Below are positions 1 to 64,000 of a stretch of 64,000 nt of DNA, piece after piece; within the stretch, counting starts at the first letter, position 1; the number at the start of each line of letters is the position of its first letter. The stretch lies in assembly GCA_023014335.1 (NCBI GenBank), contig JAECYW010000005.1:1054001-1118000 (forward strand). Direction: 5' to 3'. Under the pieces are notes generated by a model that saw only the letters and a list, made by a program, of their open reading frames with translations, had not been told where the DNA came from and made no database searches. The stretch comes from Galerina marginata. Lineage: Eukaryota > Basidiomycota > Agaricomycetes > Agaricales > Galerinaceae. The position numbers and the translations under genes are program-made.

Positions 1-380
1 GTTTCTGATAACAGAGTAAGATAAGGCTTAAGCAAAGCAGGAATGATATCCTCGCTCCACTTGCGCCACTGTCGTTTTTTTTTTTCAATTCTCTGTTGAT
101 CAACCTCCGAATCATCATGATCATCCAGGGGATTGTTTCTTTCATCGCCAGCATTCACTATACTCTCGGGCATCAGCAAAGGCTCTGTGACATGAGCATA
201 AACTCCAGACGGAGTATAAACTAGGCCTTGATGGCCAATAACAGCCATTCCAGAACCATAAGGCCGGCGAGACTTAGGCAGCTCATCAATTGAAACCAGA
301 TTTGGGGGTGGTGGAGAGGAACTAGCCATAGCAAGAGCAGCAGCAGAAATTTTCTTTGAAGATTTGAAAATAGAAGGCAT
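1..380 (-). CDS. KDZ transposase, N-terminal part (first giant-element copy, runs off window)
   Basis: The minus strand from ATG at 380 is open to the window edge. Its first residues (MPSIFKSSKK) match the start of the complete KDZ transposase at 40621 (MTSVFRRASKK). Later it shares a near-identical block, RKWSEDIIPALLKPYL, encoded close to the window edge. The conserved block, the position about 300 bp downstream of an AB-type gene, and the shared strand make this the first exon of a second KDZ transposase. An upstream in-frame ATG lies at 410; I prefer 380 because it aligns with the other copy. The CxC cluster and catalytic core would lie left of the window, so intactness cannot be judged. 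Confidence 0.85.
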   Translation of the reverse strand, partial: MPSIFKSSKKISAAALAMASSSPPPPNLVSIDELPKSRRPYGSGMAVIGHQGLVYTPSGVYAHVTEPLLMPESIVNAGDERNNPLDDHDDSEVDQQRIEKKKRQWRKWSEDIIPALLKPYLTLLSE

Positions 381-678
381 GATGGAGGTAGGGAAGAAAG
401 AAGGAAACATTGATCCTACCTATCCACAGTACTTATAACTGAGATCTATAAATGTCTTGACATCGACAGATAGATCCCAGCTGACAGATCCCACAAAAGA
501 TCAAGAAGAAAGTAAAAATAGAATTTGAAACTATTTTTACAACACAGAGACAACCAGTAAAAAAAATGCGAGCTATCCTGCACATAAATATTAGTGAAAG
601 GAACAAGCTAACATTTAATAAAAAGGACTTACAAACAGGTCAAGATGATTTTGCGTATATACATGTGCCCACTACAAT
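381..678. other. Spacer between AB gene and KDZ transposase, copy 1
   Basis: This 298-bp AT-rich spacer lies between the AB stop codon and the KDZ start codon; both genes read leftward. The other copy has a 318-bp spacer at the equivalent place. A pyrimidine-rich stretch (minus strand) precedes the KDZ ATG, as is usual at fungal promoters. No other feature is seen. Confidence 0.5.
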
Positions 679-3600
679 CTAAGATGACGAAGGAAGAATA
701 CGAGGGATTGTAGGGGCACGACCAAAGAACTCAAAGAATATCTGGCAGTAAAGGCGGAAGGCGATTTTTTCCAAAGCTGTGATGTAGGCCTGAACTTCAG
801 CTGACCCTGATGGCTGGTTTCCCATACAGAGTGTCTTCAGCTTAGTATTTCGACGATCAGGCCAATCTGCAATTAAAACCGAGAATGCCATCACATATGG
901 GGCCCGGTTTTGCCAACGACGAGCACCTAAACCTTCGTCGGCAGTAGGGAGATCGTAGACCACAGGATACTTGTTGGGAAAGCAAGCAAATACCATTTCA
1001 TCCCTGTGACCTTGCCCAGCCTCCGACATTGCACTCCGAGGCACGAGACAACGATCAAGGGTGAGGAGTTCAAGGCGGAAGTTGTGTTCGCAGAGATCCC
1101 AGACGATCTCCCGCAGCAATGGCAACTCTAATCGAATCTTCCGCGAAATAATGTCGGGAACCCTGGCGATGATACGTCGCTTCCACACCAATCCGACCGG
1201 TCCATCCAGGTGCGACATGTCCGACATCCCAAACAAAGTCTTCAGCTGGTCAGGAGACTTACGACGGGGGTCTTTCGAGTTAGGCCTCGACTGGGTGGAC
1301 TTGTATCCGAGGACATTTTGGAGGACATGGAAGAAATAGTCCTTCCATTCCTGTGTGCTCGGAAGGACAAAGTGCAACGTGGTACGATGAGTCGCAGTAT
1401 GCAACCAAAAGGCACGCATGGCCAGCCAACAGGGGACAACAAGCATAATGTTCCTCTCGTCTTTGTTCGCCAAAGTATAGGGGTCGAGAACGTGGTAGTG
1501 GCGGAAGCGGTCGTAATCTGGGTGATCCCAAATAGGAGCATCCCTGTCCACCAATGCCAAAGCGTCGTCCCACAGAGAAAGCGCAGGGGGGAAGGTATCT
1601 GCCGTGACCCGCTCGAACTTCAAACCATTGACCTGCGGTCTTTTCGACATGGCCCGGAGGGCGCCAACTGCTACAAAGATAGTCTGGGTCGAAGCTGAAG
1701 ACTCTTGAGGCGCCGCTGAAGGAGGTTGTTGCTCTTAAGTACGAACATGTTAGTAAACGAACACATACAGAGAATTGAGGACTTACCGGCCGAGTGTCCC
1801 AGGCGGATATTGTCTGCTCGCAAGTTCTGCGAAGCGCGATTCCGAACCGCCGACGCCTCTCCGCTGTAGGCCGGAGTACTACCAGGCCAAAGTTGGTCGT
1901 TCAATTCTGGACGAAGTTCAAGGAGGCAGTCGGGAATGACGATGATCATATCCCGAGCGATGCGGCTCGGGGGGCGAACCAGCCAGACGGGGACATAAAG
2001 ATTATAAAGGTTCTGTGCGACCTCCAGGTCACACGTAACCGCGCCAACGAGTCCAGGAAGGAGGCCACGCTCCAAGTCGAGGCTAGTCGAGGTGCTCAAT
2101 CGTCGGTGGATGCTATAATATTCGAAAATTGCCAGCGTCTCCAAGAAGTTACAAGTTCTTACGTAGTAAAAGAACTTGTTTTCCGGCCTGCATAGCAGGC
2201 AGAAATGGTTTCTAATGCAATGGTTGGAAATTCTCCCACTGCTATAGTGACCCTGCATGGTTTCTGTATCTCAGCCATTACTGGGCCAATTTTTATGATC
2301 TTGGTATCAAAAAAATCGTAAAAATCAGGGCTTTCATGTGGCATGTGTATCCAGGGTTGATTAGGTCATGTGACTTGTTCACACGACCCAAAAAGCGCAA
2401 ATTTGTGTGAATTTACACTTAAAACAGATTTCAGTGAGCTAAATATGCTAAAATGTGTTGCCCAGACAAATCTAGAATAATGTACAAATATTTACATATG
2501 TTTTGCAATGATGTCATGGTGTCCAAATCAGGCAAACAGTCAGCTCAACTTGGTGAAAATCCGAAAATTGGTGTTAAACTGACTGGATAACCCATAAAAG
2601 GCACACCAAACATTGCAAAACATGACCAAATAACATGAAAATAATGTTCTAGAAGCTTATATAATCAAACTCACAGCAGGACTTTGTGCAATTGCCTTGG
2701 ATTTGGTAATGCACCAACTTGGACAAAAATATTCTCAGGGATATGTCATGTGATATGTGCGCACAGACCACCTGTTAGGTAAAAAAAAGATTATCAGTAT
2801 TTTTATTTTATTTTAATGCCTTTAAAATCTCTCAATATAGCTTATTTACTGTGTTTTCAACAATATTCCGCATTTGGTAAGTCACATAAAGATGTGACAA
2901 TACGTATGTGACACCATCTGTTAGCCCTGATTTTTCTGATAATTACACATTTTGTTTCAAGGCAATCCGATAAAAGCTAAGTGACGTAAGAATTAATCTT
3001 GTTACAAGTTCTTATTGTAGTCAATTAATTAATCTTGTTACAAGTTCTTACGTAGTAAAAGAACTTGTTTTCCGGCCTGCATAGCAGGCAGAAATGGTTT
3101 CTAATGCAATGGTTGGAAATTCTCCCACTGCTATAGTGACCCTGCATGGTTTCTGTATCTCAGCCATTACTGGGCCAATTTTTATGATCTTGGTATCAAA
3201 AAAATCGTAAAAATCAGGGCCTTCCTGGTCACGTGACCAGGCCGTTTTAGGCTTGTTAGAACCGCCTTATTTTTCTGCTTTTTTTGAGTATAAGATCATC
3301 CCAATCAGTTCAGATTTGAGCGGACTACATGTTATTTACGTATTTAATCTGTATTTGTTTAATAACAGTGTAAGTCTTCAGGCACTGCCCCACCCCAAAG
3401 TAAGAACTTGTTTTTGCCATGCGCAGCAATGGCCTCTGACCAAGTAGCGTTGGAAGGATGTGAAGGTGAGGACAGTGTCGTCGTAGGTCTGAGAGGCAAC
3501 TGTGAGGGCGAGGGAGGCAAATCTCAACCCCCTTGCGCAGTGCCGGAGGTCCCTCAACTCAGCGAACGAGCAGTCGTCGGGGTTGGTTCTGGCATATTCC

Positions 3601-4252
3601 TCCACCTTCCTCTCCAATGCTCTGCGCATATCTAATACCCGCCCCCCAAGCTCCATCGAGATGCGGCCAAAGTCGCGGAAGGCCGAACCCTGTTCATAGA
3701 CGAAGTCTTCCCTCCGGAGATTGTGCCAAGCCAGTTGGAATTCGTGGTCTTTGACCTCATCGCGAGGCGGACGAGCGCGGACAAAGGGGAGGTATGCCGT
3801 GGAAGGGTGGTACCACTGTGGCCACTCGGTAAAGTCCCCCGTGTAATATCGCCCGTCTCGACGCAGTTGTACGTCGCGTGGATCGATGGAGAAATCCGGG
3901 ATGTAGGGCATGTTTGGAGAAGTAACTATGAACCGCGTTGGAACCGGCCTCCCGTTGGCGTCGGGGCCAGGAGTGTCTCGTTCGAGGCCAGGGACTTTGT
4001 AGCGGAGTGTGCGCAACTCCCCGATCGTACGAGCATCGGTGAAGTCGTGTGCTAGTAACATGTGTCAGTAAGACTACGAGGTGAGGAAGTGATGGGCACG
4101 CACGAGGACTGGCCCTGCTGTGCTTCTCGAAAATGGCCATATCTTCCCTCGACCCATCCCGTTTCACTCCGTAGCAGTCGTAGTAAATATCTATGAAACA
4201 TGAATAAAGATCAGATTGAAAACCTAAGATACACACCTGAAGGTCGAGCCAT
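679..4252 (-). pseudogene. AB protein gene, copy 1, interrupted by a palindromic-end element
   Basis: Uncharacterised protein of a kind common in Agaricomycete genomes; I know no function for it. Model on the minus strand: exons 4252-4237, 4190-4104, 4051-1787 (with the element at 2150-3444 inside) and 1733-679. Without the element and one copy of the duplicated T, the exons total 2127 nt, exactly 709 codons, so the frame was open before the insertion. Motifs shared with the intact copy at 40940-43354 include TSPNM-x-x-IP, FQRY-F/Y-LETLA, VWLVR, RNRASQ, RLGHSA, NFRLE-x-L-x-LDRC and FGRAP near the C-terminus. Exon 2 is 87 nt in both copies. The element sits in coding sequence between FQRY and LETLA and has no GT-AG edges in the gene's direction, so the gene is probably dead. 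Introns have GT-AG borders; that at 1786-1734 ends TTAAG. Confidence 0.85.
2150..3444 (+). mobile_element. Palindromic-end element (PEE) subfamily 1, n=1, inside AB gene copy 1
   Basis: 1,295 bp. Order: LE (2150), body, second LE (3039), then RE. The LE begins TACAAG and has the palindrome arms CAAGTTCTT and AAGAACTTG, followed by a GCCTGC-ATA-GCAGGC hairpin. The RE starts with the palindrome CCTGGTCACGTGACCAGG and ends with GTAAGAACTTG, a GCCAT/ATGGC hairpin and GACCAAG. The target in the element's direction was AAGAAGT^AGCG, with one T duplicated. No protein is encoded, so the element must be mobilised in trans. The LE-to-LE period is 889 bp. Confidence 0.9.
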
Positions 4253-6643
4253 GAAGAGAGAACTAGAATGATAGAAAGATAGTTAGCTAGATCCACAACC
4301 ACGAGGCATCGGAGTCATCGCAGCATCGCAATCGATCAGGCAAAGTAGGCGACATGTCAGCCTGTATGCCTTCGACGAGCAAGTAAAACAGCGACAAGGT
4401 CAGCTGTTCTACGAGGAGACGACGACCAAGTCAGTCGTTCCCAGAGGCGACAAAGTCAGCCCCAGCAAACCCACAGGAATAGGTGGGCGACCAGGTCAGC
4501 CCAACCAAGTTGAAACATGGCGACAAGGTCAGCCAGAAATCGTGAGGCGACAAGGTCAGCCTCGGAGTATCTTCCACCGTCGCTGCAGCAGAGGCAAATC
4601 TGCCCGAAAAAGAGGAGGAGACGATACGAAACTCACCTAGGAAGTAAAGAGATCAGAAGTGAGAGATGGGAGAGAGAACGAGAATGAAAATGAGAAGTTG
4701 ATCGATTGGATTTGAACCGTGGGAGGCGGGTAAAATCACGTGCGTTATCTAAGATAAGATAAACACGGAACCCAAGAGTGGAGATCGAAGTGGGAAGATA
4801 TGAGCGCATGAAGAATAAATGTGAGGGTACGAAGAATTCTACAGAGAAGGTAAGCGAACGGATATAAAGTAGATTTTAGGCGTAAAATATACCTTGTGAG
4901 CCGAAACCAGGGCATAGCTGGAAACCTAAGAGTTGTAATCGAAGCGAGAAGACATGAGAGCACGAAGAATGCTATCGAGAAGGATAAGCAGATAGAATAA
5001 AGCAGATTTGAGGGACGTTACTTACCTCAAACACCTCACGAGTGTGCGGGATGTCTACGAGTTCCACCGCCTGCTGTCCCGACAACTCGCCGTCTTGCTG
5101 TCTGACGAATTGTCTGTCGGAAACGTCGAGAAGCCCAAAGAGAACAACGATGAGGGCGGTCCACGTTGCGAGTGCCGAAAACGAGTGCCGAATTCTGGGT
5201 GAGCGATGCTCCTCCGTGAAGAAGTACGATCAGCGACAAAGTCAGCTCATACGCGCGGAAGGCGACGAAGTCAGCCTTGATGAGGGAGGCGAGTGCGCAG
5301 GGCGGAGGTTCAGTCGAAGGAGGTCGAAGGTAGTGTCGAAGGTGGGGCGCGAGCGAAGAGAGGAGCGACAAAGTCAGCTCCTCCACGAAGCGGTGCAATG
5401 AGCGACGAAGTCAGCTCATTGACGGGAAGGCGACAAAGTCAGCCTTGACGACGGAGTGGTGGGAGGGAGGTAAGTGAACAGTCAATAGATAAGACGAGTT
5501 CGCTTACCTTACTGAACAACGTAGGTCGAAGGAGGTTGGGCCGATGGAAGTTGGTCGATGGGGAGCGCATTGCGAGTGCAGAAAACGAGTGCCGAATCCT
5601 GGGTGAAGGATGGAGGAGCGACAAGGTCAGCTCCTCCGTAAAGAAATGCTATGAGCGACAAAGTCAGCTCATACGCGGATGGCGACAAAGTCAGCCTGTA
5701 GGAGGAAGTGGAGGGACGGGAAGTGGAGGGACGGGAAGTGGAGGGTGGAGAGAGTCCGAGAGACCCAAGATAGCAGGATTGATCGCTTACCTGGCCGTGG
5801 GAAACGGGACTTGGCAAGAATTCTGGCCCGTTTCCTGAGCCGGCTTTGTTTGGCAGGACCATCCGCCTTATTTGCTTTGGTCTCCCGACGCGGCTGGCGC
5901 GTCTTTGTTCCTCCACATCGCCTCCGTTCACCCACACCGCCTCCGTCCCCCCACACCGCCTCCGTCACTTCCTCACACCACCTTCGTCCCTCCACACCGC
6001 CTCCGTCATTGAATTCACGAGCTGACCTGGTCGCTCGTGGATTACTTCGAGTTTCAGCTGACCTGGTCGCTGGAACTTCGCGTCATTTGGCTGACCTTGT
6101 CGCCAAATTCGAGCCGAAGATCCATCTCGGAGAACCCATACGATCTCTTGCCCCCATCTCTCGCCATCATTGTCATTAACTCAAGCCTAATCTATCAAAT
6201 GTCGTCGTATTTGCTTCCTCAAACCTTGGGATGGACGCGTTGAAATTAAGGTCGCCGGTGAGTGCAAGCTATATCTATTCTGAAATCGCGTTCTAAGTTC
6301 CTTCCTTCCTCGAACATTCTACTGCAGATAAAATGGCTTTGTAGACAATCGTGCCTAGGTGGAGGTTGCCTAGGGTATCGCTATGCACGTAAGTACTTAT
6401 CCCCTCTCATTGGGTCTGGAAGAGCTGATAGGTCCAGGGTCTGTTAGCCGACGTTACAGTAACCCCTTTTCGCAATTTCCTTGCCGAATTAGCCCACGTA
6501 AAATCACACCACCGACAGGAATTGACAGGAACTTCCCGTTTTTTAAGGCTCAGCGTGTTCTACGCGGTCAAGTGCTTGACCAATTGACACGTCAACTCTC
6601 TCTCTCTCTTCCCTCCTCTCTCTTCCCTCCTCTTTCTTCAATC
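4253..6643. promoter_or_regulatory. Divergent intergenic region of copy 1 with constant-loop hairpins
   Basis: This 2.4-kb region separates the leftward AB gene from the rightward C gene and holds no convincing gene. It contains at least twelve short inverted repeats with stems of 5 bp or more around a nearly constant 10-nt loop, GACAARGTCA or its complement TGACCTGGTC. Spans and stem lengths: 4387-4408 (6 bp), 4419-4438 (5), 4484-4503 (5), 4544-4563 (5), 5259-5278 (5), 5360-5383 (7), 5396-5421 (8), 5427-5446 (5), 5612-5637 (8), 5650-5673 (7), 6016-6039 (7) and 6085-6108 (7). Weaker ones lie at 4347, 4518 and 6055. The arms differ from site to site but are complementary within each. A CT-rich tract (6599-6640) directly precedes the C-gene ATG. 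Confidence 0.75.
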
Positions 6644-9600
6644 ATGCCTCCAAAGCGCAAGGCGAACGACGCTCTTTCACCCAACGAAAAGGGTACGAAG
6701 AGAACAAAGGTATGTTTTCTCCTATCCTTTGGACTGTCTGCTCATCTACTCCTCCACAGGAGACACACAGCAGCCCGGTGTCCTCCCGACTTCGAGCAAA
6801 GCAGCCCCCGAAGGTACATTACACTTTCGTACGTCGTTCACGAGCTAATGCTTAGTGTTTGTATTTTTTAGCAGCCCAGCACTCGTTCTCGACGCCAGGC
6901 AAACCCTCCACCCGCCGTCGCCAATTCCACCGTGTACGTCTCGGTACCATCCCTCCCCCCTACGTGACGTGGCGATACTTGGACTATGGGACTGACTTTG
7001 TCACCCTTCCTGAGCACTGGTGACCTGGTCACAGTCTCCCTAAACAACGTTGACTTTGTTGAGTTGTTGGTGTATGCTTCGGTGTCGTTTCCGCCATTTG
7101 TCTTTCGTCATTTGGCTGGTTCGCATCGTTGCTTTCGCCGTTTGTCCATTGTGTCCTATGCCACGTAGGACATGTTTCCGTTTCTGATTTTTTCTTTCTT
7201 AGGGTGGCCTCGAACGTTGTTGAACCTCCCGTGGCTTCTGAAGGGTATGTTAGGTGTTCTTTTTGTCTACTTTTATTAATACTGACTACCTTCTACGTAC
7301 AGCTCACGTCGTGTTACGCGTTCAGGACGACTACGCGGAGAGGTTGTCTCCCCACCTCCCAATCCACCCTCGAATCCTCTCTCGAAAAGCTTACGCAAGT
7401 ACATGGCGGAAGCTAAGGCGGAACGGAAAGGTCTGGCTGCCGAGGCGAAGTGGAACGGACTGCCGGCTGAGGCTGCCGACGACGCGTTAATTTCAAGGCT
7501 GACTGCCCGAGTCGAAGCAAAGGAAGCACAGGCGAAGGCCCTTGAGGTTATCGCGGAGAAGGAAAGGCGGGCCAAGGCCCTCGCGCTTATCAAGGAGAGG
7601 CACCAACGAGTGGCGGCAGGCAAGATTACGACTGCCCAAATCATCCAACAGGCCAGAGCACGGGCAGCCATTGTTCCTCCCGACGAGGAACCTCTCTCCG
7701 ACTCGTTCAACCCGGTGCCCATTGACAACAAGGCAGCGGCCAAGAAAGAGGCGGCAAAAATTGTCCAGCGGGCGAGGGGATTGGTTACCGCCGGTTCTTC
7801 TGACGAAGAACCTGACGAAGAACCTTTCTCCGATTCATTCGTCGACGACACTGCCTTCAACATGGAAGAAGACGAGGATGCTGCTTCGCGTAGGCGGCTG
7901 GACCGGTTTTCCGAGCGCTTGAAGGTGGAGAAGAAGATCTGGGACAGTGCAGAAGAAATTAAAGCAGCATGGAGGGCCCAGAAAGCGAAGGAAGCTGCTG
8001 GAGGTGTCGTTACACGTCGCCGTCGCGGTTCAGCTGATATGGAGGTCGACAATGGCCAAGATGATGGAGAAGAGGAGGAGGAGGAGGAGGAGGAGGAGGA
8101 GGAGGACGATGGAAACATTCGCCAGACTGCGGACAAAGGGAAGGGTAGGGAGAGGGACGATGAAGACGACGACGAGCATGCGGGCGGCCCCGCCCATAAT
8201 TTCGACATGGATGCCAACGATGACAACACGGGTGGCGACTGCGATGGGGGGATATCGGACAACAACAAAATGGAGGTGGATGAACCCGCAGCGGGTTTCG
8301 AGTGTGACGAGCACAACGACTACGACGAAGATGCCACACCTATGGCGCCACGCCGCATTTATCGCCGGTCGCATACATCGGCGGATGATGCCTTCTTCGC
8401 AAAGTCGGCCCTCAACTCGTTCAACGTCAAACTCTTCCAAGACCTCGGCGGTATGTCACCTATCGAAAGTGGAACGAGCGGGAGTGATTACAGTCAGACC
8501 CGCCGTCTTGCAAAGACCCAACGTGCACGCAACCAAATTGTTTCCGAGACAGACGATGAAGATGATCATGCATTGGCGGGTGATGTAGTTACCTCAAGCC
8601 CTGCCAACAACACCACATCACTGCACGCCCATCCTATTTCGGAGCCTGAGGAGGACCCGAATGCTGACTTTCAGCCTTCGCGGGTATCCTTGGGTCATGG
8701 GCCCACCTCTACAAGGGGACAAAAGCGTCGCCAAAGTGCATTGGAGGCTGATGCTGATGATGAGGCTGAGGCTGAGGTTGAGGAGGCTGGTGTGAACTCA
8801 GATGGGGAGGACAACATGGTGCATAAAAACAAAGGTGGTCGCCCATCTAAGAAACTCAAGTCAGATTGCAAGCATTTGCGGGAGGTTGTGCGTGGTGCAG
8901 TTACAGCTATCGCTGAGGAGCACAATGCTACGGAAGACTATGTGCGCAAGGAATCGCGTTTGGGTTTGGAGACAAACTACAGTCGCCCTTTTGAACAGAG
9001 ATGGAATACTTTCCAGCAGCACCTTTCTCTTCTACATCCTGAAATCGGTAGCCGTAAGTTTTGGTTTTTTCTTTGTTTGCCCATTGATTTATTAATTTCT
9101 TTTTCTTAGTTGAGGAATTCCGTCAACTTGCTAAGGTGGAGTGGGCCAAGTTTTTGGAACTTTCACAGGAAGAACAAGACTCCACAATGGAGAAGATGAT
9201 AGAGTCTTTGAAGCGTCTTACTCGGGACACAACAGCACTGAAAAGTGCAGTCCGTCGTCTCAGCTCTTCCAGAGGTGAAGTTCAGAAGCTTGTAAGTTGT
9301 TTTCTATTGTTGATGTTTTAATATATACTGAGCTTAATTTTAGATTGAATTCATAAGTAGCTGGAACCCAGATATCCACTATATCGTTTGGGACTTTTAC
9401 ACTGGGAATGATGCTGCTGCTCGGCAGAACTGCAGTGTCATTACTTCCTCTGATTTGGGCAAGGACGTTCTGAAAGAGAATCCAGCACCTATCGAGATGA
9501 TTATTGATGGAGTTGCTGATAAGTTCAGGTATTTAAGGTTTTGTTTTATATTTTTTCTATTGATTTATTCTTCTTCTTTATAGATCATCAGCTGCTGACA

Positions 9601-11047
9601 AAAAGTTTGAAGAGTATGTGAAGGACAGTAACAAACGGAGGATTGCAGCCAAGGCCCGGGCTGATGCTCAGCCACTGCCTGAGACTGAGGTTCGGCCGCT
9701 GCAGCTATCTGCAACTGCTAAAGTTCCTTTGAATGTACTTCGGGCTGAAGTTGCTGATTTCTTCAAAAAGAGGCTTGGTACGTTACACTGTATTGGTAAT
9801 TTGCCACTTATAACTGATATTTTATTTTTATATTATAGCTGTTTTGGCCCAAGGCGAGGTTGGCTCCAATGTCAAATGGGCAAAGTTGACTGCTATTGCC
9901 AAGCACAATATGTTTGTTATGCAGGGCTGGCCAGCAGTGGTTGTCTCCTCTCTACCTCATGCAGGCATGTTTGCAGCGACTCAACCTCTTCATATCTGGA
10001 AAGCTTTGGCAAATGCAATTCGGAATAAGGTTCTTGTGATTGAAGCCTGGTCAGACGGTTAGTTTTTTCTTCAGATTGTGCTTTCATTTGGTTAATTTTT
10101 TCCTGTTAGCAATCAAAGCAATACCTGTGGATTCTCTTGAATATCAGGAGATTCCTTTGCTTACTGACACAGATGGGAAAATTCTTATCAAGATAAAGGA
10201 TTTACCAGTTGCTCAGGCTGGCTTGATCAAGAAAGCTGGACATTCTTCAATTGCTGCACCTCTTCCTCCTCCTATGTTAGCTTCAGCTTCGGTGGTGGCT
10301 TCCGATAATCAGTCTTCTCCTATTCCTCATCCATCTAATCATTCCCATCATCAACAATCTCTTGGCTCGCCTGTGCGTATCACTACACAGAAATCCACGA
10401 CCACATACTTTTCATCTCCTCCTGTGGCACCGCAACTCTCTTTTCGGGATCCCAAATTGTCAGATCAATACCAGAGGGCTCTTGCAAACTTGAATGCTCA
10501 ATTTGAAGGTCAAGCCCGGAAGAAGCATCACTCTGAAAACTTCTCTGGTTACTGTTTGGTTGATAATCGGAGTGGAGATGAGGAGCACAGCTTTACTACC
10601 CCTGAAATTGGCATTCAAAAATCTGTTTCGACATCCAAACCTGTGACTTTCCCTTACCGTGGTGATACTGGTGGCCGAGATTCCAGACGCAAGTTTGATC
10701 AGTCCAAAGCCCTTCCTTCTGCTATTTCACCTTCTAGGATATTGAAGCAGTCCAAGGGTCCTCCATCTGGTCGTTCGCTTCATTCTTCAATCCCTTCAAG
10801 CCATTTGTCTAAACGTGTTTATCTTGATGGTCATCGTCCGGTGAAAGCCTCAGTATCAGCCTCACTTTCTTTTTCCTCTCGTCGTGTTACTTGGGGCCCA
10901 ACTTCCACCAGGACTTATTCCGAGTCTGATATGGAGAAAGAACCCTCAGAACAGCTACATCACCAGAAGGACCCATACGATCGGGAGCGTAGGTATGACA
11001 AGGTTTCTGGGGTGCCTGGGCCCAGTCGTGAGATCTTCAAGGAGTGA
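6644..11047 (+). CDS. C protein (acidic, AT-hook-like, unknown function), copy 1
   Basis: Ten-exon model: 6644-6709, 6760-6813, 6872-6933, 7203-7244, 7303-9053, 9110-9291, 9344-9528, 9584-9777, 9839-10057 and 10110-11047. The total is 3693 nt, an open frame of 1230 residues, and all introns are GT-AG. The protein begins MPPKRK. Its first half is charged and looks disordered, with a run of glutamates (codons near 8068-8105), a conserved SGTSGSDY segment (near 8470) and an AT-hook-like GGRPSKK (near 8840). The second half holds conserved blocks, among them AARQN (near 9420) and QGWPAVVV (near 9925), that match the copy at 46207-50503. Two exons keep exact lengths (182 and 185 nt) in both copies although the sequences have diverged. 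Basic and AT-hook segments suggest a nuclear DNA-binding role, but that is inference. The family is widespread in Agaricomycetes as hypothetical proteins. Confidence 0.88.
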
Positions 11048-11465
11048 GATCTTCTTTGTTGATTTCTTTGACTCAATACTTTCATTGTCAACAATATTAA
11101 TTTTCAGATTGTGATTTGTTATTTCACTTTCTTATACCCAATTTGCTTTTATCCTTGCCTTGTATTAGGCTTCATATTTTATGCTGCTCTTTTATTTTTC
11201 AATAATCCTTCCTGGTCTTAGTGTTATCAGCTTTCCACACTCATTTCTATACATATTATCTCACTCATTTGGTTTTACTTCTTAGTCATTTTCATGTTCT
11301 GATTGGGTACTGGGATGTCTTGGTGGTTCTTCTTTCCGGCAGTCATTGACATTGATCTTACACATATCACATTACGTAGAAGTCAGTATTTAGTAGTCAG
11401 TAGTCAGTAGTCACTCATTTGCACTTGAATATATCAATTTGTTTTTTATTGGGTGAGATTGTGGA
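11048..11465. other. 3' flank of C gene copy 1
   Basis: AT-rich, T-rich on the plus strand, with a short run of AGTAGTCAGT-type repeats at about 11381-11413. No gene is supported. It continues on the far side of the inserted element at 14559. Confidence 0.5.
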
Positions 11466-14400
11466 CTTGGTCAGAGGCCATTGCTGCGCATGGCAAAAAC
11501 AAGTTCTTACTTTGGGGTGAGGCAGTGCCTGAAGACTTACACTGTTATTAAACAAATACATATTAAATACGTAAATAACATGTAGTCCGCTCAAATCTGA
11601 ACCGATTGGGATGATCTTATACTCAAAAAAAGCAGAAAAATAAGGCAAATCTAACGAGCCTAAAACGGCCTGGTCACGTGACCAGGAAGGCCCTGATTTT
11701 TACGATTTTTTTGATACCAAGATCATAAAAATTGGCCAAGTAATGGCTGAGATACAGAAACCATGCAGGGTCACTATAGCAGTGGGAGAATTTCCAACCA
11801 TTGCGTTAGAAACCATTTCTGCCTGCTATGCAGGCCGGAAAACAAGTTCTTTTACTACGTAAGAACTTGTAACAAGATTAATTAATTGACTACAATAAGA
11901 ACTTGTAACAAGATTAATTCTTACGTCACTTAGCTTTTATCGGATTGCCTTGAAACAAAGTGTGTAATTATTAGAAAAATCAGGGCTAAAGGATGGTGTC
12001 ACATGCGTATTGTCACATCTTTATGTGACTTACCAAATGCGGAATATTGTTGAAAACACAGTAAATAAGCTATATTGAGAGATTTTAAAGGCATTAAAAT
12101 AAAATAAAAATACTGATAATCTTTTTTTTACCTAACAGGTGGTCTGTGCGCACATATCACATGACATATCCCTGAGAATACTTTTGTCCAAGTTGGTGCA
12201 TTACCAAATCCAAGGCAATTGCACAAAGTCCTGCTGTGAGTTTGATTATGTAAGCTTCTAGAACATTATTTTCATGTTATTTGGTCATGTTTTGCAATGT
12301 TTGGTGTGCCTTTTATGGATTATCCAGTCAGTTTAACACCAATTTTCGGATTTTCACCAAGTTGAGCTGACTGTTTGCCGGATTTGGACACCATGACATC
12401 ATTGCAAAACATATGTAAATATTTGTACATTATTCTATATTGGTCTGGGCAACACATTTTAGCATATCTAGCTCATTCAAATCTGTTTTAAGCATAAATT
12501 CACACAAATTTGCGCTTTTTGGGTCGTGTGAACAAGTCACATGACCTAATCAACCCTGGATACACATGCCACATGAAAGCCCTGATTTTTACGATTTTTT
12601 TGATACCAAGATCATAAAAATTGGCCAAGTAATGGCTGAGATACAGAAACCATGCAGGGTCACTATAGCAGTGGGAGAATTTCCAACCATTGCGTTAGAA
12701 ACCATTTCTGCCTGCTATGCAGGCCGGAAAACAAGTTCTTTTACTACGTAAGAACTTGTAACAAGATTAATTAATTGACTACAATAAGAACTTGTAACAA
12801 GATTAATTCTTACGTCACTTAGCTTTTATCGGATTGCCTTGAAACAAAGTGTGTAATTATTAGAAAAATCAGGGCTAAAGGATGGTGTCACATGCGTATT
12901 GTCACATCTTTATGTGACTTACCAAATGCGGAATATTGTTGAAAACACAGTAAATAAGCTATATTGAGAGATTTTAAAGGCATTAAAATAAAATAAAAAT
13001 ACTGATAATCTTTTTTTTACCTAACAGGTGGTCTGTGCGCACATATCACATGACATATCCCTGAGAATACTTTTGTCCAAGTTGGTGCATTACCAAATCC
13101 AAGGCAATTGCACAAAGTCCTGCTGTGAGTTTGATTATGTAAGCTTCTAGAACATTATTTTCATGTTATTTGGTCATGTTTTGCAATGTTTGGTGTGCCT
13201 TTTATGGATTATCCAGTCAGTTTAACACCAATTTTCGGATTTTCACCAAGTTGAGCTGACTGTTTGCCGGATTTGGACACCATGACATCATTGCAAAACA
13301 TATGTAAATATTTGTACATTATTCTATATTGGTCTGGGCAACACATTTTAGCATATCTAGCTCATTCAAATCTGTTTTAAGCATAAATTCACACAAATTT
13401 GCGCTTTTTGGGTCGTGTGAACAAGTCACATGACCTAATCAACCCTGGATACACATGCCACATGAAAGCCCTGATTTTTACGATTTTTTTGATACCAAGA
13501 TCATAAAAATTGGCCAAGTAATGGCTGAGATACAGAAACCATGCAGGGTCACTATAGCAGTGGGAGAATTTCCAACCATTGCGTTAGAAACCATTTCTGC
13601 CTGCTATGCAGGCCGGAAAACAAGTTCTTTTACTACGTAAGAACTTGTAACAAGATTAATTAATTGACTACAATAAGAACTTGTAACAAGATTAATTCTT
13701 ACGTCACTTAGCTTTTATCGGATTGCCTTGAAACAAAGTGTGTAATTATTAGAAAAATCAGGGCTAAAGGATGGTGTCACATGCGTATTGTCACATCTTT
13801 ATGTGACTTACCAAATGCGGAATATTGTTGAAAACACAGTAAATAAGCTATATTGAGAGATTTTAAAGGCATTAAAATAAAATAAAAATACTGATAATCT
13901 TTTTTTTACCTAACAGGTGGTCTGTGCGCACATATCACATGACATATCCCTGAGAATACTTTTGTCCAAGTTGGTGCATTACCAAATCCAAGGCAATTGC
14001 ACAAAGTCCTGCTGTGAGTTTGATTATGTAAGCTTCTAGAACATTATTTTCATGTTATTTGGTCATGTTTTGCAATGTTTGGTGTGCCTTTTATGGATTA
14101 TCCAGTCAGTTTAACACCAATTTTCGGATTTTCACCAAGTTGAGCTGACTGTTTGCCGGATTTGGACACCATGACATCATTGCAAAACATATGTAAATAT
14201 TTGTACATTATTCTATATTGGTCTGGGCAACACATTTTAGCATATCTAGCTCATTCAAATCTGTTTTAAGCATAAATTCACACAAATTTGCGCTTTTTGG
14301 GTCGTGTGAACAAGTCACATGACCTAATCAACCCTGGATACACATGCCACATGAAAGCCCTGATTTTTACGATTTTTTTGATACCAAGATCATAAAAATT

Positions 14401-14558
14401 GGCCAAGTAATGGCTGAGATACAGAAACCATGCAGGGTCACTATAGCAGTGGGAGAATTTCCAACCATTGCGTTAGAAACCATTTCTGCCTGCTATGCAG
14501 GCCGGAAAACAAGTTCTTTTACTACGTAAGAACTTGTAATACTACGTAAGAACTTGTA
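11466..14558 (-). mobile_element. PEE subfamily 1, n=3, inverted
   Basis: It reads leftward: RE at 11466, then LE and body units repeating every 889 bp (equivalent points at 12566, 13455 and 14344), and the outer LE end at 14558. The three monomers look identical. The empty site on the plus strand would be TTGTGGA^CTATATAC with a 1-nt duplication. The outer LE carries an extra ~19-nt partial duplication of its own tip (14540-14558). The repeated 61-aa open frames (12566, 13455, 14344) are part of the repeat, not genes. Confidence 0.85.
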
Positions 14559-15130
14559 ACTATATACTGCTTATATTTGTTTTTATTATGTCTTAAGATG
14601 ACAGAATGTACTAAAAATCACTGGGAAGATAGGGTGTGGTCTGGTAGAAAACTCGGAGTGACTTGTAGGGATACTGTATTGAATTCTCAGTCCTTTAATT
14701 TCACTTGTTGAAAGACTTTTGGTAACCAAGGTGATGTTGTAGGAAATTATTGAGTTTCTGATTGGAGTTTTGGTTAGTATTATCTTTATTTAATATTGTT
14801 TTTTGTCTTGTGTTATTTTTTGTTTTTGTTTTTTGTTTTTCTTCTATGGCCACAAATTTGCTTAAGTGCAAAGTTCAAAACAAGGCCAAGGACACAAATT
14901 GGGGCCCAGAACTATGTGAGATATCCTTGTGGTGACTTCCAGATTAGAGGTTGTGTATTGAGTTCCTACTTGGAGTATCACTACTATTTAAAAACATTTT
15001 GTTGTTTTATTTTTGTGTTTTTTTTTTGGTTTTTGTTATTGTTTTGTTTTTGTTGTTGTAACTATTGGGATGGTGGCAATACAGGTGCCATTAGAGAAAG
15101 AGTACAAATCTACTGCTAAGCTAAGTCAAT
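14559..15130. other. AT-rich spacer, probably internal to the first giant element
   Basis: Contains long T-rich stretches. The open frame at 14796-15119 is a low-complexity, phenylalanine-rich artefact. Its position between the C-gene flank and a tandem-repeat array matches 50504-51257 in the intact giant element. Confidence 0.4.
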
Positions 15131-18102
15131 GACTGTGACTTGCAGACGACTTGCAGTGAGTTCCAGATGACTTGCGGTGAGTTCCAGATGACTTGCGGTG
15201 AGTTCGGATGACTTGCAGTGGGTTGGTTAATGTTGGAGCGAATTCATCGTATCCTTATAATGACTTGTGGATGACTTGCAGTGAGTTTGGATGACTTGTG
15301 TGAGTTTGGATGACCTGCAGTGAGTTGTTTAATGCTGGAGCAAATTCATTGTATCCTTATGATGACTTGCAGATGACTTGCAGTGAGTTCCGGATGACTT
15401 AGGGACTTGTGGTGAGTTCGGATGACTTGCAGTGAGTTGGTTAATGCTGGAGCGAATTCATTGTATCCTTATGATGACTTGTGGATGACTTGCAGTGAGT
15501 TCAAATGACTTGCGGTGAGTTCCGGATGACTTGCGGTGAGTTCAGATGACTTGCGGTGAGTTCCAGATGATTTGTGGTGTGTTCGGATGACCTGCGATGA
15601 GTTGGTTAAGATGACTTGCGGTGAGTTTGTATGACCTGGAGTGAGTTGGTTAATGCTGGAGCAAATTATGATGACTTGTGGATGACTTGCGGTGAGTTCC
15701 GGATGACTTGCGGTGTGTTCGGATGACTTGCGGTAAGTTGGTTAATATTGGAGCAAATTCATTGTATCCTTATAATGACTTGTGGATGACTTGCGGTGAG
15801 TTCCAGATGACTTGCAGTGGGTTGGTTAATGTTGGAGCGAATTCATCGTATCCTTATAATGACTTGTGGATGACTTGCAGTGAGTTTGGATGACTTGTGT
15901 GAGTTTGGATGACCTGCAGTGAGTTGTTTAATGCTGGAGCAAATTCATTGTATCCTTATGATGACTTGCAGATGACTTGCAGTGAGTTCCGGATGACTTA
16001 GGGACTTGTGGTGAGTTCGGATGACTTGCAGTGAGTTGGTTAATGCTGGAGCGAATTCATTGTATCCTTATGATGACTTGTGGATGACTTGCAGTGAGTT
16101 CAAATGACTTGCGGTGAGTTCCGGATGACTTGCGGTGAGTTCAGATGACTTGCGGTGAGTTCCAGATGATTTGTGGTGTGTTCGGATGACCTGCGATGAG
16201 TTGGTTAAGATGACTTGCGGTGAGTTTGTATGACCTGGAGTGAGTTGGTTAATGCTGGAGCAAATTATGATGACTTGTGGATGACTTGCGGTGAGTTCCG
16301 GATGACTTGCGGTGTGTTTGGATGACTTGCGGTAAGTTGGTTAATATTGGAGCAAATTCATTGTATCCTTATAATGACTTGTGGATGACTTGCGGTGAGT
16401 TCCAGATGACCTGCAGTGAGTTGGTTAATGTTGGAGCGAATTCATCGTATCCTTATGATGACTTGTGGATGACTTGCGGTGAGTTCCGGATGACTTGTGG
16501 TGTGTTCGGATGACCTGCGGTAAGTTGGTTAATGCTGGAGCGAATTCATCGTATCCCTATGATGACTTGCGGATGACTTGTGGTGAGTTCAGATGACTTG
16601 CGGTGAGTTCGGATGACTTGCAGTAAGTTGGTTAATATTGGAGCAAATTCATCGTATCCTTATAATGACTTGCGGATGACTTGCGGTGAGTTCCGGATGA
16701 CCTGCAGTGAGTTCGGATGACTTGTGGTGTGTTCGGATGACTTGCTGTGAGTTGGTTAATGCTGGAGCGAATTCATCGTATCCCTATGATGACTTGCGGA
16801 TGACTTGCGGTGAGTTCCGTATGACTTGCGGTGAGTTCGGATAACTTGTGGTGAGTTCGGATGACCTGCAGTGAGTTGGTTAATGTTGGAGTGAATTCAT
16901 TGTATCCTTATAATGACTTGCGGATGACTTGCAGTGAGTTCAAATGACTTGTGGTGAGTTCGGATGACTTGTGGTGAGTTCCGGATGACTTGTGGTGTGT
17001 TCGGATGACTTGCAGTAAGTTGGTCAATGTTGGAGCGAATTCATTGTATCCTTATGATGACTTGTGGATGACTTGCGGTGAGTTAAGATGACTTGCGGTG
17101 TGTTCGGATGACTTGCATTGAGTTGGTTAATGCTGGAGAAAATTCATCGTATCCCTATGATGACTTGCAGATGACTTGCGGTGAGTTCCGGATGTCCTGC
17201 AGTGAGTTCGGATGACTTGCTGTGAGTTGGTTAATGCTGGAGCGAATTCATCATATCCTTATAATGACTTGCGGATGACTTGCGGTGAGTTCGTATAACT
17301 TGTGGTGAGTTCAGATGACCTGCAGTGAGTTGGTTAATGTTGGAGTGAATTCATTGTATCCTTATAATGACTTGCGGATGACTTGCAGTGAGTTCAAATG
17401 ACTTGTGGTGAGTCCGGATGACTTGTGGTGAGTTCCGGATGACTTGTGGTGTGTTCGGATGACTTGCAGTAAGTTGGTCAATGTTGGAGCGAATTCATTG
17501 TATCCTTATGATGACTTGTGGATGACTTGCGGTGAGTTAAGATGACTTGCGGTGTGTTCGGATGACTTGCATTGAGTTGGTTAATGCTGGAGAAAATTCA
17601 TCGTATCCCTATGATGACTTGCAGATGACTTGCGGTGAGTTCCGGATGTCCTGCAGTGAGTTCGGATGACTTGCTGTGAGTTGGTTAATGCTGGAGCGAA
17701 TTCATCATATCCTTATAATGACTTGCGGATGACTTGCGGTGAGTTCGTATAACTTGTGGTGAGTTCAGATGACCTGCAGTGAGTTGGTTAATGTTGGAGT
17801 GAATTCATTGTATCCTTATAATGACTTGCGGATGACTTGCAGTGAGTTCAAATGACTTGCGGTGAGTTCGGATGACTTGTGGTGAGTTCCGGATGACTTG
17901 TGGTGTGTTCGGATGACTTGCAGTAAGTTGGTTAATGCTGGAGCGAATTCATCGTATCCTTATAATGACTTGCCGATGACTTGCAGTGAGTTCCGGATGA
18001 CTTGCGGTGAGTTCGGATGACTTGCATTGAGCTGGTTAATGTTGGAGCAAATTCATCGTATCCTTATAATGACTTGCGGATGACTTGCGGTGAGTTCCGG
18101 AT
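15131..18102 (+). repeat. Minisatellite of GATGACTTGCGGTGAGTTC-type units
   Basis: Almost 3 kb of degenerate ~19-20-nt units (GATGACTTGCGGTGAGTTC and variants). A longer module containing GGTTAATGCTGGAGCGAATT and CATCGTATCCTTAT recurs within it. Higher-order repetition is visible: about 599 bp between 15708 and 16307, and about 454 bp between 17021 and 17475. No coding origin is recognised on either strand. By position it corresponds to the subterminal array of the giant KDZ element. It is cut at 18102 by a PEE. Confidence 0.85.
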
Positions 18103-20638
18103 TACAAGTCCTTACGTAGTAAAAGGACTTGTTCTTATCCAGAGAACAAGCCAAATTGCTTGCAGTGCGACCTCTGATTTCGTTGATTTTCTCTCACGCT
18201 GTCAAACTTCACTAAAATTGTGATATCTTGGCCATTTCTTGACCATTTACAATGATTTTGGTATCAGAAAAATCACACAATTCAGGGCTATAACATGGTG
18301 CGTGTAGCGGACCCTGAATTTTATTTCCCACATTCCGAAATCTTGTCTTTTTAAGCAAAACAGGACAGATTTCCACTATACGCAAGCCAAATTTGAAGAT
18401 AATGATACTGTTGGAATCACAAAATTAAGCATTTTCACTTAAGAGCCAAATATTTGGTGTGCCTGAGTTTTAAATTATTTCCCACAGCCTCCAAATCTTG
18501 TGTTTTATGATAAACTCGGCTGAAAATGCACAAGTCACATAAAATAGAAGGTAAATACCCCAATAAAAAACACTTTTGATGGACCTGGACCCTGAGATTA
18601 TTATTTTGAAGTGTTTGAAAACCCACTTAAATGTTTAACTTGGTCAAATTACCAAATTCTTCTAATTTAAATCAATCCGGTTCAAGTATTTCCAAATTTG
18701 GCAATTTTCCGGTCACCTGACTCTTATGCACGGACCACCATATTAAAGGGCTGAATTTTCTGCTAATTACACAACTTATTTCAAGGAAATCCATTAAGAA
18801 TTCAGCTTGCTAGCGCAATAACTTGTTACAAGTCCTTACGTAGTAAAAGGACTTGTTCTTATCCAGAGAACAAGCCAAATTGCTTGCAGTGCGACCTCTG
18901 ATTTCGTTGATTTTCTCTCACGCTGTCAAACTTCACTAAAATTGTGATATCTTGGCCATTTCTTGACCATTTACAATGATTTTGGTATCAGAAAAATCAC
19001 ACAATTCAGGGCTATAACATGGTGCGTGTAGCGGACCCTGAATTTTATTTCCCACATTCCGAAATCTTGTCTTTTTAAGCAAAACAGGACAGATTTCCAC
19101 TATACGCAAGCCAAATTTGAAGATAATGATACTGTTGGAATCACAAAATTAAGCATTTTCACTTAAGAGCCAAATATTTGGTGTGCCTGAGTTTTAAATT
19201 ATTTCCCACAGCCTCCAAATCTTGTGTTTTATGATAAACTCGGCTGAAAATGCACAAGTCACATAAAATAGAAGGTAAATACCCCAATAAAAAACACTTT
19301 TGATGGACCTGGACCCTGAGATTATTATTTTGAAGTGTTTGAAAACCCACTTAAATGTTTAACTTGGTCAAATTACCAAATTCTTCTAATTTAAATCAAT
19401 CCGGTTCAAGTATTTCCAAATTTGGCAATTTTCCGGTCACCTGACTCTTATGCACGGACCACCATATTAAAGGGCTGAATTTTCTGCTAATTACACAACT
19501 TATTTCAAGGAAATCCATTAAGAATTCAGCTTGCTAGCGCAATAACTTGTTACAAGTCCTTACGTAGTAAAAGGACTTGTTCTTATCCAGAGAACAAGCC
19601 AAATTGCTTGCAGTGCGACCTCTGATTTCGTTGATTTTCTCTCACGCTGTCAAACTTCACTAAAATTGTGATATCTTGGCCATTTCTTGACCATTTACAA
19701 TGATTTTGGTATCAGAAAAATCACACAATTCAGGGCTATAACATGGTGCGTGTAGCGGACCCTGAATTTTATTTCCCACATTCCGAAATCTTGTCTTTTT
19801 AAGCAAAACAGGACAGATTTCCACTATACGCAAGCCAAATTTGAAGATAATGATACTGTTGGAATCACAAAATTAAGCATTTTCACTTAAGAGCCAAATA
19901 TTTGGTGTGCCTGAGTTTTAAATTATTTCCCACAGCCTCCAAATCTTGTGTTTTATGATAAACTCGGCTGAAAATGCACAAGTCACATAAAATAGAAGGT
20001 AAATACCCCAATAAAAAACACTTTTGATGGACCTGGACCCTGAGATTATTATTTTGAAGTGTTTGAAAACCCACTTAAATGTTTAACTTGGTCAAATTAC
20101 CAAATTCTTCTAATTTAAATCAATCCGGTTCAAGTATTTCCAAATTTGGCAATTTTCCGGTCACCTGACTCTTATGCACGGACCACCATATTAAAGGGCT
20201 GAATTTTCTGCTAATTACACAACTTATTTCAAGGAAATCCATTAAGAATTCAGCTTGCTAGCGCAATAACTTGTTACAAGTCCTTACGTAGTAAAAGGAC
20301 TTGTTCTTATCCAGAGAACAAGCCAAATTGCTTGCAGTGCGACCTCTGATTTCGTTGATTTTCTCTCACGCTGTCAAACTTCACTAAAATTGTGATATCT
20401 TGGCCATTTCTTGACCATTTACAATGATTTTGGTATCAGAAAAATCACACAATTCAGGGCCAACCTGGTCACGTGACCAGGCCGTTTTATTACCATAAAA
20501 TGCGCCTTTTTATTCCCTTTCCAACGAATTCAAGATCAGCCTAATCGGATGAGATCTGACTGCGTTATTAATCATTTACCTGAGATAAAATACGTAAGGA
20601 CTTGTTTTTGCCATGCGCAGCACTGGCTGCTATGCAAG
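18103..20638 (+). mobile_element. PEE subfamily 2, n=3
   Basis: Same architecture as subfamily 1 but with mostly different sequence. The LE palindrome arms are CAAGTCCTT and AAGGACTTG. The monomer period is 724 bp (equivalent points at 18435, 19159 and 19883). The RE starts with the same CCTGGTCACGTGACCAGG palindrome and ends TACGTAAGGACTTG, GCCATGCGCAGCACTGGC, then GCAAG. The 63-aa open frames repeated on the minus strand are repeat sequence. The left neighbour is the minisatellite and the right neighbour is LINE sequence, so the flanks do not form one simple empty site. Confidence 0.88.
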
Positions 20639-23097
20639 TCGAAAAGCTCTGCTGCGACTTTCCTTCGGATCGCCAATGGATGCCTTGAGCACTCCTATTG
20701 GCCCTCCTCCTTCAAAGAGAGCAAGTCGGTTATCATTCCGAAACCGGGCAAGCCCTCCTATGCCACCCCCAAGTCATTCAGGCTGATTGTGCTTCTGAAT
20801 ACTCTGGGGAAACTCATTGAGAAGATGATCTCGAACCGCATTCAGTTTGACGCGATCAAACATGATGTTTTCCATCCAAATCAGGTTGGGGGCGTTCGGC
20901 AGCGCTCCACTGAGGATGCTGGCCTCTACCTCACTCACATTGTGCGAGCGGGGTGGGCTAAGGGACTTAAAACGAGCGTTCTGGCGTTCGATCTGGCCCA
21001 ATTCTTTCCCTCAATAAATCATGATGTTTTATTGGCGGTTCTTTCCCGGCTTGGTTTTCCACCGAATGTGGTGAAATTCTTCGCCTCTTATCTCGTTGGG
21101 CGGCACACGCAGTATGCGTGGAATGCCTTCACATCTCCGCCTCGGTCTGCAGACGTAGGGGTTGGGCAGGGTTCTGCTCTCTCTCCCGTTCTGTCGGCCT
21201 TGTGCTTGGTGCTGATCATGCGCCTTTTCGAGCTGCACCCTGATGCGTGCTGGCTCTTATCCTACGTCGACGACGGTACACTCATTGTGCAGTCGAAGTC
21301 GCTCGACCAGAATTGTTTGCTCCTCAAAAAAGCTTACAAGGTTATTTTCGAGCTTTTTACTAAGTTCGCTCTCGTCCTCGAGCATGACAAGTCGGAGATT
21401 TATCACTTCGACAGGTCGTTCTCGGATTACAACCCTCCGATTGATCTGGGCTTTTCCCCGTACACCGGAGCCACTCCCTTGAAACCCAAGCCGTTTTGGC
21501 GGTACTTGGGCTTTTTCTTTGATCGTAAGCTCACCTTTCATGAGCACGTTCGCTTCTACTCGACCAAGGCATTCTCATCAGTTCAGGCTATGCGGATGCT
21601 TGGGTCGTCTACTAAAGGCTTGGAACCGCATTCTAAGCGGCTCTTATACCGTTCCTGCGTGGTGCCCATAGCTACCTATGGGTTCCATTTATGGTACTTT
21701 GACGGCGCCAAGTGTAAAGGCGCCGTGAAGCTATTGAGTCAGATGCAGCGCAAGGCTGCTCTCTGGATTACAGGGGCGTTCTCAACGTCCCCAGGCCCAG
21801 GTGTGGAGGCCCTCGCGGGTCTCCTCCCTATTCATATTCTCCTCGATCGTATGGCCGCGCTGGGTGTACTGCGCGCGGGCACGCTTTCGGCGACTCATCC
21901 CGTCCGATCATTCTTGATCGGGCACATGCTGGGCAAGGCTAAGCCTCACCCCCTCTCGGCTCACTCGTTGACGCGCCGGCAACGGCTCGCCACGAAGGGG
22001 CCTATCATGGACATCGTTAAGAGGCTCCCCGAGCTGACCGAGCATTTGGATCCTTCGGCTCCTCTTGCTCAGCCAGGCCGTCGGTTGCGCGACACATACT
22101 GGTCGCGCATTCACTTTGACGACTCCCTCTCTCCTTTGGAGAAGGGTGATCGTATTCTGTACCTCGATTTCATTTCGGAGATGTTCATGTCCTATCGGAT
22201 ACGTGGGGGTTATGCATCGGGGTGGATGCTAGTGTTTTCACTAACCCCGCCTCCAAAAAGGCTACTCAGGCTGTTGCAGCAGGGGTCCTTTACTCACAAG
22301 GCACCGAAGTTAATCGCTTCAGGTGGCTTGTAGGCCGTGCCACCGCGCCCGACGCGGAGCTCTCGGCTGTTGTCCGTGCCCTCGAGCTCGCCACCCAGCG
22401 AGCTTGCGAGCACATTGCTATTTTCACGTACTCGATCGCGGCTGCGAAGCGAGCCCTTGACCCTTCCTTGCACTCGTCGCAGGCTCACTCCCTGCGCGCG
22501 TGCAAACTCATCGAGACCTGGCTGGCGGGCGACCCGCTGCGTTGGTTATCGTTCCACCACGGCCCCTCTAAGCTTAAGTGGGGTATGCAACATGAGGCGC
22601 ACAAGCACGCTGCTGGCTCCTATCATCGGCCCGTGGACCATGGTTCACGGGTCACTCTCGATCGCCTCCGTTCGGAGGCGGACGCCACCGCGGCGCGTCG
22701 TTGGGCTAAGGCCGCAACGGATCGTCCGCAAGACCTTGGTCGCGACTTCCTCCAGCTTCGCAAGCTGGGTAAGAAAGTCGTTACTATAACCCCGGATACC
22801 CGCAAGGGTGGTCCATGGATTCGCAAAGCAGGAGGTGACAACACTTCCTTTGCGCGCTTGTGCAGGTGTATACTGAATCATGCGCCAATCGGTGCGTATT
22901 ACCGCCGGTTTAACATACAAGAGCCTCACGGCTGCCCCCGATGCGGTGCTCCTCGCGAGACCCGCTCGCACATCCTCTCGTACTGTCCAGGCTACGAGAG
23001 ACCCGCTCCTACGGACCGGTTACACGGTCTTTTGGAATTCCTGTTGGAGAATCCTACGGCATTCTCCTTCGAACGTCCCGCCGCAGGCATAGGATAA
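20639..23097 (+). pseudogene. LINE ORF2 copy 1: reverse transcriptase + RNase H, frameshifted
   Basis: Encodes the reverse transcriptase (SVLAFDLAQFFPSIN near 20975, GVGQGSALSPVLSALC near 21158, SYVDDGT near 21263), then an RNase H domain and a C-terminal zinc-knuckle-like CPRCGAPRETRSHILSYC (near 22937). Relative to the second LINE there is a 5-nt insertion near 22190, so the frame shifts and the RNase H part continues in another frame from about 22222. The RNase H catalytic aspartate in IFTDS is a tyrosine here (IFTYS, near 22427). The 5' half, including any endonuclease, is missing. The copy cannot encode a working protein. Confidence 0.88.
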
Positions 23098-23787
23098 TCT
23101 GTGTCCGCGCGGTTCTCTTCGCCCAGAGAGGCCTTGATACCTGCTTCGGCTTGCTGCAGGCGAGGGAAGTCCAATCCCCAAGTCGGCAGAGGTTGACAGG
23201 CCAAGGACGGGGTCGTCGTGCCCGCGCGTTCTTCACTTCTCGCACCCGGTTGCATGTGCTACGACCGGTGGTTACAGAGTCGCCCACATCTCGAGCGTTA
23301 GCGGCAATTTTGGCTTGGGCGGTCGCGGTTCGTTTGTTCGTTCTTGCAATCGGTTGGGTGCCTTAACCTCCCACTCTGTCTTTCAATATGGCTGGTATGG
23401 TTTTCGGGTCGTCAAGGCGCGGGTGGGTGAGGGTTCTCAGGTTGGGTTCGGGTCTTGAAGCGGACGTCGGGTTTGGAAGGCGGAGAGAGTGCAGCAGCTG
23501 CGGCTGCCAGGAGATGTTCGGGCTTCGGTCCTTACGTGGTATTGGCGTAGCGGTGGGGGCCGTCCCTCCCTCGGGACTGGGCGGTTAGGTGGTCCGTCCC
23601 CCCTAGCAAAGGCCTGGCGCACGAAGGACGCCGTTGGAAGGATTCGGAAGAAGTGGATGGATTCGGGTTCGGTTCGGGGATTAGTAGGTTACTGCGCGCT
23701 TTCGACCGGGGATTTGTATTAGTTAGGCGACCGGACTGCTTTCGCGCACCGGTATATAAATTGTTGATTTAAAAAAAAAAAAAAAAA
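20639..23787 (+). mobile_element. LINE (Tad1/I-like) copy 1, 5'-truncated
   Basis: Homologous to the second LINE (25826-60083). It starts inside the reverse transcriptase region, next to the PEE. It ends with a ~670-bp GC-rich 3' UTR and a poly(A) run at about 23769-23787, followed directly by Ty3-like sequence. Only the 3' flank looks like a normal insertion; the 5' flank is unrelated DNA. Confidence 0.88.
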
Positions 23788-24058
23788 GTCTCGATGTAAA
23801 TACTGTTTCGGCAAATAACGACCTGATTAACCTGTACGCGGTGGGACATGAGGCGGTGACACGTGGGGATGATGAGGTGCCATTTAAACACACCCTTAAG
23901 ATTAATGGACCCAAAGGAGAAATTGTTCGCGTCTTAGCCTTGTTTGACGGCGCAGCAATGGTAGCAGCAATGTGCTGGTCCATATTCAAGCAAGTTAAAC
24001 ACAGGTTAGGAACATGGAGGGAGTCCAAGAAGCGTCTGCAAATGGCAAATGGTGACAT
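23788..24058 (+). pseudogene. Ty3-like polyprotein fragment: first part of protease
   Basis: The reading frame contains VNTVSANNDLINLYAVGHE, then RVLALFDGAAMVAAMC, which looks like a retropepsin flap/active-site strand with a D-G-A triad. It breaks at NGDI where a PEE is inserted. The continuation is at 25331, where the sequence resumes in frame after removal of one T. No gag or LTR is visible to the left, because the LINE ends there. Confidence 0.75.
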
Positions 24059-25330
24059 TACAAGTTCTTACGTAGTAAAAGAACTTGTTTTCCGGCCTGC
24101 ATAGCAGGCAGAAAACATTCCTAACGCAATGGTTGGAAATTCTCCCACTCATACAGTGACCCTGCATGGTTTCTGTATCTCAGCCATTACTCAGCCAATT
24201 TTGATGATTTTGGTATCAAAAAATTCGTAAAAATCAGGGCTTTCATGTGGCATGGGTATCCAGGGACGATTTGGTCATGTGATCTGTTCACACGACCCAA
24301 AAAGCGGAAATTTGTGTGAATTTACACTTGAAGCAGATTTCAGTGAGCTAGATATGCTAAAATATGTTGCCCAGACCAATCTAAAATAATGTACAAATAT
24401 TTACATATGTTTTGCAATGATGTCATGGTGTCTAAATCTGGCAAACAGCCAGCTTAACTCAGTGAAAATCGCAAAATTGGTGTTAAACTGACTGGATAAC
24501 CCATAAAAGGCATACCAAACAATGCAAAACATGACCAAATAGCTTCAATATGATGTAATAGATGCTTACATAATCAAACTCACAACAGAACTCTGTGCAA
24601 TTGCCTTGGATTTGGTAATGCACCAACTTGGACCAAAATATTCTCAGGGATATGTCATGTGATATGTGTGCACAGACCATCTCTTAGGTAAAAAACATTA
24701 TGAGTATTTTTATTTTATTTTAATGCCTTTAAAATCTCTCAATATAGCTTATTCACTGTGTTTTCAACAATATTCCGCATTTGGTAAGTCACATAAAGAT
24801 GTGACAATACGTATGTGACACCATCTTTTAGCCCTGATTTTTCTAATAATTACACATTTTGTTTCAAGGCAATCTGATAAAAACTAAGCGACGTATAAAT
24901 TAATCTTCTTATAAGTTTCTTATTGTAGTCTAATAATTAATCTTGTTACAAGTTCTTACGTAGTAAAAGAACTTGTTTTCCGGCCTGCATAGCAGGCAGA
25001 AAACATTCCTAACGCAATGGTTGGAAATTCTCCCACTCATACAGTGACCCTGCATGGTTTCTGTATCTCAGCCATTACTCAGCCAATTTTGATGATTTTG
25101 GTATCAAAAAATTCGTAAAAATCAGGGCCTTCCTGGTCATGTGACCAGGCCGTTTTAGGCCTGTTAGATCCGCCTCATTTTTCTGCTTTTTTTGAGTATA
25201 AGATCATCCCAATAGCTTCAGAACTGAGCGGACTATGCATTATTTACTTATTTAACCTTTATTTATAGTCGGACTTACCTTAGAAGTAAGAACTTGTTTT
25301 TGCCATGCGCAGCAATGGCCTCTGACCAAG
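24059..25330 (+). mobile_element. PEE subfamily 1, n=1, inside the Ty3-like protease
   Basis: 1,272 bp, with LE, body, LE and RE. The target was GACAT^AGTCCC with one T duplicated; removal restores the codons for D-I-V-P-S. It has more substitutions relative to other copies (for example GAAAACATTCC in place of GAAATGGTTTC after the hairpin, a variant shared with the copy at 33017). Confidence 0.9.
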
Positions 25331-25825
25331 TAGTCCCATCCAAGGCAGTCTGGAAAGGAAGAATGACACTAGGAAAGGTGGAAGTCGAAGGCGAGTTCGA
25401 GGTTTTTGACAGCAAAGGTGGCTGGGCATTCCTACTTGGAAAACCATTACTACACCTCTTCCGAGCACAGCAGGATTTCTTGACAGATACAGTCACGATT
25501 GCGGACAGACCGGGTGGTAATATCACAATCCTCCACAATGAAATCAAGCAACCAAAACTTAGCGACAACATAATTGGTGTAAACCTAACGCTGGATGTCA
25601 AACAAGTAGCTACATATATGGGGGGTTTGGAGGCAAAAACCCCCCCAAGGGCAGTCCCACAATCCTCAGAAGACAAGCAGATTGACATTTCCATAACAGA
25701 ACCAGTCATTAATCAACAGGAGCACTCCAGAAATGAAGGGTTGCCACCAGAAGACCATGCACAGCCTGTCTATTTCACAGGAGGGGAAAGCTCTAACTCA
25801 GAGTCTATTCTAACAAGAAAAACCC
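25331..25825 (+). pseudogene. Ty3-like polyprotein fragment: end of protease and linker
   Basis: Encodes VPSKAVWKGRMTLGKVEVEG and GWAFLLGKPLL, the second half of a retropepsin-like domain, then a poorly conserved linker with SESILTRK. The frame is cut at 25825 by a LINE and resumes at 60084 as TRKTQPQKPERVARILQEV. The fused open frame running on into 25826-26678 is a chance junction of Ty3 and LINE sequence, not a fusion protein. Confidence 0.8.
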
Positions 25826-26756
25826 CTGCCCTGGATCTTGATTCCCCGGACTCCATCGAGGCGGCGGCTAGCGCTGTTGCTAAGGTGTTCGCGGACTCCT
25901 ACGAGGAGTTCGCGGTCCGTCGCTCCATTACGTCCCGATCCACCCAGTGGTGGACTCCGGAATGTACTGAATCCCTGGCCACCTATCGCGCGTCCCTCGA
26001 GGACGACGATTGGCATGCTTTCCGGAAGCTCTGCAAAGAGACCAAACGCAAGTTCTTCGATGAGCGCATCGCGGATATTGCATACTCCAACAAGCGCCCC
26101 TGGGATCTCATGAATTGGGTCCAGAAGCGCGTGTTACCTGCCTGCGAGGCCCTCTCTTACCAAGGGGCCCCGTGCATTTCTCTTGACTCCCTCTGGGACG
26201 CACTCCATGGAACGTACAACTCAGCCTCTGGCCGGGCTCACGATCTATCTGATATTGGTCGCATTCCTGCTATGCCAGTTAGGGAATGGCTTCCATTCTC
26301 CATGTTCGAACTCACCGAGGCTCTCTCGTCGTGTTCGAGCAGATCCGCACCGGGCCCTGACCACATTGGTTGGGATCACCTGAAGTGGTTTGTCTCCAAG
26401 TCAAAAAGCTCTGCTGCGACTTTCCTCCGGATCGCCAATGGGTGCCTTGAGCATTCATATTGGCCCTCCTCGTTCAAGGAGAGCAAGTCGGTTATCATCC
26501 CGAAACCCGGCAAACCCTCCTATGCTACCCCCAAGTCGTTCAGGCCCATTGTGCTCCTGAATACCCTTGGGAAGCTCATCGAGAAAATGATCTCGAACCG
26601 CATTCAGTTTGACGCGATCAAACATGATGTTTTCCATCCAAATCAGGTTGGGGGCGTTTGGCAGCGCTCCACTGAGGACTTGGTCAGAGGCCATTGCTGC
26701 GCATGGCAAAAACAAGTTCTTACTTTGGGGTGAGGCAGTGCCTGAAGACTTACACT

Positions 26757-27289
26757 AGGTGCCGTCAGAGTTGAGCTGCAGAATCTGCAGTTTCTGCAGT
26801 TTTCAGCTGCAGCTGCAGAAGTGACATGACCTAAGCTGTGCACGTGTCGCCCAAAAAAAACCTGCGTAGGGTTTGGTTACCGTTGCCAAACCTGTCGTGC
26901 CAGCTCATCGCCAGTCCTAGGGTTCGCGCTCGCTGTTCTCAACGATGAGCTTCACTATCTTCTCAAAAAGAAGTGTGGATTCAGCACATTTAAGGGTCAG
27001 GGTTTATAGCAAGGAAATAAGATATTTTGTCATTTTTAATTGCAAGAGGGCCTACGTAGAGGGACACACGAAGAAGGGAAAAGTTGTGGTCAACGACGCT
27101 GAAAACAGCGCCGACGACATCTCGGATGTTGAGGCGGGTCAGCCGACCACGGCACAGCCCAATCTGGGAGGCGAGCGAAACGCCGCGTCTTTTTCACGCG
27201 GTGTGATGATTTGTGACGAATCACAAACTGCAGCTGCAGCTCGAAACTGCAGAAACTGCAGATTCTGCAGCTCAACTCTGACGGCACCT
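26757..27289. mobile_element. Short TIR element (MITE-like) with CTGCAG-rich ends
   Basis: 533 bp, flanked by a 3-bp duplication ACT (26754-26756 and 27290-27292); the undisturbed site is seen in the PEE at 11531-11550. The terminal inverted repeats are perfect for about 46 bp. They begin AGGTGCCGTCAGAGTTGAGC and continue into several CTGCAG copies, then match imperfectly for some further bases. The open frame at 26945-27334 runs through the right TIR and gives no recognisable protein. The superfamily is uncertain; a 3-bp duplication is known for PIF/Harbinger elements, but the usual TWA target is not seen. Confidence 0.88.
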
Positions 27290-27650
27290 ACTGTTATTAA
27301 ACAAATACATATTAAATACGTAAATAACATGTAGTCCGCTCAAATCTGAACCGATTGGGATGATCTTATACTCAAAAAAAGCAGAAAAATGAGGCGGATC
27401 TAACAAGCCTAAAACGGCCTGGTCACGTGACCAGGAAGGCCCTGATTTTTACGATTTTTTTGATACCAAGATCATCAAAATTGGCCCAGTAATGGCTGAG
27501 ATACAGAAACCATGCAGGGTCACTATAGCAGTGGGAGAATTTCCAACCATTGCGTTAGAAACCATTTCTGCCTGCTATGCAGGCCGGAAAACAAGTTCTT
27601 TTACTACGTAAGAACTTGTAACAAGATTAATTAATTGACTACAATAAGAA

Positions 27651-28375
27651 CACTTCAGTGACCCACTAAACATAACCTACTAGGTTGATTAATTTCTGAT
27701 AGGAAATACAATCTAGAGGAGGCTCAGAAAGATTTTGTAGAAACATATTTCAGCCAAATATTCTTTTTTCTCCCGAAACATTCCTCTATACTGAAAGGAT
27801 TATTTTTCAAAAATGAATAATGTTTCTTGCTATAAATATTTTATACATAAATATAGAAATATTTATGTGACGGGCAGAAAGGTTTTCTTGTTTCAGAATA
27901 TATTTGTTCTTAGAGAATATATTTGTTGCTGAAGGGGTGTCAGGGGTCCTTTCAGTGCCAAAAGTTTTCTGGGCATTTCTGGTCCTTGCTAGGATAGGTA
28001 AGAGCCCCACAGGTGTAATACAGCAAGTAATACCAGAAAGAGCAGGCCAAAGAAGGAATAAAGCAATGTACTAAATTATAATTATCAGAAAAGCAAAAAA
28101 TATTACCATTTAATTTATTACTGCTGTAGATTAATAATAGTAACATGACAATTAAAGTAACTTAGTTTACAATGAGGCTAATACAAATATGGAGAAGAAT
28201 TTATTCCCGTATGTCTTGTATGTTTGCTTTGAAATTGTCTATGACATGTGAAAGCTCACAGCTATATTGTCCTGGATCTTTGCTTTGCCATTGTCTATTT
28301 TTCTTGTCCTGGATTTTGGCCTTGACATTATCAATGGCATTGGAACAGTTGCGGCTATATTGTCCTGGATCTTAG
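27651..28375 (+). repeat. Left terminal inverted repeat of the giant KDZ element
   Basis: Matches the reverse complement of 55614-56338. I noticed one substitution (a W/R codon difference in the overlapping 64-aa frames at 27952-28146 and 55843-56037). Similarity continues into the tandem arrays, where copy number differs. The small open frames here are mirror images of those at the other end and are not taken as genes. Confidence 0.9.
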
Positions 28376-30560
28376 CCTTGATGTTATCAATGGTATTGGA
28401 ACAGTCGCGGCTATATAGTCCTGGATCTTAGCCTTGACGTTATCAATGGTATTGGAACAGTCGCGGCTATAAAGTCCTGGATCTTAGCCTTGACGTTATC
28501 TATGGTGTCAGAGGACTCGACTTTCTTGTCCTGGATCTTAGCCTTGACGTTATCTATGGTGTCAGAGGACTCGACTTTCTTGTCCTGGATCTTAGCCTTG
28601 ACGTTATCAATGGTATTGGAATAGTCACGGCTATATAGTCCTCGACTTTCTTGTCCTGGATCTTGGCCTTGATGTTATCAATGGTATTGGAACAGTCGCG
28701 GCTATATAGTCCTGGATCTTAGTCTTGACATTATCAATGGTATTGGAACAGTCGCGGCTATATAGTCCTGGATCTTAGCCTTGACGTTATCTATGGTGTC
28801 AGAGGACTCGACTTTCTTGTCCTGGATCTTAGCCTTGATGTTATCAATGGTATTGGAACAGTCGCGGCTATATTGTCCTGGATCTTAGCCTTGACATTGT
28901 CAAAACATTTTCACACTAAGGTCTAAAAATATTTTCAGGCACAAAAAATATTTCCCACTTAGTTCAGAAGATATTTTTTGAATCTTAGCCTTGACATTAT
29001 TAATGGTATTGGAATAATCACGGTTCTACTGTCCTGAATCTTCGCTTTGACATTGTCTATGGTGTCGGAGGACTCGACATTCGGCTTCTAGATCTTTGCC
29101 TTGACATTGTCAATGGTATTGGAATAGTCGCGGTTGGATTGTCCTGGATCTTAGCCTTGACATTGTCTATGGTGTCAGAGGACTCGACGTTCGGCTTCTC
29201 GATCTTTGCCTTAACATTGTCAATGGTATTGGAATAATCACGGTTCTACTGTCCTGAATCTTTGCTTTGACATTGTCTATGGTGTCGGAGGACTCGACAT
29301 TCGGCTTCTAGATCTTTGCCTTGACATTGTCAATGGTATTGGAATAGTCGCGGTTCTATTGTCCTGGATCTTAACCTTGACATTGTCTATGGTGTCAGAG
29401 GACTCGACATTCGGCTTCTCAATCTTTGCCTTGACATTGTCAATGGTATTGGAATAGTCGCGGTTCTATTGTCCTGGATCTTAACCTTGACATTGTCTAT
29501 GGTGTCAGAGGACTCGACATTCGGCTTCTCAATCTTTGCCTTGACATTGTCAATGGTATTGGAATAGTCGCGGTTCTATTGTCCTGGATCTTAGCCTTGA
29601 CATTGTCTATGGTGTCAGAGGACTCGACATTCGGCTTCTCGATCTTTGCCTTGACATTGTCAATGGTATTGGAATAGTCGCGGTTCTATTGTCCTGGATC
29701 TTAGCCTTGACATTGTCTATGGTGTCAGAAGACTCAACATTTGGCTTCTGGATCTTTGCCTTGACATTATCAATGGTATTGGAACAGTCACATAGCTGGC
29801 TATATTGTCCTGAATCTTTGCTTTGACAATGTCAAAACATTTTCACACTGAGATCTAAAAATATTTTCAGGCACAAAAAATATTTTCCCACTTAGTTAGT
29901 TCTGAAAATATTTTTTGAATCTTAGCCATGACATTATCTATGGTATTGGAATAGTCGAGGCTATATTGTCCTGGATCCTCGCTTTGACATTGTCTATTCA
30001 GCTTGTCTTGGATCTTAGCCTTGACATTATCTATGGTATTGCAATAGTCACAGCTATATTCTTCTCAACATTCACTTTGACATTATCTATGGTGTCAGAG
30101 GACTTGCCTTCCTTGTCCTGGATCTTAGCCTTGACTTTATCAATGGTATTGGAATAGTCGCAGTTCTATTGTCCTGGATCTTCGCTTTGACATTGTCTAT
30201 GGTGTTGGAGCACTCGACATTCGGCTTCTGGATCTTAGCCTTGACATTATCAATGATATTGGAACAGTCACAGCTATATTCTCCTGGATCTTTGCCTTGA
30301 CGTTGTCAAAACATTTTCACACTGATCTTTAAAAATATTTTCAGGCACAAAAAATGTTTTCCCACCTAGTTCTGAACATATTTTTTTGAATCTTGGCCTA
30401 GACGTTATCTACAGTATTGGAATAGTCGAGGCTATATCGTCCTGGAACATCGCTTTGACATTATCTATGGTGTCAGAGGACCTGCCTTGCATGTCCTGGA
30501 TCTTAGCCTTGATGTTATCTGTTGTATTTGATAACTCAATGTTAAAAGAATTGCTTGTTA
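28226..30560 (-). repeat. Left subterminal array of ubiquitin-derived units
   Basis: Tandem 54- and 56-nt units. Read on the minus strand the 54-nt unit encodes VESSDTIDNVKAKIQDKK, the sequence of fungal ubiquitin residues 17-33 plus one lysine. The 56-nt unit keeps NTIDNVKAKIQD and adds an unrelated tail with GCCGCGACTGTTCC. An unrelated ~90-nt AT-rich module, with CATTTTCACACT and GCACAAAAAAT, interrupts the array at about 28899-28985, 29825-29925 and 30305-30392. No long frame survives because the unit types shift phase. Confidence 0.88.
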
Positions 30561-30741
30561 ATTTTTTCCAGCTTCCACAATCTGACCTTTAAATACTTCA
30601 AAATTCTCTTATGATCCATTCAAACAAAAGTACACATATATTTTGCCCCGTTAAAACATTTCTGACTGTATATATAGACTTATTTCTCAATCTCCCCAAA
30701 AAATTCATGATCAATATTTATACAAATCACCATTTGTTATA

Positions 30742-33700
30742 TTACATTCTTTCAACCCTAAAATTATCTTGAAGTGCATTTGACTCCATATCATCAAGAA
30801 CTTCTGCATCATTTTCATCATCATCATTTCCAGACCATTCCATTTCCTCATCTTCAGCAATGGAAATCATACTGTTCTCTTCAAACATATCACTTTCTTG
30901 GGTGTTTTCATTAAACTCGTAAGCCCTTGCATCTGCCAGTTCCTCATCATTAGGACCCCAGCCAACATCTGCATTAGAAGGAATAATCCTAACATATGGT
31001 TCCCAAGTCACACAAAGTCTTAATAAATGACTTTTGCGACCATTGAGTTGAAATACAAGATCAGGATCTTTTTCTGACCATATAATTGCATTTACCACCA
31101 CATTCCACTCTTCACAGATCCATTGAATCATTGATAGTTTCTCTGCTATCAGTCTTCTTTCTTCTTCCACACACCGCTCATAGTCCAGCAGTGCCTTGAT
31201 ACCCGATCTCACATCATCATTTCCTAGCCATGCAGGAACTTCAAAATCATGGTCATTTTCATCTGTCAGACCCACATCTTGCCAAATATCATCATCAACA
31301 TCGAGTTTGAACAGGCCATCTGGTTGAATTGGCAAAGGAGCAATAGCACCTCTAGGTGCCTTTTTTGATCTGATTAATTGGGCTAAATCAGAGCACAATT
31401 TGTTATAGCTCCTTGCCAAAGTTTGTATACCTGGCTCTTTTCTTTTTATTTGTGTTTCGGTATGTTTTTGAAGCTTTGAATGATTGACTGTGTTTCTATA
31501 AGCACGTTCCAAACTTTCAATTTCAAACTTGCGATGTCTTAAACGGTCACAAATTCTCTGCTTTAATGCCAAAGCATTTATGCGCATTTTCAAAAATTCA
31601 TTTCCAATCAGCTTTTCCAGATTTAATCTTCCATCAACTGATAATTTGGCTTTTTTGGCAGCAACGGCTTTTTGAGTTTTTTTAACCTTGCTTTCCAGAT
31701 CTTCCATCAAGTCAGGAATCACAACTGCTGTGAACCCATCCTCATATTCTCCAGTTATAAGCATTGTCTCCAATTTTAAAAGTTCTTCTTTATAATTGGT
31801 TATATTTTTAGAAAGTGCCAAGATCTCTTCAATTTCTTTATTTGCAAGATTTTTTGACTGACGTTTCAAAGGTTTTGTCTGCTCTATAACTTGAGCTTGC
31901 CATTGTGCTTTTAAAAACTCTTTGGTATAACCTTGTTCATAAACCTCTTCTAAGACCTCCAAAGCTGAGTTCTTTTTGGTTATTGTAGCTACCCACTTTT
32001 TTCTCAACCAGTTTCCCAGACCAAGCAGAGACTTTTGATCTAGATGTTTAACCTTGGTATCAATAGTGTAAATGCGGTTGTAATAGCCAGAGACCCGACA
32101 AGAGGGAATCAAAGCTTTGATTGCACTCCAAAATCTTTCACAACCTTCGCCATCAGTCAATCCAAATCCCTCACACTTTCGGGGATGGTAAATAATTTGA
32201 CAGGGCCACTGATGCCCATATGCATGAAATACTGAAATTCCGAAAACCAGACGATCAAGAAAGTCGTCCAAAAAGCCATATTTAGCACAACTTCGGTGCA
32301 ATTGACAGCCAATATCATAAAGAACTCCTATCCGCATAGTTGCAGGAATGTGTTCAAAAAGCTTATTCAGCAAAGAAAGTGCATAGTGCTGTTTTTCTCC
32401 TGCTGAGGTCATGTTTACAAGCCACAAAACACGATCATGTCGACAGAGTAAACCCATAAGCCCTGTGTCCGCAAAAAAAAGTGTACTGGCTTTGGCTCGA
32501 CACTCATCAGCAGATATAAAAGACTCATTACAGCCATCCAAAACTGAGACAGGAACACGCATTCCTGGTTCAAAATCAGGATCATCAGTATTACTACTGT
32601 TAGTCTCCTGAATTTTTCCCTTGTTATTTGATTTACTTTTGCCTGGTTTAGTTTTAGCAGGCCGAATCGCTTCAACCTTTTTCTCCATTTGTTCCACATC
32701 TTCTTGTGGAACAAAGATAGTTTCTGGATGTGTGTGTGGAGCCTGCCAAGCATTTCCCTGAGACTTACGGCGCTTTTGAGTAAAACAAGCATCAATGCAG
32801 ACAATTGCATCGACTCTGAGAAAAGATCAGAAGGTAATAAACATATATAAGCAACTCCAAGCTCACAAATCCTCTTTCTTTTGCCAGTTATTTCCACCAA
32901 AGCAAAGAGGACACCTTTCCCGAAGGTACTCACTTGGTCGGTCCTGAAACTGAGGTAGATTGGTGTTTGGAGCTAGAGATACAATTAGCCAGATGTTCTT
33001 TGTATTGAATAATGGTTACAAGTTCTTACGTAGTAAAAGAACTTGTTTTCCGGCCTGCATAGCAGGCAGAAAACATTCCTAACGCAATGGTTCGAAATTC
33101 TCCCACTCATACAGTGACCCTGCATGGTTTCTGTATCTCAGCCATTACTGGGCCAATTTTTATGATCTTGGTATCAAAAAATTCGTAAAAATCAGGGCTT
33201 TCATGTGGCATGTGTATCCAGGGTTGATTAGGTCATGTGACCTGTTCACACAAGCCAAAAAGCACAAATTTGTGTGAATTCACACTTGATACAGATTTCA
33301 GTGAGCTAGATATGCTAAAATATGTTGCCCAGACAAATCTAGAATAATGTACAAATATTTACATATGTTTTGCAATGATGTCATGGTGTCCAAATCAGGC
33401 AAACAGTCAGTTCAACTTGGTGAAAATCCGAAAATTGGTGTTAAACTGACTGGATAACCCATAAAAGGCACACCAAACATTGCAAAACATCACCAAATAA
33501 CATGGAAATAATGTTTTAGAAGCTTACATAATCAAACTCACAGCAGGACTTTGTGCAAATCCCTTGAAATCAATTGAGGCACCAAGTTAGACCAAAATAT
33601 TCTCAGGGATATGTCATGTGATATGTGTGCACAGACCATCCCTTAGGTAAAAAAAACATCATCTGTATTTTTATTTTATTTTAATGCCTTTAAATCTCCC

Positions 33701-36700
33701 AATATAGTGTATTTCAAACAATATTCCGCATTTGGTAAGTCACATAAAGGTGTGACAATACATATGTGACATTATCTCTTAGCCCTGATTTTTCTGATAA
33801 TTACACACTTTGTTTCAAGGCAATCCGATAAAAACTAAGCGACGTAAGAGTTAATCTTATTACAAGTTCTTATTGTAGTCTAATAATTAATCTTGTTACA
33901 AGTTCTTACGTAGTAAAAGAACTTGTTTTCCGGCCTGCATAGCAGGCAGAAAACATTCCTAACGCAATGGTTCGAAATTCTCCCACTCATACAGTGACCC
34001 TGCATGGTTTCTGTATCTCAGCCATTACTGGGCCAATTTTTATGATCTTGGTATCAAAAAATTCGTAAAAATCAGGGCTTTCATGTGGCATGTGTATCCA
34101 GGGTTGATTAGGTCATGTGACCTGTTCACACAAGCCAAAAAGCACAAATTTGTGTGAATTCACACTTGATACAGATTTCAGTGAGCTAGATATGCTAAAA
34201 TATGTTGCCCAGACAAATCTAGAATAATGTACAAATATTTACATATGTTTTGCAATGATGTCATGGTGTCCAAATCAGGCAAACAGTCAGTTCAACTTGG
34301 TGAAAATCCGAAAATTGGTGTTAAACTGACTGGATAACCCATAAAAGGCACACCAAACATTGCAAAACATCACCAAATAACATGGAAATAATGTTTTAGA
34401 AGCTTACATAATCAAACTCACAGCAGGACTTTGTGCAAATCCCTTGAAATCAATTGAGGCACCAAGTTAGACCAAAATATTCTCAGGGATATGTCATGTG
34501 ATATGTGTGCACAGACCATCCCTTAGGTAAAAAAAACATCATCTGTATTTTTATTTTATTTTAATGCCTTTAAATCTCCCAATATAGTGTATTTCAAACA
34601 ATATTCCGCATTTGGTAAGTCACATAAAGGTGTGACAATACATATGTGACATTATCTCTTAGCCCTGATTTTTCTGATAATTACACACTTTGTTTCAAGG
34701 CAATCCGATAAAAACTAAGCGACGTAAGAGTTAATCTTATTACAAGTTCTTATTGTAGTCTAATAATTAATCTTGTTACAAGTTCTTACGTAGTAAAAGA
34801 ACTTGTTTTCCGGCCTGCATAGCAGGCAGAAAACATTCCTAACGCAATGGTTCGAAATTCTCCCACTCATACAGTGACCCTGCATGGTTTCTGTATCTCA
34901 GCCATTACTGGGCCAATTTTTATGATCTTGGTATCAAAAAATTCGTAAAAATCAGGGCTTTCATGTGGCATGTGTATCCAGGGTTGATTAGGTCATGTGA
35001 CCTGTTCACACAAGCCAAAAAGCACAAATTTGTGTGAATTCACACTTGATACAGATTTCAGTGAGCTAGATATGCTAAAATATGTTGCCCAGACAAATCT
35101 AGAATAATGTACAAATATTTACATATGTTTTGCAATGATGTCATGGTGTCCAAATCAGGCAAACAGTCAGTTCAACTTGGTGAAAATCCGAAAATTGGTG
35201 TTAAACTGACTGGATAACCCATAAAAGGCACACCAAACATTGCAAAACATCACCAAATAACATGGAAATAATGTTTTAGAAGCTTACATAATCAAACTCA
35301 CAGCAGGACTTTGTGCAAATCCCTTGAAATCAATTGAGGCACCAAGTTAGACCAAAATATTCTCAGGGATATGTCATGTGATATGTGTGCACAGACCATC
35401 CCTTAGGTAAAAAAAACATCATCTGTATTTTTATTTTATTTTAATGCCTTTAAATCTCCCAATATAGTGTATTTCAAACAATATTCCGCATTTGGTAAGT
35501 CACATAAAGGTGTGACAATACATATGTGACATTATCTCTTAGCCCTGATTTTTCTGATAATTACACACTTTGTTTCAAGGCAATCCGATAAAAACTAAGC
35601 GACGTAAGAGTTAATCTTATTACAAGTTCTTATTGTAGTCTAATAATTAATCTTGTTACAAGTTCTTACGTAGTAAAAGAACTTGTTTTCCGGCCTGCAT
35701 AGCAGGCAGAAAACATTCCTAACGCAATGGTTCGAAATTCTCCCACTCATACAGTGACCCTGCATGGTTTCTGTATCTCAGCCATTACTGGGCCAATTTT
35801 TATGATCTTGGTATCAAAAAATTCGTAAAAATCAGGGCTTTCATGTGGCATGTGTATCCAGGGTTGATTAGGTCATGTGACCTGTTCACACAAGCCAAAA
35901 AGCACAAATTTGTGTGAATTCACACTTGATACAGATTTCAGTGAGCTAGATATGCTAAAATATGTTGCCCAGACAAATCTAGAATAATGTACAAATATTT
36001 ACATATGTTTTGCAATGATGTCATGGTGTCCAAATCAGGCAAACAGTCAGTTCAACTTGGTGAAAATCCGAAAATTGGTGTTAAACTGACTGGATAACCC
36101 ATAAAAGGCACACCAAACATTGCAAAACATCACCAAATAACATGGAAATAATGTTTTAGAAGCTTACATAATCAAACTCACAGCAGGACTTTGTGCAAAT
36201 CCCTTGAAATCAATTGAGGCACCAAGTTAGACCAAAATATTCTCAGGGATATGTCATGTGATATGTGTGCACAGACCATCCCTTAGGTAAAAAAAACATC
36301 ATCTGTATTTTTATTTTATTTTAATGCCTTTAAATCTCCCAATATAGTGTATTTCAAACAATATTCCGCATTTGGTAAGTCACATAAAGGTGTGACAATA
36401 CATATGTGACATTATCTCTTAGCCCTGATTTTTCTGATAATTACACACTTTGTTTCAAGGCAATCCGATAAAAACTAAGCGACGTAAGAGTTAATCTTAT
36501 TACAAGTTCTTATTGTAGTCTAATAATTAATCTTGTTACAAGTTCTTACGTAGTAAAAGAACTTGTTTTCCGGCCTGCATAGCAGGCAGAAAACATTCCT
36601 AACGCAATGGTTCGAAATTCTCCCACTCATACAGTGACCCTGCATGGTTTCTGTATCTCAGCCATTACTGGGCCAATTTTTATGATCTTGGTATCAAAAA

Positions 36701-39700
36701 ATTCGTAAAAATCAGGGCTTTCATGTGGCATGTGTATCCAGGGTTGATTAGGTCATGTGACCTGTTCACACAAGCCAAAAAGCACAAATTTGTGTGAATT
36801 CACACTTGATACAGATTTCAGTGAGCTAGATATGCTAAAATATGTTGCCCAGACAAATCTAGAATAATGTACAAATATTTACATATGTTTTGCAATGATG
36901 TCATGGTGTCCAAATCAGGCAAACAGTCAGTTCAACTTGGTGAAAATCCGAAAATTGGTGTTAAACTGACTGGATAACCCATAAAAGGCACACCAAACAT
37001 TGCAAAACATCACCAAATAACATGGAAATAATGTTTTAGAAGCTTACATAATCAAACTCACAGCAGGACTTTGTGCAAATCCCTTGAAATCAATTGAGGC
37101 ACCAAGTTAGACCAAAATATTCTCAGGGATATGTCATGTGATATGTGTGCACAGACCATCCCTTAGGTAAAAAAAACATCATCTGTATTTTTATTTTATT
37201 TTAATGCCTTTAAATCTCCCAATATAGTGTATTTCAAACAATATTCCGCATTTGGTAAGTCACATAAAGGTGTGACAATACATATGTGACATTATCTCTT
37301 AGCCCTGATTTTTCTGATAATTACACACTTTGTTTCAAGGCAATCCGATAAAAACTAAGCGACGTAAGAGTTAATCTTATTACAAGTTCTTATTGTAGTC
37401 TAATAATTAATCTTGTTACAAGTTCTTACGTAGTAAAAGAACTTGTTTTCCGGCCTGCATAGCAGGCAGAAAACATTCCTAACGCAATGGTTCGAAATTC
37501 TCCCACTCATACAGTGACCCTGCATGGTTTCTGTATCTCAGCCATTACTGGGCCAATTTTTATGATCTTGGTATCAAAAAATTCGTAAAAATCAGGGCTT
37601 TCATGTGGCATGTGTATCCAGGGTTGATTAGGTCATGTGACCTGTTCACACAAGCCAAAAAGCACAAATTTGTGTGAATTCACACTTGATACAGATTTCA
37701 GTGAGCTAGATATGCTAAAATATGTTGCCCAGACAAATCTAGAATAATGTACAAATATTTACATATGTTTTGCAATGATGTCATGGTGTCCAAATCAGGC
37801 AAACAGTCAGTTCAACTTGGTGAAAATCCGAAAATTGGTGTTAAACTGACTGGATAACCCATAAAAGGCACACCAAACATTGCAAAACATCACCAAATAA
37901 CATGGAAATAATGTTTTAGAAGCTTACATAATCAAACTCACAGCAGGACTTTGTGCAAATCCCTTGAAATCAATTGAGGCACCAAGTTAGACCAAAATAT
38001 TCTCAGGGATATGTCATGTGATATGTGTGCACAGACCATCCCTTAGGTAAAAAAAACATCATCTGTATTTTTATTTTATTTTAATGCCTTTAAATCTCCC
38101 AATATAGTGTATTTCAAACAATATTCCGCATTTGGTAAGTCACATAAAGGTGTGACAATACATATGTGACATTATCTCTTAGCCCTGATTTTTCTGATAA
38201 TTACACACTTTGTTTCAAGGCAATCCGATAAAAACTAAGCGACGTAAGAGTTAATCTTATTACAAGTTCTTATTGTAGTCTAATAATTAATCTTGTTACA
38301 AGTTCTTACGTAGTAAAAGAACTTGTTTTCCGGCCTGCATAGCAGGCAGAAAACATTCCTAACGCAATGGTTCGAAATTCTCCCACTCATACAGTGACCC
38401 TGCATGGTTTCTGTATCTCAGCCATTACTGGGCCAATTTTTATGATCTTGGTATCAAAAAATTCGTAAAAATCAGGGCTTTCATGTGGCATGTGTATCCA
38501 GGGTTGATTAGGTCATGTGACCTGTTCACACAAGCCAAAAAGCACAAATTTGTGTGAATTCACACTTGATACAGATTTCAGTGAGCTAGATATGCTAAAA
38601 TATGTTGCCCAGACAAATCTAGAATAATGTACAAATATTTACATATGTTTTGCAATGATGTCATGGTGTCCAAATCAGGCAAACAGTCAGTTCAACTTGG
38701 TGAAAATCCGAAAATTGGTGTTAAACTGACTGGATAACCCATAAAAGGCACACCAAACATTGCAAAACATCACCAAATAACATGGAAATAATGTTTTAGA
38801 AGCTTACATAATCAAACTCACAGCAGGACTTTGTGCAAATCCCTTGAAATCAATTGAGGCACCAAGTTAGACCAAAATATTCTCAGGGATATGTCATGTG
38901 ATATGTGTGCACAGACCATCCCTTAGGTAAAAAAAACATCATCTGTATTTTTATTTTATTTTAATGCCTTTAAATCTCCCAATATAGTGTATTTCAAACA
39001 ATATTCCGCATTTGGTAAGTCACATAAAGGTGTGACAATACATATGTGACATTATCTCTTAGCCCTGATTTTTCTGATAATTACACACTTTGTTTCAAGG
39101 CAATCCGATAAAAACTAAGCGACGTAAGAGTTAATCTTATTACAAGTTCTTATTGTAGTCTAATAATTAATCTTGTTACAAGTTCTTACGTAGTAAAAGA
39201 ACTTGTTTTCCGGCCTGCATAGCAGGCAGAAAACATTCCTAACGCAATGGTTCGAAATTCTCCCACTCATACAGTGACCCTGCATGGTTTCTGTATCTCA
39301 GCCATTACTGGGCCAATTTTTATGATCTTGGTATCAAAAAATTCGTAAAAATCAGGGCCTTCCTGGTCACGTGACCAGGCTGTTTTAGGCTTGTTAGAAC
39401 CGCCTCATTTTTCTGCTTTTTTTGAGTATATGATCATCCAAATCCGTTCAGATTTGAGCGGACTACATATTATTTACTTATTTAACCTTTATTTATAGTC
39501 GGACTCACCTTAAAAGTAAGAACTTGTTTTTGCCATGCGCAGCAATGGCCTCTGACCAAGTAATACCTGACTCTGACAGATCCACCATTTCAATATCAGG
39601 AATATTTTGCGGTTGATAGTGGAGGTCTATGAATAGAAGATCAATTGATAGAGCTAGGAAATTAAAGAAGTATACATACCATCAGTCATAACAGCATCAT

Positions 39701-40621
39701 CCTCATCATCCATGGACAAGATAGATCCCCGTACCCGATCCAAATAATCCCGCATCATTAAGTTTTTGGTGTTTGTCAAAGTTGCATACCAATGCATTGC
39801 ACTTCCAAAGCGTGCCCGAAGATTATTCTAATCAAGATAATTAACCCCATACAAGCAAAGCTCAGATTTGTAGGCGAAGACTTACTCGAGTGGCCAGCTT
39901 GAATTTGCGTGCACTCAAAAATCCTTCAAGTGTTTCACACCAAGCAGTGGTATTAGGAGCTGCATTAACAAACAGCTCCTGTGCAAATTCCAAAACATTC
40001 AAGTCAATAGCCAAAGAAGGTAAGGAAGGAGCACAGGGAAACAAGCCACGTGAGAGCAATTGCAAAGCTGGTTCGGTGCAAGTGCAGAGTTTAATCTTCT
40101 CAAGTCCTATAACCAGAGTTTAACTAATATAGCATAAATTCAAGTATAAATAAAGTCTTACTTTCAAAATACACACAGGAGACATCAATAATTCGACCTT
40201 TATCACATCCCCGACAGCCTTGGGCCTTCCTGGAATCATTTAAATCACGAAGGCCAGATGTATCATGTAGGAGGCCAAGATATGGTTTAAGTAAAGCAGG
40301 TATAATATCTTCACTCCATTTGCGCCATAGCCATTGCTTTTTCAAAGCCCGCTGTTCTGCACCTGCATCTACACCTTCATCTGCAAGACCAGCTGGTTTA
40401 TCAGATATGTCCTCAGGCAAGTTGTCCTCTACACCACCTGGAGACACCTGAGAATAAAGCCCTGATTGTGTATAAACTAAGCCACTAGGACCAGATTTAG
40501 CATTAAAGCCATAATAAGCCCGAGTTTTAGACAAGTCTTCAACTGGAATCAAGGTCCCAGCAACAGGTTGTTCCTCAGCCCCAGACACTTTCTTAGAAGC
40601 ACGGCGGAAAACAGAAGTCAT
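30742..40621 (-). CDS. KDZ transposase of the giant element, six exons, 1022 aa
   Basis: Minus-strand exons: 40621-40162, 40106-39886, 39827-39680, 39626-39567, 32972-32867 and 32815-30742. The sum is 3069 nt with all phases consistent. Residues 1 to about 130 look disordered. A CxC-type cysteine cluster follows (GCRGCDKG near 138, KLCTC near 160, RGLFPCAP near 173), which is typical for the N-terminus of fungal KDZ transposases. RERCPLCFGG lies near 313. The catalytic region has VDAIVCIDACF (near 333), LDGCNESF (near 424), LYDIGCQ (near 498), HAYGHQWPCQ (near 531) and DGEGCERFWS (near 552). I assign the catalytic acids to CIDACF, YDIGC and GEGCE by family knowledge. The C-terminal part is coiled-coil-like and ends acidic. 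Intron 4 was 52 nt and now contains a 6.5-kb PEE; coding sequence is untouched, but splicing may suffer. Confidence 0.9.
33017..39560 (+). mobile_element. PEE subfamily 1, n=7, inside intron 4 of the KDZ transposase
   Basis: Eight LE copies start at 33017, 33897, 34777, 35657, 36537, 37417, 38297 and 39177, exactly 880 bp apart, followed by one RE ending at 39560. The monomers look identical by eye. The target was AATGGT^AATACC, with one T duplicated, eight bases into the transposase intron as read on the minus strand. The element lies antisense to the transposase. Confidence 0.92.
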
Positions 40622-40939
40622 GGTGATGGCAAGAAGAAGGAAAGAAAGAAAGATGTTTCAAGTAGGACCATATTATATACCTTTCACCCATCACATCTTT
40701 CAAGAGTTGACAGATGTGATGTGTCAATCATGTTTGACATGTTAGTCAACACACCTTTTATATCCCATGACCAAAATAGAATTGAAAGCGAAGTTAGGTC
40801 ACAAAAAAACTACGCAGTATATACAGCAAAAAAAAAACTGCAATAAGTGATTAGCAATAATCAGATTACAATTCATAATAATAATAAAAAGCTTACTGAT
40901 GGCGAAGTGCAAGAACTCGTATGATACATTCATTCCTCA
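40622..40939. other. Spacer between AB gene and KDZ transposase, copy 2
   Basis: 318 bp, AT-rich. It contains the presumed KDZ promoter, with a CTTT-rich stretch just upstream of the start codon on the minus strand. No gene is seen. Confidence 0.5.
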
Positions 40940-43354
40940 CTAAAGAGGAAGCTGGTGTGGAACCGAAGGCGCCCGTCCAAAGTACTCGAAGAAAGTTTGG
41001 CAGTAGAAAGGATATGCGATAGCTTCCACTGCCAAAACTTGATGGGACGTTGAACTGAAGGATGTCGACGAAGTACGAGTGATTGCAGACATTGACCTCA
41101 GCCGGCCAGAAGGAGATCCCGGCCAGGTGCACAACAGCAAACGGAAAGCTTCAACGTACTCCATACGGTCCTCCCAAGCAGGTGCTCCGAGCCCTTCATC
41201 AGTGCTGGGAATGTCAACTCGCACGAAAGACTTGCCATGAAAGCAAGCCGCGACCATCAAATCTCGTTCAAGAGCCACATATTCCGATAATCCCTCGCGG
41301 GGTACAACACATCGGTCGAGGGCAAGCATTTCGAGGCGGAAATTGAGATCATACAGATCCCAGATGATCTCCTTCATCAACTGCAAACTCATCCTCACAT
41401 TGCCCTCCCGAACTTCCTGTGCAGTGGCAATAACACGTTGTTTCCACACCAAACGGACGGGACCAGAGATTTTCGAGAGATCCAAATTAAAGAGATCCCG
41501 AAGCTTATCTGGCGACAAAATACGACCGGAGGGGTTGGCTTGTTCCGCAGGAAAACCGAGCTTTGGACCAACACAATACAGGAGATAATTTTTCCATTCC
41601 TGAGGAATGGGAATTCGATCCCGCTTCGATAAACGAGACGTTGTCCGATAGATCCATGCTGCGCGAATAGCTAACCAGCCAATAAGGTAGGTTTGCAGCC
41701 GATCTTCCGCAAGCTTCTCGTTAGCAAAGACGAAAGGGTCGAGAACTGGTGACCCTCTAAGAAGGTGAAGATCGTCATGATCCCATATCAACTTCCACTC
41801 CTTCTTGACGCGGCCCAGCGCCTCAGGCCAGCCACGGTTCGCGAGAGGGAATCTTGCCGAGGCAATAATCCTGAACTTCTCTGCATTAATGCTGACATGT
41901 TCGAGAAGGTGCCTAGTCAGGAGCCTGGGTACGTAAACGGGAGTAGGCTTAGTAAAGCGAGGAGGCAAGGCTGGTGCATATGGCGCAGGAGGCAAGGCCG
42001 GCGCAGGAGGCGCAGGAGGCGGGGCCGGCGCAGGAGGCGCAGGAAGCATGGGGGCGGTCCGAGAGGTAGCAGCATTAGCATCACTGGTTAATGATTCAGC
42101 TAGATAACCAATTAGAAGAAGTATTGACTAAAAAACAAAACAACTTACTGCCATGATGAGCGTATCCCACGTCTTCTGGTGGAGCCTCGTTGTACGCGCT
42201 ATGACCGAGACGGACGCAATACTGGCGGAGGCCTTGTGAAGCGCGATTGCGAGTCGCGGAAGCAGGCCCATTATGGACAAACATGCTGCCATTCGGCAAC
42301 GGGTCGAGGACGATGTGGGCTGGAACCGAAGGCTCGACATGACCCAAAATGGTCATGCGATTCGAAATTTGGTCGGGCGTACGAACAAGCCAGGTGGGTA
42401 TGCCGTCAAGGAAGCCTTTAATCGCGAGTTCGGCACTGCAGGTGACGAAGCCAATGATTGTCTTGTCGACTGGATGGGGTTTGTCGTCCTCCAGAGGACG
42501 TCGGTCCTTCCATTTCGAAAGGTATTCATAACAAGCGAGGGTTTCTAGATAGTAACGCTGAAAGGTGGTAACGGTGAGGAGCGTGAGGATATAGGACTGA
42601 GGGGCACTGTTGAGGGTGACATTGGCAAGACGCATGCCCATCTCGCAATACCGCAGCTCTGCAATCTGGGTGGGCAATAGTTCCTTCCTGGCAAGGAAAG
42701 TTTTCACCGTCTTCTCGAGTTTCTTTCTCATTTCCAGGAACGAGGCCCCCAGATCCTCACGAATTCGACCAATGTCGGCAATGGCAGAGCCTGGTTCCGG
42801 CACGAAGTCGGACGGTTTTAAGTCATACCAGGCGAGGCCATGCTCATGGCCGGGAATTTCGGCATCGGAGGGCCTGCAGAGGATGAATGGTATGTAGTAC
42901 GTGCCCATAAAATGCCACAGGGGCCATAGTGTTAGGTCCCCGAAGGCAAAACGACCGTCAGCTCGGGCAAAAACCGTCATTGTGTCCTGGCACAGGTTGG
43001 GGATCCAGTCCATATTGGGAGAGGTTATGATGAGATTCGTAGGGCGGGGCATGCCATTCCGGTCGACAAGGTTGGGGGCCAGGCATTGGAGGCCAGGTAC
43101 GGCGTAGTCGAGGTCCCTGGGGAATTCAGCAACGACAAGAGCGTCGATCCCCGAAAATGCTACAAAAATCAAAACAAGTTCACGATATAAGAAATCAATG
43201 GACGTACGCCGTGTTGAGCTGACAAAATTCTCAAAGATAGCCTTATGCGTGCCCTTTTCCCGCTTCCTTCCATAATAATCAACGTAGTAGTCGACTATGT
43301 TAAGTTAGAACACGACGAAGAAGTTAATAGAGGACGATAAAACTTACGCGTCAT
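40940..43354 (-). CDS. AB protein (uncharacterised Agaricomycete family), intact, 754 aa
   Basis: Exons on the minus strand: 43354-43348, 43294-43208, 43159-42149 and 42099-40940; 2265 nt, 755 codons including stop. The first exon is only 7 nt (ATG ACG C). The N-terminal half carries DYYVDYYG, ITSPNMDWIPN, FQRYYLETLACYEYL, IPTWLVRTPD and RNRASQGLR. A proline/alanine-rich linker (codons near 41955-42049) leads to the second half, with EIIWDLYDLNFRLEMLALDR (near 41340) and FFEYFGRAPSVP at the C-terminus. I recognise no catalytic motif, signal peptide or membrane segment. Homologues are known only as hypothetical proteins. Its place directly upstream of the transposase in both giant-element copies suggests a function in the transposon, which is inference. 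Confidence 0.88.
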
Positions 43355-43456
43355 GGTGCGTGTCGCCTGCAAACTTTCCTGTACAGAAAAAGGAAGGGCG
43401 AACTTTCAGCAAAGGAGGCTTCAAAATATCCTCCCGAAGTGTTAAAGTTGTAAAAG

Positions 43457-43529
43457 TGACCAGACTGGGGATTGAACCCAGGACCTTCTGGACATATACC
43501 AAATGCTCTGCCAACTGAGCTATCCGGCC
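43457..43529 (-). tRNA. tRNA-like sequence, anticodon position TAT, lacking U33
   Basis: The 73 nt fold as a cloverleaf: acceptor GGCCGGA with TCTGGTC, D arm GCTC/GAGC, anticodon arm TTTGG/CCAGA with loop TATATGT, and T arm CTGGG/CCCAG with loop TTCAATC. Internal promoter boxes A (TAGCTCAGTTGG) and B (GGTTCAATCCC) are near consensus. Position 33 is A instead of the near-universal U, so it is probably a decayed tRNA or a SINE head and not a working tRNA-Ile. It lies about 100 bp upstream of the AB gene, inside the giant element. Confidence 0.6.
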
Positions 43530-43689
43530 GTACCAGTAGAACCAACTATCTAACTGATACCCTAAACCCTGGGAGATATACTCCGTGCAAGACTTATGCC
43601 ACCTTTGGCTGCTTAGGTCGAGGTGCATGCCTAGCTAGTTGACCAGCCAGTCCTGCAAGATTCTGTGGTCAGATTACAAATTCCAACAC

Positions 43690-44350
43690 GAAGAACGGGG
43701 GATCACAGACGACAGTGACGATGGGTGAGCATGTCAACCCATCGTACGGCACACTGAACAAGTCAGGCATGCTTCGAGCGAGTGCAGCGGAACAAGTCAC
43801 CCTGCACTCGTCGAGGTAGATCGAGGGCGCCAACACACCAGCTATCCCGTTGAAGATGAAACTGAAGCTCACCGTGGATGTTGAGAAAGCCTGTCGTAGG
43901 CTGGCGAACGAGGGCGGCTTTGGAGAGGTGTCCTGCAAAGACCGATGGCGGCGACACGAGGGTCCAGCGAGGCGACGGGTGACAGTGGGCTAACGAGTAC
44001 AAATTAGCGAAAGCAGGCGACAGTCCTCCCGACGAACGGGGATCAGAGACGATAGTGACGATGGGTGAGCATGTCAACCCATCGGACTCGGACGGCACAC
44101 TGAACAAGTCAGGCATGCTTTGAGCAAGTGCAGGGGAACATGTCACCCTGCACTCGTCGAGGTAGATCGAGGGTGCCAAACACCAGCTATCCCGTTGAGG
44201 ATGAGACTGCAGCTCACCGTGGATGTTGAGAAAGCCTGTCGTAGGCTGGCGAACGAGGGCGGCTTTGGAGAGGCTTCCTGCGAAGTCCGATGGCGGCGAC
44301 ACGAGGGTCCAGCGAGGCGGCGGATGAGCGTGGGCTAGATGAATACAAGT
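43690..44350. repeat. Tandem duplication of about 340 bp
   Basis: The sequence from about 43701 (GATCACAGACGACAGTGACG) recurs at 44041 (GATCAGAGACGATAGTGACG) with scattered differences. Each half contains two constant-loop hairpins and the same GTGGATGTTGAGAAAGCCTG stretch. In the second half a mismatch in one hairpin arm is paired (9-bp perfect stem at 44127-44154). Confidence 0.8.
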
Positions 44351-44547
44351 TAGCAATAGCCAGCGACATGTGAGCTGAACTTACCGAGCGTACAAGTCAG
44401 CTAACTTATGTGGTAGGAAGACGAGGGAAAGAGGGAGGAAGCAATTCGAAGTCCGCGTAGAGACACGGCAAATATTTCCCTAAGTTCATATTTGGGTTAG
44501 AGCTGTTGTCTTAAGGATAATGTTTACCTACAAAATCAACGTTCATT

Positions 44548-44644
44548 TGGTGTATTGGTAACGATCACCGAGGCTGTGAGCTAACGCCTCCGGGTCGGAC
44601 CGAGGTCTTTCATGATGCACCGCGTTCGATTCCCAGTAAGTCCA
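44548..44644 (+). ncRNA. Possible degenerate tRNA-derived (SINE-like) sequence
   Basis: GGTGTATTGGTAACG resembles a tRNA D-arm/A box and GCGTTCGATTCCC a B box about 75 nt later, ending CAGTAAGTCCA followed by a T-rich stretch. The acceptor arm does not pair and the middle is too long, so it is not a functional tRNA. Confidence 0.3.
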
Positions 44645-46206
44645 TTTTATATTATTTTTACTTCCCACCTATTTACCTGTCTGTATCGTGAAGCAACACA
44701 TTTTTTTAAATAAAGAATATGAGTAAGTTCTTTTTTTCCGTTCCATACCAGTTTTTCGTACCCTTCGCAGTCCGCTTTGCACACATCTCCTAGGTGAGCG
44801 TAAAATTCACACGATGACCGATTAGGCGCCAGCTGATCTTATCTCTATCATGAACGCCGTCAACCCGAAATACACCAAGGTTGACTTGCTCGCCTTCGGC
44901 TTTCATCGACTCCCGGCCTTCGACCACAACGTACCCCAAGGCTGACATGCTCGCCTTTGGCCTGAGAGTGAGCGGACATGTCGCTCACTCTCGTTCATCG
45001 TTGCCTTGCCGCCCATTGGTTATTCGACTCTCACTTCACTCCTCAGCACGATCGACAAGAAGTTCACCCGCGTTCCGCTTCCATCGACTCCCGGCCTTCG
45101 ACCACAACGTACGCCATGGCTGACATGCTCGCCTTCGGCCTCAGAGTGAGCTGACATGTCGCTCACTCTCGTTCATCGTTGCCTCACTGCTCATTGGCTA
45201 TCCGACTCTCAGCACGCAAGTTCGCCCTCTTCATCTCACCCTACACTTCGCCCCTCAGCATTATTGTCTACCCCGTCGACCGCCTTCGCTCTTCGAGACA
45301 CCCTTGGCCAACTTTGTCGACCACACCATAACTCGCCCACATCATCCTACCCCCACTTCGCCAACCTCATCGACTACTCCGTTACACACCCCGTGGTCAA
45401 CGACGTCGAGAACGCCACAAGGCAATTCGCTCAATATGATGCCGGGTTATCTACTAGGTGAGTCCCCACTCTCATTCAATGTGCCCCACTGACTCGGATC
45501 TGTCTCAGTTGCCTCGACAGCCTTCGCGAACCGACCACGATTTGAGGGAATCTTCCCGACAGCCGAAGGCATGGTTACTTCGAATGAATATCAAGATCAA
45601 ATTTTACATACGAGGTACGAATCTACAGCTTTAACACACAAATAAAAGTACTGACACAGTATCATTGAAGAATCCGAAGTCATATTTTCGGGCTACGACT
45701 GCAAGACGGAATCTATGCAGACCAGCGTATAGACTGCCGAGTATGAATTGGCTGAGGGATGGGTAGATGGGATACCTTATCGACGAGGAGGCAGGCAATT
45801 CAAAACCGTCGGCTACGCGCATTCATTGCGAACCGGCCGGTTACATCGTCAATACCTCGAATAGGAACTTAATGCTCCTTTGGGATGTGACAGGTCAGGG
45901 TAAGTATTATCGTCCGACTCCTATTTTCACGAACTTCAACATTTCCTTAGCACCGCGCAGCCCGACGATGGCTTTACAACTATAGATTTAAGGTGAGGTT
46001 ATCATTATACACTCATTTACTTTACTTATTGAATACATTTCAGGAATTTGATGTTAGAACACTTGAAAATTCAAGTTTATTTGCGACTCCCGATCGGCGT
46101 GATCTCTTGGTTTTACGTTTTCGGGATATCCCATCCTTCGGCTAGCTCACATTATTTAAAGTGCACGCGTTAAATCTGACAACCTTTCTTTCCACCCAAC
46201 CACATC

Positions 46207-49200
46207 ATGCCACCGAAACGCAAAGCGACAGACGAAAAGCAGAAGAACTCGAAGGAGAAAAGAGCAAAGAAGGACAAGGTATGCCCTCGTTCCCCCTTTT
46301 CGTCTTCAAAGCTAACTTGTCAATGTTCAAGGAGCCTGTGGACGATGCGAAGGTCAACAAGGCGGCGACGGCGACGGCGACGGTGAAGGAGGTCAAGGTA
46401 AGTCGTGTTCAAGGTATTCTACTTGGTTACTGCTAACAATTTCTACAGAGGAAACGAGGCCGACCACCCAAGCACCCGCAAAACCGGGTCTCCGCAAGCC
46501 ACGTCGAGTGAGTCTTCACTGCGACATAATCCTCTCGTGGTTCGGGACAGGAGCGAGGGTTATAGGTTGACATGTTCGCCTATTTCTTGAGGACTGTTGA
46601 CTTGTTCGCGGTCCTCCCATTTCGTCGTTGATTTGTCGCGTCGACTGTTAGCTCGTTTCGTTCCCGTGCCACGAGGGTTTGACAATATGACCTGACGCGC
46701 TCTCCAGGTCGGCCCCGGCTTCGGACACTCCAGTAGGCAGGGCTTCTGCCCACTCGTTGCCCTTGCCCTTGCCTCCGCCAGCACCACCCGTCGTGTAAGT
46801 TTTAGCCAAATCTGCTTTGTGTTACTGCCTCTTCACCTATCGGGGCTCGCTGACTTGCCCAGCTCTCTGATGTCGATGGCTTGCTCGCTATACCACCTTT
46901 CGCCTTTCTGTCTCCCACTCTTATCAAACCACGAACTTACGAGTGCTCTATCTAGGTTTCCCCCCGCGGTTAGTCACCTTTCTGGACCTTCGGTCCTTGA
47001 TGTGGCCCATAAGTACGTATTCAACCTTTTCGCCATAATTCACTCGTCCTAATTGACTCTTTCAGCTCTGAGGAGGGTGTAGGCCCTCGTCTTACATGTT
47101 CTCGGAAGAAGCAGCAGGCAGCAGCAGCAGCGGCTCCTCTTCCTGCCCCTCCGGTTACACTACCGAGACCGCAACCTCGTCCGATCCGTCGTGATGATAG
47201 CGACTTCGAGAGCCCCCTCGATGACAGCGATCATGGTCACAACAAGGCGAAGAACAAAGCCAAGGCAAAATTGCGCGATGCTAGGAGGAAGGCTAAGGAG
47301 ACTGTTCGGCAGACCTTGGGCTCGCCCGCTTTTCGCCACGAGCTTGCAGTTTCTGCTGGGAAACGACGGCGCGAAGACGACTCAGCGGATGAGCGTGAAA
47401 ACGCTCCATTGCGGAAGAAGCATCACCCCGAGGCCGACGTCGAGCGCGAATCCCAACGACCTGCAGCTCCCAAGGAGTCACCCCGTTGCCGCTTCACCAT
47501 AGACGACAAAACGCGCGCCGAACGGAAGGCTAAGCTAGCCCAGCTTGCTGCGAAGAAGACCTCCGAGGCCTATGGCCAATTGTCGGCTGCTGGTTCGGGA
47601 ACTCGCAAGAAGCTCGCGGCGGCTATGAAGCCCAAGGTTATCAGAACGGGCGGTCTTAAGTTCGACGGCATTGTTATAACCCGCCGTACCGGTACTTCTG
47701 TGCCGAGGAAACGCCCAGATACCGACGACGATACGAGCGATGATACTGACGACACGACCGACGGCGAGAAGGAGGATACCGACACAGGTGATGAGACTGA
47801 GCCATCGGACGACGGCAGGATGGACGACGACGACGACGACGAACATCGCGATGGGGTTTTTGACCCTATCAAAAGTGGTCATACGGAAGACGAGAGTGAT
47901 GGGCCAGGCCTAGTGCATGATGAAGCATATGGTGGTGGGCTTGATGAGGTTACCGAGGCTCGTTCCCGCCGTGGAGGCGATGATATATTTGTTGCACCAC
48001 CTTCACGCCCTCTCTCATCATTCAGCCAGCTGCTTGTGCAAAGCAACACCTTCAAAACTGGACCACCTCGTAAGAACCGCAGGAACTCGACTCCGCCGAC
48101 TGAAAGTGGGACCAGTGGGTCTGACTTCGAAAAATTGCGCCATGAGGCGAAGGTGACGCGGGCCTTCCGGGATCGTCGAGAGGAGCTTTCGGAGACAGTC
48201 GATTCGGATGATATGGGATTGGCTGATGATGTAGTCGCATCAAGCCCAAGTCACCCTGTTCATGCCAAGCTCGATAAAGGGAAACAAAAAGCTGTCGAAG
48301 ATCACCAGTCAGTTGATGAAGATCACCAGTCGGATGGTTCAACAGTTGATGAGGAGGGTCCAAAGGGAGATATCAAAGTCGGCCGTATTTCGCACACTTC
48401 CACTGCTGGTGCAAGAAAGCTTGGAGAAGATTTTGCGAAGCTGGTAGCCAAGTATGCTAAGGCCAACAGGATGACCGAAGAGAAGGTTTTGCAATATGCT
48501 AACATTGCCAACCCTTTGATGCGGGCAGTCAATTTTTGGAACAAATTCCAGCAGTGGAGGGCCAGGAATGCAACTGATGCTGAGATTGAAGGATGTAAGT
48601 TATCTTTCTTTTATGATATTCACTTTACTGATTATTGAATTTATAGTGGATGACTTTCGTAGAACTGTTAAGCGGGAGTACCGTGACTATAAAAAACTTC
48701 CGAAAGATGAACGTCAAGCTTTTCGGGAGAAAGTTGAGAAGGACTTGGAAGACCTTGCATCAGATGAAACAGCAACACTTAATCCTGCTCGTCGCCTGTT
48801 AGCAGCAGAACGACAAATCCAAGCTGTCGTATGTTTTATTCTCGAATCGTCTAATGATTTATGTGCTAATATTATGTTACTCATTTAGCTGACTGGTGTT
48901 AATCGACTAAACAAGGACTTCCTTGCTTTTGGAGCAATTGTTCATGTCGGTACCAATGCAGTAGCCCGTCAGAATTCAGGAGTCATTGCAGGAAATGACG
49001 CTGGTGAAATGCTCATTAAGACTCACAAGTTCCATGTCCAAAGTCTGATCGACAACATTACCGACAAGTACAGGTTTGGAGCATTTTTTTTGGTGCATAT
49101 ATAGAATGTTAACATTTTTCTAGGGCTGGGCTGGTGGATGCTCGACTCAAGGCTATGCTGACCAGAAAGAAACCTGCTGAAGATAAGGATATAGCTTCAG

Positions 49201-50503
49201 AAAAGGCCAATTCACCAGCTGAGGCTGATAATAAGACGAAGCCACAATATCGTCAGGAATTCTCAAATGAAGTTCGCAGACAGATCAGTAAGTTGCTTTC
49301 TTGTCTATTGTTTGTTAGGATATAGACTAATGATTTTTATCAGATTCTGCTGCTCCTGGGCTGGCTGGTCGTAAGACAGTTCCATGGGTTAATTTGACTG
49401 AGCGAGCAGTGGCCTATAATTTCCGCATTGTTGGATGGCCTGATCTTATGGTTCCAACCTACCCTCATCAAGGCCTTTTTGATCCTGCGAAGCAATCGTT
49501 ACAAGCATGGAAGCATCTTGTCGACATGCTTGATAAAGGAAAACTTAAGGTCGTTCCTTGGAGTAAAGGTATGTTTATTTGTTCTTTGAATTTGAGTAAT
49601 ACTTATAAATTTTAAAATTTAGAGGAGCAGAAAATTCCTGTTGGTTCGGCTGCATATTTCAAAATACCACTGCTGGTATCAAATGAAGACAAAGTCCTGG
49701 TCATGGTACAAGATGTCAAGCTAGCTTCTGGTAACACTGGACATTCAGTCTCTATTTCTGCTCCACATCCGAAGTCAAAGTCATCATCAGCATCTACTGC
49801 TCCTCTTCATTCGAAATCTGCGAAATCGGCAAATCACACGGCAGTACCTTCTGGTCGTACCCTTCTCATATCCTCTGCTGTTAATCAGTCTACTCCCACT
49901 CAAACCACCTCCCCAGTCAAAAATTCGGAGATTGCTGACTATCAGAAGGAAATCCGCCAATTGCAAGCTCGTATCGCAGCTGCTAGTCTGCCTTCCCATG
50001 ATGGTTCTTTCACTGGCTATGACGTTCATGGTCCTGAAAGTTTACCTGTAAGCGCGAAGGATGATCTTTTCGACTTTGACTATCCCGAGGTTACTTTGCG
50101 CAAAAAACCAGCCCACCAACATGAAAACGAGCAACGATTTCCCTATCGCAGCGAACTTGGCCGTACTCAGCCTGCACAGCATCTTAAAGGCCAGCCCCTT
50201 GGTACCTCCTCTCGATCAGGCCCAGCAGTGTCTCCTGGTTCTTTTTATTCCACCAAAAACAAGGTTCCTCCTTCAAAACGTGGTTTATTGGCCTATAATC
50301 CTGCTTCCCAATCTGTTCCAAAGTCGTCCGCTCCGGTTTCAATTGCACACCCCCGTTCTGTTCATTTTGATGATGAAGAACATCAGGAAGATGAGGATAG
50401 GTCGGGTAATGCTCCATATGACCGATTTTACATGACACGATACAGCAGGACAGGCCAGGAAGGCCCTAGCAGAGAAGTTTACCTGCCTGAGGATACCAAT
50501 TAA
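46207..50503 (+). CDS. C protein (AT-hook, unknown function), copy 2, 1168 aa
   Basis: Eleven exons: 46207-46278, 46332-46397, 46449-46507, 46708-46794, 46956-47012, 47066-48594, 48647-48828, 48889-49073, 49124-49287, 49344-49568 and 49623-50503; 3507 nt, 1169 codons with stop, all GT-AG. It starts MPPKRK and has a clear AT-hook, RKRGRPPK (46449-46472). The basic, then aspartate-rich first half holds the conserved SGTSGSDF segment (near 48110). The second half has IVHVGTNAVARQNSGV (near 48940) and RIVGWPDLMVPT (near 49430), matching the copy at 6644-11047. The C-terminal third is Ser/Pro-rich. Two short hairpins with the constant TGAC-TG-TC loop lie in intron 3 (46562-46583 and 46589-46616). 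The AT-hook implies DNA binding. A role in transposition or in chromatin at the element is possible but unproven. Confidence 0.9.
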
Positions 50504-51257
50504 CCAGTGGTTTGGCTGACGAGATGAGTAGTGCATTGCCTTTTTTGTTTTCATTTTAATGCCTATGTAGAAAGTGCGCTGGTTTTATTTTCCAATAACT
50601 CCTTGTTTCATATGACTTTTGTTTCTTTTAATTTACACTCATTTACTCCCTTTATTTCTCTTCTAATTTTACCCTTAGTGCTTGTTCATTCCTTTGGTTT
50701 TCTTGTTTACAATCACATTCTTTGCCTTGTTTCATATGACTTTTGTTTCTTTTAATTTACACTAATTTACTCCCTTTATTTCTCTTCTAATTTTTAGCCT
50801 GAGTGCTTGTCCATTCCTTTTGTTTTCTTGTTTACAATCACATTCTTTGACTACATTTACTTTCTTTCTAATTGCCTTATTCATATTCATTCCTTTTGTA
50901 AATAGACTTTGTTTGTTTACTGTCACATTCATTTTGTTTTTCAATTACTTAGGCATTAATTTCTCCAGGCTTTCTCTACTTGGAACGGCAATCCTTCCTG
51001 CATTTTATTTATTAACGTACTCTCTTCCACTGCTTAGCAGAGCATTCCTGTCTTTACAGTTTCTACTTTGCATACATCATGGTCTAGTTTCAGGATTTCC
51101 TTTTGCTACGTATCACTGCATGTTTATTGTTGATGCATGTCTGGTATTAGTAAATTGGGGGTTTTCACAGGACACTAATAATTCGATTATGCTTTTCATG
51201 TGTTCTGATCATGTGCAGAATGTAACTGAGAAATTAGAAATTAACCATACTTCAGAA
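50504..51257. other. T-rich 3' flank of C gene with a 123-bp tandem duplication
   Basis: Two copies of a block starting CTTGTTTCATATGACTTTTG lie at about 50603 and 50726, extending to a shared ACAATCACATTCTTTG. Open frames here are low-complexity artefacts. The region ends at the right tandem array. Confidence 0.6.
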
Positions 51258-54200
51258 GTGAAGATTCAGGATAATAGAACCGCGACTGTGCCAATACCAT
51301 TGACAATGTCAAGGCAAAGATCCAGAAGCCGAATGTCAAGTCCTCCGACACCATAGACAATGTCAAAGCGAAGATTCAGGACAATAGAACCGCGACTATT
51401 CCAATACCATTGACAATGTCAAGGCAAAGATCCAGAAGCCGAATGTCGAGTTCTCCAACACCATAGACAATGTCAAGGCTAAGATCCAGGACAATAGAAC
51501 CGCGACTATTCCAATACCATTGACAATGTCAAGGCAAAGATCCAGAAGCCGAATGTCGAGTTCTCCAACACCATAGACAATGTCAAGGCTAAGATCCAGG
51601 ACAATAGAACCGCGACTATTCCAATACCATTGACAATGTCAAGGCAAAGATCCAGAAGCCGAATGTCGAGTTCTCCAACACCATAGACAATGTCAAGGCT
51701 AAAATCCAGGACAAGAAAGTTGAGTCCTCTGACACCATATATAACATCAAAGCGAAGATTCAGGATAATAGAACCGCGACTGTGCCAATACCATTGACAA
51801 TGTCAAGGCAAAGATCCAGAAGCCGAATGTTGAGTTCTCCAACACCATAGACAATGTCAAGGCTAAGATCCAGGACAATAGAACCGCGACTATTCCAATA
51901 CCATTGACAATGTCAAGGCAAAGATCCAGAAGCCGAATGTCGAGTTCTCCAACACCATAGACAATGTCAAGGCTAAGATCCAGGACAATAGAACCGCGAC
52001 TATTCCAATACCATTGACAATGTCAAGGCAAAAATCTAGAAGCCGAATGTCAAGTCCTCCGACACCATAGACAATGTCAAAGCGAAGATTCAGGACAATA
52101 GAACCGCGACTATTCCAATACCATTGACAATGTCAAGGCAAAAATCTAGAAGCCGAATGTCAAGTCCTCCGACACCATAGACAATGTCAAAGCAAAGATT
52201 CAGGACAATAGAACTGCAACTATTCCAATACCATTGACAATGTCAAGGCAAAGATCCAGAAGCCAAATGTCAAGCAGAATGTCGAATCCTCTGACACCAT
52301 AGACAATCTCAAAGCAAAGATCCAGGACAATATAGCTGCAACTATTCCATTATCATTAATAATGTCAAGGCAAAGATCCAGAAGCCGAATGTCGAGTCCT
52401 CCAATGCTGTAGGCAATGTCAAAGCGAAGATTCAGAACAATATAGACAAGCTAAATAGACAATGTCAAAGCAAAGATCCAGGACAATATAGCTGCAAATA
52501 TTCCAATACCATTTATAATATCAAGGCACAGATCCAAGACAAGCAAGGCAAGTGCTCCAACAGCAATATTCCAGGACAATATAGCCTTGACTATTCCAAG
52601 ACCGGAGATAACGTCAAGGCCAACATTCAAAAAATATTGTCAGAACTATGTGGGAAAATATTGTTTGTGCCTGAAAATATTTTTAGACCTCAGTGTGAAA
52701 ATGTTTTGACATTGTCGAAGCAAAGATTCAGGACAATATAGCTGTGACTGTTCCAATACCATTGATAATGTCAAGGCTAAGATCCAGGACAAGAAAGTTG
52801 AGTGCTCCGACACCATAGACGATGTCAAAGCAAAGATTCATGACAATATAGCCACAACTGTTCCAATACCATTGACAATGTCAAGGCAAAGATTGAGAAG
52901 CCAAATGTCGAGTCCTCCGACACCATAGACAATGTCAAAGTGAAGATCCAGGACAATATAACCGTGACTATTCCATTACCATTAATAACATCAAGGCTAA
53001 GATCCAGGACATGCAAGGCAGGTCCTCTGACACCATAGATAATGTCAAAGCGATGTTCCAGGACGATATAGCCTCGACTATTCCAATACTGTAGATAACG
53101 TCTAGGCCAAGATTCAAAAAAATATTTTCAGAACTAGGTGGGAAAACATTTTTTGTGCCTGAAAATATTTTTAAACATCAGTGTGAAAATGTTTTGACAA
53201 CGTCAAGGCAAAGATCCAGGAGAATATAGCTGTGACTGTTCCAATATCATTGATAATGTCAAGGCTAAGATCCAGAAGCCGAATGTCGAGTGCTCCAACA
53301 CCATAGACAATGTCAAAGCGAAGATCCAGGACAATAGAACTGCGACTATTCCAATACCATTGATAAAGTCAAGGCTAAGATCCAGGACAAGGAAGGCAAG
53401 TCCTCTGACACCATAGATAATGTCAAAGTGAATGTTGAGAAGAATATAGCTGTGACTATTGCAATACCATAGATAATGTCAAGGCTAAGATCCAAGACAA
53501 GCTGAATAGACAATGTCAAAGCGAGGATCCAGGACAATATAGCCTCGACTATTCCAATACCATAGATAATGTCATGGCTAAGATTCAAAAAATATTTTCA
53601 GAACTAAGTGGGAAAATATTTTTTGTGCCTGAAAACATTTTTAGATCTCAGTGTGAAAATGTTTTGACATTGTCAAAGCAAAGATTCAGGACAATATAGC
53701 TGTGACTGTTCCAATACCATTGATAATGTCAAGGCAAAGATCCAGAAGCCAAATGTTGAGTCTTCTGACACCATAGACAATGTCAAGGCTAAGATCCAGG
53801 ACAATAGAACCGCGACTATTCCAATACCATTGACAATGTCAAGGCAAAGATCGAGAAGCCGAATGTCGTGTCCTCTGACACCATAGACAATGTCAAGGCT
53901 AAGATCCAGGACAATCCAACCGCGACTATGCCAATACCATTGACAATGTCAAGGCAAAGATCCAGAAGCCGAATGTCGAGTCCTCCGACACCATAGACAA
54001 TGTCGAAGCAAAGATTCAGGACAGTAGAACCATGATTATTCCAATACCATTGACAATGTCAAGGCAAAGATCGAGAAGCCGAACGTCGAGTCCTCTGACA
54101 CCATAGACAATGTCAAGGCTAAGATCCAGGACAATCCAACCGCGACTATTCCAATACCATTGACAATGTCAAGGCAAAGATCTAGAAGCCGAATGTCGAG

Positions 54201-55765
54201 TCCTCCGACACCATAGACAATGTCAAAGCAAAGATTCAGGACAGTAGAACCGTGATTATTCCAATACCATTGACAATGTTAAGGCAAAGATCGAGAAGCC
54301 GAACGTCGAGTCCTCTGACACCATAGACAATGTCAAGGCTAAGATCCAGGACAATCCAACCGCGACTATTCCAATACCATTGACAATGTCAAGGCAAAGA
54401 TCTAGACGCCGAATGTCGAGTCCTCCGACACCATAGACAATGTCAAAGCGAAGATTCAGGACAGTAGAACCGTGATTATTCCAATACCATTAATAATGTC
54501 AAGGCTAAGATTCAAAAAATATCTTCTGAACTAAGTGGGAAATATTTTTTGTGCCTGAAAATATTTTTAGACCTTAGTGTGAAAATGTTTTGACAATGTC
54601 AAGGCTAAGATCCAGGACAATATAGCCGCGACTGTTCCAATACCATTGATAACATCAAGGCTAAGATCCAGGACAAGAAAGTCGAGTCCTCTGACACCAT
54701 AGATAACGTCAAGGCTAAGATCCAGGACAATATAGCCGCGACTGTTCCAATACCATTGATAACGTCAAGGCTAAGATCCAGGACAAGAAAGTCGAGTCCT
54801 CTGACACCATAGATAACGTCAAGGCTAAGATCCAGGACTATATAGCCGCGACTGTTCCAATACCATTGATAACGTCAAGGCTAAGATCCAGGACAAGAAA
54901 GTCGAGTCCTCTGACACCATAGATAACGTCAAGGCTAAGATCCAGGACTATATAGCCGCGACTGTTCCAATACCATTGATAATGTCAAGGCTAAGATCCA
55001 GGACTATATAGCCGCGACTGTTCCAATACCATTGATAACATCAAGGCTAAGATCCAGGACAAGAAAGTCGAGTCCTCTGACACCATAGATAACGTCAAGG
55101 CTAAGATCCAGGACAATATAGCCGCGACTGTTCCAATACCATTGATAACGTCAAGGCTAAGATCCAGGACAAGAAAGTCGAGTCCTCTGACACCATAGAT
55201 AACGTCAAGGCTAAGATCCAGGACTATATAGCCGCGACTGTTCCAATACCATTGATAATGTCAAGACTAAGATCCAGGACTATATAGCCGCGACTGTTCC
55301 AATACCATTGATAACATCAAGGCCAAGATCCAGGACAAGAAAGTCGAGGACTATATAGCCGTGACTATTCCAATACCATTGATAACGTCAAGGCTAAGAT
55401 CCAGGACAAGAAAGTCGAGTCCTCTGACACCATAGATAACGTCAAGGCTAAGATCCAGGACAAGAAAGTCGAGTCCTCTGACACCATAGATAACGTCAAG
55501 GCTAAGATCCAGGACTTTATAGCCGCGACTGTTCCAATACCATTGATAACGTCAAGGCTAAGATCCAGGACTATATAGCCGCGACTGTTCCAATACCATT
55601 GATAACATCAAGGCTAAGATCCAGGACAATATAGCCGCAACTGTTCCAATGCCATTGATAATGTCAAGGCCAAAATCCAGGACAAGAAAAATAGACAATG
55701 GCAAAGCAAAGATCCAGGACAATATAGCTGTGAGCTTTCACATGTCATAGACAATTTCAAAGCAA
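51258..55765 (+). repeat. Right subterminal array of ubiquitin-derived units
   Basis: Mirror-image and longer version of 28226-30560. At 55414-55515 two adjacent 54-nt units are in frame and spell VESSDTIDNVKAKIQDKK followed by VESSDTIDNVKAKIQD. Other units encode the same peptide with synonymous changes (GCT/GCG alanine, ATC/ATT isoleucine, TCT/TCC serine). The ~90-nt AT-rich module recurs at about 52622-52712, 53110-53200, 53587-53672 and 54512-54595. The arms share long identical stretches (29915-30157 with 53346-53588) but differ in copy number. Confidence 0.9.
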
Positions 55766-56338
55766 ACATACAAGACATACGGGAATAAATTCTTCTCCAT
55801 ATTTGTATTAGCCTCATTGTAAACTAAGTTACTTTAATTGTCATGTTACTATTATTAATCTACAGCAGTAATAAATTAAATGGTAATATTTTTTGCTTTT
55901 CTGATAATTATAATTTAGTACATTGCTTTATTCCTTCTTTGGCCTGCTCTTTCCGGTATTACTTGCTGTATTACACCTGTGGGGCTCTTACCTATCCTAG
56001 CAAGGACCAGAAATGCCCAGAAAACTTTTGGCACTGAAAGGACCCCTGACACCCCTTCAGCAACAAATATATTCTCTAAGAACAAATATATTCTGAAACA
56101 AGAAAACCTTTCTGCCCGTCACATAAATATTTCTATATTTATGTATAAAATATTTATAGCAAGAAACATTATTCATTTTTGAAAAATAATCCTTTCAGTA
56201 TAGAGGAATGTTTCGGGAGAAAAAAGAATATTTGGCTGAAATATGTTTCTACAAAATCTTTCTGAGCCTCCTCTAGATTGTATTTCCTATCAGAAATTAA
56301 TCAACCTAGTAGGTTATGTTTAGTGGGTCACTGAAGTG
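55614..56338 (-). repeat. Right terminal inverted repeat of the giant KDZ element
   Basis: Reverse complement of 27651-28375 with one noticed mismatch. The outermost bases are GTGGGTCACTGAAGTG, followed by the AATAAGAA duplication. Confidence 0.9.
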
Positions 56339-59300
56339 AATAAGAACTTGTAACAAGATTAATTCTTACGTCACTTAGCTTTTATCGGATTGCCTTGAAA
56401 CAAAGTGTGTAATTATCAGAAAAATCAGGGCTAAAAGATGGTGTCACATACGTATTGTCACATCTTTATGTGACTTACCAAATGCGGAATATTGTTGAAA
56501 ACACAGTAAATAAGCTATATTGAGAGATTTTAAAGGCATTAAAATAAAATAAAAATACTGATAATCTTTTTTTTACCTAACAGGTGGTCTGTGCGCACAT
56601 ATCACATGACATATCCCTGAGAATATTTTTGTCCAAGTTGGTGCATTACCAAATCCAAGGCAATTGCACAAAGTCCTGCTGTGAGTTTGATTATGTAAGC
56701 TTCTAGAACATTATTTCCATGTTATTTGGTCATATTTTTCAATGTTTGGTGTGCCTTTTATGGGTTATCCAGTCAGTTTAACACCAATTTTCGGATTTTC
56801 ACCAAGTTAAGCTAACTGTTTGCCTGATTTGGACACCATGACATCATCGCAAAACATATGTAAATATTTGTACATTATTCTAGATTGGTCTGGGTAACAT
56901 ATTTTAGTATATCTAGCTCACTGAAATCTGTTTTAAGTGTAAATTCACACAAATTTGCGCTTTTTGGGTTGTGTGAGCAGGTCACATGACCTAATCAACC
57001 CTGGATACACATGCCACATGAAAGCCCTGATTTTTACGATTTTTTTGATACCAAGATCATAAAAATTGGCCCAGTAATGGCTGAGATACAGAAACCATGC
57101 AGGGTCACTATAGCAGTGGGAGAATTTCCAACCATTGCGTTAGAAACCATTTCTGCCTGCTATGCAGGCCGGAAAACAAGTTCTTTTACTACGTAAGAAC
57201 TTGTAATGCTGGCCTCTACCTCACTCACATTGTGCGAGCGGGGTGGGCTAAGGGACTTAAAACGAGCGTTTTGGCGTTCGATCTGGCCCAATTTTTTCCC
57301 TCGATAAACCACGACGTTTTATTGGCGGTCCTTTCCCGGCTTGGCTTTCCACCGAATGTGGTGAAATTCTTTGCCTCTTATCTCGTTGGGCGGCACACGC
57401 AGTATGCGTGGAACGCCTTCACTTCTCCGCCTCGGTCTGCAGACGTGGGGGTAGGGCAGGGTTCTGCTCTTTCTCCCGTTCTGTCGGCTCTGTGCTTGGT
57501 GCTGATCATGCGCCTCTTCGAGCTGCACCCGGATGCGTGCTGGCTCCTCTCCTATGTCGACGACGGTACACTGATCGTACAGTCAAAGTCGCTCGACCAA
57601 AATTGTTTGCTCCTCAAAAAAGCTTACAAGGTTATCTTCGAGCTCTTTACTAAGTTCGCGCTCGTCCTCGAGCATGACAAGTCGGAGATTTATCACTTCG
57701 ACAGGTCATTCTCGGATTACAACCCTCCGATTGATCTGGGCTTTGCCCCGTACACCGGAGCCACTCCCCTGAAACCCAAGCCGTTCTGGCGGTACCTGGG
57801 CTTCTTCTTTGATCGTAAGCTCACTTTTCATGAGCACGTTCGCTTTTACTCGACCAAGGCATTCTCATCAGTTCAGGCTATGCGGATGCTTGGGTCGTCT
57901 ACTAAGGGTCTGGAACCGCACTCCAAGCGGCTTCTGTACCGCTCGTGCGTGGTGCCCATAGCTACTTATGGGTTCCGCCTATGGTACTTCGACGGCACTA
58001 AGTGCAAGGGCGCCATGAAGCTATTGAGCCAGATGCAGCGTAAGGCTGCCCTCTGGATTACAGGGGCGTTCTCGACGTCCCCAGGCCCAGGTGTGGAGGC
58101 CCTCGCAGGTCTCCTCCCTATTCACATCCTCCTTGATCGCATGGCCACGCTCGGTATACTGCGCGCGGGTACGCTTTCGGGGACTCATCCCGTTCGGTCA
58201 TTCTTGATCGGGCATATGTTGGGCAGGGCTAAGCCTCACCCCCTCTCGGCTCACTCGCTGACTCGCCGGCAACGGCTTGCCACGAAGGGGCCTATCATGG
58301 ACATTGTCAAGAGGCTCCCCGAGCTGACCGAGCACTTGGATCCTTCGACTCCCCTTGCTCAGCCAGGCCGTCGGCTGCGCGACACGTATTGGTCGCGCAT
58401 CCACTTTGACGACTCCCTTTCTCCTTTGGAGAAGGGTGATCGTATTCTCTACCTCGACTTCATTTCGGAACTCTTCATGTCCGATACGTGGGGGTTATGT
58501 ATCGGGGTGGACGCTAGTGTTTTCACTAACCCCGCCTCAAAAAAGGCTACTCAGGCTGTTGCAGCAGGGGTCCTTTACTCACAAGGCGCCGAAGTTAATC
58601 GCTTCCGGTGGCTTGTAGGCCGTGCTACCGCGCCTGACGCGGAGCTGTCGGCTGTTGTCCGTGCTCTCGAGCTCGCCACCCAGCGCGCTTGTGAGCACAT
58701 TGCGATTTTCACGGACTCGATCGCAGCTGCGAAACGAGCCCTTGACCCTTCCTTGCACTCGTCGCAGGCTCATTCCCTGCGCGCTTGCAAACTCATTGAG
58801 ACCTGGCTGGCGGGCGATCCGCTGCGCTGGCTATCATTCTACCACGTCCCCTCTAAGCTCAAGTGGGGCATGCAACATGAGGCGCACAAGCACGCTGCTG
58901 GCTCCATTCACCGGCCTGTGGACCATGGTTCACGGGTCACTCTCGATCGCCTCCGCTCGGAGGCGGACGCCGCCGTGGCGCGTCGTTGGGCTAAGGCCGC
59001 AACGGATCGTCCGCAGGATCTCGGTCGCGACTTCCTCCAGCTTCGCAAGCTGGGCAAGAAAGTCGTTACTATAACTCCGGATACTCGAAAGGGTGGTCCA
59101 TGGATTCGCAAAGCAGGAGGTGACAACACCTCCTTTGCGCGCTTGTGCAGGTGTATACTGAATCATGCGCCAATCGGTGCGTATTACCGCCGATTTAACA
59201 TACAAGAGCCTCACGGCTGCCCCCGATGCGGTGCTCCTCGCGAGACCCGCTCACATATCCTCTTGTACTGTCCAGGCTACGAGAGACCCGCTCCGACGGA

Positions 59301-60083
59301 CCGTTTGCACGGTCTTTTGGAATTTTTGTTGGAGAATCCTACCGCATTCTCCTTCGAACGTCCCGCCGCAGGCATAGGATAATCTGTGTCCGCGCGGTTC
59401 TCTTCGCCCAGAGAGGCCTTGATACCCGCTTCGGGTTGCTGCAGGCGAGGGAAGTCCAATCCCCAAGTCGGCAGAGGTTGACAGGCCAAGGACGGGGTCG
59501 TCGTGCCCGCGCGTTCTTCACTCCTCGTACCCGGTTGCATTCGCTACGACCGGTGGTTACAGAGTCGCCCGCATCTCGAGCGTTAGCGGCGTTTTTGGTT
59601 TGGGCGGTCGCGGTTCGTTTGTTCGTTCTCGTGATCGGTTGGGTACCTTAACCTCCCGTTCTGCCTTTGTTCATGGCTGGTATGGGTTTCGGGTCGTCAA
59701 GGCGCGGGTGGGTGAGGGTTTTCGGGTCGGGGTCGAGTTCGGAAGTGGACGTCGGGTTTGGAAGGCGGAGAGAGTGCAGCAGCTGCGGCTGCCAGGAGAT
59801 GTGCGGGCGGGCTTTGGCTCGTCCAAACGTGGTATTGGCGTAGCGATGGGGGCCGTCCCTCCCTTGGGACCGGGCGGTTAGGTGGTCCGTCCCCCCTAGC
59901 AAAGGCCTGGCGCACAAAGGACGCCGTTGGAAGGATTCGGAAGAAGTGGATGGGTTCGGGTTCGATTCGGGGATTAGTAGTTTATCGCGCGCTTTCGACC
60001 GGGGTTCTGTATTAGTTAGGCGACCGGACTGCTTTCGCGCACCGGTATATAAATTGTTGATTTAAAAAAAAAAAAAAAAAAAA

Positions 60084-61347
60084 AACAAGAAAAACCCAAC
60101 CACAGAAGCCAGAACGAGTTGCCCGGATACTGCAGGAGGTGACTATTGGGCCTGATATCACAGAAGAACAGCGTAAAACGGTACAAGAGCTACTCACCGA
60201 ATTTGCGGATTGCTTCACACTCTCAATCAAAGAGGTCAATGCCATTCCAGGCGCAGTTCACAAGTTGAATATTCCAGAAGGCACAACATTTCGAACCAAA
60301 ATACCACCCAGGTCATACAATCCAGATCAACGGGCATTCATGGAGGCAAAAGTTGATGAAATGCTAGAGGCAGGAATCATCCGTCAAATCCACCCACGAG
60401 ATGTTTGCTTCGTCGCACAAACAGTACTCGCACAAAAGGCACATGATGGCGAAGGACTGACGCTCGACGAGCTTAAGCACCGCGTCAATGAGCAATGCAT
60501 CAAACATGGCCTTCCAAGTGAATTTGACATGGAAACGCGGCCCTCTCGAGAACCAGACCAACTGCCCAATACTCCAAACAAACCAAAGAAATGGCGCCTA
60601 TGTCAGGATTTCAGTGGGATCAATAAAGTCACAGAAATTGCTCCAATGCCACAGGGCGATATACGTGCAAAACAACTCCGCCTATCTGGACACCAATACC
60701 TACACGTCTTTGATTTCGCAGCAGGCTTCTATGGAATAGCAGTCCACCCAGACTCACAACCATACATTGTATTCTACTTTGAAGGAAGAGGATACTTTGC
60801 TTATGAACGCATGCCATTTGGTGTTACAGGAGGACCATCCGAGTTTGGACATGTCACAGCAGAAAGGTTTCATGACCTTATCGCACAAGCAATCCTCGAG
60901 CTATTTGTTGATGATGGCGGAATGGGATCTGACTCATTTGAAGAGGGGTTGGCCAAATTACGGATATTGCTTGAGAGAGTTCGCAGAGAGGAAATGTCTC
61001 TTTCCCCCAGCAAGCTTCGCTTATTTATGAGCGAGGCTGTATTTGCGGGCGCACAGGTTGGACCTAATGGGGTGAGCCCAGACTCGAGCAAGCTGACAGC
61101 AATTGTCGACTGGCCAATACCCACAGATGCATCACATCTAGAAGGTTTCCTGGGTTTAACAAGCTATTTCCGTGACCTTATTAAGGGATACGCACAACTG
61201 GAGGCTCCACTACAAAACATTCTACACCAAGTACCTATACCAGCAGGCACCAAAAAACAAGGTTATCAGAGGATAATGAGAGCATATAAGCTGGCTGACA
61301 TCTGGACCCAAGAACACACCAAAACATTCCTGTCTCTAAAAGCTCGT
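60084..61347 (+). pseudogene. Ty3-like polyprotein fragment: reverse transcriptase
   Basis: Continuation of the polyprotein after the LINE. It has the RT motifs of Ty3-type elements: IPPRSYNPDQRAF and EAGIIRQ, WRLCQDFSGINKV (near 60593), VFDFAAGFYGIAVHP (first catalytic Asp, near 60708), RMPFGVTGGPSEF (near 60809), ELFVDDGG (catalytic Asp pair, near 60899) and the connection-domain start LEGFLGLTSYFRDLIKGYA (near 61138). It is cut after LSLKAR by a PEE. RNase H and integrase are not in the window. The element appears to have had an intact RT before the insertions. Confidence 0.88.
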
Positions 61348-62597
61348 TACAAGTTCTTACGTAGTAAAAGAACTTGTTTTCCGGCCTGCATAGCAGGCAG
61401 AAATGGTTTCTAACGCAATGGTTGGAAATTCTCCCACTGCTATAGTGACCCTGCATGGTTTCTGTATCTCAGCCATTACTGGGCCAATTTTGATGATTTT
61501 GGTATCAAAAAATTCGTAAAAATCAGGGCTTTCATGTGGCATGTGTATCCAGGGTTGATTAGGTCATGTGACCTGCTCACACGACCCAAAAAGCGCAAAT
61601 TTGTGTAAATTTACACTTAAAATAAATTTCAGTGAGCTAAATATGCTAAAATGTGTTGCCCAGATCAATCTAGAATAATGTACAAATATTTACATATGTT
61701 TTGCAATGATGTCATGGTGTCCAAATCTGGCAAACAGTCAGCTCAACTTGGTGAAAATCCGAAAATTGGTGTTAAACTGACTGGATAACCCATAAAAGGC
61801 ACACCAAACATTGCAAAACATGACCAAATAACATGGAAATAATGTTCTAGAACCTTACATAATCAAACTCACAGCAGGACTTTGTGCAATTGCCTTGAAA
61901 TCAGGTAAGGCACCAAGTTAGACCAAAATATTCTAAGGGATATGTCATGTGATATGTGTGCACAGACCATCCTTTAGGTAAAAAAAACATCATCTGTATT
62001 TTTATTTTATTTTAGTGCCTTTAAATCTCCCAATATAGTGTATTTCAAACAATATTCTGTATTTGGTAAGTCACATAAAGGTGTGACAATACATATGTGA
62101 CACCATCCTTTAGCCCTGATTTTTCTGATAATTACACACTTTGTTTCAAGGCAATCTGATCAAAACTAAGCGACGTATGAATTAATCTTGTTACAAGTTC
62201 TTACGTAGTAAAAGAACTTGTTTTCCGGCCTGCATAGCAGGCAGAAATGGTTTCTAACGCAATGGTTGGAAATTCTCCCACTGCTATAGTGACCCTGCAT
62301 GGTTTCTGTATCTCAGCCATTACTGGGCCAATTTTGATGATTTTGGTATCAAAAAATTCGTAAAAATCAGGGCCTTCCTGGTCACGTGACCAGTTGATTT
62401 TAGGCTTGTTAGATCCGCCTCATTTTTCTGCTTTTTTTGAGTATAAGATCATCCCAATTGGTTCAGATTTGAGCGTACTACATATTATTTACATATTTAA
62501 TATGTATTTATTTAATAACAGTGTAAGTCTTCAGGCACTGCCTCACCCCAAAGTAAGAACTTGTTTTTGCCATGCGCAGCAATGGCCTCTGACCAAG
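61348..62597 (+). mobile_element. PEE subfamily 1, n=1, inside the Ty3-like polyprotein
   Basis: 1,250 bp, with LE, body, LE and RE. The target was GCTCGT^CTCATA with one T duplicated; removal restores LSLKARLISEPVLSAPKYNG in frame. The body and RE differ slightly from other copies (GGTCACGTGACCAGTTGATT, a changed right edge of the 18-bp palindrome). Confidence 0.9.
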
Positions 62598-62653
62598 TCT
62601 CATATCAGAACCAGTTCTCTCAGCCCCAAAATACAATGGCACACCTTTTATAC
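62598..62653 (+). pseudogene. Ty3-like polyprotein remnant after the PEE
   Basis: 56 bp that continue the polyprotein (ISEPVLSAPKYNGTPF), the usual segment at the start of a Ty3 RNase H domain. It ends at the junction of a tandem duplication. Confidence 0.75.
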
Positions 62654-62839
62654 AGCTATTTCCGTGACCTTATTAAGGGATACGCACAACTGGAGGCTCC
62701 ACTACAAAACATTCTACACCAAGTACCTATACCAGCAGGCACCAAAAAACAAGGTTATCAGAGGATAATGAGAGCATATAAGCTGGCTGACATCTGGACC
62801 CAAGAACACACCAAAACATTCCTGTCTCTAAAAGCTCGT
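62654..62839 (+). pseudogene. Duplicated fragment of Ty3-like polyprotein
   Basis: A copy of 61162-61347 (SYFRDLIKGYAQLEAPL to LSLKAR), followed again by a PEE. It is part of the 1,492-bp tandem duplication and not a separate element. Confidence 0.85.
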
Positions 62840-64000
62840 TACAAGTTCTTACGTAGTAAAAGAACTTGTTTTCCGGCCTGCATAGCAGGCAGAAATGGTT
62901 TCTAACGCAATGGTTGGAAATTCTCCCACTGCTATAGTGACCCTGCATGGTTTCTGTATCTCAGCCATTACTGGGCCAATTTTGATGATTTTGGTATCAA
63001 AAAATTCGTAAAAATCAGGGCTTTCATGTGGCATGTGTATCCAGGGTTGATTAGGTCATGTGACCTGCTCACACGACCCAAAAAGCGCAAATTTGTGTAA
63101 ATTTACACTTAAAATAAATTTCAGTGAGCTAAATATGCTAAAATGTGTTGCCCAGATCAATCTAGAATAATGTACAAATATTTACATATGTTTTGCAATG
63201 ATGTCATGGTGTCCAAATCTGGCAAACAGTCAGCTCAACTTGGTGAAAATCCGAAAATTGGTGTTAAACTGACTGGATAACCCATAAAAGGCACACCAAA
63301 CATTGCAAAACATGACCAAATAACATGGAAATAATGTTCTAGAACCTTACATAATCAAACTCACAGCAGGACTTTGTGCAATTGCCTTGAAATCAGGTAA
63401 GGCACCAAGTTAGACCAAAATATTCTAAGGGATATGTCATGTGATATGTGTGCACAGACCATCCTTTAGGTAAAAAAAACATCATCTGTATTTTTATTTT
63501 ATTTTAGTGCCTTTAAATCTCCCAATATAGTGTATTTCAAACAATATTCTGTATTTGGTAAGTCACATAAAGGTGTGACAATACATATGTGACACCATCC
63601 TTTAGCCCTGATTTTTCTGATAATTACACACTTTGTTTCAAGGCAATCTGATCAAAACTAAGCGACGTATGAATTAATCTTGTTACAAGTTCTTACGTAG
63701 TAAAAGAACTTGTTTTCCGGCCTGCATAGCAGGCAGAAATGGTTTCTAACGCAATGGTTGGAAATTCTCCCACTGCTATAGTGACCCTGCATGGTTTCTG
63801 TATCTCAGCCATTACTGGGCCAATTTTGATGATTTTGGTATCAAAAAATTCGTAAAAATCAGGGCCTTCCTGGTCACGTGACCAGTTGATTTTAGGCTTG
63901 TTAGATCCGCCTCATTTTTCTGCTTTTTTTGAGTATAAGATCATCCCAATTGGTTCAGATTTGAGCGTACTACATATTATTTACATATTTAATATGTATT
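62840..64000 (+). mobile_element. PEE subfamily 1, second copy by tandem duplication, cut by window end
   Basis: Same sequence as 61348-62508 with an offset of exactly 1,492 bp. It shares all the small variants of that copy, so it arose by duplication and not by a new insertion. Confidence 0.88.

Follow-up and report, generated by a model that had tools for sequence, protein, structure and literature searches.

Tandem centromeric Helitrons of plants, attributed to Xiong, Dooner and Du (2016), reportedly form head-to-tail arrays and are said to be canonical Helitrons. In the excerpted text of PMC5148889, Helitron1 elements are characterized by 5'-TC, 3'-CTRR, and insertion between A and T, and the Helitron2 target is printed as TTTT before T or C. 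The same excerpts describe for Fusarium Helitron2 an ambiguous T, which may be either duplicated or borne by the element. DINE-1 elements are described in extracts of PMC4067079 and PMC7492417 as most abundant in heterochromatin and centromeres.

We analyzed 64,000 nucleotides of Galerina marginata DNA (the window), for which an earlier note had proposed a non-autonomous element family with the plan (LE-body)n-LE-RE and precise ends. Seven insertions of this type, belonging to two families, are present. The ends of family 1 are TTACAAG... (5') and ...CAAGT (3'). The first 36 nt of its LE occur 22 times and the last 46 nt of its RE six times in the window, every occurrence being exact. The proposed plan is confirmed. 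The features are as follows.

2149..3445, + strand: site a, an n=1 element of family 1 (row L001) whose ends, LE and RE, are both exact
11465..14559, - strand: family 1 element, n=3, site f; ends present, three units identical
18102..20639, + strand: family 2 element, n=3, with 724-bp units; three units identical, RE end ...GGCTGCTATGCAAGT
24058..25331, + strand: family 1 element, n=1, site b; ends present
26678..27650, - strand: 3' part (body end, last LE, RE) of a split n=1 element, site e; ends present
33016..39561, + strand: family 1 element, n=7, site c; seven identical 880-bp units
33016..33198, + strand: LE module (183 nt) of the n=7 element; arm ACAAGTTCTTAC at nt 3-14
39516..39561, + strand: RE terminus of the n=7 element; 12-nt inverted-repeat arm, then 34 nt to the 3' end; hairpin-like GCCAT...ATGGC
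56339..57206, - strand: site e, 5' part of the split n=1 element, comprising LE and the greater part of the body; shares 98% identity with 868 bp of the site a element
61347..62598, + strand: family 1 element, n=1, site d; exact ends
62839..64000, + strand: copy of the element at 61347, ending at the window edge, within a 1,492-bp local duplication

The earlier note had overlooked family 2, in which the LEs of the element at 18102 are identical across 187 nt, and an extra 20-nt copy of the LE tip (14540-14559) in the n=3 element of site f. The eight LEs of the n=7 element are identical across 183 nt. The site e element is interrupted by another transposon, with an 8-bp duplication between its two parts. 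The 100 bp upstream of the copy at 62839 equal those upstream of the element at 61347, which marks this copy as a local duplicate rather than the product of a separate insertion. An Rfam scan returned one tRNA, and a promoter scan relied on a bacterial model that is uninformative for this DNA.

Across the whole genome, a 21-nt RE core gave 561 matches with at most three mismatches, and the reversed control pattern gave two. The most frequent form outside the window is n=0 (LE-RE), which accounts for 21 of the 32 insertions analyzed if one alternative inner RE of another row (L036) is counted; 19 of these 21 measure 362-412 bp. One partial match of 85 nt was left out of the copy set. The value of n varies naturally from 0 to 7 within a single 69-Mb genome.

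The element ends were said to have hairpins on both sides and to lack TIRs. The second statement is incorrect: a perfect, asymmetric 12-nt inverted repeat exists, with ACAAGTTCTTAC at nt 3-14 and the complementary arm separated from the 3' end by 34 nt. A strong hairpin is supported for LE, which folds far more stably than shuffled sequence (z -6.5; none of 200 shuffles as good); the stability of the putative RE hairpin lies within the shuffled range (z -0.7; 43 of 200 shuffles fold equally well). A GCCAT/ATGGC inverted repeat is recognizable by eye in RE.

Precise insertion is borne out by unoccupied copies of four of the six window sites (b, c, d, and e), in which the matching flanks are joined with one T. 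The copies for sites b (C42:1937322-1937473) and d (C42:1935598-1935730, over 133 bases spanning the join) are each 98% identical; those for site c adjoin other KDZ genes, the best being 100% identical over 151 bases; and those for the joined site e reach 99%. For sites a and f, the 40 candidates scored out of 77, most of them site e copies, included no unoccupied copy. Evidence from unoccupied paralogues takes the place of the restored reading frames on which the earlier note relied. In the set of 32 insertions, 13 have a match spanning the join, with the best match ungapped there, although two of the 13 are weak (about 81-82% identity, one of low complexity); the five window insertions in this set had no join-spanning match in its own comparison. 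A few lesser matches to the joined flanks have a base other than T at the join.

The target had been described as R-T^M with one T duplicated. With the inner RE of L036 excluded, position -1 holds A or G in 27 of 31 insertions (26 of 30 without one segmental duplicate), and base +1 is unbiased (A, 9; C, 9; G, 7; T, 6), which supports R-T but leaves M unsupported. The TTTT context printed for Helitron2 targets was not seen among these insertions, which have R-T instead. A single T is indeed found in the best unoccupied matches, but a duplicated T and an element-borne T are indistinguishable, and the element may merely carry this T as part of its own sequence.

The genome also contains Rep-helicase elements (120 matches to PF14214), which fit the earlier suggestion of a longer, Rep-encoding relative. 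The proteins of partner copies on contigs C21 and C39 contain HUH, Y-x3-Y, and Walker A motifs, and a Pfam scan of the C21 copy identified DUF6570, Helitron_like_N, and PIF1 helicase domains. The 3' terminus of the C39 partner equals that of family 1 at 40 of 46 bases, and a near-identical 3' terminus is common to Rep-helicase elements at 26 of 30 loci. A terminus of the family 2 type (GGCTGCT..GCAAGT) occurs at two loci of a 52% partner lineage. Repeats toward the 5' side of the C21 copy, within sequence that stops short of the partner 5' end, are similar to LE (74-93% over 30-71 bp). We found no LE in 300-base pieces upstream of two partner copies, and no guessed variant LE tip upstream of partner ORFs; genome-wide, the variant tip had 123 matches (reversed control, 40), and none of the 100 listed lay near a partner N terminus. 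A gene upstream of Rep in the copy on contig C6 belongs to the element, because the C39 copy also has it (76% identity over 138 and 62 bp); two scanned exons of this gene had no Pfam match. A public protein search with the Rep region returned 561 relatives, the best 120 of which were listed. The non-autonomous status of the small elements is upheld, and they are probably mobilized by the larger partner in the same genome.

The family and its partner share one gene-poor, centromere-like cluster per contig, and the other Helitrons tested lie mostly outside gene-poor clusters. This count leaves out contigs C41-C43 and retains, for the four groups of Helitron places, 24 of 28, 17 of 18, 27 of 31, and 14 of 18; these groups were split by score, post hoc, after the lists had been inspected, and kinase exon rows were combined manually (149 rows, giving 98 loci on the counted contigs). 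We infer that the clusters are the centromeres of a basidiomycete.

We conclude, with a probability of roughly 0.85, that the repeats are non-autonomous Helitron2-type rolling-circle transposons, on which a Rep-helicase would nick LE and unwind to RE. They represent a new family of the Helitron2 kind and not a new class. The R-T target, the RE hairpin that is no more stable than shuffled sequence, and the lack of an LE in the pieces upstream of two partner copies weigh against this assignment. The single-strand (HUH, rolling-circle) mechanism that had been proposed is likely, given the asymmetric inverted repeat and the Rep and PIF1 helicase encoded by elements with the common 3' terminus. Canonical Helitron1 was rejected: the family ends, TTACAAG... 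and ...CAAGT, are not the 5'-TC and 3'-CTRR of that class with its A-T insertion. Helentrons have a C-terminal endonuclease (excerpts of PMC4067079), and the Pfam scan of the one C21 copy found no endonuclease domain behind the helicase.

In the proposed mechanism, LE would act as the origin and RE as the terminator. The Rep-helicase of larger elements in the same chromosome regions would nick at LE, unwinding would run from LE to RE, and insertion would take place beside a T without true target duplication. As an element can hold several origins, a start would be possible at each, so that n could take any value from 0 upward. Repeated copying of LE-body from a single template, through rolling-circle copying or origin-to-origin circles, would generate the arrays, and RE would be attached through recombination or a template switch that takes place within the last LE or beyond it. 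Taken alone, the template-copying step for arrays has about an even chance of being correct.

The evidence that bears on this step is the similarity of LEs within elements. The first and last LE of the same element differ at one position in 2,013 nt, compared with 79 after shuffling in a test that ignores the relatedness of elements. The two LEs are identical in 10 of 11 elements and differ by one base (nt 167) in the remaining one, L008. Units are 99.9-100% alike within five arrays and 86-99% alike between elements. Variation in RE is for the most part independent of that in LE and body, although a weak link between LE nt 1-97 and RE persists over all 29 rows (r 0.18, p 0.03; L050, a duplicate of L039, left out). 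A tree of 30 of the 32 rows, from which the inner RE of L036 and an element whose last LE-RE measures 586 nt were excluded, implies at least 10 changes of n. Together, LE identity, unit homogeneity, and RE independence fit copying of LE-body from one template, with frequent recombination as the rival.

That rival, which we regard as somewhat less probable than an even chance, holds that, once elements have inserted, their LEs undergo unequal exchange and gene conversion, which alter n and homogenize LEs and units, and that transposition copies the result passively. The lability of n and the reshuffling of RE and LE-body are what chromosomal recombination would produce, and exchange may be frequent in the repeat clusters that hold the elements. 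The single L008 difference lies in the last LE and is the base found in the element with the nearest RE, as at a conversion border; being one base, it may be a plain mutation. However, simple unequal exchange would spare the last LE, next to RE, and yet it is the last LE that so closely matches the first. The near-identity of units within the five arrays, set against differences of 1-14% between elements, also argues against recombination.

An unlikely alternative is that an element inserted beside another's LE and that the two-LE composite has since been inherited passively, as in a model found in the excerpts of PMC5148889. Every inner LE is preceded by G-T, like an insertion site, and the same excerpts describe Fusarium elements with multiple 5' ends and one 3' end, so that self-insertion is adequate as the ultimate origin of the plan. 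Passive inheritance, however, predicts independent divergence of first and last LEs, which was not observed, and family 2, with the same plan, likewise shows identical LEs and units. A tyrosine-recombinase element of the Crypton or DIRS type, the other option in the earlier note, would suit the minimal change at the target but is very improbable, because elements with the common 3' end encode Rep and PIF1 helicase and because asymmetric inverted repeats are marks of Helitron2.

Within the template-copying reading, the identity of first and last LEs recalls that of LTRs. LE might act like an LTR: each cycle would replicate LE-body round a circle from one origin, so that units and first and last LEs are born identical and array length is reset, and a switch within the last LE would supply RE from a different copy. 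We put this forward tentatively and rate it as doubtful; LE identity could also reflect gene conversion or a recent origin of each composite. If it is true, the transposon would build centromeric satellite arrays in a single step, and the divergence between its LEs would date insertions. The case bears on how rolling-circle transposons form tandem arrays and how satellite arrays originate in centromere-like regions. This genome combines young-looking copies, partners with intact-looking motifs, unoccupied sites, and variable n, and LE identity within copies together with RE shuffling yields predictions able to distinguish models of replication from chromosomal recombination.

Among plants, tandem Helitrons likewise reportedly form head-to-tail arrays in centromeres; the elements described here differ in being of Helitron2 type and in having a last copy without the body of the inner copies. 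FoHeli1-5 of Fusarium oxysporum, as presented in excerpts of PMC5148889, share with them asymmetric inverted repeats, a 5' hairpin, the ambiguous T with no longer target duplication, non-autonomous copies, and several 5' ends with one 3' end. Their repeated 5' pieces are short (<200 bp), in contrast to those here, and their target is TNAT^A rather than R-T; the excerpted text tells of no long LE-body arrays or LE identity of the kind seen in Galerina marginata. The 12-nt inverted repeat, whose arms stop 2 nt short of the 5' terminus and 34 nt short of the 3' terminus, is placed as in Helitron2, Helentrons, and HINEs (extracts of PMC5148889 and PMC4067079). Helentrons and HINEs/DINE-1, including oyster HINEs, are also alike, according to portions of PMC4067079 and PMC7492417, in that palindromic inverted repeats lie subterminally, 2-4 nt inside the 5' end, a palindrome lies close to the 3' end, targets are T-rich or TT, and non-autonomous forms contain inner tandem repeats. 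In HINEs, however, the repeats lie between the end modules (PMC7492417, in part), whereas here the origin end itself lies inside the repeated unit. The kind of element is already known, and the identity of LEs within each copy is a new clue to how arrays form.

Elements of both non-autonomous Helitron2-type families in the window follow the plan (LE-body)n-LE-RE, in which LE and RE are the left and right ends and n is the number of LE-body units. In family 1, every one of the 22 window copies of the LE start (TTACAAGTTCTTACGTAGTAAAAGAACTTGTTTTCC) and of the 6 copies of the RE end (GTAAGAACTTGTTTTTGCCATGCGCAGCAATGGCCTCTGACCAAGT) is exact. The LE is 183 nt long and ends at the motif CAGGGC, beyond which it continues into either the body (661-706 bp, 11 elements) or the RE (183-225 bp). 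Family 2 (18102-20639) has 724-bp units and is built on the same plan, with the same switch point; its unit shows only short matches to family 1, the best three at 77-94% over 32-66 bp. One genomic copy (L036:1460-1548) has two tandem RE ends in a single element, at 1504 and 1548, the mirror of a repeated LE tip at window positions 14540-14559.

Within elements the units are homogeneous. They are identical throughout four arrays (three of family 1 and one of family 2) and 99.9-100% alike in a fifth, and between elements their likeness is 86-99%. Across the 183 nt, the first and last LEs are identical in 10 of 11 elements and one base apart in the eleventh; this is 1 mismatch in 2,013 positions, whereas 10,000 shuffles of partners gave 79 on average and never fewer than 13. 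In family 2 they are identical over 187 nt.

The RE varies largely apart from the LE and body. In the 11 elements, it tracked neither the LE (r -0.04) nor the body (r -0.07), and the LE and body were weakly correlated (r 0.38, p 0.045). The halves of the RE track each other (r 0.45 to 0.69 for all elements and those with n>=1; 0.31 for n=0), and over all 29 rows there is a weak LE-RE link (r 0.18, p 0.03). In a tree built from 30 last LE-RE stretches, body presence switches at least 10 times, 5 of them forced by starred branches, and random labels need 9; the count is rough because the tree joins the LE and RE, whose histories differ. In the copy L008, the last LE departs from the first only at nt 167, where it carries the base found in the element whose RE is nearest; this single base hints at a switch point. 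We give about even odds to re-copying of the LE-body unit during the transposition cycle, which we prefer to frequent recombination among copies. A passively inherited composite would not yield identical LEs, uniform units, and RE shuffling.

When the flanks are joined across one T, they match unoccupied paralogues for 13 of the 32 insertions compared and, genome-wide, for four of the six window sites. For the n=7 element (33016-39561), the empty counterpart is identical over 151 bases (100%), and all three such counterparts lie <300 bp from another KDZ gene. A purine precedes the T in 27 of 31 rows (a chance of ~2 in 100,000 at even odds, by our own arithmetic), and the target rows show no preference at the base 3' of the element. 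The element has TT at its start and T at its end, and a lone T in the empty site therefore has two possible readings: a 1-nt duplication, or one more T carried by the element. Two paralogous repeats, L024 (minus strand, 1141-1548) and L045 (283-1548), carry an n=0 and an n=1 element at one target position, which is either a hot spot or a single insertion with altered n and RE.

The arms ACAAGTTCTTAC / GTAAGAACTTGT form a perfect, asymmetric inverted repeat. The LE folds far better than shuffled sequence, and the RE folds no better than it. A profile search of the genome with PF14214 gave 120 matches. A copy of 2,665 codons on contig C21 has the domains DUF6570, Helitron_like_N, and PIF1; a 2,647-codon protein on C39, the contig of the window, is 52% identical to it over 2,204 aligned residues, and both have the HUH, Y-x3-Y, and Walker A motifs. 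The C39 ORF is followed by the family 1 terminus (40/46 bases equal), of which the C21 copy shares only ~20 nt of the hairpin and the end CAAGT. The C39 C-terminus has 83 genomic matches, and 26 of the 30 at which the terminus was checked have a family 1-type terminus with <=1 mismatch per 30 nt; two others belong to a 52% lineage with a family 2-type terminus, and two have neither. Repeats in the 5' part of the C21 element are similar to the LE, a likeness that suggests, more weakly, a link of family 1 to this Rep-helicase partner on the 5' side as well.

In two partner copies, L052 (C39:662001-666000) and L086 (C6:1817251-1817550), Rep is preceded by a multi-exon gene with an acidic C-terminus; its presence in both indicates that it belongs to the autonomous element, and the two exons scanned had no Pfam match. 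Judged by its flanks, one partner copy (L069) is apparently inserted into a non-autonomous body. Conversely, a non-autonomous copy (L072) lies within a partner ORF, at a position empty in many sister copies.

The window spans C39:1054001-1118000. Five of ten long window ORFs scanned have Pfam matches: four to reverse transcriptase (one under the Pfam cut-off, one with weak RNase H) and one to KDZ transposase, which lies in a large nested element.

Features of the KDZ-type transposon
27651-56338, KDZ-type element of 28,688 bp, with inverted repeats of ~2.9 kb rich in 110-bp tandem repeats
30742-32697, KDZ transposase ORF of this element

This transposon, flanked by an 8-bp duplication (AATAAGAA), interrupts the body of an n=1 Helitron2 element and contains the n=7 array; the n=1 element was there first, and the transposon then inserted into it. 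Elsewhere in the window, a tandem array of ~20-nt units (GATGACTTGCGGTGAGTTC) with higher-order periods occupies 15293-18102, with the family 2 element inserted at its end; a tRNA gene (43457-43529, minus strand; Rfam, 53.9 bits) lies among transposons; and at 61347-64000 an element and its upstream flank occur twice, 1,492 bp apart, as a local duplication.

The genome (69.3 Mb in 43 contigs) contains 13 clusters covering 5.5% of it, drawn from the listed RE and LE-tip-like places and the matches of a first genome search. Its short introns, KDZ elements, and Helitrons make a basidiomycete the probable source. The 100 listed RE matches (of 561) form one stretch each on contigs C1, C5, and C6 and two on C4, which a 400-kb rule merges. 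A second LE-tip-like pattern has 123 matches, and 89 of the 100 listed are in clusters; a control pattern had 40 matches. The clustering of these places is circular, because the clusters are defined from them. Independently of that definition, partner copies of >=84% identity fall inside clusters in 20 of 24 cases (24/24 with 100-kb margins), as do related lineages in 16 of 17 (17/17 with margins). The corresponding counts are 1/27 and 2/27 for distant Helitron2, 1/14 and 1/14 for the high-scoring PF14214 group, which we take as Helitron1, and 0/98 and 8/98 for protein kinase loci. As clusters and margins make up 9.2% of the genome, the last figure indicates margins of ordinary density. By eye, KDZ matches occur both within and outside clusters.

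A search of mainly openly accessible literature turned up neither left ends that are identical within an element nor shuffling of the RE, which does not prove absence. Helitrons in tandem, HINEs that contain inner repeats, and elements with more than one 5' end are already described, and the same T ambiguity is stated for FoHeli1 and 2 (PMC5148889). In Agaricus bisporus, a single large repeat cluster per chromosome, of 110-280 kb, was taken as the likely centromere (PMC7473861); the 13 clusters here may be called centromere-like, a possible rather than a proven role.
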